From Jatrophihabitans telluris (GTDB lineage Bacteria > Actinomycetota > Actinomycetes > Mycobacteriales > Jatrophihabitantaceae): a stretch of DNA of 64,000 nucleotides. A program made the translations under genes and the position numbers. Below, piece after piece: positions 1 through 64,000 of this stretch. The stretch spans positions 992,001-1,056,000 of the forward strand of contig NZ_CP097332.1 in assembly GCF_023516435.1 (NCBI RefSeq), given 5' to 3'. The stretch's first letter is position 1. Every line of letters begins with the position of its first letter. The notes beneath the pieces were generated by a model. That model saw only the letters and a program-made list of their open reading frames with translations, was not told where the DNA came from and did not search any database.

Positions 1-1
1 G

Positions 2-358
2 CTCCGGATCCTGGACGAGGAGGGCCCGCCACCAGCTGGTGTGGTCTTTCACGCCTTCAGCGGGGACGCGGCGATGGCGCGGCACTGCGTTGCCGCGGGC
101 TATGTGCTGTCCTTCCCCGGCGTGCTCACCTTCGGAAACGCCCCGGGCCTGCGCGAAGCCGCGGCCCTCACCCCGCTGGAACAGATGCTGGTCGAGACCG
201 ACGCGCCGTTTCTCACCCCCCATCCGTATCGAGGCCGTCCCAACGCCCCGTACCTCATTCCGCATGTGATCCGTCAGGTCGCCGAGCTGAAAGAAGTCTC
301 TGAATCGGTGGTCTGCGCCACCATTTCGGGCACAGGAGCACGCATTTTTGGGATCTGA
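2..358 (+). CDS. tatD: TatD family metal-dependent DNase, C-terminal part
   Basis: This is the last 118 codons of a TatD-type hydrolase; the gene begins before the window and ends at TGA 356-358. The visible part carries the family's FHAFSG and ETDAPFLTP stretches, where the aspartate of ETD is a metal ligand, and the PHPYRGRPN stretch. TatD proteins are cytoplasmic TIM-barrel nucleases acting on DNA or D-amino-acylated substrates. In actinobacteria tatD commonly sits directly before rpfB and ksgA, which is the order here, so the assignment is firm although the N-terminal metal-binding histidines are outside the window. Confidence 0.9.
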   Translation, partial: LRILDEEGPPPAGVVFHAFSGDAAMARHCVAAGYVLSFPGVLTFGNAPGLREAAALTPLEQMLVETDAPFLTPHPYRGRPNAPYLIPHVIRQVAELKEVSESVVCATISGTGARIFGI

Positions 359-470
359 AAACCTATATGTCCGGATTTGTGCAGCAGCGGGTTTGGCCTA
401 ATGTCCACCTGGCCGTTACGGTGCTGTGACCAAGCAATACGCGAGCCGATCGGTTCGGGCCACGAAGTAG

Positions 471-2881
<2,411 letters not shown>

Positions 2882-2945
2882 TCCCGGCGATCGCCCGCCG
2901 CCGGGCGCCCGGGCGGCTGAACGGCGATCGACGGGGGCCGTCGGC

Positions 2946-3161
2946 TCACCCTGCGCCCGGAACGAACAACGTGCCCGGCGCGCAGTCGAGGGCTTGCTCG
3001 ATGGCGTATGCGGTCGGTGGGGAGCACGACACCCGCCGGCCGGTGATCAGATGATTCACCGTGGCGTGCGCCAGACCGGCGCGGGCGGCGAACGCTCGCT
3101 CGGACAGCCCGCTCAATCGGATGCATTCGGCCAGCACCTGTCGGTTCCGTACGCGGGTCAT
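2946..3161 (-). CDS. Small XRE-family helix-turn-helix protein
   Basis: A 71-residue protein from ATG 3161 (MTRVRNRQVL). Residues about 8-60 read as a Cro/C1-type helix-turn-helix: SERAFAARAGLAHATVNHL, then an ITGRR turn and a short tail. The shape recalls small phage or plasmid repressors and mycobacterial Cro-like proteins, but no integrase or other phage gene is nearby. It is convergent with the G5/SLT gene, which ends 64 bases away. Its target is unknown. A longer start at 3224 would add 21 residues without any domain match, so I prefer 3161. Confidence 0.6.
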   Translation of the reverse strand: MTRVRNRQVLAECIRLSGLSERAFAARAGLAHATVNHLITGRRVSCSPPTAYAIEQALDCAPGTLFVPGAG

Positions 3162-3315
3162 GGCCGGCTCTGGCCCGAGGCGCTCGGCTGGCTTCGTGGG
3201 GTCGTTGGATCCGCTGCCACGCACAGCAGATTAAGTGAAACGGCGACCAGTTCGCAGGCGAATGACGATCGAATGACTCGACCGTGGTGACTGGACGCCC
3301 GCCCGGCCGCCGGGC

Positions 3316-3383
3316 CGATCACCCGTCCGACTACCCATCCGATCGCCCGTCCGATCGCCCGTCCGATCGCCCGTCCGATCGCG
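3316..3383. repeat. 12-bp tandem repeat array
   Basis: About 5.7 head-to-tail copies of a 12-base unit, CGATCGCCCGTC. Three copies are identical (3340-3351, 3352-3363, 3364-3375), two upstream copies are degenerate, and one partial copy follows. The array lies between the XRE gene and ksgA, ending about 47 bases before the ksgA start. Each unit contains the palindrome CGATCG. Confidence 0.9.
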
Positions 3384-3429
3384 TCGCCCCAGCCCGTCGT
3401 CGAAGCACGGCCGACCGGTTTGCGAGACT

Positions 3430-4287
3430 GTGCCGGTGACCGAGGCCGCGCTGCTGGGACCGGCCGAGGTCCGCGAGCTGGCGGCCCGGCTCGGCATCCG
3501 TCCCACCAAATCTCTAGGTCAGAACTTCGTGCACGATCCGAACACGATCAGGCGGATCGTCAAGGCGGCCGAGTTGAGTGCTCACGAGCCGGTGCTCGAG
3601 GTGGGCCCCGGGCTCGGTTCCCTCTCGCTGGGAATTCTGGCCGTCAGCGGCCATCTCACGGCCGTGGAGATCGACCCGGTCCTGGCTGCGGAACTTCCGG
3701 TCACGGTCGCTGCCCAGGCGCCTGACCTGGTCGGTTCGCTGACGGTCGTGGTGGCCGACGCGTTGAACATGGGCCCGCTGCCCGAACCCGCGCCCACGGC
3801 CCTGGTGGCCAACCTGCCCTACAACGTGTCCGTGCCGGTGCTGCTGCACCTGCTGAACACCATGCCGAGCCTGGACCACGGCCTGGTCATGGTCCAGCTG
3901 GAGGTGGCCGATCGCCTGGTCGCCCCGCCCGGGTCGAAGGTGTACGGCGTGCCGAGCGCGAAGCTGGCCTGGTACGGCGCGGCCCGGCGGGTGGGTACGG
4001 TGCCGCGGACAGTGTTCTGGCCGGTGCCCAACGTCGAATCCGGCCTGGTGCGCTTTCGCCGGCAGGCCTTTCCCGATCGTCCAGACGTGCCGCGGGAAGC
4101 CGTTTTCGCCGTGATCGACGCGGCGTTCTCGCAACGGCGCAAGATGCTGCGCTCGGCCCTGGCGTCCTGGGCCGGTTCGCCGGCGCGGGCCGAGGCGATC
4201 CTGGACCGGGCGGGGGTCGATCCGACGGCGCGTGGCGAGACCATCGACATCGAGGGCTTCGTTCGGGTCGCGGCGGCGCGGGACTGA
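3430..4287 (+). CDS. ksgA: 16S rRNA (adenine(1518)-N6/adenine(1519)-N6)-dimethyltransferase
   Basis: A 285-residue SAM-dependent methyltransferase (RsmA/KsgA) that dimethylates two adjacent adenines in the 3' hairpin of 16S rRNA during small-subunit assembly. The [10 protein letters not shown] opening, the SAM-binding [10 protein letters not shown] and the catalytic NLPYN (from Asn128) are all present. The C-terminal [12 protein letters not shown] segment is typical of the family. The GTG at 3430 is used; no strong Shine-Dalgarno precedes it. In M. tuberculosis ksgA follows rpfB and precedes ispE. Here ispE is 10 kb away on the other strand. Confidence 0.95.
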
Positions 4288-4314
4288 TTGCCCGACTCTG
4301 CGGGGGGAAACCGC

Positions 4315-5295
4315 TCAGCTACGGCCGTCGAACAGGCTGGTGACCGAACCGTCCTCGAAGACCGCCTTGATCGCTCGGGCGATCATCGGGGCGATGGACA
4401 AGACGGTGAGTTTCTCGAAGTCCTGCTCGGGACGGATCGGCAGCGTGTTGGTGACCACGACCTCGCGGACCTTGGAGTTCTTCAGCCGATCGGTGGCGGG
4501 TGGGGAGAAGATCGCGTGGGTGGCGGCGACGATGACGTCGGCGGCGCCGGATTCGTAGAGCAGATCGGCCGCCTTCACGATCGAGGAGCCCGTGTCGATC
4601 ATGTCGTCGGCGAGGATGCACAACCGACCCTCGACCTCACCGACGACCCGGTTGGCCACGACCTGGTTGGCGACGTTGATGTCGCGGGTCTTGTGGATGA
4701 ACGCGATCGGCGCACCGCCGAGCCGGTCGGCCCACTGCTCGGCGGCCCGGACCCGGCCGGTGTCGGGGGAGACCACGGTGAACTGCTGGCTCGGATAGCT
4801 CTTGGCGATGTAGTCGCTCAGCAGCGGCAGGGCGAACAGGTGGTCGACCGGGCCGTCGAAGAAGCCCTGGATCTGCGCGGTGTGCAGGTCGATCGACATG
4901 ATCCGGTCCGCGCCGGCGGTCTTGAGCAGGTCGGCCATCAGCCGGGCCGAGATCGGCTCACGGCCGCGGTGCTTCTTGTCCTGGCGTGAGTACGGATAGA
5001 ACGGCGCCACCACCGTGATGCGTTTGGCCGAGGCGCGCTTGAGGGCGTCGACCACGATCAGGGTCTCCATCACCCACTGGTTGATGGGCACGGTGTGGGA
5101 TTGGATGACGAAGGCGTCGCAGCCGCGTACCGATTCCTCGGGCCGGACGAAGATCTCCCCGTTGGCGAAGTCTCGCGCGGTCATCGGGGTGACCGTCACG
5201 CCGAGGAAGCCGGCGATCTCGTCGGCAAGTTCGGGAAAGGCACGGCCGGAGAAGAGCATCAGGCTCTTGCGTCCGGCAACCTGCAGGGTGCTCAT
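4315..5295 (-). CDS. prs: Ribose-phosphate pyrophosphokinase
   Basis: A 326-residue PRPP synthetase, making phosphoribosyl pyrophosphate from ribose 5-phosphate and ATP for nucleotide, histidine and tryptophan synthesis. Visible marks are LMLFSGRAFPELA at the N-terminus, FYPYSRQDKKHRGREPISA (ATP/flexible-loop region), the DLHTAQIQGFF segment, and the PRPP loop DDMIDTGSSI near residue 225. The ATG at 5295 is preceded by GGAG. It lies 28 bases downstream of glmU in the same direction, the conserved actinobacterial glmU-prs pair, so the two are probably co-transcribed. Confidence 0.96.
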   Translation of the reverse strand: MSTLQVAGRKSLMLFSGRAFPELADEIAGFLGVTVTPMTARDFANGEIFVRPEESVRGCDAFVIQSHTVPINQWVMETLIVVDALKRASAKRITVVAPFYPYSRQDKKHRGREPISARLMADLLKTAGADRIMSIDLHTAQIQGFFDGPVDHLFALPLLSDYIAKSYPSQQFTVVSPDTGRVRAAEQWADRLGGAPIAFIHKTRDINVANQVVANRVVGEVEGRLCILADDMIDTGSSIVKAADLLYESGAADVIVAATHAIFSPPATDRLKNSKVREVVVTNTLPIRPEQDFEKLTVLSIAPMIARAIKAVFEDGSVTSLFDGRS

Positions 5296-5323
5296 GGGCG
5301 AGGATCTCCGTCTGCGAGCCGGG

Positions 5324-6889
5324 TCACGGGTTCGCGGTAAAGCGGTCGGTGGTCGGTCGGTCGGATGGCGGTTCGGGTGCAGTCGCCGGCGCTGCGGGTG
5401 AGGCTTCAGTGGCCGCCGCCGTGGCCGCGTCGGCGGCGGGGGTTCCGGCGCGCCGCCGCTGCACCCAGCCTGCCACGTTGCGCTGCTTGGCTCGCGCGAC
5501 CGCCATCGCGCCCGGCGGTACGTCGTCGATGATGACCGAACCGGCGGCGGTGTAGGCGCCGTCGCCGACGGTGACCGGCGCGACGAACATGTTGTCCGCC
5601 CCGGTGCGAGCGTGGCTGCCGATGACCGTGTGGTGCTTGTTCACCCCGTCGTAGTTGACGAACACGCTGGCCGCGCCGATGTTGGTGTGCTCGCCGATGG
5701 TCGCGTCCCCGACGTAGGTCAGATGCGGGATCTTGGTACCCGTGCCGACGTCGGCGTTCTTCGTCTCGACGTAGGTGCCCACGTGAACCCGGTCGGCCAG
5801 CACGGTGCCCGGCCGGAGGTAGGCGTAGGGGCCGACCGTGACTCCGGACCCGACCTCGGCGTGATGGGCCACCACCCGTTGCAGCACGCTGTGCGAGCCG
5901 ATCCGGCTGTCGGTGATGGTGGAATCCGGGCCGATCGCGCTGCCGCCGCCTACCGACGTCGCGCCTTCGAGCTGCACGTTGGGCTTGAGAACCACGTCGG
6001 GAGCCAGACTGACCGTGGCATCGACCCAGGTAGTGGCGGGGTCGAGCACCGTGACCCCGTTGCGCATGTGCTGTTCCAGCAGCCGCTGGTTGTACGTCCG
6101 GTGCGCGTAGGCCAGCTGCACCCGGTCGTTGACCCCGGCCGTCTCAGCCGCTGGGGCCAGCGTGGCGCCGACGGTCCGTCCCTCGGCCACGAAGATGCCG
6201 ATGACGTCGGGCAGGTATTCCTCACCCTGCGCGTTGGCCCGGGACAGCCGGTTGACCGCGTCGGCGAGCAGATCCGCGTCGAAGGCGTAGACGAGGGCAG
6301 AGACCTCCCGGACCGCGAGCTCGTCGGCGTCGGCGTCGGCGTGCTCGACCACCCGGCTGACGCCGCTACCGTCCGCGGTGCGGATCACCCGGCCGTAGCC
6401 GGTGGGATCGTCGACGACACTGTTGAGCATCGTGGCCGCTGCTCCCGTCCGCTCGTGCTCGATCAGCAGGTGCGAGAGGGCTGCGCTCGTCAGGAGTGGG
6501 GCGTCACCGGGAAGCACCAGCACCGTGCCGCCCGATGCGGTCGGTCGGCCCGGGTCGGTGCGGCTCTGTTCGCCCGGCCGTCCCAGCTCAGCGAGGTGGC
6601 TCAGCGCGATCCGCACGGCGTGGCCGGTGCCGTGCTGTTCGGCCTGGACGACGGGGATGGCGCTGGGGGCGATGTCGTGCAGGTGACTGGTGACGGCTTC
6701 GCGCCGGTGTCCGACGACAACCGCGGTGCGGTCGGGCTCGAGGGGGTCGACCGCGGCGAGGACGTGGCCGAGCAGGGACCGACCGGCGAACCCGTGCAGA
6801 ACCTTCGGAGTGGCAGCGGACTTCATCCGGGTGCCTTCACCGGCCGCCAGGACCACCACGGTCAAGGGTTGACGGCGGTGCTCGCTCAC
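5324..6889 (-). CDS. glmU: Bifunctional UDP-N-acetylglucosamine pyrophosphorylase / glucosamine-1-phosphate acetyltransferase
   Basis: A 521-residue enzyme making UDP-GlcNAc, the precursor of peptidoglycan and other envelope glycans. The N-terminal uridylyltransferase carries LAAGEGTRMKS (about residues 14-24) and LPGDAPLL. The C-terminal half is a left-handed beta-helix with the hexapeptide pattern and the ETKNADVG and YDGVNKHHT segments of the acetyltransferase site. The GTG at 6889 (VSEHRRQPL) is chosen because a longer reading frame would run into the tRNA-Gln gene. The last 45 residues are a low-complexity Ala/Pro/Thr tail, a common actinobacterial extension. UDP-GlcNAc supply also fits the envelope island downstream. 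Confidence 0.94.
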   Translation of the reverse strand: MSEHRRQPLTVVVLAAGEGTRMKSAATPKVLHGFAGRSLLGHVLAAVDPLEPDRTAVVVGHRREAVTSHLHDIAPSAIPVVQAEQHGTGHAVRIALSHLAELGRPGEQSRTDPGRPTASGGTVLVLPGDAPLLTSAALSHLLIEHERTGAAATMLNSVVDDPTGYGRVIRTADGSGVSRVVEHADADADELAVREVSALVYAFDADLLADAVNRLSRANAQGEEYLPDVIGIFVAEGRTVGATLAPAAETAGVNDRVQLAYAHRTYNQRLLEQHMRNGVTVLDPATTWVDATVSLAPDVVLKPNVQLEGATSVGGGSAIGPDSTITDSRIGSHSVLQRVVAHHAEVGSGVTVGPYAYLRPGTVLADRVHVGTYVETKNADVGTGTKIPHLTYVGDATIGEHTNIGAASVFVNYDGVNKHHTVIGSHARTGADNMFVAPVTVGDGAYTAAGSVIIDDVPPGAMAVARAKQRNVAGWVQRRRAGTPAADAATAAATEASPAAPATAPEPPSDRPTTDRFTANP

Positions 6890-6982
6890 GGCGGTCAGCC
6901 TAACCCGCCGAGGCGCCCCGCCCGACGCCGGTGTGGCCGATGTGGCAGGCGTCGCGGCCAGAGCCCTCGATCGAAGCTGAAG

Positions 6983-7055
6983 CTGGGGGACTCGGACTCG
7001 AACCGAGACTGCAAGGCACCAAAGGCCTGCGGGCTGCCGATTACCCCATCCCCCA
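6983..7055 (-). tRNA. tRNA-Gln (anticodon TTG)
   Basis: Read on the minus strand from 7055 to 6983 this folds as a 73-base tRNA. There is a perfect 7-bp acceptor stem (TGGGGGA with TCCCCCA), a 3-bp D stem (GGG/CCC), the anticodon loop CTTTGGT with anticodon TTG, a 5-bp T stem (CTCGG/CCGAG) around TTCGAGT, and discriminator G as expected for glutamine. Pair 27-43 is a C-T mismatch. No CCA is encoded. It lies upstream of glmU on the same strand. Confidence 0.92.
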
Positions 7056-7150
7056 TCGAGGTCCGGCGGTGGCGGCAGCGAGCCGATCCGACGTCCCTCA
7101 GACCGGGACAGCTTACCCATGCCTCATTCAGGAGCTCGGGCTAGCCAAGT

Positions 7151-7177
7151 TACGGTCGCGTAGGTTACGCTACCGTA
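7151..7177. promoter_or_regulatory. Near-perfect 27-bp palindrome, candidate operator of the desaturase gene
   Basis: Arms TACGGTCGCGTA (7151-7162) and TACGCTACCGTA (7166-7177) are complementary at 11 of 12 positions around a 3-base centre (GGT). The site lies 95 bases before the desaturase ATG and about 95 bases from the divergent tRNA-Gln. Size and symmetry suit a dimeric repressor such as a TetR-family regulator. The regulator itself is not identified. Confidence 0.55.
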
Positions 7178-7271
7178 GGTAGTGGGACGGGGTCACGCCC
7201 AGTCCCGCCGCTGTCCGACCCGGCGAGCCAACGCCACCACCACCGACCCGCACCGCAGGAGGTACGAGCCG

Positions 7272-8366
7272 ATGACTCTGCTTGACGACACCGCCGTTCC
7301 CACCGACCACACCAGCGCCGCCGGCAGGCCCGCCGAGGCGGATTCCTCGCAATCCTCACCTGACTCGGTGCAGGCGCTGCGGGAGGCGCAGCCAGGCGGC
7401 AAGCCGATCCTGGCCGGGCAGAAAGCGCGCGGCGAGCAGGCCGCCCTCTACATCTTCGTGATCGTGCCGTTCCTGGCCGTCCTGGCCGCCGTGCCACTGC
7501 TCTGGGGCTCCGGGATCGGCTGGACCGACGTCAGCCTCTTCGCGATCTTCTACGTGATCTCCGGGACCGGGATCACCGTGGGCTTCCACCGCTACTTCAC
7601 CCACGGTGCCTTCAAGGCCAATCGCGCACTGAAGATCTACCTGGCCGTGGCGGGTTCGCTGGCCATCGAGGGTCCGGTCATCCGCTGGGTGGCCGACCAC
7701 CGACGTCACCACGCCTTCTCCGACCGGGAGGGCGATCCGCACTCGCCGTGGCGGTTCGGGGAATCGTTGTCCGGGCTGACCAAGGGCTTCTGGTTCGCCC
7801 ATCTCGGCTGGCTCTTCGATACCGAGCACACCAATCAGGACAAGTACGCCCCGGACCTGCTCGCCGATCCCGACCTCAAGCGCATCGACCGGCAGTTCCC
7901 GCTCTGGGTCGCGTTCACGCTGCTGGCCCCGGCCGTCCTGGGTGGCCTGATCAGCCTGTCCTGGACGGGGGCGTTGACCGCGTTCTTCTGGGCCTCGTTG
8001 GTTCGGGTGGCGCTGCTGCACCACGTGACCTGGTCGATCAACTCGATCTGCCACATCGTGGGCGAGCGGCCCTACGCCTCGCGGGACAAGTCGGCCAACT
8101 TCTGGCCGCTGGCGATCCTCAGCTTCGGCGAGTCCTGGCACAACAGCCACCACGCCGACCCGACGTGTGCCCGCCACGGCGTGGACCGCGGCCAGCTCGA
8201 CATCTCCGCCGGCATGATCACGCTCTTCGAGAAGGCCGGCTGGGCCACCGACGTGCGCTGGCCCAAGCGTGAGCGCTTCGACAAGCTGGCGGCCAAGAAG
8301 GCCGCCGAGACCGCAGCGGAGAATGCGGCCGCGACGGCTGCCGAAACCGCGGCGTCCCGCGGCTAG
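7272..8366 (+). CDS. Acyl-CoA/acyl-lipid delta-9-type fatty acid desaturase
   Basis: A 364-residue integral membrane di-iron desaturase that would introduce a double bond into long-chain acyl groups and so tune membrane fluidity. Three histidine clusters are intact: HRYFTH (His106, His111), HRRHH (His143, 146, 147) and HNSHH (His290, 293, 294). Hydrophobic segments lie at about 60-105 and 210-250. The ATG at 7272 is chosen because GCAGGAGGT at 7255-7263 precedes it; longer starts lack support. The last 30 residues are Ala/Glu/Lys-rich and may form a charged helix. The gene ends one base before the kynU stop, which comes from the other strand. Confidence 0.92.
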   Translation: MTLLDDTAVPTDHTSAAGRPAEADSSQSSPDSVQALREAQPGGKPILAGQKARGEQAALYIFVIVPFLAVLAAVPLLWGSGIGWTDVSLFAIFYVISGTGITVGFHRYFTHGAFKANRALKIYLAVAGSLAIEGPVIRWVADHRRHHAFSDREGDPHSPWRFGESLSGLTKGFWFAHLGWLFDTEHTNQDKYAPDLLADPDLKRIDRQFPLWVAFTLLAPAVLGGLISLSWTGALTAFFWASLVRVALLHHVTWSINSICHIVGERPYASRDKSANFWPLAILSFGESWHNSHHADPTCARHGVDRGQLDISAGMITLFEKAGWATDVRWPKRERFDKLAAKKAAETAAENAAATAAETAASRG

Positions 8367-8367
8367 C

Positions 8368-9573
8368 TCAGGTGACCGGGTGGTCCGAGCTGCGGGCGAA
8401 CTCGACTGCCTGGTACGCCTTGGTTTCCAGGACGTCGCGCAGCTCGGCCATGGCGCGGTCGACGTCCTGGCCGGACAGGTACAGCGGGGTCAATCCCAGC
8501 CGCAGCATGTCCGGTGCGCGGTAGTCGCCGATCACGCCGCGCGCGATCAGGGCTTGGCACACCTCGTAGGCCGACGGCATCCGCAACGACACGTGGGATC
8601 CGCGCCGGCTGGCGGCCCGCGGCGTCACGACCTCGACGTCGTAGCGGGTCAGCTGCTCGTCGGCGTAGGCGATCACCTGATCGGTCAGCGCCAGTGAGGC
8701 CGCCCGGACGGCGGACAGCTCGATACCGTCGAAAGCGTCCAGCGCCGCGTCCAGGGCCAGCATCGACAGCAGTGGCGGCGTCCCGATGCGAGCCTGCTCG
8801 ATCGAGGCCGCGGGCGCGTAGTGCTGCTCCAGGGCGAACGGGCTCCGGTGGCCGTGCCAGCCGGTGAGCGGCAGATCGATCTCGGCCTGCAGGCCGGCGG
8901 CGACATAGATCCACGCCGGTGCGCCCGGACCACCGTTGAGGTACTTGTAGGAGCAGCCCACGGCCAGATCCACGCCGGCCTCGTCCAACCGCACCGGCAG
9001 CGCGCCGGCGGCGTGGCACAGATCCCAGACCATCACCGCACCCGCCGCATGGGTCGCAGCCGTGACCCCGGCCAGGTCGAACAGCTCGCCGGTTCGGTAG
9101 TCGACCAGGCTGAAGGACACCGCGGCGGTCCGGGCATCCAGGTGGCGGGCCAGTTCGCTCGGGTGGATGCGCACGACTTCGAGATCCAGCAGCCGCGCGA
9201 CCGAATCGGTCAGATACTGATCGGTCGGAAAGCCCCCGCCGTCGGTGATGAGCACCGTCCGTCCCGGGCGCAGCCGAGCCGCGGCGACCAACGTCTGAAA
9301 AAGCTGCACCGAGGTCGAGTCGCCGCAGATCACCTGGCCGGGACCGGCCCCGACGAGGGCGCCGATGCGGTCGCCGATCCGGGCGGGCAACTGCCACCAG
9401 CCGTTGTCGTTCCAGGACGTGATCAGGTCGGCGGCCCACTGGCGGTGCAGGGCGTCCTCGACCGCGGCCGGTACGCCGACCGGCATGGCGCCCAGGGAAT
9501 TTCCGTCGAGGTAGATCGTGCCGTCGGACAGGACGAACCGTTCGGGCGCGAGAGCAGCACGCTCAGAGGACAC
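8368..9573 (-). CDS. kynU: Kynureninase
   Basis: A 401-residue PLP enzyme that cleaves kynurenine to anthranilate and alanine. YLDGNSLG near the N-terminus and CSYKYLNGGPG, with the PLP-binding lysine Lys210, are diagnostic. The start is GTG 9573, placed 11 bases inside the end of kynA, so translation is probably coupled. It is the second gene of a kynA-kynU operon. No kynurenine formamidase gene is seen in the window, so N-formylkynurenine hydrolysis must be done by a product encoded elsewhere. Anthranilate may feed tryptophan recycling or catabolism. Confidence 0.93.
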   Translation of the reverse strand: MSSERAALAPERFVLSDGTIYLDGNSLGAMPVGVPAAVEDALHRQWAADLITSWNDNGWWQLPARIGDRIGALVGAGPGQVICGDSTSVQLFQTLVAAARLRPGRTVLITDGGGFPTDQYLTDSVARLLDLEVVRIHPSELARHLDARTAAVSFSLVDYRTGELFDLAGVTAATHAAGAVMVWDLCHAAGALPVRLDEAGVDLAVGCSYKYLNGGPGAPAWIYVAAGLQAEIDLPLTGWHGHRSPFALEQHYAPAASIEQARIGTPPLLSMLALDAALDAFDGIELSAVRAASLALTDQVIAYADEQLTRYDVEVVTPRAASRRGSHVSLRMPSAYEVCQALIARGVIGDYRAPDMLRLGLTPLYLSGQDVDRAMAELRDVLETKAYQAVEFARSSDHPVT

Positions 9574-10384
9574 TGCGGACCTCCCACAATTCGACGAAGA
9601 CCGGAGTGTCGACACTACGTTTGAGCCACGCAAGTCCGGCCGAACCCCCCGTGCCCGGCTTGGCGCCCAGGATGCGCATGACCGCGGTGTAGTGCACGAA
9701 CCGCCACGTCGAGTGCTGCTCGGCCACCGCAGTCAGCGCGTCGGCCAGTGCGGTGAGCTCGTCCTCGCCGGCGTAGACCAGCCGCCAGGCCTCCACCAGC
9801 CCGGGATCGGATTCGGTATGGGCCTGCCGTACGTCGCGGCTGAGCAGGCCGGCCGGGACCGGCAGGCCGCGGCGGCCCAGCAGGGCGATCGCCGCGTCGT
9901 ACACCGACGCCTCGTCGTAGGCGCGCTGCAGGGTGGCCGCCACGACCGGCATGCCCGAGTGCGGCGCGAGCATGCGCTCGTTCTTCGCCCCGAGCAGGAA
10001 CTCCAGTTCCCGGTAGGCGAAGGACTGGAAACCAGACGCCTTGCCCAGAGACGCCCGGAACCGGTTGTACTGGACCGCTGACATCGGAGCGAGCAGCTGC
10101 CAGGACGACACGAGCGACTTCTGCGTGGCCACGACGCGGGCAATGGCCGCGCCGGCCTCGGGGAGATCGTCGGCGTGCAGCGCGGCGATGGCCCCCCGTA
10201 GGTCGTGGATGAGCAGCTGGAAATGCAGCTCCATGATCTGGGTGGCGACGATGAACGTCACCTCGAGCGGTTCATCGGTCTGCGGGTGGATCAACCCGGC
10301 CAGCACGTCGGCGTCGGTGTAACTGACGTAGGGAGTGCGGCCGGAGTACTGCAGGTTCGGGGCATCGGTGTCGATCGCGGTCAT
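9563..10384 (-). CDS. kynA: Tryptophan 2,3-dioxygenase family protein, active-site His replaced by Thr
   Basis: A 273-residue heme protein of the TDO family, expected to oxidise L-tryptophan to N-formylkynurenine. Alignment by eye to the Xanthomonas campestris enzyme shows conserved Tyr19 and Tyr22, the FRASLG arginine and SGFQS segment, RELEFLLGAKN, the WRFVH segment with the proximal heme histidine, and GTGGSAG. The distal segment FIVATQIMELHF has threonine (Thr48) where most TDOs have the histidine of HQ that contacts the substrate indole. The chosen start is ATG 10384 (MTAIDTDAP); a start at 10471 would add 29 unmatched residues. Its context, overlapping kynU and divergent from an Lrp-type gene, supports a catabolic TDO. 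A related heme monooxygenase role cannot be excluded. Confidence 0.85.
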   Translation of the reverse strand: MTAIDTDAPNLQYSGRTPYVSYTDADVLAGLIHPQTDEPLEVTFIVATQIMELHFQLLIHDLRGAIAALHADDLPEAGAAIARVVATQKSLVSSWQLLAPMSAVQYNRFRASLGKASGFQSFAYRELEFLLGAKNERMLAPHSGMPVVAATLQRAYDEASVYDAAIALLGRRGLPVPAGLLSRDVRQAHTESDPGLVEAWRLVYAGEDELTALADALTAVAEQHSTWRFVHYTAVMRILGAKPGTGGSAGLAWLKRSVDTPVFVELWEVRSVL

Positions 10385-10404
10385 GACATCGATGGTGCAC
10401 GGGT

Positions 10405-10418
10405 CGATCAGCTGATCG
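10405..10418. promoter_or_regulatory. 14-bp perfect palindrome upstream of kynA
   Basis: CGATCAGCTGATCG is fully self-complementary and lies 20 bases before the kynA ATG, in the 122-base divergent region between kynA and the Lrp/AsnC gene. It is a plausible binding site for that regulator, or part of the kynA leader. Confidence 0.4.
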
Positions 10419-10455
10419 GAATCGCGGCCGTGCCACGATTCGAGCCACGGGCTTA

Positions 10456-10497
10456 CGATCGTGAGGCACATCCGGATTCGGGGTTTCGATCGTGAGG
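10456..10497. promoter_or_regulatory. Direct repeats CGATCGTGAGG spaced 31 bp
   Basis: The 11-base word CGATCGTGAGG occurs at 10456-10466 and again at 10487-10497, 31 bases apart (about three helical turns). The second copy ends 9 bases before the Lrp/AsnC start. Same-face repeats of this kind fit the multimeric binding of Lrp-family regulators, probably for autoregulation and control of kynAU. Confidence 0.45.
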
Positions 10498-10506
10498 ACG
10501 GCCTAG

Positions 10507-10947
10507 GTGGACGCAGTTGACTGGCGGATTCTCGACGAACTGCAGGCCGATGCGCGGATCTCGCAGAACGAGCTGTCGCGCCGGGTGAAGCTGTCGGCGC
10601 CCTCGGTCGCCGAGCGAGTCCGCCGCCTCGCCGACACCGGCGTCATCGAGGGTTACAGCGCACGCGTGAACCCCGCCGCGCTGGGGCGTCCGGTCCAGGC
10701 CTTCGTACAGCTGGACTGCTACGGCCCCCGCTGCATTCTCAAGGACGCCTCGGTGCTGGATTGGCCGGAGATCCTCGAATTGCATCGGGTGACCGGCGAG
10801 GGCTGCTCGCTGCTGCGCGTCGCCGTGGCCGACATGGCCGCCTTCCAGGATTTGATCGATCGGCTGGCCGGGTACGGCAAGCCGAGTTCCTCGCTCCTGC
10901 TGGCCAGCCCGCTGTCCTGGAAACCCTACGAACCGGTCCGAACCTGA
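10507..10947 (+). CDS. Lrp/AsnC family transcriptional regulator (KynR-like context)
   Basis: A 146-residue regulator from GTG 10507. Residues 1-60 form the winged helix-turn-helix typical of the family (DWRILDELQADARISQNELS, then SAPSVAERVRRL), followed by a RAM ligand-binding domain to about 140. The family usually senses an amino acid or derivative. In Pseudomonas aeruginosa an AsnC-type protein, KynR, controls kynA/kynU in response to kynurenine; the divergent position here suggests the same role by analogy. There is no strong Shine-Dalgarno, and the repeat 10487-10497 (GTGAGG) immediately precedes the start. Confidence 0.88.
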   Translation: MDAVDWRILDELQADARISQNELSRRVKLSAPSVAERVRRLADTGVIEGYSARVNPAALGRPVQAFVQLDCYGPRCILKDASVLDWPEILELHRVTGEGCSLLRVAVADMAAFQDLIDRLAGYGKPSSSLLLASPLSWKPYEPVRT

Positions 10948-11003
10948 TCAGCCATTCGGCACACCGCGCCACCGATGTCGGCAGAGCCTGAAACAATGGA
11001 CCG

Positions 11004-11633
11004 GTGACCGACAGCGCAGGCAGGCCCCGGATTCGGATGACCGGCAATCAGCGTCGGGAACAACTGCTCGACGTCGGACGGGCTTTGTTCGCCGAGAAGG
11101 GCTTCGAGGCGACGTCGATCGAGGAGATCGCGGCCCGGGCCAACGTGAGCAAGCCGGTGGTCTACGAGCACTTCGGTGGCAAAGAGGGCCTGTACGCCGT
11201 GGTGGTCGACCGCGAGATGCGTCGGCTGCTCGACCGGATCACCTCGGCCCTGACCGGTGACAATCCGCGCGCCCTGGTCGAGCAGGCCGCGTTGGCTCTC
11301 CTGGTCTACATCGAGGAGGAGACGGACGGTTTCCGGATCCTGGTCCGGGACTCGCCGGTGGTGTCGTCCTCGGGCACCTTCTCCTCGTTGCTCAACGACA
11401 TCGCCAGCCAGGTCGAGTACATCCTCGTCGGCGAGTTCAGCCGGCGGAAGCTGAACCCCAAGCTTGCCGGGATGTACGCGCAGATGCTCGTCGGCATGGT
11501 CGCCCTCACCGGACAGTGGTGGCTGGAGGTCCGCAAGCCCAGGCGCGAAGAGGTCGCCGCGCATCTGGTGAACCTGGGCTGGAACGGCCTGAAGGGGCTG
11601 GAGGCCAAGCCGCGGTTGTCGGTTTCGGACTGA
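11004..11633 (+). CDS. TetR/AcrR family transcriptional regulator
   Basis: A 209-residue regulator from GTG 11004. Residues about 14-65 are the TetR helix-turn-helix (REQLLDVGRALFAEKGFEATSIEEIA, with KPVVYEHFGGKEGLY as the recognition region). The remainder is a helical ligand domain containing GMVALTGQWWLE. By neighbourhood it resembles M. tuberculosis Rv1019, the TetR gene between glmU and mfd. Here mfd is about 48 kb away, so any co-regulation with mfd must have been lost or act in trans. It is preceded by the Lrp gene in the same direction, 56 bases away. Confidence 0.88.
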   Translation: MTDSAGRPRIRMTGNQRREQLLDVGRALFAEKGFEATSIEEIAARANVSKPVVYEHFGGKEGLYAVVVDREMRRLLDRITSALTGDNPRALVEQAALALLVYIEEETDGFRILVRDSPVVSSSGTFSSLLNDIASQVEYILVGEFSRRKLNPKLAGMYAQMLVGMVALTGQWWLEVRKPRREEVAAHLVNLGWNGLKGLEAKPRLSVSD

Positions 11634-11804
11634 CCGCGTCCGCGTCTGGCGACCACTCCGGGCGAACCGCGCGGTATCAGCGCCCGTTGTCCGTCCTCTG
11701 ATCAGTCACATTGCGAGGTGTCGGACGATTGTCGGCCGGCGTTCACTTGAGCGCTGGACCAGCCTGCCGATCCTTCGGAATGAACCGACTCTCCGGAGGA
11801 CACC

Positions 11805-12329
11805 ATGGCCAACGCCGGCCTGCGCTCGCTGCGTACCGCGTGCTTTGCGGTGCTGGGCGTCGGAGTCGTGTCCATTTCGGTGCCGGCAACGTTGATCGGG
11901 CTGAGCCGCTCCAGTGCCGCCAGCACGGCGCACCTGGTGCCCACCGTGCCCGGTGCCGGTGCGCAGCTGTCGGAGTGCGATGGTCGCGTGCTCGCGGTCG
12001 GCGCCGTCCTACCTGCCGGCGACTGTGTCGAGGTCGTGGAGCGTGGCTTCGACGCTCGGGAGCTGATCGAGGTTCGCCGGCTCAGCTCACGCGAGCGGAC
12101 GGTTCAGGTTCGGGCCGACGCCCACGGCAACGTGCATTTCCGGATGATCGTGTCGGGCAAGGTGCAGCACCACGGCGACACCTTGACCTTCGTCGGCCTG
12201 GGACAACCGGTTCCTGCGCCGTCGGGCGGGTCGGTTCCTGCGCCGTCGGGCGCCCCGGGCACCGGCTCGACCGGTCTTGTGGTGGCCGTCCCGCGCTTCG
12301 CGGTCTTCCACTTCTCCGTCGCGGCCTGA
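11805..12329 (+). CDS. Small exported protein of unknown function
   Basis: A 174-residue protein from ATG 11805 with GGAGGA at 11795-11800. Residues 1-40 form an N-terminal signal (basic start, hydrophobic 12-32, SSAAS near the likely cleavage site). The body has two cysteines (in SECDG and GDCVEV), which could form a disulfide, and no domain I recognise. Near residue 135 the segment VPAPSG is repeated twice, encoded by a 19-base direct repeat. The C-terminus is hydrophobic (VVAVPRFAVFHFSVAA). It stands alone between the TetR gene and the convergent ABC-F gene. Function unknown. Confidence 0.7.
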   Translation: MANAGLRSLRTACFAVLGVGVVSISVPATLIGLSRSSAASTAHLVPTVPGAGAQLSECDGRVLAVGAVLPAGDCVEVVERGFDARELIEVRRLSSRERTVQVRADAHGNVHFRMIVSGKVQHHGDTLTFVGLGQPVPAPSGGSVPAPSGAPGTGSTGLVVAVPRFAVFHFSVAA

Positions 12330-12362
12330 CGCCTGCCGGGCAGTCCGGTCGCCGGTTGGCGG

Positions 12363-14150
12363 TCAGGCCTCGTCCGACAACTCCAGCCAGCGCTCCTCGG
12401 CGGCCTCCCGGGCGCCGAGCACCGTCCGCAACTCGGTGTCCAGCTCCGCGGTCCGCGCGTAGTCGGTGGCGTGTTCGGCCAGTTGGGCGTGAAGTTCGGA
12501 TTCCCGCTTCTCCCACTTGGCGATCTCGCGTTCCAGGCGCGTCAGTTCCTTGCGAGCGATGCGCGAGTTACCCTTCGCCTTGACCGTGTCGGACACCCCG
12601 TCGGTCGAGCGGCCGGCGGGACGCTCGGACTCGGTTCGTGCGGCCGCACGCCGGGTGAGGTACTCCTCGACGCCGCCGGGCAGCGCGGCCAGTGAACCGT
12701 CTCCCATGAGCGACACCGTGGTGTCGCAGATTCGCTCGATCAGGTAACGGTCGTGGCTGACGACCACCAAGGTGCCGGCCCAGGAGTCGAGCAGATCCTC
12801 CAGGGCGGCCAGGGTGTCGGTGTCCAGGTCGTTGGTGGGTTCGTCCAGCAGCAGCACGTTGGGTTGGGCCAGCAGGATGCGCAGCAACTGCAGGCGACGA
12901 CGCTCCCCGCCGGACAGGTCCGCGACCGGAGTCCACTGACGGTCGTTGGCGAAGCCGAAGCGTTCGGCCAACTGGCTGGCCGACAGCTCCACGCCGCCGA
13001 TCTCCGCCGTCGTCCGGACCTCGGTCACGGCCTCGATGACCCGTAGCGCGTGGGGCAGTTCGGTCACGTTCTGGGACAGGTACCCGGCCCGGACGGTCTG
13101 CCCGATGACCACGGTCCCTTCGTCGGGCGACAGTTCACCGGCGAGCAGCCGAAGCAGATGCGTCTTGCCAGATCCGTTGACGCCGATGATCGCCACCCGG
13201 TCACCCGGGCCGACATGCCAGCTCACGTGATCGAGCAGGCTCTTGCGGGACCCGGGTTCTCCGACACCGAGGCTGACGTCCTCGACGTCGTAGACGGTCC
13301 GTCCCAGTCGCTTGGCCGACAGCGCTCGCAGCTCGGTGCTGCTGCGCGGCTCGGGGACGTCGGCGATCAGGGCCTCGGCCGCATCGATGCGGAACTTGGG
13401 CTTGGAGGTCCGGGCCGGGGCACCGCGCCGCAGCCAGGCCAGTTCCTTGCGCAGCAGGTTCTGCCGCCGCGCCTCACTGGCTGCCGACTGCCGGTCCCGT
13501 TCGGCACGGGCCAGCACGTAGGCGGCGTAGCCCCCGTCGAAGCTGCGCACGCCCTCGTCGACGACCTCCCAGGTCGTGCTGCAGACGGCGTCGAGGAACC
13601 ACCGGTCGTGGGTGACGGCCAGCAGTGCGCCCTTGCGGCGAAGGAGATGCTCGGCGAGCCAGGTGACGCCCTCGACGTCCAGATGGTTCGTCGGTTCGTC
13701 CAGGACGAGCAGTTCGGCGTCGGTGACGAGGGCGGCGGCCAGCGACACCCGGCGCCGCTCACCGCCGGAGAGCCGGTCCACGCCGGTGTCCAGACCGAGC
13801 GCGGCCAGCCCCAGGCCGGACAGGACCTCCCGGATGGAGGAGTCGCCCGCCCAGGTGTGGGTCGCCGCGTCACCGACGACGGCCTGGCGGACGGTGTCGC
13901 CGGCGGTGAGGGTTCCGGCCTGGTTGACCAGTGCGATCCGCACGCCGCCGGTACGGGTGACCCGTCCCGTGTCGGGCGACTCCAGCCCGGTGACCAGATT
14001 GAGCAGGGTCGACTTGCCGCCCCCGTTGCGCCCGACCACGCCGATCCGGTCGTTGTCGCTGACCCCGAGCGATACGCCGGACAGCACGCTGGTGGTCCCG
14101 TAGGTCTTGCTCACGTTCTCGAGGTTCACGAGGTTGACTGCGGCCGCCAT
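12363..14150 (-). CDS. ABC-F family ATPase (Uup/EttA type)
   Basis: A 595-residue protein with two ATP-binding cassettes in one chain and no membrane domain, as in ABC-F translation or ribosome-associated factors. Walker A motifs are GRNGGGKST (residues 40-48) and GVNGSGK (Lys329). Both halves carry SGGERRR signatures and LDEPTN(H/D)LD Walker B regions. After residue 500 there is a charged, coiled-coil-like tail (ARKELTRLEREIAKWEKRESE) like the DNA-binding C-terminus of Uup. The ATG at 14148-14150 shares a base with the ispE stop (TGATG), so translation is probably coupled to ispE. ispE followed by an ABC-F gene is common in actinobacteria. Confidence 0.92.
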   Translation of the reverse strand: MAAAVNLVNLENVSKTYGTTSVLSGVSLGVSDNDRIGVVGRNGGGKSTLLNLVTGLESPDTGRVTRTGGVRIALVNQAGTLTAGDTVRQAVVGDAATHTWAGDSSIREVLSGLGLAALGLDTGVDRLSGGERRRVSLAAALVTDAELLVLDEPTNHLDVEGVTWLAEHLLRRKGALLAVTHDRWFLDAVCSTTWEVVDEGVRSFDGGYAAYVLARAERDRQSAASEARRQNLLRKELAWLRRGAPARTSKPKFRIDAAEALIADVPEPRSSTELRALSAKRLGRTVYDVEDVSLGVGEPGSRKSLLDHVSWHVGPGDRVAIIGVNGSGKTHLLRLLAGELSPDEGTVVIGQTVRAGYLSQNVTELPHALRVIEAVTEVRTTAEIGGVELSASQLAERFGFANDRQWTPVADLSGGERRRLQLLRILLAQPNVLLLDEPTNDLDTDTLAALEDLLDSWAGTLVVVSHDRYLIERICDTTVSLMGDGSLAALPGGVEEYLTRRAAARTESERPAGRSTDGVSDTVKAKGNSRIARKELTRLEREIAKWEKRESELHAQLAEHATDYARTAELDTELRTVLGAREAAEERWLELSDEA

Positions 14151-15115
14151 CAGAGTTCGGACTCCACCAGTTGGGCGCCGCGGACCGGGCTGTGTACGGC
14201 CAGAACTCGCCGGGCCGTCGGCGTGGCGCTCAGGGTGTCGGCCAGCTCGGCTGCGTGCGCGGCGTCGCCGGCCAGGAACAGGCAGGTCGGCCCGGATCCG
14301 GACACGACCGCGTCCAGCGCACCCGCCGCGCGCCCGGCCTGCAGGGTGGCCTCCAAATACGGGGCCAGGGCGATGGCGGCGGGCTCGAGGTCGTTGACGA
14401 GCAGGCCGACCAGAGCCGCCGGATCACCCGCGGCCAGCGCGCGTAGCGCCGGTTCGGGCGAGCCGGCGCGCTCGACGACGGCGGCGCTGGTGTCGGTCTC
14501 CCGTTGACGGTCGAGCTCTGCGTAGACCGCCGGGGTCGACAGGGCGCCGTGGGAGGCGACGAGCACCCAGTGGAATTCCCCGGCCGGATAGGGCTGGAGG
14601 CGCTCGCCACGGCCGGTGCCCAGCGCGGTGCCGCCGTGCCGGGCGAAGGTGACGTCGCTGCCGAGTTCGGCCGCGAGGGCGTCGAGTTCGTTGTCGGAGA
14701 TATCCAGCCGCCACCATGCGGCCAGCGCGGTGAGCGCGGCGGCCGCGTCGGCGGAGCCCCCGGCCAGCCCGGCCGCGACCGGGATCTGCTTGTCCAGGGC
14801 CAGCGTCACATCGACGGTCCGGCCGGCGTGCGAGGCCAGCAGTTCCAGTGCCCGCCAGGCCAGGTTGGTGGGGTCGGGCGGCGCGTCGGCGCCTTCGATA
14901 CCGCTGACGGTCAGCATCGGGCCGGTGGGAACCGCCACGGAGTCGGTGTCTGCCGGCGGGGTCGGCCCCACCGCCGTGAGTCGCACGCTGTCGTACAGGC
15001 TGACCGCCTGGTAGATCGTCTGGATCGGGTGGAAGCCATCGGAGTCGCGGGGGCCCACCCCGAGGTGGATGTTGATCTTGGCCGCGGCCCGTACCTCGAT
15101 CGATGACACTCCCAC
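14150..15115 (-). CDS. ispE: 4-diphosphocytidyl-2-C-methyl-D-erythritol kinase
   Basis: A 321-residue GHMP kinase of the MEP pathway, phosphorylating CDP-methylerythritol on the way to isopentenyl diphosphate. AAAKINIHL at the N-terminus supplies the active-site lysine Lys13. The glycine-rich ATP loop PVAAGLAGGSADAAAA is at 112-127, with Asp154 in ELGSDVTF and a C-terminal SGSGPTCLFL motif. It starts at GTG 15115. In mycobacteria ispE follows ksgA directly. Here it has moved to the other strand and heads an ispE-ABC-F unit. Confidence 0.94.
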   Translation of the reverse strand: MGVSSIEVRAAAKINIHLGVGPRDSDGFHPIQTIYQAVSLYDSVRLTAVGPTPPADTDSVAVPTGPMLTVSGIEGADAPPDPTNLAWRALELLASHAGRTVDVTLALDKQIPVAAGLAGGSADAAAALTALAAWWRLDISDNELDALAAELGSDVTFARHGGTALGTGRGERLQPYPAGEFHWVLVASHGALSTPAVYAELDRQRETDTSAAVVERAGSPEPALRALAAGDPAALVGLLVNDLEPAAIALAPYLEATLQAGRAAGALDAVVSGSGPTCLFLAGDAAHAAELADTLSATPTARRVLAVHSPVRGAQLVESEL

Positions 15116-15250
15116 GATGCTAGGCCACGCTCACCCGGTCCGTTCCCACGTGGGTTGCCCGCGCCCTGCCGCGTAAGGGGTGACCCGATTTCACTGTCCG
15201 TTCGATCGCTTGTAAGCTTGCAGGGTTGCCTCGGCGAGGAAGCCCGCCGG

Positions 15251-15297
15251 TCAGTGCCGTCTGTCAGACGGACGCTGATCGAAAGAGTTTCGTGATC
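15251..15297 (+). promoter_or_regulatory. Hairpins in the rplY leader
   Basis: The 314-base region 15116-15429 before rplY has no gene. It holds a hairpin at 15251-15278 (arms TCAG/CTGA and CCGTCT/AGACGG with a small internal loop) followed by a weaker one (GATCGAAA/TTTCGTGATC) to 15297. Leader structures can control ribosomal protein genes; whether these do is inference. The rest of the region shows no further motif I can support. Confidence 0.35.
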
Positions 15298-15429
15298 GAC
15301 GCGGTGTCTGCTGGGCCTGTCGGGCGAAGCGTGACGTCGCACGTTCCGATCAGCCTCACCGAGACATCGCGAAGACAACCGCATATCGCAGCCACCATTC
15401 GTTTCGACCCGTAGTTCAGGAGTGCCGCC

Positions 15430-16071
15430 GTGTCCGAAATCCGTCTCGTCGCCGAAGCCCGTACCGAGTTCGGCAAGGGTGGTGCCCGCCGCACCCGTCG
15501 CGCCGGCAAGATCCCGGCCGTCATCTACGGCCACGGCGCGGACCCCCGCCACATCTCGATCCCGGCCCGCGAGTTCAGCCACGCCATCAAGCACGGCGCC
15601 AACGTGCTGCTCACCCTGTCGGTCGAGGGCAAGGACGAACTGGCCATTCCGAAGGCGATTCAGCGCGACCCGATCCGCGGTGTCTATGAGCACATCGACC
15701 TGCTCACCGTGCGGCGCGGCGAGAAGGTCACGATCGAGGTTCCGCTGGTCCTGACCGGCGACATCGCCCCGGGCGGCCTGCTGACTCAGGAGCACAACAC
15801 GCTGTCGGTCGAGGCCGAGGCGACCAACCTGCCCAGCGAGGTCGAGGTGTCGATCGAGGGGCTGCAGATCGGCGCGCACATCACCGCTGCCGACGTCAAC
15901 CTCCCGGCTGGCACCGTGCTCGTCACCGACCCCGAGGCCCTCGTGCTGCACGTCGGCACGGCGCCGACCGCTGAGGACCTCGAAGCCGAGACCGCCGCCG
16001 CGGCCGACGAGCTCGGGATCGTCGAGGACCAGCCCGAGACGGCCGCTGAGTCCGACAAGGCCTCGGAGTAG
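15430..16071 (+). CDS. rplY: 50S ribosomal protein L25/general stress protein Ctc
   Basis: A 213-residue, two-domain (Ctc/TL5-type) L25 protein that binds 5S rRNA in the large subunit. Residues 1-92 hold the 5S-binding L25 domain (RTEFGKGGARRTRRAGKIPAVIYG, and IQRDPIRGVYEHIDL). The C-terminal beta domain spans about 95-185, followed by an acidic Glu/Ala-rich tail. The GTG at 15430 follows CAGGAG at 15418-15423. It precedes pth, the conserved actinobacterial pairing. Confidence 0.95.
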   Translation: MSEIRLVAEARTEFGKGGARRTRRAGKIPAVIYGHGADPRHISIPAREFSHAIKHGANVLLTLSVEGKDELAIPKAIQRDPIRGVYEHIDLLTVRRGEKVTIEVPLVLTGDIAPGGLLTQEHNTLSVEAEATNLPSEVEVSIEGLQIGAHITAADVNLPAGTVLVTDPEALVLHVGTAPTAEDLEAETAAAADELGIVEDQPETAAESDKASE

Positions 16072-16224
16072 TCCGAACGCCGCACCCAACGAATCGACGA
16101 GATGCCGTCACCGCGCTGGCGGTGGCGGCTTCCTCGTCCCCAGGCCTGGGTTCGCGGTCGGCCGGAGTCTGGCCGTGACATCCGCGAGGCCCGGCAGCGC
16201 GACAAAGTGGGAGGGGACGACTCG

Positions 16225-16797
16225 ATGGCCGAGGACCGGTTCCTCGTGGTCGGTCTGGGCAACCCCGGACCGAAGTACGCGGCCACCAGGCACAACGCCG
16301 GCTTTCTGGTCGTGGACGAACTCGGCCGCCGGGCCGGGGGAAATTTCAAGTCCCACAAGGCCAACGCGGATGTGTTGGAAGGGCGCCTCGAGGGCATCGC
16401 GGTGGTGTTGGCCAAGCCGAAGTCGTTCATGAACGTCTCCGGTGGCCCGGTCAAGGCTTTGGCGCAGTTCTACAAGATCGAACCCGACCACATCGTCGTG
16501 GTCCATGACGAGCTGGATCTACCGTTCGCCGGGCTGCGGCTCAAGAGCGGCGGAGGCGAGGGCGGTCACAACGGTTTGAAGTCCACCACCGCGTCGCTGG
16601 GCACCCGCGACTACGCCCGCGTGCGGTTCGGAATCGGGCGCCCCCCTGGTCGGCAGGATCCGGCGGAGTTCGTGCTTCGCGAGTTCGCCGCGGCCGAGCG
16701 CAAGGACCTGGACTTTCTGGTCGACCGGGCTGCGGACGCCGTCGAGGCGATCTTGACCGGCGGCGTCGAGGCCGCCCAGAACCACTTCAACGCCTAG
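16225..16797 (+). CDS. pth: Peptidyl-tRNA hydrolase
   Basis: A 190-residue enzyme that releases tRNA from peptidyl-tRNA dropped during translation. Active-site residues are visible: Asn12 (GLGNPG), His23 (TRHNAGF), Asn70 (KSFMN), Asp95 (VHDELDLP) and Asn116 (GGHNGLKS). The ATG at 16225 is supported by GGGAGGGGA about 8 bases upstream; a longer frame from 16102 has no family match. It probably forms an operon with rplY, 153 bases upstream. Confidence 0.96.
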
Positions 16798-16966
16798 GGT
16801 GCCCTGGCGAGCCGGGGCCCCTTGATGCCGATTCGCCAAGGACTCGGGGCCTTCGTCCCTTTCGAGTCGCTGTGACGCTTGGTGCTGGGGTATACCTATG
16901 TGACGGCTCGGGGGGCTGAGTACCCGGCGCCGGGCCTCGCGCCCGGGTCGAACGGAGGGTCCACGC

Positions 16967-18079
16967 ATGCGCATTGCTCCAGCGTCCAACCTCAGCCTGC
17001 GGCAGCGACTGTCCGTGCTGGGATCGGTAGCCGCCCTGCTTGCGTCGGTGGTCACTGTGTCCACCGTTACCCTCCTCGGGTCTGCGACGCCGGCCTCGTT
17101 CGCACCGATCGTGACGAGTGCGATGGCCCCCGCCGCCCTCACGCGTGCTGCCGCGTCCTCGCACGCCCAGGTCATCACTGTCGAATCGAGTTCGGCCAGT
17201 GCCACCCGAGCGAAACTGGACCTGTGGCAGAAACGCACCAACGGCACGTACCTGCACGTGTGGGGTCCCGTGACTGCCTTCGTCGGCGAACTCGGCATCG
17301 GTGAGACGCGCGACGACGTCGCCCGTACGCCCGCCGGGGTCTTCGCGTTGACCCAGGCGTTCGGAAGCAACCCCAGCAATGGCACCAAGCTGCCGTACCT
17401 GACCACCACGCGCCAGGATTGGTGGGACGGCTACGCCAAGTCGCCGACGTACAACCAGCATGTGCACTCGGCCACGTCTCCGGGACCGGGTAGCGAGAAT
17501 CTCTACGACGCCGGCTATGTGTACTCGCGAGCGGTCGTCATCGACTACAACACCAATCCGGTCGTCAAGGGCGCCGGAGCGGCGTTCTTCCTGCACGTGA
17601 CGAACAAGCAACCCACCGCCGGGTGCGTCGCGATCGCCGCCGGCCTGCTCGATACGGTCATGCGCTGGCTGAATCCCGCGAGCCATCCGGTGATCAGCAT
17701 CGGGGTCGGCGCGGCAGCGAGGTCCATCATCACCAACAACGATCGCGCTGTCGCCGCCCATAACCCCTTCGGCTACCTCGACACCGCGATCTCGACCGCC
17801 CGAAGCCGGCTGACCGTACGGGGCTGGGCGGCCGATCCGGACACCAGATCCGCGGCCCTCAGGATCCACCTCTACGTCGACGGTCGTGGCGTCGCTTCGT
17901 TCGGGACCGGGGTCAGCCGACCCGACGCGGCTCGCGCACGAGGAGTCGGCCCCAACCAGGGCTACGCCGCGACCGTGACGATTCCGACCGGAAGCCACCA
18001 GGCCTGCGTGTTCGCCATCAACGTCGGCGCGGGCAGCGGTAACACCCTGCTCGCGTGCAAGAAAGTCACTGTCCGCTGA
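16967..18079 (+). CDS. Exported YkuD-type L,D-transpeptidase-like protein
   Basis: A 370-residue secreted protein from ATG 16967 with CGGAGGG upstream. Residues 1-45 form a signal sequence. The central YkuD fold has the catalytic pattern HVTNKQPTAGCVAI with His210 and nucleophile Cys220, as in enzymes that form 3-3 peptidoglycan cross-links. The segment ETRDDVARTPAGVF is also typical. Residues about 265-370, starting NPFGYLDTA, form an Ig-like repeat found in actinobacterial secreted proteins. A promoter-like TATACCT lies near 16890 and the leader contains a GC-rich hairpin (about 16922-16948). The gene's last 14 bases overlap the end of convergent ogt. Confidence 0.82.
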   Translation: MRIAPASNLSLRQRLSVLGSVAALLASVVTVSTVTLLGSATPASFAPIVTSAMAPAALTRAAASSHAQVITVESSSASATRAKLDLWQKRTNGTYLHVWGPVTAFVGELGIGETRDDVARTPAGVFALTQAFGSNPSNGTKLPYLTTTRQDWWDGYAKSPTYNQHVHSATSPGPGSENLYDAGYVYSRAVVIDYNTNPVVKGAGAAFFLHVTNKQPTAGCVAIAAGLLDTVMRWLNPASHPVISIGVGAAARSIITNNDRAVAAHNPFGYLDTAISTARSRLTVRGWAADPDTRSAALRIHLYVDGRGVASFGTGVSRPDAARARGVGPNQGYAATVTIPTGSHQACVFAINVGAGSGNTLLACKKVTVR

Positions 18080-18662
18080 GCCGGACGCCCGAGGCGCTTC
18101 CTGCGCTGACGGCGCTGACGGCGTTACTGGGGCTACCCGCGCTGGCCAAACCGGCTACGGCACGCTCATGGGTGAGTAGCCAATTCTTGGCCTCCAGGCC
18201 GCCGGCGTACCCGGTCAACGCGCCGTTGCTGCCGACGACGCGATGGCAGGGGACGATGATCGAGATGGGGTTGCGGCCGTTGGCCGCCCCGACCGCCCGC
18301 ACGGCACTGGGACGTCCAACGGCGGCCGCGATGTCGGCATAGCTCGCCGTGTGACCGAACGGAATCGACCGCAGGGCTGACCACACGTGACGTTGGAATT
18401 CGGTTCCCCGTGGGTTCAGGCAGACGTCGAAATCCCTGCGCTGACCCTCGAAGTACTCGGTCAGTTCCTCCGTGGCCCGGGCGAAAGCGGCGTCGTCACG
18501 ATCGCCCGGCGGGGTCGGCAGCCGCACGTGTTCGGCGGTGTAGAGCCCGGCCACGCTGACATCGTTACCGCTGTCGGTGCGGCCGCGAACGGCGCGCTCG
18601 GGTTCGTCCTCGCCGACCAGGAGCAGCACTCCGATCGGGGAGTCCATCATGGTGTGTTTCAC
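18066..18662 (-). CDS. ogt: Methylated-DNA--[protein]-cysteine S-methyltransferase
   Basis: A 198-residue suicide DNA-repair protein that removes methyl groups from O6-methylguanine. The acceptor motif IIVPCHRV has Cys139. FQRHVWSALRSIPFG and SYADIAAAVGRPSAVRAVG (helix-turn-helix with the arginine finger) precede it. The tail (SAGSPSNAVSAVSAGSASG) is low-complexity and probably disordered. The GTG start at 18662 overlaps the stop of the Ada/AlkA gene (GTGA), so repair of base and O6 damage is encoded as a coupled pair. Confidence 0.94.
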   Translation of the reverse strand: MKHTMMDSPIGVLLLVGEDEPERAVRGRTDSGNDVSVAGLYTAEHVRLPTPPGDRDDAAFARATEELTEYFEGQRRDFDVCLNPRGTEFQRHVWSALRSIPFGHTASYADIAAAVGRPSAVRAVGAANGRNPISIIVPCHRVVGSNGALTGYAGGLEAKNWLLTHERAVAGLASAGSPSNAVSAVSAGSASGVRLSGQ

Positions 18663-20170
18663 GAGTTCTCCTTATTCGGTCGAGGCTTTCGCTCACTGAG
18701 CGCGGCCCAGAGGTGATGGGTGAGGTAGCTGCGCCACGGCGCGGCCGATGCCGGATCGGGACCGGTCCGACGCCCGCCGTCGGCCGGGGAAGGAGCAAGC
18801 AGATCGAGGGCGTGGCGAACGCCGAGATCCTCGGCGAGGTAGACGTCCGGATCGCCGATCGCACGCATCAACAGGTAATCGGCAGTCCACGGACCGATCC
18901 CGCTCAGGGCGAGCAGCCGTGCGCGCGCGGCGGGGCGGTCACTGCCCGGGTCGAGGACGAGCTCGCCCGTGGCCATCGCCTGCGCCACGCGCACAATCGT
19001 TTGTCCGCGGCGAAGCGGCATCGGCAGCTGCGCCGGGTCGATCCCGGCGAGGCGCTCGGCCGAGGGGAACAGCCGCCAGGAGCCGTCCGGGTCCAGGCCG
19101 GACACCACCGGGCTGTAGGCCCGGGTGATGGAGGCCAGCACGGTTCGGGCTCCCGCCACCGAGATCTGTTGACCGACGATGGCGCGGACCGCCATCTCGA
19201 ACGAGTCGACCGATCCGGGCGAGCGCAGCCCCGGCCGACGCCGCACCCACGGTCGCAGTTCGGGCTGACGTCCCAGCACCTCGTCGATCGCCTGCGGATC
19301 GGCGTCGAGGTCGAGCAGCCGGCGGATGCGGTTGACGGCGGCGGACAGATCGCGCTGATCGGTCAATCGCAGCCGGGCACGGACGTGATCAGTAGCCGGC
19401 CGAAGCGTGACCAGCCCTGGGCCGTGTGGCAAAGGCAGGGCGCGGGTGTAACCGTCGGCTGTGGCCGCCTCGATGCCGCCGATCGCCCGGTGCGACAGGA
19501 ACGCCACGGTCGCCTCGAGATTCATGGGGGCACGGAAGGGCAAGCGCAGCTCGATCACACCCGGGTCCACGGGCCGCGTTGACCCGGTCGGGTCCGGCCG
19601 TGCCGACGCTCGCCGGGCGGTTCGCAGCTGGGTGGGAGTGGCGTCGAAGATTTCCCGGACGGTGTCGTTGAACTGGCGCACGCTGGCGAAGCCCGCCGCG
19701 AAGGCGACGTCGGTGACGGGCAACTGGGTTCGTTCGAGCAGGATGCGCGCGGTCTGAGCCCGCTGGGCCCGCGCCAGCGCCAGCGGTGGTGCGCCGACCT
19801 CACTCAGCAGAGCTCGGGTCACCTGGCGTTCGGAGTACCCGAGGGCATCGGCCAGTCCGGAGACACCGGAGCGGTCCACGACGCCGTCGGAGATCATCCG
19901 CACGGCGCGGCCGGCCAGGTCGGCGCGGACGTTCCACTCCGGCGAACCCGGGGTGGCGTCCGGGCGGCACCGTTTGCAGGCCCGGAAGCCGGATCGCTGG
20001 GCGGCGGCGGCACTGGGGTAGAAATCAACATTGCGCCGCAGCGGCGTCCGAGCGGCGCAGGACGGGCGACAGTAGATACCGGTCGTGTGCACACCGACGA
20101 AGAAAACCCCGTCGAAACGGGAATCCCTGCTCTGCAGCGCCCGGTACGCGGCGTCGGTGTCGATGACCAT
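18659..20170 (-). CDS. alkA: Ada N-terminal/AraC regulator fused to DNA-3-methyladenine glycosylase II
   Basis: A 503-residue fusion. Residues 1-75 are the Ada zinc domain, with Cys34 and Cys38 (YCRPSC) plus Cys65 and Cys68 (ACKRC), which senses methylphosphotriesters. Residues about 80-185 are an AraC helix-turn-helix. Residues about 200-490 are an AlkA-type glycosylase with the HhH motif LSGIGPWTADYLLMRA and likely catalytic Asp448. It would excise alkylated bases and may activate its own operon. The O6-methyltransferase half of classical Ada is absent and is supplied by ogt next door. This AdaA-AlkA fusion occurs in other actinobacteria. Confidence 0.93.
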   Translation of the reverse strand: MVIDTDAAYRALQSRDSRFDGVFFVGVHTTGIYCRPSCAARTPLRRNVDFYPSAAAAQRSGFRACKRCRPDATPGSPEWNVRADLAGRAVRMISDGVVDRSGVSGLADALGYSERQVTRALLSEVGAPPLALARAQRAQTARILLERTQLPVTDVAFAAGFASVRQFNDTVREIFDATPTQLRTARRASARPDPTGSTRPVDPGVIELRLPFRAPMNLEATVAFLSHRAIGGIEAATADGYTRALPLPHGPGLVTLRPATDHVRARLRLTDQRDLSAAVNRIRRLLDLDADPQAIDEVLGRQPELRPWVRRRPGLRSPGSVDSFEMAVRAIVGQQISVAGARTVLASITRAYSPVVSGLDPDGSWRLFPSAERLAGIDPAQLPMPLRRGQTIVRVAQAMATGELVLDPGSDRPAARARLLALSGIGPWTADYLLMRAIGDPDVYLAEDLGVRHALDLLAPSPADGGRRTGPDPASAAPWRSYLTHHLWAALSERKPRPNKENS

Positions 20171-20213
20171 GGCACCAGTCTGCCGCTTCGCCGGGCGATT
20201 GACTGGCGGTTTT

Positions 20214-20244
20214 CGGACAGGGCAGTGCTAAGTCAGGCTGTCCG
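20214..20244 (-). terminator. Possible ppc terminator hairpin
   Basis: Inverted repeat CGGACAG (20214-20220) and CTGTCCG (20238-20244) lies 14 bases beyond the ppc stop. The loop is long (17 bases) and no U-tract follows, so this is a weak call. Confidence 0.3.
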
Positions 20245-20257
20245 TGCGCAACGGCGA

Positions 20258-23116
20258 TCAGCCGGTGTTGCGCAGCCCCGCCGCGACTCCGTTGATGGTG
20301 AGCAGGAGTGCTCGCTGAAGTTCGGCGATCTCGTCACCGATCTCCGGCTGCGCGTTCGGAGCGGCCGCCGTGGTCTGCGCGGTGAGCGTCCGCACGCGGC
20401 TGAGCAGGTCCACCTGGGCGTAGGAGATGGGATCGAGGTAGGCGTCACGTACGGAGAACGTCCGCTTCAGCGCGGGCTGATTCTCCAGCAGCTCTTTCTC
20501 TCCGGTAATGCGCAGCACTTCCTCCACGGTGCGTGCATGCTCGGTTTTCACCTTTTCGAAAAGGGGTTGTAGCCGCTCGGGGACCAGCGAGGCGACGTAC
20601 AACGAAGCAATCTGCAGATCCGTCTTGGCCAGGGTCATCTCGACGTTGGAGATGAACGTGCGGAAGAAGTGCCATTCGGCCAGCATCTGCGAGAGTGCGT
20701 CGGCGAAGCCGGCTTGCCGGGCGGCCTGCAGTCCGGATCCGACGCCGTACCAGCCCGGCACGATCTGGCGGGACTGGGTCCAGCCGAACACCCACGGGAT
20801 CGCGCGCAGGCCGGTGAGGCCGCCACCGGACGACGGCCGACGGGACGGGCGGGAGCCGATGTTGAGCGAACCCAGCTGTTCGACCGGAGTCGAGGTCAGG
20901 AAGTACTCGGGCAGGCCGGGATCGTCGATGAAGCGGCGGTAGGCGGTGAAGGCAGCATCGCTGACCACCTCCATGGTTCGGTCCCAGTTGGCCAGCTGCT
21001 CGTGGCCCTGACGCGGGGAGACGTGCAGCGCGGACGCCTGCAGCACGGCCGCGACGGTGAGCTCCAGATTCTCCCGGCCCAGGTCGGGCAGGGAGTACTT
21101 GTCGCTGATCACCTCGCCCTGTTCGGTGAACTTGATCTCTCCGGCCAGTACCCCCCACGGCTGAGCCAGGATCGAATCGTAGGTCGGTCCACCCCCACGG
21201 CCCACCGTCCCACCGCGACCGTGGAACAGGCGCAGCCGGACGCCGTGCCGAGCGGCGACGTCGCGCAAGGTCCGCTGGGTCTTGTGAATTTCCCACTGGG
21301 ACGTGGTGATGCCGGCGTCCTTGTTGGAGTCGGAGTACCCGAGCATCACTTCCTGGACGTCGCCACGCAGTCGCACGATCAAGCGGTAGGTCGGGTCGGA
21401 AAGGAGATCGTCGAGCACCTGCCCGCTCTTGCGCAGCTCGTCGACGGTCTCCAGCAGCGGGACGAATCCGATCCGGGCCACCGGAGTGTCGGGCGTGCCC
21501 GCCGAACCGGTGCCGTGGACGTCGACCAGGCCGGCCTCGCGGGCGAGTACGACCGCGGCGAGGACATCGTCGGCGCCCATCGTCATCGAGATGATGTAGC
21601 TCTCGATGGCGTCCGAACCGTAGGTGTCCAGCGCTCGACGGATCTCGGTGAACACCGCGAAGGTCCGGGCCGCCTCGTCGTCCAAGGGCGGCGGCGTCTG
21701 CGCCAGTGGTCTGCGCGAGGCGATCTCCTTGGAAAGCAAGCGGGTTCGGTAGTCGCGGGGCAGGTCGGCGTACAGCCACGTCTCCTCGACCAGCCGATCG
21801 ACCAACTGCCCGACCGCGTGATGATGCGCCTCGGCGTGCTCGCGAATGTCCATGGTCGCCAGGTGCAATCCGTACACCGACACGGTGCGCTCGGCGCGGG
21901 ACAGCAACCCGTCGGCGATCAGGCTTCCGGCGTTCTCGCGCAGGGATCGGCCCAGCAGGGCAAGCTCGGCCAGCAGTTGGCCACGGCCCAGGTAGTCCCG
22001 GCCGGGTACATGGGGGGTTTCGTGGTCGACCCGGGCTTCGGTGTTGAGGATCTTCTGCCGGATGCAGGACAGCTTGAGCCGGTAGGGCTCGGTTGCGTTC
22101 ACCGTCAGCAGGCGCGCATCGAGTTCGGGGAGCGCCGCGATGTCGGCGTCGATCGATTCGATGAGTGCGGGCGAAACGCCGACGACGGAGGACGAGGAGG
22201 ACAGCTCGGCGATGAGGTTGTCGATCGACCCGCGGGCGGCCCGAGCCGCGACATGGTGCTGCATGCGCAATACGTCGCGCGTGACCTCAGCGGTGACATT
22301 GGGGTTTCCGTCCCGGTCTCCGCCGATCCAGGTGCCGAAGGTGAGTGGACGCGCGTCGGGCGCGAGCACGGCGCCATGGCGCTTCAACTCCGCGGCCAGG
22401 TCGACCATCAGGTCCGGAAGAGTCTCTGAAATGAGTTCCTGCAGGTAGTACACGGCATTTCTGGCCTCGTCGACCGGCGTCGGACGGTGCTGACGCAGCT
22501 CGTCGGTCTGCCAGATCAGGTCGATGATCTCGGCCAGTTCTCGATCCTGGCGCTCGCGCTGACTCGATCCGGGCTCAGTCGGATTGGCGAGGACGTCGGC
22601 GAGGCGGCGTAGTTTGCTCAGCACCGATCGACGGCTGGCCTCGGTCGGGTGGGCGGTGAAAACGGGACGGACGGCCAGTTCAGCCACCGCTCGGGTCAGT
22701 GCGTCGGCGCCGTCGGTCTGGGCGACCGCGGTGACGGACTTGGCCAACCAGCCCTCGGTCGCGGGGCGTTCGGCCAGACTGCGCACGCGGTGGACCTGCT
22801 CGGCGACGTTGGCCAGGTGGAAGTACGCGGAGAACGCACGGACCAACGCCGCCGCGGTGTCGAGCGGAAGGCCGGCCAGTAGTGCCCGGACATCGGTCCG
22901 CGCTTGCTCGCGGGCCTGCGGATCCTCGGCATCCTTGCTGTACTTGGTCAGCCTGCGGACCTCTTCGACGAGGTCCAGCAGGTCCTGGCCGTGCTGGCGG
23001 ACGAGCGTGTCGCCAAGCAGTTCGCCAACCCGTCGGACATCGCGTCTCAGCGCGGCGTCGTCGTCTGGATGCAGAGAGTCAGCGACAGCGTCTTCTAGTG
23101 CTGTGGGGTCCGTCAC
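20258..23116 (-). CDS. ppc: Phosphoenolpyruvate carboxylase
   Basis: A 952-residue anaplerotic enzyme carboxylating PEP to oxaloacetate. The catalytic histidine is in [12 protein letters not shown] (His156). [11 protein letters not shown] contains Lys599, [14 protein letters not shown] forms the mobile PEP loop, and the C-terminus ends LRNTG, close to the family's QNTG. The length is as usual. It starts at GTG 23116. It is monocistronic here and marks the last core-metabolism gene before the envelope island, with which it is divergent. Confidence 0.96.
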
Positions 23117-23456
23117 GGGTCAATCCTTGCGCATGTCCGCATAGTGAGACGAGCGGAGGCGTTACCGGGCTGTTAAGGCGGATTTGGTGACTCTCTGAAA
23201 ACGGTCAATCACCCTCTGGCTCCAAGTGGCCTCGGATGAGGAATTCACCTGGAAAATAAGGGAATTTAGCGCTTCCCAAACGTCGGCCTCACCGGCTATA
23301 AACATAGGGGTCAGAACGTGAACGGGGGGCCACGGGATGTCGACGGATTCCCCCTATCGCGTTTAACGGGGGGTCGTGCGGGCGTTAGAGGTCCGGGCGA
23401 CGATACGGGGGAATCCCGCTCCGCGGCTTCGGCCGTTGAGCACAATCGGGGGAAGT
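23117..23456 (+). promoter_or_regulatory. Long leader/promoter region of the envelope island
   Basis: A 340-base region without a convincing gene, between divergent ppc and the glycosylphosphotransferase gene. It is AT-rich for this genome at 23195-23310, with a TATAAA at 23297-23302. It then carries several G runs: GGGGGG at 23320 and near 23370, a CGGGGGAATC at 23406-23415, and the box next to the start at 23447-23454. The CGGGGGAATC word recurs exactly before the lipoprotein gene at 27307. Confidence 0.45.
23447..23454 (+). promoter_or_regulatory. CGGGGG start-proximal box (glycosylphosphotransferase gene)
   Basis: CGGGGGAA ends 2 bases before ATG 23457. It is one of nine such boxes placed at starts of promoter-proximal genes in this island. 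Confidence 0.5.
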
Positions 23457-25121
23457 ATGTCCACGGGTGGCTTCATCGCCGCTGGTGGGGAGGTCGGCGA
23501 AGTGCCCGGTGCCACACTGGGCCTCGCCGAATCCTCGCCGTCAGCCGCATCAACGCAGACTCACACACCAGCACGTCCTACACAGCAGCGCCACCACGTC
23601 CGAGTTGGACGCCGCGCTCGCACCGGCGTCAACCGCAATGCCGAGATCGTCGCCGACATTCGGCGTTTCGAGCCCACGCCTCGACCGCCCAAGCGTCATG
23701 CCCAGTGGTTCAGCCAGTATCAGCGGGCCCTGGTCGTGCTCGACTTCCTCGCCGCGTCGTTGGCGGTATCGCTGTCGTTCCTGTTCCGCTTCGGTGCGGA
23801 CGCGACGACGGCCAACGGACGTTTCTACAGTGCGCTGGCCGCCCTCACGCCACTGGCGTGGGTATTACTCGTCGCTGTCAACCGCGCCTATGAGGACCGC
23901 TTCGTCGGTGTCGGCTCCGCCGAGTTCTCACGGGTCTTCCAAGCGTTCCTGCATCTGACCGCGCTCATCGCGTTCACCTCCTTCGTCACCAAGGCCGACC
24001 TGGCCCGCGGTTTCGTGCTGATCGCGCTCCCACTGGCCCTGATCTTCGACCTGCTGGTTCGCTACGGCGCCCGTAAGTGGCTGCACCGGCAGCGCGCCCG
24101 GGGGATGGCCCTGACTTCGGTGCTCGTGGTCGGCGATGCCGCCGCGATCGAGTCCTTCACGACGATGGTGCGACGGGACCAGTACGCGGGCCTACGCGTC
24201 GTCGGCGCCTGCGTGCCCGACGAAGTGGTCATGGAACTCGGCACCGTGGAGACGCTGGCCGCCCTCGAGGTGCCACTGCTCGGCGACGTGGACTCCGTTC
24301 GCTCGGCCGTACAGCGCAGCAAGGCCGACACGGTGGCCGTCGTTTCCTCCGGGGTGGTGGGTCCGGAGAAGCTTCGTTGGATTTCCTGGCAGCTCGAGGG
24401 CACCGCGACCGACCTGGTCGTCTCGCCGGGCCTCACCGAGGTGGCGGGCCCGCGCCTGCACATCCGGCCCGTTGCGGGCCTGCCGCTGTTGCACGTCGAG
24501 GAACCGGAGTTCACCGGTTTCCGGCGGGTCATGAAGGGCATGTTCGATCGCAGCGTCGCCGCCGTGGCCCTGCTGCTGCTGTCGCCGCTGTTCATCGCGC
24601 TGGCGATCTCGGTCCGCCGCAACAGTCGTGGACCGGCCCTCTTCCGCCAGGTGCGCGTCGGCCGTGAGGGTTCGACGTTCGAGATGATCAAGTTCCGTTC
24701 GATGTACGTCGACGCCGAGGAGCGCCTGGCCGACCTGGTCGGGCAGAGCGATCACGGTGAGGGCGTGCTGTTCAAGATGAAGGACGACCCTCGGGTGACC
24801 TCGGTGGGACGGTTCCTGCGCAAGTACTCCCTCGATGAACTACCTCAGCTCATCAACGTCCTCAACGGCACCATGTCGCTCGTCGGCCCCCGCCCTCCAC
24901 TGCCCCGGGAGGTCGCCCGCTACGAGGACCACGTCCACCGTCGCCTGCTGGTCAAGCCCGGGGTGACGGGCCTGTGGCAGGTCAGCGGTCGAAGTGACTT
25001 GAGCTGGGAGGAGTCCGTAAGGTTGGATCTGCGTTATGTGGAGAACTGGTCATTGAGCGAGGATCTGATGATCCTGTGGAAGACCGCTCGAGCAGTGACG
25101 GCCGGTTCAGGCGCTTACTAG
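23457..25121 (+). CDS. Exopolysaccharide polyprenyl glycosylphosphotransferase (WcaJ/CpsE family)
   Basis: A 554-residue membrane enzyme expected to start repeat-unit assembly by moving a sugar 1-phosphate onto undecaprenyl phosphate. ATG 23457 is used; residues 1-80 are a soluble low-complexity N-terminus. Four or so membrane segments follow (about 95-210), then a Rossmann-like CoA-binding-type domain, and the catalytic bacterial sugar transferase domain from about 360: FDRSVAAVALLLLSPLFIALAI, FRQVRVGREG, EMIKFRSM, KYSLDELPQLINVL and GPRPPLPREV. It heads a three-gene unit with the two genes after it. Donor sugar (glucose, galactose or other) cannot be told from sequence. Confidence 0.9.
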   Translation: MSTGGFIAAGGEVGEVPGATLGLAESSPSAASTQTHTPARPTQQRHHVRVGRRARTGVNRNAEIVADIRRFEPTPRPPKRHAQWFSQYQRALVVLDFLAASLAVSLSFLFRFGADATTANGRFYSALAALTPLAWVLLVAVNRAYEDRFVGVGSAEFSRVFQAFLHLTALIAFTSFVTKADLARGFVLIALPLALIFDLLVRYGARKWLHRQRARGMALTSVLVVGDAAAIESFTTMVRRDQYAGLRVVGACVPDEVVMELGTVETLAALEVPLLGDVDSVRSAVQRSKADTVAVVSSGVVGPEKLRWISWQLEGTATDLVVSPGLTEVAGPRLHIRPVAGLPLLHVEEPEFTGFRRVMKGMFDRSVAAVALLLLSPLFIALAISVRRNSRGPALFRQVRVGREGSTFEMIKFRSMYVDAEERLADLVGQSDHGEGVLFKMKDDPRVTSVGRFLRKYSLDELPQLINVLNGTMSLVGPRPPLPREVARYEDHVHRRLLVKPGVTGLWQVSGRSDLSWEESVRLDLRYVENWSLSEDLMILWKTARAVTAGSGAY

Positions 25122-25209
25122 CGCGGGAGAGGCGGTTTTACGAAGCCGCTGATCCACCACGACGTTCCGGTTCAACGCCGCGGTCAGTCCGCGGGCACCA
25201 AGGGGCACG

Positions 25210-26355
25210 ATGTACATCTCAATGGTTGGTACCCGTGGGGTGCCTGCCCGTTATGGCGGATTCGAAACATGCGTGGAGGAGGTCGGCCGCCGGCTCGTAG
25301 CGCGGGGACACCAGGTACGGGTCTACTGCCGCGGTGAGGCCGAGGTCGGCCCGGAATACCTGGGCATGGAGTTGGTCCACCTCCCCGCGATGCGCAAGAA
25401 GTCGCTGGAGACGCTCAGTCACACGGGCCTGTCTGTGCGGCACCTCCTCGCGCACCGCACCGACGTGGCCCTGGTCTTCAACGCCGCGAACGCCCCGTTC
25501 CTGCCGCTGCTGCGAGCTCGCCGGATCCCCGTCGCCACCCACGTGGACGGCCTGGAGTGGAAGCGTGCCAAGTGGGGCGGCAACGGCCGGCGGTACTACC
25601 GGGGCGCGGAGGCGCTGTCGGTCCGGTGGTCTGACGCCTTGATCGCCGACGCGCAGGGCATCGCCGACTACTACACCCAGGAATTCGCCGCCCCGACGGA
25701 GCTCATCGCCTACGGGGCACCGCTCCTGACCGGTCTCGGTTCGGACCGCCTGGCCGAGCAGGGCCTTGTCGCCGGCGGGTACCACCTCGTGGTGGCCCGG
25801 TTCGAGCCGGAGAACCACGTGGCCGAGATCGTCGAGGGCTACGTCGCCAGTGCTGCTCGGCTCCCACTCGTGGTGGTCGGTTCGGCGCCCTACGCCGATG
25901 ACTACACAGCCCGGATCACCGGTCTGGCCGACGATCGCGTTCGTCTGCTGGGCGGCATCTGGGACCAGGAGCTGCTCGATCAGCTCTACGCCAACAGCTT
26001 GACCTACCTGCACGGGCACTCGGTCGGAGGGACGAACCCGTCCCTGCTGCGCGCCATCGGCGCCGGCGCCCCGACGATCGCTTTCGATGTCTCCTTCAAC
26101 CGGGAGGTCCTCGGCGAGGCCGGTCAGTTCTTCGCCGACCCCGCTGGTGTCGCGGTGGCTGTCGACCAGGCCGAGGCGGACCCAGCGGCGGCTGCGGTGC
26201 GCGGCAAGGCTCTGCAGGCTCGGGCAGCCGATTACGACTGGGACGATGTCGCGGCCCGTTACGAGCGGTTGTGCCAACGGCTGGCAGACCGGGAGTTCCC
26301 ACGTCGACGGCCCTCGGGACGTCGTCGGGACGAGACCGCCGGGGCCCTCCGATGA
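25210..26355 (+). CDS. GT4 glycosyltransferase with DUF1972-type N-terminus (rhamnosyltransferase-like)
   Basis: A 381-residue GT-B glycosyltransferase. The N-terminal VGTRGVPARYGGFETCVEEV and THVDGLEWKRAKWG stretches match DUF1972 proteins, often annotated as rhamnosyltransferases. The C-terminal half has the nucleotide-sugar site (VVARFEPENHV, then GHSVGGTNPSLLRAIGAG). It would add a sugar to the lipid-linked intermediate on the cytoplasmic face. ATG 25210 lies 88 bases after the initiating transferase, and its TGA overlaps the next gene's ATG (ATGA), indicating an operon. Confidence 0.87.
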   Translation: MYISMVGTRGVPARYGGFETCVEEVGRRLVARGHQVRVYCRGEAEVGPEYLGMELVHLPAMRKKSLETLSHTGLSVRHLLAHRTDVALVFNAANAPFLPLLRARRIPVATHVDGLEWKRAKWGGNGRRYYRGAEALSVRWSDALIADAQGIADYYTQEFAAPTELIAYGAPLLTGLGSDRLAEQGLVAGGYHLVVARFEPENHVAEIVEGYVASAARLPLVVVGSAPYADDYTARITGLADDRVRLLGGIWDQELLDQLYANSLTYLHGHSVGGTNPSLLRAIGAGAPTIAFDVSFNREVLGEAGQFFADPAGVAVAVDQAEADPAAAAVRGKALQARAADYDWDDVAARYERLCQRLADREFPRRRPSGRRRDETAGALR

Positions 26356-27125
26356 GCATCGACGACCGGCCGGCCGCCGACGGGCGAATCGGCCCGGAAC
26401 GCAGCTACCGCGACGTGGTCGCAGCCCTGGCCGCAGCCCAGAAACCGGCCAAGGGTGCGCCCGCGTACTCGCGGTTCATCAACCGCAAGCTGGGTCGCTA
26501 TCTTGCGGCGGCCGGGTACAAGGCCGGACGCACCCCGAACCAGATCACGGCGATCAGCGCCATGTTCTCCTTCACCGGGATTGCGGTACTGGCCCTGGTC
26601 CGGCCCCAGATCTGGACCGGTGTCCTCATCGCCGTCTGCCTCGTCCTGGGCTACGCCTTCGATGCCGCCGACGGGCAGCTCGCGCGACTTCGGGGCGGCG
26701 GCAGCAAGGCAGGGGAGTGGCTGGACCACATCGTCGACTCGGCCAAGATTTCCGGCCTGCATCTGGCGGTGCTGATCAGCTGTTACCGGTTCTTCGGCTT
26801 TCATCGGCCGGCCTGGTTGCTCGTTCCGGTCGCCTTCACGCTCGTGGCCAACGTGAGCTTCTTCGGCATGCTCCTCAACGATTTCATCCGACGCGAGGTC
26901 GGCGCCCGCCGCGGCCGGCCGGTCGAGCAGGGCGCTCCATCCACCTTGAGATCCGCCCTGGTGATTCCCACCGATTACGGCGTCTTGTGCCTTGCGTTCC
27001 TGCTTCTGGGCTGGCACCACGCCTTCTTCGGGGTGTACGCCGTGCTCGGTGCGGCAAGTGCCGGATATCTACTGTTAGCCAGTGTCAAATGGTTCCGGGA
27101 TATGTCCGCGCTCGACAATGCGTAA
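26352..27125 (+). CDS. CDP-alcohol phosphatidyltransferase family protein
   Basis: A 257-residue membrane protein with the full CDP-alcohol phosphotransferase signature DG(x2)AR(x8)G(x3)D(x3)D in DAADGQLARLRGG...GEWLDHIVD (from Asp104). Hydrophobic segments flank it (about 65-110, 140-180, 205-245). Members transfer an alcohol phosphate from a CDP-activated donor, making phospholipids or decorating polymers. The ATG at 26352 overlaps the previous stop. Being inside a polysaccharide operon rather than a lipid operon, it may attach a phosphate-containing group to the polymer or its lipid carrier; this is inference, supported by the TagD-like gene at 50389. Confidence 0.85.
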   Translation: MSIDDRPAADGRIGPERSYRDVVAALAAAQKPAKGAPAYSRFINRKLGRYLAAAGYKAGRTPNQITAISAMFSFTGIAVLALVRPQIWTGVLIAVCLVLGYAFDAADGQLARLRGGGSKAGEWLDHIVDSAKISGLHLAVLISCYRFFGFHRPAWLLVPVAFTLVANVSFFGMLLNDFIRREVGARRGRPVEQGAPSTLRSALVIPTDYGVLCLAFLLLGWHHAFFGVYAVLGAASAGYLLLASVKWFRDMSALDNA

Positions 27126-27162
27126 TTCCCCGATCGCAGAGAGTGATAATTTCGATTACAGC

Positions 27163-27183
27163 GCGTGACATTTGTCGTCACGC
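27163..27183. promoter_or_regulatory. Inverted repeat GCGTGAC-N7-GTCACGC
   Basis: Perfect 7-bp arms at 27163-27169 and 27177-27183 lie in the 195-base gap before the lipoprotein gene. The site could be an operator, or a short terminator for the gene ending 38 bases upstream. Confidence 0.35.
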
Positions 27184-27294
27184 TGAGGAATCACGCTATT
27201 ACGTAAGGTGAAACTTAACACGGGGCTAGCGCGAGAGCGATTTCTCGTATAGGTTCTGTGTCAACTCGCCATCACTAATTAGTGCGGCGTTCAT

Positions 27295-27316
27295 CGGGGG
27301 ATGATTCGGGGGAATC
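27295..27316 (+). promoter_or_regulatory. Double CGGGGG box (lipoprotein gene)
   Basis: Two copies, CGGGGGA at 27295-27301 and CGGGGGAATC at 27307-27316, precede GTG 27321. A TATAGG hexamer at 27248-27253 could be the -10 element. Confidence 0.5.
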
Positions 27317-27320
27317 AGTT

Positions 27321-28058
27321 GTGGGCAGTACTTCTACCCACGTTCACGGTCGTAAGCAGCACGGCCAGACGTTGACAGCAGGCGCCACTCGGCTCCGTCT
27401 GGTCTCAGGGACCGTTCTCGGCGCCCTGGTCCTGACCGGTGCCCTCTCAGCCTGCAGCGGTTCGCACAAGAATGCAGCCGGCTCGACCGGCGCAACCACC
27501 GCCGGTGCACAGAGCAGCAGCTCGACCGGCGCAACCACCGCCGGCGCATCCAGGACGGGCACGGCCTCGGCCAGCTCGTCCGCAAGCGCCACGGTGTCCA
27601 CCGCGCCCGGTACGAAGGTCACGTCGGGCTCGGTCAACCAGACCGTCCCCGCCAAGTCGCTGGAGACCAAGTCCGCGGTGAGCCTGTCCAGCCCGGCCAA
27701 CTTCGGCAATGGGGTCACGGCCAAGGTGTCGGAGGTCAAGACCATCACCGCCAAGGCCCAGGGGCCCGGTGAGGTCAGCGGTCCGGCCACCGAGTTCGTG
27801 CTCAGCATGACCAACGGCACCAACAAGACGCTGGATCTGAGCAGTGTCACCGTCACCGTGCTCGACAAGGCCGGTACGCCGTTCCAACAGATGATCGGCA
27901 GCCCGTCCAAGCCACTGTCCGGCCATGCGGCTGCGGGCGCTTCTGCTCGTGGCACCTATGTGTTCGCGCAGCCGGCTTCGTTCAAGAATCCGATCACCAT
28001 CTCTTTCAACTACTCCGTCGAAGCGCCTGTCGTGCTCTTCACGGGCAATGCTCAGTGA
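27321..28058 (+). CDS. Lipoprotein with DUF4352-like domain
   Basis: A 245-residue predicted lipoprotein from GTG 27321. A long basic N-region is followed by a hydrophobic stretch and the lipobox LSAC (cysteine near residue 45). A Ser/Thr/Ala linker contains a repeated TGATTAGA unit. The C-terminal 130 residues look like an extracellular Ig-like DUF4352 domain (EFVLSMTNGTNKTLDLSSVTVTV). It ends 14 bases before the start of the giant secreted protein, so it is probably co-expressed and could help its export or display. Function is otherwise unknown. Confidence 0.75.
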   Translation: MGSTSTHVHGRKQHGQTLTAGATRLRLVSGTVLGALVLTGALSACSGSHKNAAGSTGATTAGAQSSSSTGATTAGASRTGTASASSSASATVSTAPGTKVTSGSVNQTVPAKSLETKSAVSLSSPANFGNGVTAKVSEVKTITAKAQGPGEVSGPATEFVLSMTNGTNKTLDLSSVTVTVLDKAGTPFQQMIGSPSKPLSGHAAAGASARGTYVFAQPASFKNPITISFNYSVEAPVVLFTGNAQ

Positions 28059-28060
28059 AC

Positions 28061-28067
28061 CGGGGGA
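28061..28067 (+). promoter_or_regulatory. CGGGGG start-proximal box (giant secreted protein gene)
   Basis: CGGGGGA lies 5 bases before ATG 28073. It occupies the ribosome-binding position although the gene directly follows the lipoprotein gene. Confidence 0.5.
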
Positions 28068-28072
28068 CTCTA

Positions 28073-31000
28073 ATGCGCATTGTCAATGTCAGGTCCAAGC
28101 GGGTGATCGCCATCGCGGCGGTGCTCGGCTTGGCTACGAGCACGGTCACCGCGCTGGCGATCAGCGCGGGTGCGGCCGGGGCGGCGGTGTCGCCGATCGC
28201 GGATCGCTCTGCTTCCACGGTCACGGCCGACGCGCTGCCCACCGCGCAGATCGACGGCGTCGTCTGGTCGCAGGCGGTCGTCGGTAACACCGTCTACGTC
28301 GGCGGCCAGTTCACCACCGCCCGGCCCTACGGCTCGGCGGCCGGGGTCAACACGGTCAGCCGCAGCAACCTGATGGCCTATGACCTCACTACCGGCGTCA
28401 TGACCTCGTGGAACCCGGGCACCAACGGTGTCGTGAAGTCGGTCAAGGCTTCCCCGGACGGCACCCGCGTCTACGTCGCCGGCAACTTCACCACCGCCGG
28501 TGGCGCCAACCGCTACCGCATCGCCGCCTTCGACACCGCGACCGGCAGTCTGGTGAGCAGCTTCGCACCGGTGCTCTCGACCCAGGCCAACGCGCTCGCG
28601 GTGACGAACTCCACCGTCTACGTCGGCGGCCTGTTCACCTCGGCGACCGGCGCGGTCCAGCGCAATCACGTGGCGGCCTTCAGCGCCGGCAACGGCGCGC
28701 TGCTGCCCTGGAACCCCAACGCCGACAGCAACATCAACGCGATGGTCATCTCGCCGGTCGGCAACAAGCTCATCATCGGCGGTTCCTTCCAGAACGTCGG
28801 AGGCCTGCCCGCCTACGGCCTGGCCGCCGTCGACGACACCACCGGTGCCCTGCAGGCCTGGAACGCCACGACCGCGTCCCCCAACCCGGTTCGTGACGCC
28901 GGCCCGCAGGCCGCCATCGAAAGCCTGACCACCGACGGCACCGCGATCTACGGAACCGGCTACGTCTTCGGTTCCGGCGGCAACCTCGAGGGCACGTTCT
29001 CGGCCGACCCGACGACCGGCAACCTCAACTGGATCGAGGACTGCCACGGCGACACCTACGACGCCTACGCCTTCGCCGGCACGGTCTACACCGTGAGCCA
29101 CGCGCACTACTGTGGCAACATCGGCGGCTTCCCGCAGAGCGACCCGTGGTCGGTCAACCAGAAGCACGCGCTGGCCTTCACCACGCAGGCGACCGGCACC
29201 ATCGGCAACGACCCGCTCGGCTACTACAACTTCGCCGGCTCACCGAGCCCGTCGCTGGTCAACTGGTTCCCGGACTTCTACACCGGCAGCTACACCGGTC
29301 AGGGCCAGGCCGCCTGGACCGTCACCGGTAATGACAAGTACGTAGTCATGGGTGGCGAGTTCCCCGGCGTCAACGGGGCGGCCCAGCAGGGTCTCGTCCG
29401 GTTCGCCGTCAAGTCGATCGCGCCGAACGCGCAGAAGCCCCGGGTCACCGGTGCCGCTTTCGTGCCGACGCTGACCTCGTTCTCCGCGGGCACCGTCCGG
29501 GTCACCTGGCAGTCCAACTGGGACCGTGACGACAAGACCCTCACGTACAAGGTCATCCGTGACAACAACACGGCCAACCCGGTCTACACGGTGACGGCGG
29601 ATTCGGAGTACTGGAACCGACCTAACCTCGGGTTCATCGACTCCGGTGTGACTCCCGGATCCACCCACACCTACCGGGTCTCGGCCACCGACGGCTCCAA
29701 CAACACGGTCACCGGCGACAACGTCTCGGTGACGGTGTCGACCGCCAACAGCAGCGCGACGGCCTACTCGGCCGACGTCAAGGCCGACGGTGCCCAGCAC
29801 TTCTGGCCGCTGAACGAGAGCGCCGGCACCTCGACCAGCTACGACTACATCGGCTTCGACGACCTGACCACCAACAGCGGCGTGACCCGTACCTCGGGCA
29901 GCCCTGTCACCGGTGACAGCGGCACGGCCTCCACCTTCGACGGCAACACGGGTCTGGCCGTCGACCCGGTGGCCGTGACCGGCCCCCAGACCTTCTCCAT
30001 CGAGGCCTGGTTCAACACGACCAGCAGCACCGGTGGAAAGATCGTGGGCTTCGGTAACGCCTCGTCCGGCTTGTCCAGCAGCTACGACCGTCACATCTTC
30101 ATGGACGGCAGCGGCAAGGTGTACTTCGGTGTCTACAACAACAACACCAGCACCGTGGCCAGCTCACCGGGCTTCAACGACGGCAAGTGGCACCACGTGG
30201 TGGGTACCTTCACGAACACGGGCCTGACCCTGTACCTGGACGGCAAGAAGATCGGCACCAACGGCGCCACCTTCGCCCAGGACTACAGCGGCTACTGGCG
30301 TATCGGTGGTGACAACTCCTGGGGCGGTGACCAGTACTACGACGGTCAGGTTGCAGACGTCTCCATCTACCCGACCGTGCTGACCAAGGCCCAGGTGCAG
30401 AAGCACTACGTCGACGCCGGCTACAGCCTGCCGGGCAGCACCTCGCCGTCGGACAAGTACGGCAAGGCCGTCTACAGCGACTCGCCCGACATCTACTACC
30501 GCATGGACGACGCGGCCGGCACCCCGGCTCAGGACGTTTCCGGCAACAACAACAACGGCACCTACTACGGCAACGAGACCTACGGCGTGACCAGCCCGGT
30601 CACCGGCGCCGGCGGCAAGGCCGTGACCTTCCCCGGCACCGACAGCAGCAACCTCGCCTCGGGCCTGATCTCGGACCCGAAGTCCTACACCGAGGAGCTG
30701 TGGTTCAAGACGACCACCACCAACGGTGGCAAGCTGATCGGCTTCGGCGCCTCGCCCACCGGTAACAGCGGTGGTTACGACCGCCACGTCTACATGGACG
30801 GGGACGGCCGACTGAACTTCGGTACCTGGACCGGCCAGACCAACATCGCCACCTCGGCGAACAACGGGTACAACGACGGCGCGTGGCACTACCTGGTCGC
30901 CACGCAGGGCAGCGACGGCATGAAGCTCTACGTCGACGACGTCCTGGTGGGCACCAACGGCCAGACCAACAACCAGGACTACGACGGCTACTGGCGCGTC

Positions 31001-34000
31001 GGCGGCGACACGGCCTGGAACGGCACCAGCTGGTTCCAGGGCACGGTGGACGAGGTCGCGATCTACGGCGGGGTCCTGACCCAGTCGCAGATCGACGCCC
31101 ACTTCGCGGCGGCGTCGCTGATCAACCACGCGCCGACGGCAGTCTTCACGGCCACCCCGACGAACCTGTCGGTCGCCTTCGACGGCTCGGCGTCCAGTGA
31201 CCCGGACGGCGCGCTCGCCAGCTACTCGTGGGACTTCGGTGACGGCACCGGCAGCACCGCCGTCAGCCCGACCCACGCCTACGCGGCAAGTGGCACCTAC
31301 ACGGCGAAGCTGACGGTCACCGACGGTGGTGGCCTGACCAACACGGTGAGCCATGACGTCACCGTGCTGGCCGCCAACGTCCCGCCGACGGCCGCCTTCA
31401 CGGCGACGCCGACCGGACTGAGCGCAGCCTTCGACGCCAGCGCCTCCCACGACTCGGACGGCTCGATCGTGAGCTACTCCTGGTCCTACGGCGATGGTTC
31501 CAGCGACACCGGCGTGACCCCGAACCACACCTACGCCACCTCGGGCACCTACACCGTCACGCTGACGGTGACCGATGACCGCGGCGGAGTGGACACGGTC
31601 AGCCACGACGTGGTCGTCAAGGCGCCGAACGTGCTGCCGACCGCAGCCTTCGCCGCAACTCCGAGCAAGCTGGTCGGTTCCTTCGACGCCTCCGCCTCGA
31701 CGGACTCCGACGGCACCATCAGCAGCTACGCCTGGAACTTCGGTGACGGATCGGCCGTCCAGACGCTGACGACCAAGACGACCTCGCACAGCTACGCCAC
31801 TACCGGTACCTACACGGTCACGCTGGTGGTCACGGACAACGACGGTGGTACCGCCACCGTCAGCCACAGCATCGTGATCACCGGAAACCAGGCTCCGACG
31901 CCGGCGTTCACCTCGTCCACCAACGGCCTGGCGGCATCGTTCAACGGCACCGGGTCCTCCGACGCCGACGGCACGATCGCCACCTATGACTGGGACTTCG
32001 GTGACGGCAGCGCTCATGGCTCCGTGGTCAGCCCGTCGCACACCTACGCAGCGGGCGGTACCTACACGGTCGTTCTGACGGTGACCGACAACGACGGCAC
32101 AGCCGCGTCGGTGAGCCACCAGGTCACCGTGACCGCTCCGAACGTTCCGCCGACCGCTTCCTTCACGGCCACCCCGACGAACCTGTCGGTCGCCCTGGAC
32201 GGAACCGCGTCAACGGACACTGACGGCACCATCGCCAGCTACGACTGGGACTTCGGTGACAACAGCACCCACGGCACCGGCAGCACCGTGTCGCACACCT
32301 ACGTCAACGCCGGTACCTACACGGTCAAGCTGACCGTGACCGACGACAAGGGCGCGGCAACCAGCACGACGAAGTCGGTGACGGTGACCGCCCCGGCGGG
32401 TACCGGAACGGTGTACGCCAGCGATGCCTTCGGCCGCACCTCCAGCAGCGGCTGGGGCACGGCGGACGTCGGCGGTCCCTGGACGATCGGCGGAACGGCG
32501 AGCAACTTCACCGTGGGCAATGGCACGGCCTCGGCCAAGGTGACGGCGGCCGGTTCCGGACCGATCGCCAGCCTGGCTTCGGTCTCCGCGGCGGATGTCG
32601 ACGTCACTGTCGACACCTCCATGGACAAGGCGGCGACCGGCACCGGTGGGGCCTACGTCAACCTGCTGGTTCGTCGTACGGCCACGGCCGACTACCGGAT
32701 CAAGGAGCACTTCCTGGCCGGCGGCGGTCTGCAGCTGGTGATCACCAAGGTCGTGTCCGGCACCGAGACCATCCTGAAGAGCTACACGATCCCGGGGGCC
32801 AGCTACACCCCGGGCGACATGTACCGCTTCCACGCCACCGCGACGGGTGCCAACCCGACGACGCTGACCGCGACGCTCTTCAAGACGGGTACGACCGAAC
32901 CGGCCACCCAGATCTCGGTCACGGACGGCACGTCGGGTCTGCAGGCAGCTGGCGGCTTCGGCATCCAGTCCTACCTGTCGGCCAGCTCCACCAACGCACC
33001 TGTGGTCTTCGGCTACGACAACCTGCGGGTTGTCGCGCCGGGGACCCCGGTGGGGACCAACAACCCGCCGACCGCGGCCTTCACGTCCGCGGCCAACGGG
33101 TTGACGGTGGGCTTCGACGCAGGCACGTCAACGGACTCGGACGGCACCATCGCCAGTTACGACTGGGACTTCGGTGACGGTACGACGCACGCAACGACCA
33201 AGGCCCCGTCGCACACCTACGCCAACGCCGGTACCTACTCGGTCAAGCTGACCGTGACCGACAACGGCGGTGCGACGAACTCCATCACCAAGTCCCTCAC
33301 GGTGACCGCTCCGGCGGCCAACCAGCCTCCGGTCGCGGCGTTCACGTCCTCGACCAACGGTCTGGTTGCCAGCTTCGACGGCAGCACCTCCACCGACGAC
33401 GGCACGATCACCGGTTACGACTGGAACTTCGGTGACAACACCGCCCACGGCACCGCGATCAACCCGTCGCACACCTACGCCAGTGCCGGGACCTACTCGG
33501 TGACCCTGACGGTGACCGACAACGGAAACCTGACGAACGCGATCACCAAGTCCGTCACGGTGACCGCGGCCGGTGCCCAGGTCTTCGCCTCCGACGCCTT
33601 CACCCGCACAGTCGCCAACGGCTGGGGTACGGCTGACCAGGGTGGTGCCTGGACGGTGGCTACGGCCTCGCTGTACAACGTCAACGGATCGGCCGCGACG
33701 ATGGCGATGAAGACCGCCGGGTCGGGTCCGACCGCGTACCTGAACAGCGTTTCCCAGCAGGACGCCGTCCTCGCCGTCGATGCATCACTCGACAGCGCGG
33801 CGACCGGCGGCGGCACCTACGTCAACCTGGTGCTGCGCCACTCGGGCACGACCGATTACCGGGTCAAGGCCCGCTTCGTGGCCGGCGGCAGTGTTCAGAT
33901 GCTCGTCACGAAGGTCGTGGCCGGCGTCGAGACCACACTGAAGTCGCTCACGGTGAGCGGGGTGACCTACACCGCCGGTGATGTGTACCGGATCAAGGCG

Positions 34001-34213
34001 ACGGTCTCGGGCAACGGCACCACCACCCTGTCCGGCAAGATCTGGAAGGCGGGCACTGCTGAGCCTGCCCTCGCCCAGATCTCGACCACCGACACCGAGG
34101 CCAGCCTGCAGCGCGCCGGCTCGTTCGGCCTGCAGTCCTACCTGTCGGGTTCGGCCACCACCCTGCCGGTGACGGCGAAGTACGACAACCTTTCGGTGAC
34201 CGCCCTGCAGTAA
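28073..34213 (+). CDS. Giant secreted multidomain protein: beta-propeller, FN3, two LamG, seven PKD, two DxFxR domains
   Basis: A 2046-residue exported protein from ATG 28073; GTG 28055 would add six residues. After a signal peptide (about 1-42), residues 50-455 form a propeller-like domain of repeats with V(Y)VGGxFT and R..AAFD..TG. It contains a cysteine-bearing CHGDTY ... HAHYCGN insertion. Then come an FN3 domain (about 456-560), two LamG-like lectin folds (563-787 and 791-1016), five PKD domains (1018-1442), a DxFxR domain (1446-1658), two more PKD domains (1661-1833) and a second DxFxR domain (1835-2046). No sortase signal or C-terminal membrane anchor is present. The architecture suggests an adhesive or glycan-binding surface protein. 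No catalytic site is evident. Confidence 0.85.
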   Translation: MRIVNVRSKRVIAIAAVLGLATSTVTALAISAGAAGAAVSPIADRSASTVTADALPTAQIDGVVWSQAVVGNTVYVGGQFTTARPYGSAAGVNTVSRSNLMAYDLTTGVMTSWNPGTNGVVKSVKASPDGTRVYVAGNFTTAGGANRYRIAAFDTATGSLVSSFAPVLSTQANALAVTNSTVYVGGLFTSATGAVQRNHVAAFSAGNGALLPWNPNADSNINAMVISPVGNKLIIGGSFQNVGGLPAYGLAAVDDTTGALQAWNATTASPNPVRDAGPQAAIESLTTDGTAIYGTGYVFGSGGNLEGTFSADPTTGNLNWIEDCHGDTYDAYAFAGTVYTVSHAHYCGNIGGFPQSDPWSVNQKHALAFTTQATGTIGNDPLGYYNFAGSPSPSLVNWFPDFYTGSYTGQGQAAWTVTGNDKYVVMGGEFPGVNGAAQQGLVRFAVKSIAPNAQKPRVTGAAFVPTLTSFSAGTVRVTWQSNWDRDDKTLTYKVIRDNNTANPVYTVTADSEYWNRPNLGFIDSGVTPGSTHTYRVSATDGSNNTVTGDNVSVTVSTANSSATAYSADVKADGAQHFWPLNESAGTSTSYDYIGFDDLTTNSGVTRTSGSPVTGDSGTASTFDGNTGLAVDPVAVTGPQTFSIEAWFNTTSSTGGKIVGFGNASSGLSSSYDRHIFMDGSGKVYFGVYNNNTSTVASSPGFNDGKWHHVVGTFTNTGLTLYLDGKKIGTNGATFAQDYSGYWRIGGDNSWGGDQYYDGQVADVSIYPTVLTKAQVQKHYVDAGYSLPGSTSPSDKYGKAVYSDSPDIYYRMDDAAGTPAQDVSGNNNNGTYYGNETYGVTSPVTGAGGKAVTFPGTDSSNLASGLISDPKSYTEELWFKTTTTNGGKLIGFGASPTGNSGGYDRHVYMDGDGRLNFGTWTGQTNIATSANNGYNDGAWHYLVATQGSDGMKLYVDDVLVGTNGQTNNQDYDGYWRVGGDTAWNGTSWFQGTVDEVAIYGGVLTQSQIDAHFAAASLINHAPTAVFTATPTNLSVAFDGSASSDPDGALASYSWDFGDGTGSTAVSPTHAYAASGTYTAKLTVTDGGGLTNTVSHDVTVLAANVPPTAAFTATPTGLSAAFDASASHDSDGSIVSYSWSYGDGSSDTGVTPNHTYATSGTYTVTLTVTDDRGGVDTVSHDVVVKAPNVLPTAAFAATPSKLVGSFDASASTDSDGTISSYAWNFGDGSAVQTLTTKTTSHSYATTGTYTVTLVVTDNDGGTATVSHSIVITGNQAPTPAFTSSTNGLAASFNGTGSSDADGTIATYDWDFGDGSAHGSVVSPSHTYAAGGTYTVVLTVTDNDGTAASVSHQVTVTAPNVPPTASFTATPTNLSVALDGTASTDTDGTIASYDWDFGDNSTHGTGSTVSHTYVNAGTYTVKLTVTDDKGAATSTTKSVTVTAPAGTGTVYASDAFGRTSSSGWGTADVGGPWTIGGTASNFTVGNGTASAKVTAAGSGPIASLASVSAADVDVTVDTSMDKAATGTGGAYVNLLVRRTATADYRIKEHFLAGGGLQLVITKVVSGTETILKSYTIPGASYTPGDMYRFHATATGANPTTLTATLFKTGTTEPATQISVTDGTSGLQAAGGFGIQSYLSASSTNAPVVFGYDNLRVVAPGTPVGTNNPPTAAFTSAANGLTVGFDAGTSTDSDGTIASYDWDFGDGTTHATTKAPSHTYANAGTYSVKLTVTDNGGATNSITKSLTVTAPAANQPPVAAFTSSTNGLVASFDGSTSTDDGTITGYDWNFGDNTAHGTAINPSHTYASAGTYSVTLTVTDNGNLTNAITKSVTVTAAGAQVFASDAFTRTVANGWGTADQGGAWTVATASLYNVNGSAATMAMKTAGSGPTAYLNSVSQQDAVLAVDASLDSAATGGGTYVNLVLRHSGTTDYRVKARFVAGGSVQMLVTKVVAGVETTLKSLTVSGVTYTAGDVYRIKATVSGNGTTTLSGKIWKAGTAEPALAQISTTDTEASLQRAGSFGLQSYLSGSATTLPVTAKYDNLSVTALQ

Positions 34214-34245
34214 GCAGTCAGAAGTACGCACCACGTTCGGAGCTC

Positions 34246-34282
34246 GCCCGGTCGTTGCCCAGGTACTCGGCAACGACCGGGC
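34246..34282 (+). terminator. Strong hairpin terminator after the giant secreted protein gene
   Basis: A perfect 14-bp stem, GCCCGGTCGTTGCC (34246-34259) with GGCAACGACCGGGC (34269-34282), and a 9-base loop, 32 bases beyond the stop. A short T-containing tail (CCATTTG) follows. It separates the secreted-protein unit from the glycosyltransferase operon. Confidence 0.8.
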
Positions 34283-34402
34283 GGCTCCATTTGAAGAACG
34301 AGTTAATGTATTCGTAAAGTATTGCTGCCCGCGCGGGTGCCTCGATGGAGGACGATTACCGGCAGCGTGCTTGCAAACCCGAAACGTGGATTGAGAGGGA
34401 CG

Positions 34403-36568
34403 ATGTCCGAGCCCGGTCTGGACGGCGGAGCGCCTTCCGTCGACAGAACCCAGCGGCTGGCGATCGTGGTGGTCAACTACGGCGCACACGCGCTTCTGGC
34501 GGCCAACCTGGCCGGCATGCCCTTCGACCGAGCGAGCACCGACGTCGTGGTCGTCGACAACTTCGTCTCCGCCGACGAACGCGCGGCGGCGCAGGACTTG
34601 GCCCGGACGCACGGTTGGCTGCTGGTGGCCCAGGACGGCAACCCGGGTTTCGGCGCCGGTGTCAACGCCGGGATCGCGGCGGCCACCGCCCGGTGCGCGG
34701 CGTTCCTCATCCTCAATCCCGACGCCCGGATCGAGGCGGATGTCGCGGCCGCGCTGCACCGCGAGGTCCTGGATGCTCCGCTGACCATGGTCAGCCCGCA
34801 GGTTCAGACCGCGGCCGGTGCGGTCGAGTACAACGGATCGAGCTTCAACCTGGCCGACGGACGGATTCGCAGCCTGCTGCCCCGCGACGCCGCGACGCCG
34901 GACCGGGTCCGGCTCGACGCGGCCGGGGGTGTGGTCGAGCCCGGTTGGCAGGGCTGGCTGCCCGGGGCCTGCCTGATGCTGCACGAACAACTCCTCGAGC
35001 GCGCCGGCGGCTTCGACGAGTCCCTCTTCCTGTACTGGGAGGATGTCGAACTGAGCTACCGGGTCGAGGCGGCCGGCGGTCGTCTCCTGCTGCGCCGCGA
35101 CCTGGTCGCCGTCCACGACGAAGGCGGTACCCAGCAGCGCTCCGGCCGAGCCAAGTCCGGCCTGTACTACCGCTACAACTGCCGAAACCGGCTGGCCTTC
35201 GCCGCCGGCGCACTGCCCCGCCGCGAGGTCGCGCGCTGGCTGGTGCGCACGCCCGCGGTCAGCTGGGAGATCCTGCTGCGTGGCGGCCGCCGGCAGCTGG
35301 TGCACTCGCCGCGTCCCCTGCTGGCCGCTGTCCGAGGATCGCTGTCGGGAGCACGGCTCGCCCTGCGGACCGTCCTGACCGGCTACCGACCCGTCCCGGC
35401 GTCCACGAAGCGCCCGGCGGTCTTGATCGCCCACCCCGGAGCGGAGCTCTACGGTTCTGACCGGGTCATGCTCGAGACGGTCAGTGCCCTGACCGATTCC
35501 GGTTGTGCGGTCACGGTCGCGCTGCCGTCCGCCGGCCCGCTCGTGGCCGAGATCGAGCAGCGCGGCGGTCAGGTGGTCCAGTGCCGGATGCCGGTCGTCC
35601 GAAAGTCCGCGCTGCGCCCGCGGGGTTTTCTCGCCTTGCTGGCCGACGCGGTCATCGGTCTGATCCCGGCGGTTCGTCTCATTCGCCGCCACGGCCGCGC
35701 GGCGGTCTATGTCAGCACCATCACGGTTCCGTCCTGGCTCATCCTGGGCCGGTTGCTGGGTCGCCGAGTCGTCTGCCACGTCCACGAAGCCGAGCGTTCA
35801 GCGCCTCGGCCGGTCCGGATGCTGCTCGCAGCGCCCGCGCTGGCCGCGTCCCGGCTGGTGGTAAACAGCCAGTTCAGTCTGGATGTGCTGGTCTCGGCAA
35901 TCCCGCGGCTGGCCGGTCGCTCGGTGGTCGTCTACAACGGCGTCATCGGCCCGCAGCAGCTCGTGCCGGCCCGTGAGGACCTGCTCGGTGGCCCGAGGCT
36001 GTTGTTCATCGGGCGGCTCTCGCCACGCAAGGGACCGCAGGTGGCGCTGGCGGCTCTGGCTGAGCTGGCCCGCCGCGGGCATGAGGCGCACCTGGTGTTG
36101 CTCGGCTCGGTCTTTCGTGGCTACGAGTGGTTCGAGACCGACTTGCGGACGACCGTGCAGACCCAGGGTCTGAGCGATCGGGTCCGATTCGCAGGCTTCG
36201 AGCAGGACGTCTGGCCGCTGATCGCCGACTCCGACATCGTGCTGGTGCCCTCCGTGGCCGACGAGCCCTTCGGCAACACCGCGGTCGAAGCGGTGCTAGC
36301 GGCCCGTCCGCTGCTCGTCAGCGCGACCAGCGGGCTGATGGAGGCGGCGGCCGGCTATACCTCCGCGCGCGCCCTGGACCCCGCTGCGCCGGCGAGTTGG
36401 GCCGACGCCGTGGAGGCGATGGTCGCGGACTGGTCCGCATTGCGCGGGGCCGCCCTGGCCGACGCGGCCGTGGCCGAGGAACGGCATTCGCTCAAGCGCT
36501 ACCGGGACGAGCTCAACCGCGTCCTGCTCGCCGACGACCAGACCTGGCAGAGCGGGCGGCAGACGTGA
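34403..36568 (+). CDS. Bifunctional glycosyltransferase: GT2 fused to GT4
   Basis: A 721-residue fusion of two glycosyltransferases. Residues about 15-320 are a GT2 (rhamnosyltransferase-like) domain with IVVVNYG, VVVVDN, GNPGFGAGVNAGI, LNPDARIE and the acceptor-site FLYWEDVELSYR. From about 335 a GT4 domain begins (VLIAHPGAELYGSDRVM) and continues with FIGRLSPRKGP and the EPFGNTAVEAVLA donor-binding segment. It starts at ATG 34403, with GAGAGGGA upstream. It opens a five-gene operon in which every junction overlaps. Two consecutive sugar additions by one polypeptide is the simple reading. Confidence 0.88.
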   Translation: MSEPGLDGGAPSVDRTQRLAIVVVNYGAHALLAANLAGMPFDRASTDVVVVDNFVSADERAAAQDLARTHGWLLVAQDGNPGFGAGVNAGIAAATARCAAFLILNPDARIEADVAAALHREVLDAPLTMVSPQVQTAAGAVEYNGSSFNLADGRIRSLLPRDAATPDRVRLDAAGGVVEPGWQGWLPGACLMLHEQLLERAGGFDESLFLYWEDVELSYRVEAAGGRLLLRRDLVAVHDEGGTQQRSGRAKSGLYYRYNCRNRLAFAAGALPRREVARWLVRTPAVSWEILLRGGRRQLVHSPRPLLAAVRGSLSGARLALRTVLTGYRPVPASTKRPAVLIAHPGAELYGSDRVMLETVSALTDSGCAVTVALPSAGPLVAEIEQRGGQVVQCRMPVVRKSALRPRGFLALLADAVIGLIPAVRLIRRHGRAAVYVSTITVPSWLILGRLLGRRVVCHVHEAERSAPRPVRMLLAAPALAASRLVVNSQFSLDVLVSAIPRLAGRSVVVYNGVIGPQQLVPAREDLLGGPRLLFIGRLSPRKGPQVALAALAELARRGHEAHLVLLGSVFRGYEWFETDLRTTVQTQGLSDRVRFAGFEQDVWPLIADSDIVLVPSVADEPFGNTAVEAVLAARPLLVSATSGLMEAAAGYTSARALDPAAPASWADAVEAMVADWSALRGAALADAAVAEERHSLKRYRDELNRVLLADDQTWQSGRQT

Positions 36569-37563
36569 GCGAGCTCGTGCCCGAGCGGCTGACCATCGCG
36601 GTGCTGACCTACCGCCGCGAGCAGGACATCGCCGAGGCCTTGCCGCTGCTGCTGGCTCAGGCCGAGGACGTCAGCCACGACCCGGACCTCGGTGTGATCG
36701 CCCAGGTGCTCGTCGTCGACAACGATCCGCTGGCCAGCGCACGAGAGGCCGTCGGCGAGTTCGCTTCGCACCGACTCCGTTACGTCTGCGAGCCGCTGCC
36801 GGGTATCGCCAACGCTCGCAACCGGGCCCTGGCCGAAGCCGCCGATGCGCGGTTCCTGGTCTTCATCGACGATGACGAACGCCCGCACGAGCACTGGCTG
36901 GCCCGGTTGCTGAAGACGCGTGCCGAGGCCGGTGCGGCGGTCGTCGCCGGGGCCGTCGAGTCGGAGTTCGACGCACCGCTGCCGCCGTGGATCGCCGCGG
37001 GCGACTTCTTCCGCCGCCGCCGACTTCCCACCGGCACTGCCATCCACGTCGCGGCGACCAACAACCTCCTGCTCGACCTGGATGTGGTGCGCGCCGCCGG
37101 GCTGGACTTCGACGTCGATTTCGGGCTGAGCGGGGGCGAGGACACGCTGTTCACGCGCACGCTCGCCGCACGCGGTGAGCGCATGGTGTGGTGCAACGAG
37201 GCTCTCGTGACCGACCGGGTCCCCGTGGAACGGTTGACGCGTCATTGGGTGCTGGCGCGCGCGTTCAGTAGTGGGAACTCGGTGACCCGGGTCGCGCTGC
37301 GCCTGGCCGAGGGCCCTCGGCAACGCTGGCAGGCTCGGCTGCGGGGTCTGGGGCTCGGTTTGCCGCGGACCGTCGCCGGTATCGCGCAGGCCGGTCTCGG
37401 CTACGCGTTGCGCTCGCCGCGCCACCAGGCCCGCGGGCTCAGAACGGCAGCGCGTGGCGCGGGCATGGTCATGGGCAGCGTCGGGCATGTTTATCAGGAA
37501 TACCGGCGCGAGGACGGCTCTCCGCGGGAAACGGGACACGGGAAGAGGACGACCGCGGCATGA
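36565..37563 (+). CDS. GT2 family glycosyltransferase
   Basis: A 332-residue GT-A transferase from GTG 36565, which overlaps the previous stop (GTGA). Landmarks are LTIAVLTYRREQDI, LVVDNDPLA, GIANARNRAL and the metal-binding FIDDDERPHEHWL. After residue 165 come VAATNNLLLDL and GGEDTLFTRTL, the usual acceptor region. No membrane segment is obvious apart from a weakly hydrophobic C-terminus, so it probably acts at the cytoplasmic membrane face on the lipid-linked repeat unit. Its linkage and donor are unknown. Confidence 0.87.
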   Translation: MSELVPERLTIAVLTYRREQDIAEALPLLLAQAEDVSHDPDLGVIAQVLVVDNDPLASAREAVGEFASHRLRYVCEPLPGIANARNRALAEAADARFLVFIDDDERPHEHWLARLLKTRAEAGAAVVAGAVESEFDAPLPPWIAAGDFFRRRRLPTGTAIHVAATNNLLLDLDVVRAAGLDFDVDFGLSGGEDTLFTRTLAARGERMVWCNEALVTDRVPVERLTRHWVLARAFSSGNSVTRVALRLAEGPRQRWQARLRGLGLGLPRTVAGIAQAGLGYALRSPRHQARGLRTAARGAGMVMGSVGHVYQEYRREDGSPRETGHGKRTTAA

Positions 37564-38636
37564 AGGTTCTGGTCTTGTGGGGTGAGGCGAACTCCTCCAA
37601 CCTCGGGGTGCAGGCGCTGGGCGCGGGAACGGCGGCGCTGGTGCGCCGGGTGTGGCCCGAGGCCGACGTGCGCTTCCAGAGCTATGGCCCCGGCGACGCG
37701 CCCAGCCGGATCGGCGACCCCAAGCGGCTGGCCAGGGCCTACCTCGATCGCAACAGCGAGCTACGTGACTGGATGCGCACCTTCGATCTGGTCGTCGACA
37801 CCCGTGCCGGTGACAGTTTCGCCGAGATCTACGGCCTGCACCGGCTGACGACCATGACCGCCGCGACGGAATTCGCCCACCGCATGAAGGTGCCCGTCGT
37901 GATCGGGCCCCAGACCATCGGACCGTTCTCCAGCCGACGCGGCCGACTGCTGGCCAGGCGATCGTTGAAGACCGCGTCCGCCGTGCTCACCCGCGATCAA
38001 CTCAGTTACGACTGCGCCGTCGAATTGGGCCGGCGTCCCGACGCGCTGACCACCGATGTCGTCTTCGCCGTGGACGTGCCGGTGGCCGATCGCACGCGCG
38101 ATGTCCTGTTCAACGTCTCCGGCCTGCTCTGGCAGGACAACCCGCACGTTGACGCCGCGGCCTACCGCCGGACGGTCATCGAGCTCTGCCGGGAGCTGAC
38201 CAGCGCCGGGCGCCGGATCTCCCTGCTGGCCCACGTGCTGGCCTCGGAGGTCGCCGACAACGACATCCCCGCCATCGAGGCGGTGCGGGCGGAACTGGAC
38301 CACGACCTCGAGGTGCTCGTCCCGCAATCGCTGTCCGACGTCCGGAGCATGCTGGCGACCGGCAACGTCGTCATCGGGTCCCGGATGCATGCTTGTCTCA
38401 ACGGCATCTCGGTCGGCACGCCGGCCGTCCCGTTGGCCTATTCGCGCAAGTTCAAACCGCTGCTGGACGGTATCGGGTGGGACAACACCGTCGATCTGCG
38501 CACGGACCCCGATCCCGCGACGGCCGTACTGGCCGCACTGGACGCTCCCGACCTGGACAAGCGCGCGGACCTGGCTCGCGAGCGGGCTCAAGAATTGCTA
38601 GGACGGGCCGAGGAATGTCTGAAGTCGGTTCGCTGA
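37560..38636 (+). CDS. Polysaccharide pyruvyl transferase family protein
   Basis: A 358-residue protein of the CsaB/WcaK family, which adds pyruvate ketals from PEP to sugars of polymers. The N-terminus MKVLVLWGEANSSNLGVQALG, the middle VIGPQTIGPF and SAVLTRDQLSYD, and the C-terminal GNVVIGSRMHACLNGISVGTPAV are the family's conserved blocks. Its ATG overlaps the previous stop (ATGA), and its end overlaps the flippase gene by 22 bases. Pyruvylation would give the polymer acidic groups, which in other Gram-positives serve as binding sites for surface proteins. Confidence 0.88.
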   Translation: MKVLVLWGEANSSNLGVQALGAGTAALVRRVWPEADVRFQSYGPGDAPSRIGDPKRLARAYLDRNSELRDWMRTFDLVVDTRAGDSFAEIYGLHRLTTMTAATEFAHRMKVPVVIGPQTIGPFSSRRGRLLARRSLKTASAVLTRDQLSYDCAVELGRRPDALTTDVVFAVDVPVADRTRDVLFNVSGLLWQDNPHVDAAAYRRTVIELCRELTSAGRRISLLAHVLASEVADNDIPAIEAVRAELDHDLEVLVPQSLSDVRSMLATGNVVIGSRMHACLNGISVGTPAVPLAYSRKFKPLLDGIGWDNTVDLRTDPDPATAVLAALDAPDLDKRADLARERAQELLGRAEECLKSVR

Positions 38637-40090
38637 CCGCCCCGCCGGACAAGCTCGGCCGCCGCACCGCGCGCGGCGCGCTGGTCACCCTCGGCGGGCA
38701 ACTGTCGCAGGTTCTGCTGCAGATGACCGCGGTCATCGCACTGGCCCGGCTGCTCAGTCCGCACGACTACGGCCTGTACGCCATGGTGTTGGTGATCGCC
38801 GGGATCGGTGAGATCTTCCGCGACTTCGGTCTGTCCTCGGCCGCGATCCAGGCCAAGCAGCTCTCCGACGCCGAGCGCAGCAACCTGTTCTGGATCAACG
38901 CCGGTATCGGTGCGCTGCTCACCGCGATCGTTTTTCTCAGCGCGCCGCTGGTCGCCGCGCTGTTCTCCGAGCACCAGCTGGTCCCGATCGCCCGGGTGCT
39001 GTCGGTGATCTTCCTGATCAACGGGTGCACCACCCAGTTACGGGCCAACCTCAACCGGAACATGCGCTTTGGAATGCTCACCGTGGCCGACCTGGCCGCC
39101 CAGGTCGTCAACGTCACGGTAGCCATCACGTGCGCCGCCCTCGGCGCGCACTACTGGGCGCTCGTGGGATCGCAGATCGCTCAGGTCGCGACCGTTCTGG
39201 TGCTGGTGACGATCTTCGGCCGGTGGATTCCCGGCGGCTACACCCGGGGCATCCCGATGGGCCGCTTCCTGCGCTTCGGCGGCAATTTCGTCGCGACCCA
39301 GCTGGTGAACTACGTCAGCAACAACGTCGACTCGCTCACGATCGGGTTGCGGTTCGGCACGACCCCACTGGGCATCTACAACCGCGCCTTCCAGCTGCTG
39401 ATGAATCCGCTCAACCAGTTCCGTACTCCGGCGACGACGGTGGCGCTCCCGGTCCTGTCGCGTCTGCAGGACGACCCGGTGCGCGCCGGCGATTACATCC
39501 GTCGGGGCCAGATCGCCTTCGGCTACACAGTCGTGGCCGGACTGGCCTTCGTCGTGGGTGCGGCCGCTCCGCTGGTCGACTTCCTGCTGGGCAGCAAGTG
39601 GCACGAGGTCCCGACGATCCTCGCCCTGCTGGCGGTCGCGGGAGCTTTCCAGATGTTGTCCTTCGTCGGGTACTGGATCTATCTCAGCCGCGGGCTGACC
39701 CGGGACCTGTTCCGCTACACGCTGATCTCCTTCGCCATCAAGGTCACCTGCATCCTCGTGGGCAGCACCTGGGGCCTGAAGGGGGTCGCGGCGGGATACG
39801 CCATCGCCCCGGCGATCTCCTGGCCGATCTCTTTGTGGTGGCTCAGCAGCCGTACCCCCATACCGACCAGAGCGCTGCTGGTCGGAGCCGGCCGAATCCT
39901 GACCTGCGCCGGTGCCGCCGCGCTTGCCACCTTCCTCGCCTCATCGATGCTGGCCCATTCGGCCGACCTGCTGCGCCTTGTCGCGGGATTGCTGGCCTGT
40001 ATCGCCGTCTATGCGCTCGCCGCGGTCGTGAAGCCGGTACGGGCCGACCTGGCCACCGTTGTCGAATTCGGGAAGAAGGTCTTTTCGTGA
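38615..40090 (+). CDS. Wzx-type polysaccharide flippase (MOP superfamily)
   Basis: A 491-residue polytopic membrane protein from ATG 38615 with about 12-14 hydrophobic segments spread along the chain. The N-terminal block (ARGALVTLGGQLSQVLLQMTAV, LLSPHDYGLYAM) is typical of the lipopolysaccharide-biosynthesis flippase family, as is YNRAFQLLMNPLNQF in the middle. It would turn the undecaprenyl-linked repeat unit to the outer face. It overlaps both neighbours, so it is translated as part of the operon. Confidence 0.9.
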   Translation: MSEVGSLTAPPDKLGRRTARGALVTLGGQLSQVLLQMTAVIALARLLSPHDYGLYAMVLVIAGIGEIFRDFGLSSAAIQAKQLSDAERSNLFWINAGIGALLTAIVFLSAPLVAALFSEHQLVPIARVLSVIFLINGCTTQLRANLNRNMRFGMLTVADLAAQVVNVTVAITCAALGAHYWALVGSQIAQVATVLVLVTIFGRWIPGGYTRGIPMGRFLRFGGNFVATQLVNYVSNNVDSLTIGLRFGTTPLGIYNRAFQLLMNPLNQFRTPATTVALPVLSRLQDDPVRAGDYIRRGQIAFGYTVVAGLAFVVGAAAPLVDFLLGSKWHEVPTILALLAVAGAFQMLSFVGYWIYLSRGLTRDLFRYTLISFAIKVTCILVGSTWGLKGVAAGYAIAPAISWPISLWWLSSRTPIPTRALLVGAGRILTCAGAAALATFLASSMLAHSADLLRLVAGLLACIAVYALAAVVKPVRADLATVVEFGKKVFS

Positions 40091-41331
40091 CGCGCGACCG
40101 GAGCACGGACGATGTCGCGACGGCGATCGCCGAGGTCGTGGCCAACGGCAACTGCTCTGGCTGCGGCGGCTGTGCCGCCCTGTTCCCCGAGGTCCGGATG
40201 GCCGAGGACGACCGGGGCTTCCAGCGTCCGGTCGTGAGCGCGGCCCCGCGCACACCAGAGGCGGTCGCGCGTTTCCGGCGCGTCTGCCCGGGCGCCGCCG
40301 TGATCGCCGAACCACGGGCCGGACGGAAACACGACGACACCGTGGGCGATTACGTCTCGGTGTGGGCAGCGTGGTCGACCGATGACGCACTGCGCTTCGC
40401 GGGCAGCAGCGGCGGTGTGATCAGCGCGCTCAACGCCTGGCTCCTCGAGACGAACCAGCAGGCAGCGGTGGTCGGAGCGGCCGCCGATCCGCAGCGACCG
40501 GTGACGACATCGGTGTCGATCCAGCGCAGCTACGACGACGTGCTGCGCGCGGCCGGATCCCGCTACGCCCCGGTGGCGATGACCGAAGCGTTCGACGCCG
40601 ATCAAGCCGGGAGCGTCTTCGTGGGCAAGCCGTGCGAGACCTACGCCGCGCGCCAGCTGTCCCGCGTCCGGGCCGAGGACACGGGCGCACGTTCGGACGG
40701 GCAACCGCCGCCCCTGCTGCTGTCCTTCTTCTGCGCGGGCACACCCTCTCAGCACGCCACCCGGTCGCTGGTCGCCACTCTCGGCGTCGACCCCGAGACG
40801 GTCACCTCGCTGCGTTACCGGGGCAACGGCTGGCCGGGTCGGTTCGCGGTGGCCGACGCCTCCGGTGCACAGGCCGCGATCAGCTACGACGAGTCCTGGG
40901 GCAAACATCTGGGTCGGCAGATCCAGTCTCGCTGCCGAATCTGCCCGGACGGAACCGGTGGGCACGCCGACATCGCGGTCGGTGACTACTGGGAGACCGA
41001 CGCCAGCGGCTACCCGGTCTTCGACGACGCGCCCGGAACTTCGGTGGCGATCGCCCGCACGCAACGGGGCCACGACCTGCTGCTGGCCGCCCAGCAGGCA
41101 GGGGTGCTGGCGTTGCAAGAGATCACCGCGGCCAGTGTGGCCGCCATCCAGCCACTGCAGACCGTTCGTCGCGCAACCCTGCTGGGACGGGTGATCGGGC
41201 GACGGCTCGGGGGATATCGGGTGCCGCGGTATCGCGGTTATCAGTTGCTGTCGCTGGGATTTCGCAATCCCCGGCGTTCTATCGAGTTCCTCCGTGGGAC
41301 GCGGCATCGGGCGCGGACGGAGCGTCGGTGA
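40087..41331 (+). CDS. FrhB-like (coenzyme F420 hydrogenase beta-subunit family) protein
   Basis: A 414-residue iron-sulfur flavoprotein-like protein from GTG 40087, overlapping the flippase stop. The N-terminal NGNCSGCGGCAALFPE is a ferredoxin-like cysteine cluster, FAGSSGGVISAL a conserved family block, and GKPCE, SFFCAGTPS and SRCRICPDGTGGHADIAVGDYW carry further conserved cysteines. Relatives reduce or oxidise F420 or act as reductases in other pathways. Members occur in many polysaccharide clusters without known activity. A redox step on a sugar or donor is possible but not shown. The last 53 bases overlap the 3' end of the convergent GT4 gene. Confidence 0.82.
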   Translation: MTRDRSTDDVATAIAEVVANGNCSGCGGCAALFPEVRMAEDDRGFQRPVVSAAPRTPEAVARFRRVCPGAAVIAEPRAGRKHDDTVGDYVSVWAAWSTDDALRFAGSSGGVISALNAWLLETNQQAAVVGAAADPQRPVTTSVSIQRSYDDVLRAAGSRYAPVAMTEAFDADQAGSVFVGKPCETYAARQLSRVRAEDTGARSDGQPPPLLLSFFCAGTPSQHATRSLVATLGVDPETVTSLRYRGNGWPGRFAVADASGAQAAISYDESWGKHLGRQIQSRCRICPDGTGGHADIAVGDYWETDASGYPVFDDAPGTSVAIARTQRGHDLLLAAQQAGVLALQEITAASVAAIQPLQTVRRATLLGRVIGRRLGGYRVPRYRGYQLLSLGFRNPRRSIEFLRGTRHRARTERR

Positions 41332-42412
41332 CCTCCCGGCGGCGCGAGGTTAAGCACAGTCGCAGCGCCTGGCGATAGGCGAGCAGGTGCGCCGAGCCGG
41401 ACCGGTCCCAGTCACGGGCCCCCAGATCGGGACGGCCCTCCAGGCCGCTGACTGCCTTCAGCGCGGTGTGCAGATCCGCCGTCGTCAACTCGCCGGCGAA
41501 CCGCTGAACCCAACCGTCGCCCACCTCCGCGGCGAGCAGCCGGTTGACCTCGTTGTCCACGATCAGCACGGGACGATCCAGTGACAGTGCCATCAGCGCG
41601 CCTCCGGAGTTGTGCATCAGGGGCGCCGGGTAAACCACCAGGGCCGCCTCTCCGATCACGGCGACCAGCTCGGCGTCGCTGAGAAAGCGGAATCGAAGCT
41701 CCACCCTCGGATCGTCGGCCGCGGACTGGCGCAATTCGAGCTCGAGCTCAGCCGAGGAAGGGCGGCCGGCGACCACCAGGCTCTGCCCACCGTCGGCGCC
41801 CGCGCCCGCATCGGCGCCGGCTCCGGCCAGACCGCGGAACGCCGTGACGAGGTGCTCAACGCCCTTGTAGCGTCGGATCAAACCGACGAAGGCCACCCGC
41901 CCGGGCGTGGAGGCCGGCTCGCGCTGTTCGGCGAACCAATCCCGGTAGTGACCGTGCGGGATCATGACGGCCGCCTGGTCGGCTCGCAGCGGGCTCACCG
42001 GGTTGAGGGTGATCCACAGGGTGGTCCAGCGCTCGGCCCAGCGCAGCAGAGCGGTCTCTCGTCGGGAGATCCCCGTGGGCAGGTCGACATTGTGCAACGT
42101 TCTGACCAACGGCGTCCGGGTGATTCGCAAGCGCAACAGCAGCAGGACGAACAGGACCTGCCGGACCACCATCTTCGCGGGGCTCTGGCCCGAGACGAGA
42201 ATCTCCGGCCAGTGAACGTGGAACAGGTCGTAGCGCCCGAGCAACGCACGGCGCCAGGTGAAGGTCTCGACCGTGAGCTCCCCGGTAGCGGTGAGGGATT
42301 GGGCCAGCATGATCAGGTAGGGGTTCGTGGTCGGTCGTGGGGTGGGAAAGGACTGCAGCACCACCAGCCGCGGCTCGCCCCGGTCCGGAGACCGCTGGAT
42401 CCGTTCGGTCAT
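41279..42412 (-). CDS. GT4-like glycosyltransferase (GumK-type)
   Basis: A 377-residue GT-B glycosyltransferase from ATG 42412, with AAAGGGAGG just upstream. The N-terminal half includes YDLFHVHWPEIL and TLHNVDLPTG, typical of cytosolic GT4/GT70-like enzymes. The C-terminal half has AFVGLIRRYKGVEHL and a donor region SGGALMALSLDRPV. A short Gly/Ala/Asp repeat (AGAGADAGAGAD) interrupts the second domain near residue 200. It is transcribed against the main operon, with its end inside the FrhB-like gene. Confidence 0.83.
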   Translation of the reverse strand: MTERIQRSPDRGEPRLVVLQSFPTPRPTTNPYLIMLAQSLTATGELTVETFTWRRALLGRYDLFHVHWPEILVSGQSPAKMVVRQVLFVLLLLRLRITRTPLVRTLHNVDLPTGISRRETALLRWAERWTTLWITLNPVSPLRADQAAVMIPHGHYRDWFAEQREPASTPGRVAFVGLIRRYKGVEHLVTAFRGLAGAGADAGAGADGGQSLVVAGRPSSAELELELRQSAADDPRVELRFRFLSDAELVAVIGEAALVVYPAPLMHNSGGALMALSLDRPVLIVDNEVNRLLAAEVGDGWVQRFAGELTTADLHTALKAVSGLEGRPDLGARDWDRSGSAHLLAYRQALRLCLTSRRREVTDAPSAPDAASHGGTR

Positions 42413-42559
42413 GGCCTCCCTTTCCGTTCGTATCGTTCGTATCCGTTCGGCGCGGCGGAGGCCCCGAAGTGGGCCGTCGCGTCGCGTTCGCTGTACTCAA
42501 TTCGATCATGCCGTGAGCAGCGGCTCGATACGCTGTGGTTTCGAACTCGGGGAGTGTGC

Positions 42560-43129
42560 ATGCCGAACCTGCTCAAGACAGTCAAGCGCGCGATCGGATC
42601 GCGTCGCTCGGAAATCGAGCTCGCACTGCTCTCGGTGGTCGGGATGGTGCCCGTGCATCGCTTCCGGGTGGCCGTGCTGAGGCTTTTCGGCGCCGCGGTC
42701 GACCCGCTCGCCATCGTCTCGCACGGGTTTCAGGTCCGCGGCCCGGCCCGGCTGATCATCGGGCCGCGCGCCAATATCGGCGAGAACGCGGTCCTCGACG
42801 CACGCGGCGGTCTGACGATCGGGCACGACGTCAACTTGTCCTCCCAAGTGCACATCTGGACGGCGCAGCACGCCTGGAACTCACCGGACTTCGACTACAT
42901 CAAGAAGGCGGTCACGATCGGCGACCGGGCCTGGATCGGGCCCCGGGTGACGGTGCTGCCCGGTGCCGTCATCGGCTCGGGCGCCGTGATCGCCGCCGGT
43001 GCGGTCGTCAGTGGTGTGGTCGAGGAGTTCTCGCTCTATGCCGGGGTCCCGGCCAGGAAGATTGCCGAACGAACCCGAGAGCTCCGTTACGAGCTGCCGA
43101 GCCCGGCGGCCAAGTCGCTGTGGTGGTGA
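42560..43129 (+). CDS. Left-handed beta-helix acyltransferase (WcaF/LacA type)
   Basis: A 189-residue hexapeptide-repeat protein from ATG 42560. The repeat region (about 60-165) contains GPRANIGENAVLDARG, IWTAQHAWNSPDF with the likely catalytic histidine, and IGPRVTVLPGAVIGSGAVIAAGAVV, ending in the common YAGVPARKI. Such enzymes O-acetylate sugars of capsules or colanic acid from acetyl-CoA. It is monocistronic, starting 147 bases from the divergent GT4 gene and ending 5 bases before the convergent phosphatase gene. Confidence 0.87.
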   Translation: MPNLLKTVKRAIGSRRSEIELALLSVVGMVPVHRFRVAVLRLFGAAVDPLAIVSHGFQVRGPARLIIGPRANIGENAVLDARGGLTIGHDVNLSSQVHIWTAQHAWNSPDFDYIKKAVTIGDRAWIGPRVTVLPGAVIGSGAVIAAGAVVSGVVEEFSLYAGVPARKIAERTRELRYELPSPAAKSLWW

Positions 43130-43134
43130 CCGGT

Positions 43135-43695
43135 TCAGCCAGACTCCTTGGCCGGCGCGGTCAACCGCACCACAACCTCGACCGCTTCCTGCACCTCGAG
43201 AATCCGGTCCCGGACGACCGACAGCGGGCGGTCGACCGGGTCGGCGATGTCGTCGGAGTCGGGGCCTCGGTCGACCCGGCCGCGTAGCGCCGCGACGGCC
43301 TGCACCCGGGCGGCCAGGTCGGCGGGCAGTGCCGCTACCGGAACGGCGCGGCCCAGGCGGGCGAACTCCCGCAGTGTGAACGCGCGCCGCAGTAGGCGGG
43401 GGTGCTCGGCGATGATCTGATCGCGGTGCTGGGTCTCGGCGGTGAGGATCAGGTCTGCGGACTGGGCGATCGCCGGGGTGAGCTGGCGCGCCACGTGGCC
43501 GGTGGCGGAGACGTGAAGCTCGGCCAGGACCGAGGCAGTCTCGGGCGCTATCGGATACCCCACCATCGCGCGCGTGCCGGCGCTGCTGACTCGGGGCGCT
43601 CGAGCGGATCCACTCGCGGCTTCCATCCGGGCGCGGAAGATCGCCTCGGCGGCGGCGGATCGGTGGATGTTGCCGGTGCAGACGAACAGGATCAA
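43135..43695 (-). CDS. Low-molecular-weight protein-tyrosine phosphatase
   Basis: A 186-residue phosphatase starting at TTG 43695. The P-loop CTGNIHRS (Cys6 nucleophile, Arg12) and the general-acid loop DIADPVDR (Asp152) are intact. In capsule systems such phosphatases dephosphorylate the BY-kinase autokinase and so cycle polymer length and export; the Wzz/BY-kinase gene lies 1.6 kb away. It is divergent from the polymerase gene across a 120-base region. Confidence 0.88.
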   Translation of the reverse strand: MILFVCTGNIHRSAAAEAIFRARMEAASGSARAPRVSSAGTRAMVGYPIAPETASVLAELHVSATGHVARQLTPAIAQSADLILTAETQHRDQIIAEHPRLLRRAFTLREFARLGRAVPVAALPADLAARVQAVAALRGRVDRGPDSDDIADPVDRPLSVVRDRILEVQEAVEVVVRLTAPAKESG

Positions 43696-43815
43696 CGGTG
43701 GCGCTCCCGGCTCATGGACGACAGGCTAACAACGCACGGTGACACAAGCGTTACCAGATCGAGGGCAGGTGGGTGATTTGATCCGGCAGAATGAAGCCGT
43801 GGTGAAATTCCTACG

Positions 43816-45270
43816 GTGCCAGATCGCCGGCCGGGCGCGTCCGGCGGCACCGGCGTCCCCGAGCTCACGGCGATACCCGTGACCACCAGTCGAGCCGCCG
43901 CGGTCCCCGTCGCCCGTGGTTTGTCGCAGACCCCCTTCCGGCCCCGCCGGGTGGCGCGTCGGCTGAACGGGTCGGCCGACGGCCTGCACAAGCTGCTCGC
44001 CCTCGGCCTGGCCATGTTCTTCTTCTACGCCCTGTTCCTGTCCCACCTGCATCGGGTCATCACCCCGATGCTGTTCTTCCTCTTTCTCATCTGGTGGCGG
44101 TTGAGCTACGAGTCGGCTCGCCCGGGCCAGTCCCTCAAGGGCCGCGTCGCGGTGATGGCGATCTACTTCGGGGTCGTCCTGGAGGCCGGCCGGCTCATCG
44201 CGCCCGCACAGGGCTTCCAGGCCGGCATCGTCTTCGAGCGCCTGGTCGCGCTGTTCCCATTGTCCGCGGTCGTGGGCTGGCAGCTCGTGCGCACCGGCCG
44301 CTACCGCCTCTACTGCCGGGTCCTGCTCGTCGTCGCCCTGCTCACGGTGCCCTTGGCCCTGTACGAGTACGCCTCGGGAACCTCACTGCTCAATACGAAC
44401 CACCTGCAGTACGTACGCAACTCGCAGACGCGGGCGATCGTCGGGGCCGATCACCCGCTGGTGCTGGCCACGCTGTTTCTGGCCCTCATACCGATCGCCC
44501 GGTATGCCCTCGACCGGTTCCAGCGCGTTGCCTGTGTCGTGCTCTTCCTCGGCATCGTCGCGACCGGGAGCAACGGTCCCAGCGGCATCGGGCTGTTCGT
44601 GCTGGTCGTCTGCCTCTTTCCGCTGGCCGCCCGGATCGTATTGTCGAATCGGGTGTTCTTCACGACGCTGTTCGCGGCGATCGTGTTCTACATCTGGTTC
44701 GGCGTGACCTACCTGTGGAGCACCGAGCTGCCCGGCACGGACACGACCGCGGTCAGCAACCAGTACCGCTCCGCCCTCTATTACCTGTTGCCCCAGATCA
44801 TCCACGCACGACCGTTCGGCTACGGCCTCGGCGGCATCCCGGCGCAGACCTGGTACTTCTCCACGGAGGTCTCCGGACTACTCGACGTCTCGGTGACGGT
44901 CGATTCCGACGTCGTCTACGCGGCGGCCCAGTTCGGCGTCATAGCCTTGGGCTTGTATGCGTTCTTCTGCTGGATGGCGATCACCGCGATACCGCAACAT
45001 CACGCGATCGGACTGTCGTCTATCTCGGTGAGCCTGGCGGGCTTCTTCCTCGCTCTGCACGCGTGGGAGTCGTTGGGTAGCTTCTGGTTGCTCGGGATCG
45101 GCGCGTGCGCGGCCGTAATGCGTTCGGACGATCCGGCGCTGTCCTGGCAGGGGCTCTACTCGCGCCAGCGGGTCGACCCGGGCCCGGGGGAGGACAATCG
45201 GAGCGCACCGGAGCAGCGCGCTCGTGACAAGCGTGAGCGTGTGACCGACCTCGGCGCCGACCGAGTGTGA
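43816..45270 (+). CDS. O-antigen polymerase/ligase-like membrane protein (Wzy-like)
   Basis: A 484-residue protein with about ten hydrophobic segments between residues 55 and 430 and a large outer loop holding STELPGTDTTAVSNQYRSALYYLLPQII and RPFGYGLGGIP, the arrangement of Wzy/WaaL proteins. It would join repeat units on the outside of the membrane. The start is uncertain: GTG 43816 gives the longest form, and GTG 43879 would still keep all membrane segments. The C-terminal 45 residues are charged. It precedes the Wzz/BY-kinase gene by 52 bases. Confidence 0.8.
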   Translation: MPDRRPGASGGTGVPELTAIPVTTSRAAAVPVARGLSQTPFRPRRVARRLNGSADGLHKLLALGLAMFFFYALFLSHLHRVITPMLFFLFLIWWRLSYESARPGQSLKGRVAVMAIYFGVVLEAGRLIAPAQGFQAGIVFERLVALFPLSAVVGWQLVRTGRYRLYCRVLLVVALLTVPLALYEYASGTSLLNTNHLQYVRNSQTRAIVGADHPLVLATLFLALIPIARYALDRFQRVACVVLFLGIVATGSNGPSGIGLFVLVVCLFPLAARIVLSNRVFFTTLFAAIVFYIWFGVTYLWSTELPGTDTTAVSNQYRSALYYLLPQIIHARPFGYGLGGIPAQTWYFSTEVSGLLDVSVTVDSDVVYAAAQFGVIALGLYAFFCWMAITAIPQHHAIGLSSISVSLAGFFLALHAWESLGSFWLLGIGACAAVMRSDDPALSWQGLYSRQRVDPGPGEDNRSAPEQRARDKRERVTDLGADRV

Positions 45271-45310
45271 TCAAAGAGTAAATTTTCTGTATGCTATCCC
45301 GACAGCGTTT

Positions 45311-45320
45311 TCTGGGGGCG
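45311..45320 (+). promoter_or_regulatory. GGGGG start-proximal box (Wzz/BY-kinase gene)
   Basis: TCTGGGGGCG lies 2 bases before GTG 45323; this copy has T in place of the first C of the box. Confidence 0.4.
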
Positions 45321-45322
45321 AA

Positions 45323-47203
45323 GTGAGCACGAGCAAATTCCTGACCATCCTGCGTCAGCGGTGGCCCATCGTCGTGCTCTGCGTCATCCTCGGTGCCGGA
45401 CTGTCGGCGGCCGACATTGCACGTTCGACCAAGGTCTACTCCGCGGGTGTCGAGATTTTTGTGGCGACCTCAGGTGCCGGCGACGTCAATCAGCTCAACT
45501 CGGCCAACACCTTCATCCAGGCTCGGGTGCAGTCCTACGTCAACGTCTCGACGAGCCCCGCCGTTACCGGCCCGGTCCGCAAGAAGCTCAACCTCGCGCT
45601 CACCGACAGCGAGCTCGCATCCAAGATCTCGGCCAGCGCACCGCTGAACAAGGTCCTGATCGACATTCACGTCCACGACGCCTCGCCGGCGCGGGCGGCG
45701 CTGATCGCCAACGCAGTGGGGGAGCAGTTCATCGGCGCGGTGCAGGACATCGAGTCGGTCACCTCCTCCACGAGTTCGAAGGTCACGACGCAGTCCCCGG
45801 TGAAGCTGACGGTCATCCATCCGGCGCAGACGCCGCAGGCGCCGATCGCGCCGCGAAAGAAGGTCATCCTGGGCCTCGGTCTGCTGGCTGGGCTGCTGGT
45901 GGGCGTGGGTTACGTGGTGGCGCGCGAGCGTTTGGACACCCGACTGCGGTCGACGACCGACGTCGAGGACCTGTCGGGGCTTCCGGTGCTCGGCGTGGTG
46001 CCGATCGATCGGGCGGCCAACTCGCAGCCGATCGCCTTCCGCGCCGACGGGTACTCCCGCCGCGGCGAGGCGTTCCGCCAGCTGCGCACCAACCTCCAGT
46101 TCGTCGGGGTCGACTCCCCGCCCCGCATCATCTCGGTCACCAGCGCCTCGTCCGCCGACGGTAAGACCTCGGTCGCGATCAACCTGGCCGCAAGCCTCTC
46201 CGAGGCGGGTAAGACCGTCTGTCTGATCGAAACCGACCTGCGACGGCCCACGATCGGCAAGATCCTCGGTCTGCCTTCCACCGCCGGTCTCACCTCGGTT
46301 CTGGTCGGAAACGCCGACCTCGACGACGTGCTGCAGGACCTGGGCTCTGGTTTCTTCGTCGTGACCTCAGGTGCGTTGCCGCCGAATCCGTCGGAGTTGC
46401 TGGCTTCCAACCACTTCGCGTCCCTGATCAACGAGGTGGCCGAGCGGTTCGACTACGTCATCTGCGACTCCGCCCCACTGCTGCCGGTGGCAGACGGATC
46501 CGAGGTCGCCTCGAGCATGCAGGCGACGCTGCTCGTCGTTCGCGCGGGCAAGACGAATCAGGCGTTCCTGACCGAGTCGGTTGAACGGCTGAGCCGCGTC
46601 GGCGCCGTTATCGCCGGAATCGTGTTCAACATGGTCCAGCCGCCGCGCGGGGCCCAGAAGTACGAGTACTACCGCAACCCTGAGGCAGCACGCGTGGAAG
46701 CGGGCGCGCACGAGCCGAAGTCCGGCCGGCGCGAGGCCGCTGAGGACCGTCCCCGCTCCGGCAAGGGTGGTCCGGGGTCGGCGGGGGTCGTGGACGTCGC
46801 CAGCGCGCAGGCCGCGACGACCGCCAGAGGTGACGTAGCCTCGCCCGCTAGCGCGGCTGAGCCGCGCCAGCGCGCCGTAGACGTCCCGGATTCTGAGTCC
46901 GCGGCTGTGCACGACCGCCGCGCCGACGACGAGCGGCGGGCCGCCGAGCGACGCGCGGCCGGACGACCCACCCCGGACCGTCGAGGTTCCGGTCGCCGGA
47001 ACGAACGTTCGCAGAGTGACACCGACATCGCCGTCGGTACCGCCGCCGACGCTGACGCCACCGCGGTGCAGGCTGTCGTTCCCGGCGTTCGGGCGAGCGA
47101 CCAGACCGACGTACACGAGCGGATCGCCGACGTACCGCCCACCGCTGGGCCTGCCGACGAGATCACGCAGCGCAACCGTTCCGCGGCCCAAACCGGGCGC
47201 TGA
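45323..47203 (+). CDS. Polysaccharide co-polymerase/BY-kinase (Wzz domain fused to tyrosine autokinase)
   Basis: A 626-residue protein from GTG 45323. Residues 1-205 form a Wzz-type chain-length domain with membrane segments at about 14-32 and 181-200. The kinase has Walker A (ASSADGKT, Lys281), Walker A' (CLIETDLRRP, 300-309) and Walker B (VICDSAPL, about 379-386). The tyrosine cluster that BY-kinases autophosphorylate is short: only Tyr447, Tyr449 and Tyr450 (YEYY). The following 176 residues are disordered, rich in Ala, Arg, Asp and Glu, and contain no tyrosine. It would set polymer length and export with the polymerase, under control of the phosphatase at 43135. Confidence 0.9.
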   Translation: MSTSKFLTILRQRWPIVVLCVILGAGLSAADIARSTKVYSAGVEIFVATSGAGDVNQLNSANTFIQARVQSYVNVSTSPAVTGPVRKKLNLALTDSELASKISASAPLNKVLIDIHVHDASPARAALIANAVGEQFIGAVQDIESVTSSTSSKVTTQSPVKLTVIHPAQTPQAPIAPRKKVILGLGLLAGLLVGVGYVVARERLDTRLRSTTDVEDLSGLPVLGVVPIDRAANSQPIAFRADGYSRRGEAFRQLRTNLQFVGVDSPPRIISVTSASSADGKTSVAINLAASLSEAGKTVCLIETDLRRPTIGKILGLPSTAGLTSVLVGNADLDDVLQDLGSGFFVVTSGALPPNPSELLASNHFASLINEVAERFDYVICDSAPLLPVADGSEVASSMQATLLVVRAGKTNQAFLTESVERLSRVGAVIAGIVFNMVQPPRGAQKYEYYRNPEAARVEAGAHEPKSGRREAAEDRPRSGKGGPGSAGVVDVASAQAATTARGDVASPASAAEPRQRAVDVPDSESAAVHDRRADDERRAAERRAAGRPTPDRRGSGRRNERSQSDTDIAVGTAADADATAVQAVVPGVRASDQTDVHERIADVPPTAGPADEITQRNRSAAQTGR

Positions 47204-47601
47204 GGCTTCCCCGGCACCTGCCGCGGGCCCGTTCCTGGGTGTCGGCGCGCCGTAATACCTACTCTCGACGTGATCTACGTCGCATTTTCTTGCGCGCCCG
47301 GGCGCTTTTGCGAGAAAGCGAACGGCATTCTTACGCCTGCGCTGACCTTGGCTTCACCTTTGACTTCATGGGCCGCGAACATTTGTTTTCCCCGTATTTC
47401 CTGAGCCTGGCGTGTTGCCGCCTCGGAGAGCCCCATACTGGACATATGGCCTATACAGGGCACGATTTAACCCAGGTTTAAGCTACCTAACGTAACAAGC
47501 TCGTTACTGTCAGCTATTGCTCCGGCCCGGCTACCGCTGGTAACGTTCCGCCAGTCACCTTTACCGGACCGTGATCCGCGAATGCAGGAGCCAATTTCCA
47601 C
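47204..47601. other. 398-base intergenic region before the beta-helix gene
   Basis: I see no convincing gene. The base composition is AT-richer than its surroundings. Notable words are CTATACAGGG near 47450 and several AACGT/GTTAC words, including the inverted pair TAACG...CGTTA at about 47488-47506 and TAACGTT near 47540. These probably mark the promoter and leader of the beta-helix gene. The start has GCAGGAG rather than the CGGGGG box seen at other island genes. Confidence 0.4.
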
Positions 47602-50220
47602 ATGAAGCACAGGTACCCCGAATCGACCGCCGCTGCCAGTGCAAGGCACCGGGTCGACCGCGCCCCTCGGAAGCTTCCGACGCCGGTTATTGCTGGCCTT
47701 GCCGTTGCTGCGATCGCTATTCCGTCGGGTGCGGTTGCCGCCGTGACGGCCGGGGGATCAGATTCCGGAACGATCACGACGCACGTCATCGCGAAGGACA
47801 CTTTCAATCGGTCGGTGTCCTCCGGCTTCGGTACCGCAGATCTCGGTGGGATATACACGAATCCGAATCCTGCAAATTCCGGGACTTACGTATCGGCAGG
47901 TAAGGCGATTATCGGAGGCCTGCAGCCCGGCAAATCGTTCGGCGCCTGGTTGCCCGGCGCGTCGGCCAAGGACGAACTCAGCCAGATCGACCTCACGCTG
48001 CCTACGATCGACAGCCAGAAATCAGGTCTGTACGTCGCTCTGGAGACCCGTCACCAGAGTGATGGCCGCGCGTACCGCGGCAAGATCTACATCGACGCCA
48101 ACGGCAAGGCCGCGCTGAACATCTCACGCACCGCAACCGGCAGCACCGAGACCGGACTCGGCGACGCCGCGCTTCCGTTCGCGGTGCGCTCCGGTGAAAC
48201 CCTCACCGTGCAGACGCAGGTCGTGGGCACGAACCCGACCCGGGTCTCTGTTCGGGCCTTCCCGGCGGGGACGACGGCACCTGCCTGGCAGCTCGGAGTT
48301 TCCGACGCGTCGACCGCTCAGGTGACCGCGGCGGGCAGCGTCGGCGAGTGGGGCCACATGTCCACCGCCGGGACCAGCCGCCCGTTCGCGCTCAGCGCCT
48401 TCCAGGCCTGGGAGCTCGGTACCGCCCCGGTGACCACGCCGCCGACCAGCAGCGCGGCCCCCAGCACCAGCGCGGCGACGAGCAGTGCCGCCCCGAGCAC
48501 CAGCGCAACCAAGACCACTGCCCCGAGCACGACCAAGGCGAGTTCTACGGCCCCCAGCACGACCTCACCGGCCCCGACCAGCACCCCGCCGGTCACTCCG
48601 CCGTCGTCCGGCTCGGTTGGCTCGGTGGCCGTCGGCGCAGCGCAGTACGCCGTCCCCTCAGGTGCGGTGTTCGTCTCGCCCTCGGGTAGCGACTCCGCCG
48701 CGGGCAGCCAGTCGGCTCCGTTGCGCACCGTTCAGGCCGCTGTCAACAAGGCAGCCGCCGGCGGCACCGTCGTGGTCCGGGCCGGCACCTATCACGAGAC
48801 GGTGAGCATCACGAAGGCGAACCTCACGGTCCAGGCCTACCCCGGCGAGGCGGTTTGGTTCGACGGTTCGAGCGTGGTCTCCGGTTGGACGAAGAGTGGC
48901 TCGTCCTGGGTCCACAGCGGCTGGACCAACGAGTTCGATCACTCCGCAAGCTTCACCACCGGCAAGAACGATGCCTCGTTCATCGACCCGGCCTACCCGC
49001 TGGCGGCCTGGCCCGACCAGACGTTCGTCAACGGCACCGAGCTCGACCAGGTGTCCAAGGCCAACGCCGCCGGTACGTTCGCGGTCGACTACAGCGCCAA
49101 CACCCTGACGCTCGGATCCGACCCGGCTGGTAAGGAGGTCCGCTCCAGCGACCTCGCCAAGGCGTTCCTGGTCACCGGCAACGGCGTCACGCTGCAGGGC
49201 TTCGGCGTTCGCCGCTACGGCACCCCGGTGCCGATGATGGGCGCGATCCTGCTCTACGGCGGGTCCGACACTGCTCGCAACCTGGTCGTGAGCGACAACG
49301 CCTCGCAGTCGCTGAGCCTGATGAAGGCCAACAACAAGGTCGATCACCTCAGCATCAGCGACAGCGGCATGACCGGTATCCACGGCAATGAGGCCGACAA
49401 CACGCTGATCTCGAACACCTACATCACCGGCAGCAACCGCGAGCACTTCAAGCGCTCGCCGACCTGCGGCGGTATCAAGATCACCCGTTCGGTCGGGATC
49501 ACGATCGTCAACAACAGCACGGTCGACAACAACTCGACCGGTATCTGGCTGGACGAGTCGGTGCGTAACTTCACGATCGCCAACAACACCAGCACGGGTA
49601 ACACCAAGGGCATGACGCTGGAGCTGTCGGACACCGGCATCGTCGCCAACAACAAGGTCGTCGGTGGCGAGTACGGGATCCTGATCATGGACACCGGCAA
49701 CGTGCGGGTCTTCAACAACTCGGTCAAGGCGGCGACCTCACGCGAAATCGCCTTCATCCAGGACGCTCGTCGCCAGGCTGCCTCCGGTGCCGTCGGCCGT
49801 GACCCGCGGATGCCGGTTCCGGACCCGTCCTGCCCGTGGCTGCTTCGCAACATCACGCTGGCCAACAACGTGCTCGACACCACCGGCACCTACCAGCTGA
49901 TGGTTCAGGACCAGCAGACGAACATCCCGGCGGACAAGATGAACCTGTCCATCAACGGCAACCTGTTCACCGCTCGCTCGGGTAACTCGGCGATGCCGGT
50001 GGCGTGGGGCCAGTCGGACAACCGCACGATGACGATGTACCCGGTCGTGTCGGACTTCGACTCCGCCAAGGGGATGAAGAACCTGCAGACCGCCGCCAGC
50101 TCGGCAGCCAAGAAGGCGTCCGTCAGCTCGATCGACGCCTCCGCGGTGCCGCTGCCGGCCGACGTCGCGAAGGTGATCGGTGTGCCCACCGGAACCAAGA
50201 AGATCGGGACGTTTAACTAG
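47602..50220 (+). CDS. Secreted DxFxR-domain plus right-handed beta-helix protein
   Basis: An 872-residue exported protein from ATG 47602. Residues 1-50 are a long signal sequence. Residues about 65-275 form a DxFxR domain (KDTFNRSVSSGFGTADLGG), followed by a Ser/Thr/Ala/Pro linker to about 335. From about 352, FVSPSGSDSAAGSQSAPLRTVQAAVNKA opens a DUF1565/NosD-like parallel beta-helix with many N-N-x-S/T coil repeats to about 770. This fold is used by polysaccharide lyases, epimerases and phage-type depolymerases, and by adhesins. I cannot point to a catalytic set, so lyase activity on the island's own polymer is only a hypothesis. Confidence 0.82.
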   Translation: MKHRYPESTAAASARHRVDRAPRKLPTPVIAGLAVAAIAIPSGAVAAVTAGGSDSGTITTHVIAKDTFNRSVSSGFGTADLGGIYTNPNPANSGTYVSAGKAIIGGLQPGKSFGAWLPGASAKDELSQIDLTLPTIDSQKSGLYVALETRHQSDGRAYRGKIYIDANGKAALNISRTATGSTETGLGDAALPFAVRSGETLTVQTQVVGTNPTRVSVRAFPAGTTAPAWQLGVSDASTAQVTAAGSVGEWGHMSTAGTSRPFALSAFQAWELGTAPVTTPPTSSAAPSTSAATSSAAPSTSATKTTAPSTTKASSTAPSTTSPAPTSTPPVTPPSSGSVGSVAVGAAQYAVPSGAVFVSPSGSDSAAGSQSAPLRTVQAAVNKAAAGGTVVVRAGTYHETVSITKANLTVQAYPGEAVWFDGSSVVSGWTKSGSSWVHSGWTNEFDHSASFTTGKNDASFIDPAYPLAAWPDQTFVNGTELDQVSKANAAGTFAVDYSANTLTLGSDPAGKEVRSSDLAKAFLVTGNGVTLQGFGVRRYGTPVPMMGAILLYGGSDTARNLVVSDNASQSLSLMKANNKVDHLSISDSGMTGIHGNEADNTLISNTYITGSNREHFKRSPTCGGIKITRSVGITIVNNSTVDNNSTGIWLDESVRNFTIANNTSTGNTKGMTLELSDTGIVANNKVVGGEYGILIMDTGNVRVFNNSVKAATSREIAFIQDARRQAASGAVGRDPRMPVPDPSCPWLLRNITLANNVLDTTGTYQLMVQDQQTNIPADKMNLSINGNLFTARSGNSAMPVAWGQSDNRTMTMYPVVSDFDSAKGMKNLQTAASSAAKKASVSSIDASAVPLPADVAKVIGVPTGTKKIGTFN

Positions 50221-50237
50221 CCCGAAACCGACTGTTA

Positions 50238-50270
50238 CCGCAGGGCCGCGACATTGTCGCGGCCCTGCGG
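50238..50270 (+). terminator. Strong hairpin terminator after the beta-helix gene
   Basis: A perfect 14-bp stem, CCGCAGGGCCGCGA with TCGCGGCCCTGCGG, and a 5-base loop, 17 bases beyond the stop, followed by TATTGTTGTG. Confidence 0.85.
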
Positions 50271-50332
50271 TATTGTTGTGTGGTCGGCGTAAGAACCTGC
50301 CGTGCGGCGTGAGTCGTGCGTCACTGTCGCGT

Positions 50333-50347
50333 ATCAGAGCTTCTGAT
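50333..50347. promoter_or_regulatory. Dyad ATCAGA-GCT-TCTGAT
   Basis: A perfect 6-bp inverted repeat with a 3-base centre, 42 bases before the TagD-like gene start. It is a candidate operator. Confidence 0.35.
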
Positions 50348-50377
50348 CGGGCGTCACTTCACCGGCACACACCAATA

Positions 50378-50384
50378 CGGGGGT
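50378..50384 (+). promoter_or_regulatory. CGGGGG start-proximal box (cytidylyltransferase gene)
   Basis: CGGGGGT lies 4 bases before GTG 50389, following the dyad at 50333-50347. Confidence 0.45.
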
Positions 50385-50388
50385 TCTG

Positions 50389-50871
50389 GTGACACAGCAC
50401 GATTCCAACCACGAGTTCGACGGCGGGCGCAAACGCGACGGGACTCTGAAGGTCGGGTACGCACCCGGCGTCTACGACATGTTCCATGTCGGGCATCTCA
50501 ACATCCTGCGCAACGGCCGGCTGGCCTGTGACTACCTCATCGCCGGGGTCGTGTCCGACGAGCTGGCCGAGCGGGTCAAGGGCAAGCGCCCGGTGGTCCC
50601 GTTGGTCGAGCGGCTGGAGATCGTCAGTCACGTCCGTTTCGTGGATGAGGCCGTGGCCGAGGACGTGCCGAGCAAGCTCGAGATGTGGGAACGCCTCAGA
50701 TTCGACGTCATCATCAAGGGTGACGACTGGCGAGGCACACCCAAGGGCGACAAGCTGGAGAAGGACTTCGCCGAGGTGGGCGTCGAGGTCTTCTATCTGC
50801 CCTACACGGTGCAGACCTCCTCGACGATGCTTCGCCAGGCGCTGCACCGTGAGATCGCCCGTTCCTCCTGA
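50389..50871 (+). CDS. TagD-like glycerol-3-phosphate/alcohol-phosphate cytidylyltransferase
   Basis: A 160-residue nucleotidyltransferase from GTG 50389. GVYDMFHVGHLNIL carries the HxGH motif (His33, His36). KGDDWRGTPKG matches the GDDWxG block of TagD and ethanolamine-phosphate cytidylyltransferases, and VQTSSTMLR stands where the family has its RTxxIST-type motif. Reaction: CTP plus an alcohol phosphate gives CDP-alcohol plus pyrophosphate. The product could be the donor for the CDP-alcohol phosphotransferase at 26352. The exact alcohol (glycerol or other) is not determined. It ends 12 bases from the convergent GDPD-like gene. Confidence 0.82.
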   Translation: MTQHDSNHEFDGGRKRDGTLKVGYAPGVYDMFHVGHLNILRNGRLACDYLIAGVVSDELAERVKGKRPVVPLVERLEIVSHVRFVDEAVAEDVPSKLEMWERLRFDVIIKGDDWRGTPKGDKLEKDFAEVGVEVFYLPYTVQTSSTMLRQALHREIARSS

Positions 50872-50883
50872 TCGCCTCGGCGG

Positions 50884-52410
50884 TCAACTCAGCGGGCTGA
50901 TGCGCAGGTTGCGGAACGAAGCCGAGGAATTGGGCTGGTAGTCCTCTCGGCCGATGTGGAGATACCCACCTCGAAAACGGGAGTCGGCCGCGCTCACGGT
51001 GTGCGTCGCGCCGTCCGAGCGCGTCCAGGTGATCTGGTCGGGGCGTACCTCGAGTCGGAACGACATCCACTCACCGGCCTGGACCGCGCTCGTCCACACA
51101 GGTGTCGCGAGCTGCGTCGGGGCGGGATTGCCGCCCTCGTGGCTGAACAGGCCGAGCAGCCCGTTGGCCTGGATGATCGCGGAGTACCCGTCGGTGTCGC
51201 CGAGTTGATACTCGTAGTAGCGATCGTCGGAATGGCCGAAAACGAGGGCCAGATGCTGGCTGAGGACGTCGGGCAACACGTTCCACCGCGCCTGCAGGTC
51301 GACGCGGTACCCGCCCGAGCTCTGGGCCAGCGGTGCGAGCTGGCCCAGGCAGAGGAAGTGCTGGTTGTCGGGCACCGCAAGCGTGAGGGTCCCGTCGCTG
51401 GCCCAGTCCGGCGCCCACTTGGGCACCGCCGGTCCACGGGTGAGTTCGCCCGACTCGATCGCCCGTCCCGCCCAGCCGACCTGCGAGGCGAGCGCTCCCT
51501 GCGTCGAGACGTAGTGGTAACTCGAGGTCACCACGCCGTGAACGCCCAGATCGAAGAAGTACGCCGCCTCCGAACGCCGATGCACCGGGTAGACCCACAC
51601 CGGGACCTTCGTGGCCACGGCGGTCCGAACCAGGTCCGCGCTGAGGGGCCCGGACTGCTGCTGGCTGGTCGTCGGGATGACCAGGACGTCGCGGTCCGGA
51701 TCCAGGCCGCGGGCGACCTTGCCGATGAGGGCGGCCGAGACATCGCTGTCGGCGAGGTAGCTGAAGATTCCGTAGCCGGCCTTCTTGGCCTTGGCGATCA
51801 CGCCGGAGGTGTGAAAGGCCTTGACCATGACCGAGTCCTGAAGCCCGTGGGCCTTGACCATCGCCATCATGGCGGGATAGTCGGCGTCGCGCTTGGCCTC
51901 GACGAGCAGGATCGCCTTGTTCCCATAGCGTTTGAGCACCTCGGAGAAGAGCGGAACCGCAGGCAACGGCTCCGCCAGCCAGCGGGCTCCGAGCTGAGGT
52001 TGGCGGATGCCGATCCTGGACAGCACGGACGACGGCTGATCGTGGATCTGGCCGGTCCAGTTCGTCGTCCGGTCGTAGGTCAGGTCATGCATGCAGACGA
52101 GCACGCCGTCGGAGGTGGAGCTGGTGCTGATCTCCATCGCCGGCGCTCCCCAGGCGATCGCCGCGTCGTAGGCCGGGTAGGAGTGTTCGGGTAGGACGTC
52201 GCCGGAGCCGCGGTGAGCGATGAAGTAGCGCTCGCCACGGGTGGACTGCCAGTGACGCACCCGTGCGCCCAAGCTCGGCAACGGTGGGCTGGTGTGCTCG
52301 CCCTCCCAGATCGCTCCGGCCAGCAGACCTCCGCCGATCGCAGCCGCCCCGCCGGCCAGCAGCGTGCGACGTGAGATCGCGCGGCGGTTCGGTTCGACGG
52401 GCGTGGGCAT
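50884..52410 (-). CDS. Tat-exported GDPD-like protein with C-terminal lectin-like domain
   Basis: A 508-residue protein from ATG 52410. A twin-arginine signal (RRTLLAGGAAAIGGGLL, residues 14-30) indicates folded export. Residues about 60-315 form a glycerophosphodiester phosphodiesterase TIM barrel: AHRGSG (His66), the PEHSYPAY glutamate, VCMHDL (His108) and LLVEAKRD. The metal-binding ExD motif reads EIS (Glu93-Ser95), so one aspartate ligand is missing. Residues about 335-508 look like a LamG/DUF1080-type glycan-binding fold. It may bind or trim glycerol-phosphate-like groups at the surface, or be a non-catalytic relative. Confidence 0.82.
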   Translation of the reverse strand: MPTPVEPNRRAISRRTLLAGGAAAIGGGLLAGAIWEGEHTSPPLPSLGARVRHWQSTRGERYFIAHRGSGDVLPEHSYPAYDAAIAWGAPAMEISTSSTSDGVLVCMHDLTYDRTTNWTGQIHDQPSSVLSRIGIRQPQLGARWLAEPLPAVPLFSEVLKRYGNKAILLVEAKRDADYPAMMAMVKAHGLQDSVMVKAFHTSGVIAKAKKAGYGIFSYLADSDVSAALIGKVARGLDPDRDVLVIPTTSQQQSGPLSADLVRTAVATKVPVWVYPVHRRSEAAYFFDLGVHGVVTSSYHYVSTQGALASQVGWAGRAIESGELTRGPAVPKWAPDWASDGTLTLAVPDNQHFLCLGQLAPLAQSSGGYRVDLQARWNVLPDVLSQHLALVFGHSDDRYYEYQLGDTDGYSAIIQANGLLGLFSHEGGNPAPTQLATPVWTSAVQAGEWMSFRLEVRPDQITWTRSDGATHTVSAADSRFRGGYLHIGREDYQPNSSASFRNLRISPLS

Positions 52411-52648
52411 ATCTCATGATGCCCGGCGCCCTTGCCGTCACCGGCGACCGGGGTGACCGGATGACCGCTCACGGGTAGCGGCCGGATAGGTACGTGGCAG
52501 GCGTGACTGCACAGGCTTGGGACTAACTCACGATTGCTGCTGTCGTTGAGACGAGGCGAGTGATCCTTGCCGCGGACAGGCGTTTGGAGAGACGATCAAC
52601 CCGCCGACCGGAAAGATGCTCCGGCGCGGCAGTTGAAGCACGAACCCA

Positions 52649-52656
52649 CGGGGGGG
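52649..52656 (+). promoter_or_regulatory. CGGGGG start-proximal box (small propeller gene)
   Basis: CGGGGGGG lies 2 bases before GTG 52659. Upstream, 52411-52648 shows no gene; it holds the divergent promoters of the GDPD-like and propeller genes. Confidence 0.45.
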
Positions 52657-52658
52657 CC

Positions 52659-53846
52659 GTGAAAAGTCGATATCTGCTTGCCGGTTTAGTCGCAACCGTA
52701 CCGGTGTTGATGCTCGCCGGTGCGCCGCCGGCGTTGGCCGCGGGGACCGTGCCGCCCACCACCGCTATCCAGCCCGCGATCCCCTTCGACCAGACGAACG
52801 GCGACATCCTCGCCGTCACCAAGGTCGTCGGCTCCGCCGTCCCGCTCATCGCCTTCGGCGGCAACTTCACCGCCGTGATCACACCTGACGGCCTCAGTCA
52901 TGCCGCCACCAACTTCGCCGTAGTCGACGAGACCACCGGGACGGTCGTCTATGCCGGGAACGCGAACTCCTACGTCCGGACGATCTCCAGCTATGCGGGC
53001 GTCATCTACGTCGGCGGCGATTTCACGACGTTCGGGGGACTGGTGCGTAACCGGTTGGCTGCCCTGGGCACCACGTTCAGCGTGACTTCGTGGGCGCCGA
53101 GTTCGTCGGTGGAGATCTCAGCGGTCACGGCGACCTCTCGAGGCGTGTACTACGGCGGTGCAAGCGCCGGCATCCACCTGGCCAACTTCGCCACCGGCGC
53201 CGACATCTGGCAGCGGTACATCTCCGGCGGTCCGTGCAAGGTGATCTCCGAGTCGCCCGACGGAGCCTCGGTCTACATCGGCGGCCTGTTCGAGACCTAC
53301 AACGGCCTGGCCCGGCATGGTCTGGCCAAGGCGAGCGCGGTCACGGGAGTGGTCGACCCCGCCTTCAACGCCAACTTCCGGGTCGACTCGGGAGTCGGAG
53401 TGCACGCCAGCTTCGACGGCGAGGAGGCCATCTCGCTGGCTTGGGACGGCGGCACCAAGCTGGTCGTCGGGGTGGGCGGTTACGGCGCGGACGAGATCCG
53501 CCAGCTCAATCCGCTGACCGGGGTGTCGAACTGGATGAAGTTCACGCCCGGCGACGTGCAGGGGACCGCGGTCGTGGGGGACACCTACATCGCCGGGTAC
53601 CACCGGAATCAGGCCAACGCCAGCATTCCGTACCCGAACTTCGGGGCCCAGGTGGAAGCCACCAACGGCCAGCTCACCAGCTGGGACCCGCTGCTGACGG
53701 GCAACCAGGCCAATGCCGACCACGGCAACAACGGAATCCAGGCTGTCTACGCCGACCCGGTCGCGAAGAAGCTCTTCATCGCCGGCGCGTTTCTCAAGTA
53801 CGGGACGGTCAGTCGGCAGTCGTTGATCGTCTTCCCCTACAGCTGA
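52659..53846 (+). CDS. Secreted beta-propeller-like protein
   Basis: A 395-residue exported protein from GTG 52659, with a clean signal peptide ending near APPALA. The rest is repeats of about 45-60 residues with VGGDFT/IGGLFE cores and RLAAL or GLAKAS..TG spacers, the same repeat type as the propellers in the proteins at 28073 and 57260. VYIGGLFETYNGLARHGLAK and VVDPAFNANF resemble delta-60 repeats. It lacks the FN3, PKD and DxFxR parts and the cysteine-bearing insertion of its relatives. It may be a stand-alone version that binds the same partner. Function unknown. Confidence 0.78.
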   Translation: MKSRYLLAGLVATVPVLMLAGAPPALAAGTVPPTTAIQPAIPFDQTNGDILAVTKVVGSAVPLIAFGGNFTAVITPDGLSHAATNFAVVDETTGTVVYAGNANSYVRTISSYAGVIYVGGDFTTFGGLVRNRLAALGTTFSVTSWAPSSSVEISAVTATSRGVYYGGASAGIHLANFATGADIWQRYISGGPCKVISESPDGASVYIGGLFETYNGLARHGLAKASAVTGVVDPAFNANFRVDSGVGVHASFDGEEAISLAWDGGTKLVVGVGGYGADEIRQLNPLTGVSNWMKFTPGDVQGTAVVGDTYIAGYHRNQANASIPYPNFGAQVEATNGQLTSWDPLLTGNQANADHGNNGIQAVYADPVAKKLFIAGAFLKYGTVSRQSLIVFPYS

Positions 53847-53890
53847 CCAGGCCCGGCCAGCGCCCCGCTACCGCAGCAGCTCGGGGTGGA

Positions 53891-55690
53891 TCAGCAGACC
53901 GGCGACTGGACGGCGACGGGAAGCGAAAGCACACCGGGTTGGCGAAGGATCTGTACCGGGCCGCGTCCGGGGTCGCCGCTGGTGACCACCGTGACCGTGG
54001 TCGTGGTGGCCCGTCGGAGTTCGACGGTCACGGTGAACACCGACAGGCCGTGTTCGCGTTGCGGAATCACCTGCAACTGTTGGCCGTTCACCACGACCGA
54101 CACGATCCGGCTTCCGTTGGTGTAGTAGTAGTTGACCAGCAGCTTGTTGTCGCCGGGCTTGGTCGGATAGGGCGGCTTGTCGGCCCGGACGGTGACGTAG
54201 GCGGGCAGGCCTGATGCGGGGGCGTCATTGGTCAGCGTGAGCGTGGCGGTCGACGTGCCGTTGCTCGCGCAGGAGCTGCGCTGGTAGCGCATCGCCCGGC
54301 GCAGGTAGTAGTCGAGCTTCCCGCCGGCCGCGTTCACCGTCGTGAAGCCGGAGAACGGACGGCTGCCCGGCTCCAGCGTTCCGGAAAGACTCGTCTGGCG
54401 CAGAATGTTCTCGTCCCGGCTGTCCTTGGCCCAGACCAGCAGCCGGCCCTCACCCGAGGCGCGTCCGGCCGCGTGCACCAGCGCGGCCGACCCCGGTGCG
54501 CCCAGCAACCGGTCGGAGATGGCGCTGCTGATGTCGAGCAGGTAGTTCTTGCGCGCAGTCGTCTTGGGATAACGGGTGTAGAGCTGCTGCTGGGTCAGGG
54601 CAACGACGTTGTCGGCACTGACGTCGGACTTGTCCGGCAGGGTCGCCGGGCCGGTGACCTTGAGCAGGTAGGAGATGGCGGTCGGGTCGATGGCGACGGC
54701 ACCGTCGATCTCCTGGCCGCTGTATTTGCGCCACATGGCTGCCCAGATCTGCGCGGCGTCCCGGAAGTCCGGACTGATCGTGCTGTTCGGGTAGGTGTCC
54801 CAGGGCGCGGATCCGCTGTAGCGCGCTGTGTATTCAGGTCCGAGATCGAGACCGGTCTTGACGTTGTAGAGCACCGTGTCGCTCTCGAAGCGGGTGAAGC
54901 TCAGCTTGCCGTTCTCGGCCGTGGCGATGGCGAACGCGCCGGGAATGCCCCCCAGGCCTCGGCTTTCGGCCTCGTTCTCCAAGCCGACGAAGTACCGTTT
55001 ACGGCCCTCGGACCCGAGCATGTCGGGCAGGATCGAAGCCGCGCGGTTGAGTCCCGCGACCTGGGCACCCAGCGCCGCCAGGCTGTCGCCGTAGTGGTTG
55101 CGCGCCCGGTCCACCGCTGCCAGCCAGGTGTGGTGCGGCAGCGCGTTGACCTGCCGGGTGGTCGAGGTCATCGCCTCATCGGCCCGGTTGAGCACGGGGG
55201 CCACCCCAATGATCGGTTTGAGGTCGATCTGGCCTCGGTTGATGAGGTTGTTGAGGACCAGACCATTGGCCGAGCTGCTCAGCGGGGCCAGCACATCGCG
55301 GCCGACGGTGTCGGCGGAGGCGGTACAGCCGCGGACCGAGGCGATGGGCCGTCCGAGCCAGGGGATGTGCGCCGCGACCCACCACGCGGGCCCGGTGCTC
55401 AGTTGGTGTGCTCGGTGGGCGCGTTGAGCGACGATCCTGGCCGAGGCGGTCGCGCCGGCCACATCGCCTTGGGCGACCTGGCTACGCGTTTTCGTGGCCA
55501 CGCGCTGCGCGTCGTCGAGTTGGTGCTTGGCCATGATGCCGGTGACCACCAACCAGACACCGCCCAGGACGAGCAGGGTCAGGACCGGGGCCCACAGCCA
55601 TGGCGAAGCGAGGCTACGGATTCCCCGTAGCCTCGCCCCTCGTTGCTCAGCCGTGCCGACGACGGCCCTGCACCACGATGATCGAGCCAC
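53891..55690 (-). CDS. DUF4012 domain-containing membrane-anchored protein
   Basis: A 599-residue protein with one N-terminal membrane segment (about 31-50) and a large extracytoplasmic DUF4012 region; SRGLGGIPGAFAI and DGAVAIDPTAISYLLKVTGP are typical of the family. DUF4012 proteins are found near capsule and wall-glycan genes in Gram-positive bacteria; their activity is not known to me. Two other cysteines are seen near CASNG and the C-terminal SPVC. The start at GTG 55690 overlaps the end of the upstream LAYTG gene by 44 bases and places a hairpin (55608-55636) in the coding start, so the true start is uncertain. Confidence 0.8.
   Translation of the reverse strand: MARSSWCRAVVGTAEQRGARLRGIRSLASPWLWAPVLTLLVLGGVWLVVTGIMAKHQLDDAQRVATKTRSQVAQGDVAGATASARIVAQRAHRAHQLSTGPAWWVAAHIPWLGRPIASVRGCTASADTVGRDVLAPLSSSANGLVLNNLINRGQIDLKPIIGVAPVLNRADEAMTSTTRQVNALPHHTWLAAVDRARNHYGDSLAALGAQVAGLNRAASILPDMLGSEGRKRYFVGLENEAESRGLGGIPGAFAIATAENGKLSFTRFESDTVLYNVKTGLDLGPEYTARYSGSAPWDTYPNSTISPDFRDAAQIWAAMWRKYSGQEIDGAVAIDPTAISYLLKVTGPATLPDKSDVSADNVVALTQQQLYTRYPKTTARKNYLLDISSAISDRLLGAPGSAALVHAAGRASGEGRLLVWAKDSRDENILRQTSLSGTLEPGSRPFSGFTTVNAAGGKLDYYLRRAMRYQRSSCASNGTSTATLTLTNDAPASGLPAYVTVRADKPPYPTKPGDNKLLVNYYYTNGSRIVSVVVNGQQLQVIPQREHGLSVFTVTVELRRATTTTVTVVTSGDPGRGPVQILRQPGVLSLPVAVQSPVC
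55608..55636 (-). terminator. 12-bp hairpin between the LAYTG gene and the DUF4012 gene
   Basis: GCGAGGCTACGG (55608-55619) and CCGTAGCCTCGC (55625-55636) form a perfect 12-bp stem with a 5-base loop, just beyond the LAYTG gene stop on the minus strand. It may terminate or attenuate transcription into the DUF4012 gene. Confidence 0.5.
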
Positions 55691-56075
55691 CGACGACCAT
55701 GAGCGCGCCCAAGCCGGCGACGACGGTTACCTGGGTGCCCGTATAGGCGAGGCCGCTGTTGGAACTCTTCAGCGGCGTACTGGTCGACGCGGCGGCCGAA
55801 GCGGAGTCCGACGCGATGCCTGAAGCCGGAGCCGACGACGTGGTGGCATCGACAACCGTGTCAGTCGAGCAGGCAGCCGGAGCGGTGCTCGCGGCGACCG
55901 ACGTGCCGGGCACGACGCTCGCGGCGCAGCTGTCGCTGGGCGGGTACGCGGTGGTGGCGAGTGCGGTCCCGGCCAGCGGTCCGAGCACGAGGGCGAGCGC
56001 GCCGCCCGCGACGGCACTGGCCAGGACGGTCTTTCGGCGACGCGATGGGCGCGGCGCGGACAAGTGAGTGATCAT
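55647..56075 (-). CDS. Small wall-anchored protein with LAYTG sorting signal
   Basis: A 142-residue protein from ATG 56075. A signal peptide (about 1-40, ending ALA) is followed by YPPSDSCAAS, a Ser/Ala/Thr-rich stretch with two cysteines, and a C-terminal sorting signal: LAYTG, a hydrophobic segment (VVAGLGALMVVGGSIIVV) and a basic RRR tail. LAxTG is the motif recognised by class E sortases of high-GC Gram-positives. No sortase gene is visible in the window. A CGGGGGGA box precedes the start. Its partner, with the same YPPxxSC opening, is the next gene upstream. Confidence 0.82.
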   Translation of the reverse strand: MITHLSAPRPSRRRKTVLASAVAGGALALVLGPLAGTALATTAYPPSDSCAASVVPGTSVAASTAPAACSTDTVVDATTSSAPASGIASDSASAAASTSTPLKSSNSGLAYTGTQVTVVAGLGALMVVGGSIIVVQGRRRHG

Positions 56076-56377
56076 TGTTTCCCCCCGAAGTTCTGCACGC
56101 TCACCGTAACTCAATACACGCGGAACTCACAAGTGCTTCGCCCTTGTTTGTTTCATGAATTCACATCTTGCTACTCTCCGGGTTGGTGCGAATACGGAAA
56201 GTACGCAAGGGTCATCGATAATGACGAATATCACCATCTGTAGTTATTCAACTACACCCCGTGACAGAAGGTATACATCGAATTCTTCCGCCGGTCGAGC
56301 CTGCGGGTGACAACGCGGCTCGGGAATTCTGCCGCAGACGTTTGATCGAGGTGCTGACTGCGCGGCCGCAGCAGCCG
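56076..56377. other. 302-base AT-rich intergenic region with a dyad
   Basis: No gene is seen. It includes the box CGGGGGGA on the minus strand at 56080-56087 (4 bases before ATG 56075), and an inverted repeat TGTAGTT-ATTC-AACTACA at 56239-56256, a good candidate operator for the LAYTG gene. It also includes a stretch near 56200-56280 that is clearly richer in A+T than the genes. Confidence 0.5.
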
Positions 56378-56992
56378 TCAGGGTCCGGCCCGACGCCCTG
56401 AGCGGATCGCGAACGCGCACAGAGCGACGGCTGCCGCAGCCACCAGACCGATGATCGCGAGCAGCGTCGGCGTCGACAGGCCTCGGCTCTGGCCGATTGC
56501 GACGCCGAGCGGCGTGGGAGGTGGCGGCGGTTCCACGATGGAGGAGGGGCTGGCCGTCACCGACCCCGACGGCGCGGGAGACGGCGATGGTGATGGCTGG
56601 CCACCGGTCAGCAGCGCGCTGCAGGCGGTGCTGCGGTCAGCCGCGCGGATCACGGTCACGGGCGCGGATATGGCCTCACGCAACTGGAAAGTCCCGCTGA
56701 CGTCAGCGTGAACGATGCCGATCGTGCGAAGCTCCGCGGTCACGGTGACCACGGCATCGGAGCCGAATCCGGTCCCCGTGATCTGCGCGCTGGCGCCGGA
56801 GTTGCCGATCCAGCTCGCGGCCAGCGCGCACGATTCGCGCGGCGGATAGGCCGGCGCGGCGCTGGCCGGAGCGCCCGTCGAGGTAGCCAGCACAGCGAAG
56901 AGCGCCACCGCGCCGAGCGTCGCCGAACGACGTCGCGTACGCCCGAACGCGCCGCGGACGTCTACGTCCGGCGGCGTGGAAAAGCTGTGCAT
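56378..56992 (-). CDS. Exported protein with C-terminal membrane anchor (YPPxxSC family)
   Basis: A 204-residue protein from ATG 56992. The signal region is residues 1-46. The mature part starts AYPPRESCALAAS, shares YPPxxSC with the LAYTG protein downstream, and has a second cysteine (STACSALL) that could pair with the first; the region resembles a small Ig-like fold. A Pro/Ser linker leads to a C-terminal membrane segment (LLAIIGLVAAAAVALCAFAI) and a basic end RSGRRAGP. No sorting motif is present, so it is probably membrane-anchored. A CGGGGGA box precedes the start. Function unknown. Confidence 0.75.
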   Translation of the reverse strand: MHSFSTPPDVDVRGAFGRTRRRSATLGAVALFAVLATSTGAPASAAPAYPPRESCALAASWIGNSGASAQITGTGFGSDAVVTVTAELRTIGIVHADVSGTFQLREAISAPVTVIRAADRSTACSALLTGGQPSPSPSPAPSGSVTASPSSIVEPPPPPTPLGVAIGQSRGLSTPTLLAIIGLVAAAAVALCAFAIRSGRRAGP

Positions 56993-57259
56993 CGAATCCC
57001 CCGATTTCTACATCGGAGGGTAAACGACGAAATGATTTTCTGACAACCGCTTGACATTGGACTGCGCCGCGCGTGATTGCCGTCACGGCCCGTTGGGCGA
57101 TTTGACGGTGTTGCGCAGCTGTCGACGGAGATTGTCGTTGTGTTTCTGAGACATTCCTCCGGCACCGGTATCAATTCGTGCCTCCACGGCTCTTTACCCC
57201 GCGCTTATGTCGGTTACGATGTGTGGGATCAGTAAAGCTCGGGATAGCGGGGGCAACCT
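56993..57259. promoter_or_regulatory. Divergent promoter region with Crp/GlxR-like site
   Basis: This 267-base gap separates the minus-strand YPPxxSC gene from the plus-strand propeller-PKD gene. It has CGGGGG boxes at both ends (minus strand 56997-57003; plus strand 57248-57254), a TTGACA at 57051-57056, and CGTGA-N6-TCACG at 57072-57087. That last site has the spacing of Crp/GlxR operators (TGTGA-N6-TCACA). Confidence 0.5.
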
Positions 57260-59830
57260 ATGAGCACAGTTTCACGTTATTCGGCGACGGCGGCACGCCG
57301 GCCGCGGCGAGGCTTGGTGGCCCTGGTCGCCGCCGCCTTGACCGTCGGCGTGCTGAGCGTGGCCACCACGGCACCGGCGGTGGCCGACACCCTCCCGCCC
57401 AACGGCACGCCCGCCACCGTCAGCGATGACAGCCTTCCGGTCTGGCAGATCAACGGCGTCGTCTGGGCCCAGGTCGTCGTCGGCAACACCGTCTACGCCA
57501 CGGGCAGCTTCACCTCGGCTCGACCGCCCGGCTCGACCGCGGGTAACAACGAGGTCGCTCGATCCAACCTGCTCGCCTACGACATCACCACCGGCAACCT
57601 GATCACGTCCTTCAATCACGCCCTCAACGCTCAGGGCCTGGCCATCGCGGCCTCGCCGGACGGCACCCGGCTCTACGTAGGTGGCGACTTCACCACCGTC
57701 GACGGCGTCTCGCACAGCCGGCTCGCCGCGTTCGACCTGAGCACCGGCGGCCTGGTCAACTCGTTCGCTCCATTGATGGGCACGACCGTGCGTGCCGTCG
57801 CAGCCACGAACACCACCGTCTATGCCGGCGGTGACTTCAGCGCCGTGGGCGGCGTCGCCCGGGCCAAGATCGCCGCCGTCGACACGAGCGGCGCGTTGAC
57901 CACGTGGAATCCCGGTGCCGGAGCTCCGGTGACGGCCCTGGCGATGTCCCCCGATGGCACCAAGCTCATCGTCGGCGGTCGCTTCACCACCCTGGCCGGG
58001 GTGTCGCGCTACGGCCTCGGCGCGGTGTCGGCCGCGACCGGTCTGGCCACCAACTGGGTGGCCAACCCGGTGGTGCGCGACGCCGGCAACAACTCGTCCA
58101 TCACCTCGCTGAACTCCGACGGCACGAACATCTACGGCAGTGGTTACGTGTTCGGCTCGGGGGGCAACGTCGAGGGCACCTTTGCCATCAAGGACGACGG
58201 CAGCCTGGTCTGGCTCAACGACTGCCACGGTGACACCTACAGCGCCTACCCGATCGGTTCGGTCGTCTACTCGGTGGCGCACTCGCACTTCTGCGGCAAC
58301 ATGGGGGCCTTCCCCGAGACCAACCCGCGCAGCTACCACCACGCGCTGGCCTCGACGACCTACGCCACGGGAACGCTGTCGCGCAACACGATCAACGGCT
58401 ACACCAACTTCCAGGGGCAGCCCGACAGCACCCAGCTCGACTGGTACCCGGACCTGTCCACCGGCAGCTACACCGGTCAGGGCCAGGCGGCCTGGTCGGT
58501 GACGGGCAACGCCCAGTACGTCGTGCTCGCCGGCGAGTTCCCGATCGTCAACGGCAAGGCCCAGCAGGGACTGGCCCGTTTCGCGGTCGCAAACCTGGCC
58601 ACGAACAAGCTCGGCCCGACCGCGTCCGCCAAGATCACGCCGACTGCCAGCATGCAGAACAGCACCTCGATCAAACTGACTTGGGGCACGACCTGGGACC
58701 CGGACAACGGCGCGTTGACCTACAAGGTCTACCGCGACGGCAGCACGATCGCGCTCAACTCGCGCACCGTGGACACCCGCTTCTGGACCGCGCCGAACCC
58801 GACCCAGGCCTTCACCGACACCAACGTGCCCAACGGCTCGCACACCTATGTGATCAAGGTCAGCGACGGCTGGGGCAACACGATCGCCAGCGCTGCCTCC
58901 AACGTCGTCACGATCGCCGGTTCGAACAACGCCCCGACGGCGTCGTTCACCAACGCCTGCACGGCGCTCGACTGCACCTTCGACGGATCGGCCTCATCCG
59001 ACAGTGATGGCTCGATCAGCTCCTACGCCTGGGACTTCGGCGACTCGACGACGGCCGCCGGTCCCACCCCGGCGCACAGCTACAGCGCCGCGGGCACGTA
59101 CACGGTGACGCTGACCGTCACCGACAACCTGGGTGCGACGGGGCAGCAGTCCACCGCGGTAACCGTCGTGCAGGGCAACCCGTTGCCCCCGGGCGCGTTC
59201 GCCTACGACACCTTCGACCGCACCGTTGCCTCCGGATGGGGCGGGGCGATCCTGGGCGGAGCCTGGTCGGGATCGACCGGTGCGCTGAGCGTGACTCCGG
59301 GAGCCGGCAACCTGACGCTCAACACCCCGGCAGGGTCGGCCTCCGCCTACCTCGCATCCACCGCCCACGCCGACAGCGTCGTGACGGCCGCCGTCTCGCT
59401 GAACCAGCTCGCGACCGGTGGCGGTTCCTACTTCGGCCTGCTGGCCCGTCGTCTGGACACCACGCACAACTACACCGGTCGGGTGCGGATCACCAGCGCC
59501 GGTGCCGTTCTGGTGTCACTGACCAAGTTGGACGGATCGTCGACCGCGGTCACGCTGGGAACGGAAAAGGGCGTCGCCGGTCTCACGTACACCCCGGGCA
59601 GCAAGCTCGATCTGCAGCTGGCGGTCACGACCTCCGGCGGGCTCAACCACCTGAGCGTCACCGCCTGGGCCGACGGCACGCCCCAGCCGGCCGCGCAACT
59701 GAGCTTCGACGACACCAGCACCGCGCTGCAGGCCGCCGGCGCTGTCGGTGCCTGGGGTTACCTGTCGGGTAGCTCGACCGTCACCGGCATCGTGAACTCC
59801 GTGTCGGCGTTCCAGGCCGTCGCTCCGTAG
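57260..59830 (+). CDS. Secreted beta-propeller, FN3, PKD and DxFxR-domain protein
   Basis: An 856-residue exported protein from ATG 57260, paralogous to the giant protein at 28073. After the signal peptide (about 1-43) the propeller (50-440) matches it repeat for repeat, including the CHGDTY ... HSHFCGN insertion and the GSYTGQGQAAW block. FN3 (about 445-555), one PKD domain (557-640) and one DxFxR domain (648-856, YDTFDRTVASGWGG) follow. It lacks the LamG domains and six PKD copies of the longer protein. No anchor is visible. The likely role is surface or matrix adhesion. Confidence 0.83.
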   Translation: MSTVSRYSATAARRPRRGLVALVAAALTVGVLSVATTAPAVADTLPPNGTPATVSDDSLPVWQINGVVWAQVVVGNTVYATGSFTSARPPGSTAGNNEVARSNLLAYDITTGNLITSFNHALNAQGLAIAASPDGTRLYVGGDFTTVDGVSHSRLAAFDLSTGGLVNSFAPLMGTTVRAVAATNTTVYAGGDFSAVGGVARAKIAAVDTSGALTTWNPGAGAPVTALAMSPDGTKLIVGGRFTTLAGVSRYGLGAVSAATGLATNWVANPVVRDAGNNSSITSLNSDGTNIYGSGYVFGSGGNVEGTFAIKDDGSLVWLNDCHGDTYSAYPIGSVVYSVAHSHFCGNMGAFPETNPRSYHHALASTTYATGTLSRNTINGYTNFQGQPDSTQLDWYPDLSTGSYTGQGQAAWSVTGNAQYVVLAGEFPIVNGKAQQGLARFAVANLATNKLGPTASAKITPTASMQNSTSIKLTWGTTWDPDNGALTYKVYRDGSTIALNSRTVDTRFWTAPNPTQAFTDTNVPNGSHTYVIKVSDGWGNTIASAASNVVTIAGSNNAPTASFTNACTALDCTFDGSASSDSDGSISSYAWDFGDSTTAAGPTPAHSYSAAGTYTVTLTVTDNLGATGQQSTAVTVVQGNPLPPGAFAYDTFDRTVASGWGGAILGGAWSGSTGALSVTPGAGNLTLNTPAGSASAYLASTAHADSVVTAAVSLNQLATGGGSYFGLLARRLDTTHNYTGRVRITSAGAVLVSLTKLDGSSTAVTLGTEKGVAGLTYTPGSKLDLQLAVTTSGGLNHLSVTAWADGTPQPAAQLSFDDTSTALQAAGAVGAWGYLSGSSTVTGIVNSVSAFQAVAP

Positions 59831-59855
59831 TTCCGCGGCTGGGCCGAACCGTCCG

Positions 59856-59923
59856 GCGAATGGGCAGTTCAGGCGCGAATGGGCGGTTTCAACCGCCCAT
59901 TCGCCGCCGGACTGCCCATTCGC
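59856..59923. repeat. Nested double palindrome before mfd
   Basis: Two perfect inverted repeats, one inside the other. The outer arms GCGAATGGGCAGT (59856-59868) and ACTGCCCATTCGC (59911-59923) enclose the inner arms GCGAATGGGCGGTT (59875-59888) and AACCGCCCATTCGC (59891-59904). Nearly the same 13-mer is therefore present four times, twice in each orientation. It may act as a bidirectional terminator for the propeller gene. Confidence 0.85.
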
Positions 59924-59968
59924 GATCGGGGGGAGGGACAGGCCGGTGGAGGACGTAGGCTGGAATAT

Positions 59969-62900
59969 ATGAGTCTCGCCGGTGTTCTGGACGCCGTCCT
60001 CGTCGATCCCGCGCTGCAGGGCCTCGTGGCCTCCGCCGGCCGGCCGTCACTGGCGGCCTCCGGTCCCTCCGCCCTTCGTCCCTTCGCCATCGCGGCCTTG
60101 GCCGCCCGGGCCGATCGGACCGTGCTGGCTGTCACCTCGACCGGGCGCGAGGCCGAGGATCTGCTCGAGTCGTTGCGCAGTCTGCTACCAACGGACGAGG
60201 TTGCCCTCTACCCCGGCTGGGAGACGTTGCCGCACGAGCGGCTATCGCCCCGGGCCGACACGGTTGGACGTCGCCTCGCGGTGCTGCGCCGGCTGCGTCA
60301 CCCGTCCAGCAGCGACGTCACCACCGGCCGGCTATCGGTCGTCGTCGCGCCGGTGCGCTCCGTACTGCAACCGCAGGTGCCCGGCCTCGGCGATCTGGAA
60401 CCGGTCAGCCTGACCGCCGGCGATGCCGGCCGCGAGCTCGGCGACATCGTCGAGGCGCTGGCCGCAGCGGGTTACGCCCGGACCGAACTGGTGGCCAACC
60501 GGGGTGAATTCGCAGTTCGCGGCGGCATCCTCGACGTGTTCCCGCCCACCGAGGAACACCCGCTGCGCGTGGAGTTCTGGGGCGACGAGATCGAAGAAGT
60601 CCGCTACTTCAAGGTGGCCGATCAGCGCTCGCTGGAGATCGCGCCGAACGGGCTCTGGGCGCCGCCGTGTCGCGAGATGATGCTGACGCCGCAGGTGCGA
60701 GCACGCGCGGCCGAACTCTTGGCACTGCACCCCGAACTCGGTGAGTTGCTCGAACCGATCAGCCAGGGCATGCACGTGGAGGGCATGGAGGCGTTGGCCC
60801 CGGTGCTCGTCGACGGCCTGGAACTCGTTCTGTCGGAGTTCCCGGCCGGAACCCACGTGCTGGTGTGCGAGCCCGAGCGGGTGCGGGCTCGCGCCGAGGA
60901 TCTCGTCCGGACCTCCGAGGAGTTCCTCGCCGCATCGTGGGCCGCCGCCGCCGGTGGCGGCAAGGCGCCGGTCGACCTCGGAGCGGCGTCGCTTCGCACG
61001 CTGGACGAGGTGCGTGAGACCGCCGCCCGGCTGAATCTGCCCTGGTGGACGCTGTCGCCGTTCACCGCCGATGCCGAGCTGGCTGCCGACGGCGACGTCG
61101 CCCTCACCTCGGTGCTGGAGGCCGCGCCCGCCTACCGGGGCGAGACCAAGACGCTGCTGGACGACGTCGCCGGCTGGACCGCGGCCGGCTGGCAGATCGC
61201 GCTCGTCTTCGACGGCCACGGCACCGCCAAGCGCGGTGTGGAACAACTGCGCGGCGCGGACGTGGCCGCCCGGCTGGTCGACTCCATCGACGAGTTGCCC
61301 GCGGGCGTTGCGGTGGTGGGCTGTGGGCACCTCGACGGTGGGCTGATCTCGCCCGAGCTGAAACTGGCGGTGCTCACCGAGTCCGACGTGACCGGCCAGC
61401 GGGGATCGACCACGTTGGACAAGTCGCGGATGCCGTCGAGGCGGCGCAACGCCATCGACCCGATCCAGCTCGCTTCCGGCGATTTCGTCGTGCACGAACA
61501 ACACGGCGTCGGCCGCTACGTCGAGATGGTCCGCCGCACCATCAACGGCGGCGAGCGCGAGTACCTGATCATCGAGTACGCCCCGGCCAAGCGGGGCCAA
61601 CCCGGGGATCGCCTTTTCGTACCGACCGATTCGCTCGACCAGGTCACCAAGTACGTGGGAGGCGAGGCCCCGTCGCTGTCCCGGCTCGGCGGCTCGGACT
61701 GGGCCAAGACCAAGGGACGCGCCCGCAAGGCCGTCAAGGAGATCGCCGCGGAGCTCATCCGGCTGTACTCGGCCCGGATGGCGACCAAGGGCTACGCGTT
61801 CGGCTCCGACACCCCGTGGCAACGAGAGCTGGAGGACGCGTTTCCCTTTGTGGAGACGCCCGATCAGCTCGCAGCCATCGACGAGGTCAAAGCCGACATG
61901 GAAAAGACCCTGCCGATGGACCGGGTCATCTGCGGCGACGTCGGGTACGGCAAGACCGAGGTCGCGGTGCGGGCCGCCTTCAAGGCCGTGCAGGACGGCA
62001 AGCAGGTTGCGGTGCTGGTGCCGACGACGCTGCTGGCCCACCAGCACATCCAGACCTTCGCCGGACGGATGAATCAGTTCCCGGTGACGATCAAGGAGCT
62101 GTCGCGCTTCACCCATGCCGGCGACGTCGACGACATCACCGCCGGCATTGCGGACGGCAGTGTGGACATCGTGATCGGCACCCATCGCCTTCTGCAACAG
62201 ACGGTCCGGTTCAAGGACCTGGGCCTGGTCATCATCGACGAGGAACAGCGTTTCGGCGTTGAGCACAAGGAATATCTCAAGTCGTTGCGGACCGCGGTCG
62301 ACGTGCTGACCATGTCCGCCACGCCGATCCCGCGCACCCTGGAGATGTCGCTGACCGGCATCCGCGAGCTCACCACGATCCTGACGCCACCCGAGGATCG
62401 GCACCCGATCCTGACCTTCGTCGGGGCCTACGACACCCGCCAGATCGCGGCCGCGATCCGCCGCGAGCTGCTGCGCGACGGACAGGTCTTCTTCATCCAC
62501 AACCGCGTCGAATCGATCAACCGGACCGCGGCCAAGCTCGCCGAACTCGTCCCGGAGGCGCGGATCGCCGTCGCCCACGGCCAGATGGGGCAGGACGCGT
62601 TGGAGAAGATCATGGTCGGGTTCTGGCAGAACGACTTCGACGTGCTGGTCTCGACGACGATCGTCGAGTCCGGGCTCGACATCCCCAACGCCAACACCCT
62701 GATCGTGGACCGCGCCGACATCTTCGGCCTGTCCCAGCTGCACCAGATGCGCGGACGGGTCGGCCGGGCGCGCGAACGCGGCTACGCCTACTTCCTCTAT
62801 CCGCCGGAGAAGCCGCTCACCGAGACCGCGCATGACCGGCTGGCCACCATCGCCCAGCACACCGAACTCGGAGCCGGGATGCAGGTGGCCATGAAGGATC

Positions 62901-63547
62901 TGGAGATCCGCGGCGCGGGCAACCTGCTCGGCGGTGAGCAGTCCGGCCACATCGCCGGCGTCGGCTTCGATCTCTACGTCCGTCTCGTCGGGGAGGCGGT
63001 CGCCGATTTCCGCGGCGAGTCCAAGGACATCGATGCGCCCGAGATCCGGGTCGACCTTCCGATCGACGCGAACCTGCCCTTCGACTACCTGCCGGGGGAG
63101 CGCCTGCGGCTGGAGGCCTACCGGGCGCTGGCCTCGGCCACGACGAACGAGGCCGTCGACGGGATCCGGCTCGAACTGCTCGACCGTTACGGCCCGATCC
63201 CGCCCGAGGTGGACAACCTGCTGGCGGTGGCCAAGTTCAAGGTGGTCTGCCGCCGGTACAACGTCACCGAGGTGTCGCTGCAGGGTCAGTCGGTGCGCTT
63301 CTCGCCGGTTCTACTGCCCGAGTCCGCGCAGATCCGGCTGTCCCGGATGTACGACAAGACCCTGTACAAGGCGCCGGTTTCGACGATGGCCGCCGCTCGT
63401 CCCAAGGGTGTCATCAAGCCCGACGGCACTTTCGCCACAGCGAGCTTCGGCGGCGAGCCCCTTCGCGATCAGGCACTGTTGAAGTGGTGTACCGAGCTGT
63501 TGGACACCATCCTCGGACCCGTCCTGCAAGCGGTGCTGAGCAACTGA
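59969..63547 (+). CDS. mfd: Transcription-repair coupling factor
   Basis: A 1192-residue DNA translocase that removes stalled RNA polymerase and recruits UvrA. N-terminal UvrB-like domains (to about 350) are followed by the RNA-polymerase-interacting CarD-type domain (about 500-600, DFVVHEQHGVGRY), the helicase core with Walker A GDVGYGKTE (Lys662) and Walker B DEEQ (Asp757), MSATPIPRTLEM, the QMRGRVGRARERGYAYFLYP motif VI region, and a C-terminal TRCF domain. ATG 59969 is chosen because upstream codons run through the palindrome. In M. tuberculosis the order is glmU-TetR-mfd; here the envelope island intervenes. Confidence 0.95.
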   Translation: MSLAGVLDAVLVDPALQGLVASAGRPSLAASGPSALRPFAIAALAARADRTVLAVTSTGREAEDLLESLRSLLPTDEVALYPGWETLPHERLSPRADTVGRRLAVLRRLRHPSSSDVTTGRLSVVVAPVRSVLQPQVPGLGDLEPVSLTAGDAGRELGDIVEALAAAGYARTELVANRGEFAVRGGILDVFPPTEEHPLRVEFWGDEIEEVRYFKVADQRSLEIAPNGLWAPPCREMMLTPQVRARAAELLALHPELGELLEPISQGMHVEGMEALAPVLVDGLELVLSEFPAGTHVLVCEPERVRARAEDLVRTSEEFLAASWAAAAGGGKAPVDLGAASLRTLDEVRETAARLNLPWWTLSPFTADAELAADGDVALTSVLEAAPAYRGETKTLLDDVAGWTAAGWQIALVFDGHGTAKRGVEQLRGADVAARLVDSIDELPAGVAVVGCGHLDGGLISPELKLAVLTESDVTGQRGSTTLDKSRMPSRRRNAIDPIQLASGDFVVHEQHGVGRYVEMVRRTINGGEREYLIIEYAPAKRGQPGDRLFVPTDSLDQVTKYVGGEAPSLSRLGGSDWAKTKGRARKAVKEIAAELIRLYSARMATKGYAFGSDTPWQRELEDAFPFVETPDQLAAIDEVKADMEKTLPMDRVICGDVGYGKTEVAVRAAFKAVQDGKQVAVLVPTTLLAHQHIQTFAGRMNQFPVTIKELSRFTHAGDVDDITAGIADGSVDIVIGTHRLLQQTVRFKDLGLVIIDEEQRFGVEHKEYLKSLRTAVDVLTMSATPIPRTLEMSLTGIRELTTILTPPEDRHPILTFVGAYDTRQIAAAIRRELLRDGQVFFIHNRVESINRTAAKLAELVPEARIAVAHGQMGQDALEKIMVGFWQNDFDVLVSTTIVESGLDIPNANTLIVDRADIFGLSQLHQMRGRVGRARERGYAYFLYPPEKPLTETAHDRLATIAQHTELGAGMQVAMKDLEIRGAGNLLGGEQSGHIAGVGFDLYVRLVGEAVADFRGESKDIDAPEIRVDLPIDANLPFDYLPGERLRLEAYRALASATTNEAVDGIRLELLDRYGPIPPEVDNLLAVAKFKVVCRRYNVTEVSLQGQSVRFSPVLLPESAQIRLSRMYDKTLYKAPVSTMAAARPKGVIKPDGTFATASFGGEPLRDQALLKWCTELLDTILGPVLQAVLSN

Positions 63548-63548
63548 G

Positions 63549-64000
63549 ATGGCCGTCGAACTACCCGAGCTGCTGGTACCCGACGGGCCGGCCTGGCGAA
63601 CGTGGCTGAGCGAGAACCACCAGCAATCACAGGGTGTTCGGCTCGTGCTCGGCAAGAAGGGCGGCTCCGTCACCGAGCTGGTCTATGACCCCGCCCTGCG
63701 GCACGCGCTCTGTTTCGGCTGGATCGACGGGCAGGTCACGACCAGGGACGAGGGCAGCTACGCGCAGCGGTTCACCCCCCGGACGGCGCGTAGCCGGTGG
63801 TCGGCCCGCAACGTAGGCCTCGTCGGCGAACTCACGGCCGCCGGGCTGATGGAGGCCGCCGGACTCGAGGCCGTCGCCGCAGCCCGGTCCGACGGCCGCT
63901 GGGACAGCGCGTACGCCGGTTCGCGCACCGCCGTCGTCCCCGCCGATCTCGCGGCGGCGATCGAAGCCTCGCCCGCTGCGGCCGCGTTCTTCCCCAGCCT
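63549..64000 (+). CDS. YdeI/OmpD-associated family protein, N-terminal part
   Basis: An open frame from ATG 63549, one base after the mfd stop, running off the window end after 150 codons. It reads MAVELPELLVPDGPAW, then LVYDPALRHALCFGWIDGQV and RFTPRTARSRWSARN, which match the YdeI/OmpD-associated (bacteriocin-protection/DUF1905-linked) family. Function in this family is poorly defined. The tight spacing implies co-transcription with mfd. Confidence 0.8.
   Translation, partial: MAVELPELLVPDGPAWRTWLSENHQQSQGVRLVLGKKGGSVTELVYDPALRHALCFGWIDGQVTTRDEGSYAQRFTPRTARSRWSARNVGLVGELTAAGLMEAAGLEAVAAARSDGRWDSAYAGSRTAVVPADLAAAIEASPAAAAFFPS

Follow-up and report, generated by a model that had tools for sequence, protein, structure and literature searches.

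A probable extracellular-matrix locus of Actinobacteria in Jatrophihabitans telluris: Wzx/Wzy-type polysaccharide genes, exported propeller proteins and a G-rich box before selected genes

In Vibrio, the rbm genes cluster with the vps genes. In Vibrio cholerae, a polysaccharide (VPS) is accompanied by secreted multi-domain beta-propeller proteins (Bap1/RbmC), and a Vibrio propeller is reported to bind VPS (PMC10102183). In the cps capsule cluster of Bifidobacterium longum 105-A, genes for a priming transferase, DUF4012, wzz and glycosyltransferases are placed together, and the terms "PKD" and "surface protein" are absent from the main text of that report (PMC5412050). In mycobacteria, according to PMC12395582, the small RNA 6C/B11 pairs with G-tracts beside the ribosome sites of surface-lipid genes, among them surface-glycolipid genes.

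Here we analyzed a window of 64,000 nucleotides from J. telluris (contig NZ_CP097332.1, positions 992,001 to 1,056,000), in which an island is located at 23457-59830. Polysaccharide genes are combined with secreted multi-domain propeller proteins in this island, as in V. cholerae, and the priming transferase, DUF4012, wzz and glycosyltransferase genes lie together as in B. longum. In contrast to Bap1/RbmC, the island proteins contain PKD, LamG and jelly-roll-like modules and are accompanied by a lipoprotein; a sequence relation of the island propeller to Bap1/RbmC was not found in the searches made. G-tracts lie beside ribosome sites here too. However, no 6C was found in this genome, the 14-nt box of the island is sharper and other gene families carry it. 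The original prediction had held that no described system with this protein set is known. Among the literature matches listed, the actinobacterial set is indeed absent, but the VPS/Bap1/RbmC system is a functional parallel. We propose that the island is a recurrent actinobacterial extracellular-matrix locus, in which a Wzx/Wzy polymer is combined with propeller matrix proteins (probability about 0.72). Its genes are as follows.

23457-25121, +, initiating sugar transferase, SugT (PF02397, E 5.7e-68)
25210-26355, +, DUF1972/GT4 glycosyltransferase, query of the linkage test (PF09314, E 4e-19; PF13579)
26352-27125, +, CDP-alcohol phosphotransferase (PF01066, E 1.5e-11; start chosen by eye)
27321-28058, +, lipoprotein, companion of the propeller (no match in a Pfam search; start chosen by eye)
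28073-34213, +, 2046-residue exported protein with a propeller, two LamG, seven PKD and jelly-roll-like modules
34403-36568, +, GT2-GT4 fusion glycosyltransferase
36565-37563, +, GT2 glycosyltransferase (PF00535, E 9.6e-13)
37560-38636, +, polysaccharide pyruvyltransferase (PF04230, E 8.5e-24)
38615-40090, +, Wzx-type flippase (PF13440, E 5.5e-74)
40087-41331, +, FrhB/FdhB-like protein (PF04432, E 2.6e-29)
41279-42412, -, GT4-like glycosyltransferase, weak (PF00534, E 0.0043, below cut-off)
42560-43129, +, hexapeptide acyltransferase (PF00132, E 5e-13; start uncertain)
43135-43695, -, low-molecular-weight protein-tyrosine phosphatase (PF01451, E 6.8e-23)
43816-45270, +, Wzy-like polymerase/ligase (PF04932, E 6.6e-5)
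45323-47203, +, Wzz/BY-kinase co-polymerase (GNVR, E 3.1e-7; AAA_31, E 1.7e-7; Wzz, E 0.0017)
47602-50220, +, 872-residue exported beta-helix protein with a jelly-roll-like module (PF13229, E 4.4e-15; no box)
50389-50871, +, TagD/RfaE-like nucleotidyltransferase, CTP-transferase-like (PF01467, E 4.1e-14; TIGR02199 and TIGR01518 below cut-off)
50884-52410, -, glycerophosphodiester phosphodiesterase (GDPD) with a C-terminal extension (PF03009, E 5.7e-18)
52659-53846, +, 395-residue exported propeller protein (PF17164, weak; 38% match to the 856-residue protein)
53891-55690, -, DUF4012 protein (PF13196, E 1.8e-37)
55647-56075, -, small LAYTG protein
56378-56992, -, YPPxxSC exported protein
57260-59830, +, 856-residue exported propeller-PKD-jelly-roll-like protein

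The initiating transferase, flippase and co-polymerase, by which a Wzx/Wzy-dependent locus is recognized, were all found as profile matches. Judged from these matches, the polysaccharide genes of the island form a locus of the Wzx/Wzy type, among which the genes for exported propeller/PKD/LamG proteins are interspersed, and the gene identities across 23457-59830 bear out the combination of polysaccharide machinery and exported proteins that had been foreseen. The Wzy-like match is graded as weak because it falls under the Pfam cut-off. Instead of the five glycosyltransferase genes first reported we count four, one of which is the GT2-GT4 fusion and one (41279-42412) a weak match. The FrhB-like protein, hexapeptide acyltransferase, CTP-transferase-like protein, GDPD, CDP-alcohol phosphotransferase and pyruvyltransferase were not named at that time.

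The large exported proteins had also been expected to share domains. Propeller DNA repeats of 33-195 nt are common to the 2046-, 856- and 395-residue genes (only short ones in the last), and an 84-nt PKD repeat family has seven copies in the 2046-residue gene and one in the 856-residue gene. The 872-residue protein matches beta-helix families without a propeller, and its common part is the jelly-roll-like module only. A PDB sequence search with the propeller gave 8pjs as the sole match, which we take to be a designed propeller.

A search for co-occurrence of the propeller-PKD protein with the Wzx/Wzy genes across actinobacterial genomes had been suggested in the original prediction, and we performed it. 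We fetched 78 actinobacterial loci with the 856-residue protein, a non-random sample drawn from the best 80 of 564 relatives, and compared them with twelve island queries of the polysaccharide type (two queries may match one gene). A match to at least one query was found in 71/78 loci and to at least three in 53/78. As a control, 36 stretches taken from the J. telluris genome only were searched, and 0/36 matched any polysaccharide query. Among 61 genomes, the propeller is present in 14/15 with the DUF1972 transferase versus 11/46 without it (Fisher P 2.3e-6); in the genomes where both are on the same contig, they are 0.6-4.8 kb apart (12/12). The housekeeping neighbors rplY-pth, ppc, mfd and glmU-prs adjoin the island in 8/10 relatives fetched, the remaining two being stretches of about 6 kb. 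The lipoprotein companion family is present in 50/78 propeller loci, and a companion lies directly upstream of 31/95 propeller ORFs versus 17/730 other genes. The secreted proteins and polysaccharide genes are therefore not independent, in line with the idea of one system, but the pairing is incomplete: seven of the 78 loci, some on short contigs, have no island polysaccharide match, and the same is true of the 19-kb stretches around the propeller paralogues L146-L148 of this genome.

Start-proximal boxes common to these genes had been proposed as a further link. The box is a GGGGG run on the sense strand with the sharp form GATTCGGGGGAATC, and it was found at the following places in the island.

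23448-23452, +, G5 box before SugT (more G5/G6 runs at 23324, 23368 and 23407)
27303-27316, +, perfect GATTCGGGGGAATC box before the lipoprotein gene, with no second perfect copy in this genome
28062-28066, +, G5 box before the 2046-residue gene
45314-45318, +, G5 box before the Wzz/BY-kinase gene
50379-50383, +, G5 box before the TagD-like gene
52650-52656, +, G7 run before the 395-residue gene
56081-56086, -, G6 run before the LAYTG gene
56998-57002, -, G5 box before the YPPxxSC gene
57249-57253, +, G5 box before the 856-residue gene

Of the 23 island starts, nine are preceded at a distance of 2-8 nt by a run of five or more G, and the box is missing from the other 14, the 872-residue gene included. 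All propeller/PKD genes read in this genome are boxed (7/7, four at unlinked loci). In contrast, GGGGG occurs at any candidate start of only 26/620 genes in the background defined by a gene caller. The boxes are real features of these starts. The short form alone was rejected as a specific marker: CGGGGGAN{2,7}ATG occurs at 37 places in the genome versus eight for the reversed control, and when the fetched places (33 outside the island, and L149) were inspected by eye, many proved not to be gene starts and a few preceded exported proteins. The boxed relative L149 is a PKD phosphoesterase.

The same gene families are boxed in other genomes. In the 61 genomes, 11/12 perfect 14-mers are found ahead of propeller, companion-lipoprotein, DUF1972-transferase or YPPxxSC genes, and copies with at most one mismatch number 69 versus five for the reversed pattern. 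In nine Blastococcus loci, the box is on 20/25 propeller, SugT or TagD-like genes versus 10/87 others (P 1.4e-10), and CCCCC is at the box place in 1/25. Outside Blastococcus the enrichment is modest (24/120 versus 68/685, P 0.003). Across ten relatives, 3/12 propeller, 3/8 SugT and 0/3 TagD-like genes are boxed versus 7/77 unmatched genes; relative G025 has no box, G040 has one doubtful box only, and the two boxes of G026 precede prs- and glmU-like genes. Because the box precedes several island genes and marks the same families in relatives, it is a hint that the genes of the surface coat are controlled in common. Tentatively, and at somewhat less than even odds, we suggest an undescribed RNA-level regulon, in which a GATTC-GGGG-GAATC G-loop element (a shorter G5 in Blastococcus) may coordinate SugT, the propellers, the lipoprotein partner and the YPPxxSC proteins.

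It is rather unlikely that the box is a mere Shine-Dalgarno variant, whose GGGGG would pair with CCUCC of 16S rRNA (one G-U) and which the paralogues would have inherited by duplication. The propeller genes are indeed paralogues, and in 68/81 boxed sites, which were chosen by position, a distance of 4-8 nt separates the end of the first five G from the start. However, the box is found in separate lineages on genes without homology to one another (SugT, TagD-like, lipoprotein, YPPxxSC and DUF1972 transferase), the background frequency given above is low, the GATTC/GAATC flanks are kept in the perfect copies of the window's family, and the perfect box of locus L298 is 41-44 nt before the propeller start. 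The 12 perfect copies all keep the arms of an inverted repeat, which would also suit a palindromic operator (GATTC-N4-GAATC) of an unnamed DNA-binding regulator. We regard this as unlikely: all 11 copies before island families have their G-run on the sense strand, CCCCC is at the box place in 4/145 versus 44/145 for GGGGG, and the arms of two long stems contain G-U pairs. A hairpin at the box is suggested by arm pairing but not established. The test, which was designed after the motif had been seen, gave 37 pairs versus 23.8 in shuffles for the 13 boxes of this genome (P printed as 0.0000, 20,000 shuffles) and 28 versus 18.9 (P 0.003) when the two sites that had prompted the idea were left out; shifted-register controls gave P 0.06, 0.9 and 0.1. 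At 68 other box sites, stems of four or more pairs are in excess (8 versus 2.3, P 0.001) but total pairing is not (111 versus 119), so a hairpin in every box was rejected. The 24 background boxes have no pairing excess (46 versus 47.7), and an Rfam search of 23000-60200 gave no match with an E of 1 or less.

The box might be read by a small C-rich RNA like 6C/B11: its architecture resembles that of B11 targets as depicted in PMC12395582, and the G-tract near the ribosome site that marks such targets is present here. This reading is nevertheless very unlikely. The best RF01066 match in this genome has E 5.8, below cut-off, and 23 family members gave none (E 0.001, stricter filters). The gap beside the HAD gene, the site of 6C in relatives, shows no 6C by eye here, in eight family members and in four Blastococcus sequences; 15/23 stretches were placed by motif (unplaced: L193, L196, L198, L202, L207, L210, L211 and L214). 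A 6C-like hairpin pair is visible only in L194 of genome G030, in which 6C was also found by profile search. In 49 genomes, reached via 50 of the 78 loci, boxes and 6C are not positively associated (4/17 with 6C versus 16/32 without, P 0.13). A C-loop terminator pattern had 25 matches (19 forward, six reverse; control, 10 and 10), and the 19 forward ones, the only ones folded, included no convincing terminator. On these results we rejected 6C as the partner of the box. CsrA, which would repress the matrix genes and link them to motility, is also improbable. A PF02599 match (E 8.2e-24) lies beside fliW/flgL/flgK-like genes in this genome, CsrA is present in 8/8 same-genus genomes and 25/61 overall, relatives G007, G013 and G059 have both CsrA and boxes, and G025, G026, G040 and G052, without a CsrA match, have few or doubtful boxes. 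There is a precedent in RsmA, which controls psl via a hairpin at the psl leader, as described in PMC7652899. The same report states that CsrA sites require GGA in the loop. However, GGGGGA is found in only 7/13 boxes of this genome and the loop differs, so that GGA is not in the loop of each site. Moreover, G016 and G021, both incomplete genomes, are boxed without a CsrA match, and G015 has CsrA and no box within the 6 kb read. As for the secreted proteins, they might be enzymes or nutrient-binding proteins that are merely near polysaccharide genes. Invariant propeller residues (Cys280, His299, His301 and Cys303) and the phosphoesterase nature of L149 are consistent with enzymes, but the tight linkage to polysaccharide genes recurs and the propeller proteins matched none of the enzyme families searched, which makes this quite unlikely.

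In the matrix locus that we propose, a Wzx/Wzy-type pathway would make and export a decorated polysaccharide. Propeller-PKD-jelly-roll-like proteins would be produced alongside the polymer, and the gene just before theirs often encodes a small anchored companion. These proteins most likely attach to the polymer, as Bap1/RbmC propellers of Vibrio do to VPS, and connect it with the cell or with other surfaces, and we infer a matrix function for the exported proteins from this analogy. We further infer that the box places the priming step and matrix proteins under a common control, probably at the RNA level. If this is true, many Actinobacteria would gain a defined candidate matrix locus, recognizable by its gene set and neighbors. 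The candidate matrix proteins would be named, and mutation of a precise cis-element would directly test how matrix production is controlled.

In the window, gene calls and Pfam scans place a Wzx/Wzy-type polysaccharide locus at 23,457-59,830 with genes for exported proteins interspersed, as the original prediction had described. The polymerase (Wzy-like) assignment is weak: its PF04932 match falls below the cut-off. The genes most used below are as follows.

25210..26355 (+), DUF1972 transferase
27321..28058 (+), lipoprotein, hereafter the companion
28073..34213 (+), 2046-aa propeller protein
57260..59830 (+), 856-aa propeller protein

Common to the 2046- and 856-aa proteins are a propeller at the N-terminus, PKD repeats and, at the C-terminus, a module that we read from its sequence as jelly-roll-like. 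The beta-helix protein of 872 aa carries a similar module near its N-terminus. The N-termini of the propeller proteins are hydrophobic. Among 70 aligned modules (alignment A1), D8, F10, R12, G19, G24 and G25 are invariant; Cys280, His299, His301 and Cys303 are among the invariant residues of 56 aligned propellers (alignment A2). In the PDB, no entry matched the module profile at E 0.1 or below, and 8pjs was the sole match to the propeller profile.

The 856-aa protein was scanned against genome contigs. A relative is encoded in at least 564 stretches, and the best 80 were taken, giving 78 loci, which were compared with 21 island queries.

Loci (of 78) matched by each island query (tblastn, >60 bits)
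GT2-GT4: 54
DUF1972 transferase: 47
CDP-alcohol transferase: 40
Lipoprotein: 36
Wzz: 33
Beta-helix protein: 30
TagD-like: 28
GT2: 27
SugT (initiating sugar transferase): 24
Minus-strand transferase: 16
Flippase: 15
Wzy and DUF4012: 0 each

At least one of the twelve polysaccharide-type queries was matched in 71 of these best-scoring loci and at least three in 53; these figures count queries, not genes, and one gene may match two related queries. As a control, the same 21 queries were run on 36 stretches of 20 kb distributed across this genome, and no such match was obtained. Co-occurrence was counted in this genome and 60 relatives: of these 61, 25 carry the propeller (E up to 1e-30), 15 carry the DUF1972 transferase (E up to 1e-60) and 14 carry both (Fisher P 2.3e-6). 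In the fifteenth transferase genome, G004, which has no propeller match, the transferase lies at a contig end. The two genes are 0.6-4.8 kb apart in all 12 genomes with both on one contig; G020 and G030 carry them on separate contigs. The predicted pairing of secreted-protein and polysaccharide genes recurs across actinobacterial genomes. Two observations speak against strict coupling: none of the island polysaccharide queries matches within the 19-kb stretches of this genome that hold further propeller proteins (L146, L147 and L148), and seven of the 78 fetched loci match no polysaccharide query.

The companion family is present in 50/78 loci and lies immediately upstream of 31/95 propeller ORFs, as against 17/730 other genes. 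Because a simple pattern finds a lipobox in just 9/53 members, many companions may be anchored otherwise.

The island is flanked in the window by ksgA, prs, glmU, ispE, rplY, pth, alkA and the PEP carboxylase gene ppc on the left (3430-23116) and by mfd on the right (59879-63547). We compared stretches around the DUF1972 gene (L248-L263) in 10 of the 14 relatives having it, leaving out G004, G020, G030 and G053.

Housekeeping genes beside the island in relatives
G007, G013, G021: rplY-pth-ogt-ppc; G013 additionally mfd
G059: ksgA-ispE-glmU-prs-rplY-pth at one end of the island, mfd at the opposite end
G025, G040: ppc, then DUF4012, mfd, glmU and prs, all on one side
G052: ppc
G026: prs-glmU
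G015, G016: none within stretches of about 6 kb each

The same housekeeping genes adjoin the island in 8/10 relatives, in varying order, and pth or mfd lies within the fetched stretch in 10/78 loci, seven of them from Blastococcus. Therefore, the neighbourhood of the island recurs although its arrangement varies.

Common boxes near gene starts had also been claimed, and this was confirmed. In 9/23 genes of a hand-made island list (SugT, lipoprotein, 2046, Wzz, TagD-like, 395, LAYTG, YPPxxSC and 856), five or more G in a row end 2-8 nt upstream of the start. GGGGG stands at all seven propeller/PKD genes read in this genome, of which four lie away from the island, at the unlinked loci L146-L149; one more match to PKD, a weak one at 859,800, is outside this count. 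For the background, genes were called in the window together with 40 stretches of the genome, 702 in all. When a gene was counted if any of its candidate starts qualified, GGGGG was in place in 26/620 background genes (CCCCC, 9) and 5/21 called island genes, four hand-placed boxed island genes being absent from the caller's boxed set. In the 78 loci, the box is on 44/145 propeller, SugT and TagD-like genes versus 78/772 others (P 2.2e-9); the CCCCC control gave 4/145 versus 27/772. The corresponding counts are 20/25 versus 10/87 in nine Blastococcus loci, and 24/120 versus 68/685 with Blastococcus removed (P 0.003). Counts are lower in the ten relatives: propeller 3/12, SugT 3/8, DUF1972 2/10, companion 1/4, Wzz 1/2, TagD-like 0/3 and unmatched genes 7/77, two of the last being prs- and glmU-like genes of G026. 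Upstream of SugT, G5/G6 runs recur four times at intervals of about 40 nt (23324, 23368, 23407 and 23448; window 23324-23452). At the unlinked locus L149:6813-10583 (-), a phosphoesterase of 1256 aa that contains six PKD repeats has the boxed start catcgggggatgaaATG.

The sharp form of the box is GATTCGGGGGAATC. With at most one mismatch it occurs 69 times in the 61 genomes, against 5 for the reversed control. All 12 perfect copies were read, downstream families being assigned by eye or from island-query matches in relatives.

Genes downstream of perfect boxes
Companion lipoprotein: four (this genome, G007, G013, G005)
YPPxxSC protein: three (G002, G003, G008)
Propeller: two (both G005; one 41-44 nt upstream)
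DUF1972 transferase: two (G013, G016)
HNH-like gene: one (G059)

All eleven perfect copies at island-family genes have their G-run on the sense strand. Among the 24 of 57 one-mismatch copies that were read, two lie upstream of YPPxxSC genes (G004, G006), one is upstream of a 499-aa exported protease-like protein (L286, G021), and in this genome one precedes the L148 propeller and one is upstream of SugT; most others have no start with an ORF within 20 nt. Because arm pairing exceeds that of shuffles in the 13 box sites of this genome, the sequence suggests a small hairpin at the box; a wider site set was equivocal.

Two possible readers of the box were considered. The C-rich loop of the Mycobacterium marinum sRNA B11 pairs with G-tracts adjoining ribosome sites of lipooligosaccharide genes (PMC12395582), and M. 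abscessus turns rough on B11 loss (PMC10470900). However, the 6C family, to which B11 belongs, was not found in this genome and had no positive association with the box among the genomes compared, and 6C was rejected as the partner. In relatives such as G030, 6C lies in the gap beside an HAD gene; it was not seen in that gap here (L166:1419-1515) or in four Blastococcus sequences (L195, L197, L200, L206). By eye, the neighbours of csrA in this genome are FliW-, FlgL- and FlgK-like genes (L296:8774-11861, -), and a flagellin-like ORF is about 9 kb away. Because GGGGGA occurs in just 7/13 boxes of this genome, CsrA is a candidate reader, not a match.

Among the papers listed in a literature search, mostly outside subscription, none describes this set of proteins alongside actinobacterial polysaccharide clusters. 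DUF4012 adjoining a priming transferase and wzz is already on record for Bifidobacterium longum (PMC5412050). The box is the most novel part of the locus.

Priming, extension, decoration, flipping, polymerisation and length control are established roles of the enzyme families encoded here. We propose that SugT would prime the polymer, the transferases extend it, and pyruvate and acyl groups decorate it; it would then be flipped and polymerised, its length being set by the kinase and phosphatase. The propeller proteins most likely bind this polymer, by analogy with Vibrio Bap1/RbmC, whose propeller binds VPS (PMC10102183). The PKD modules would act as spacers, and the LamG and jelly-roll-like modules may be further binding parts.
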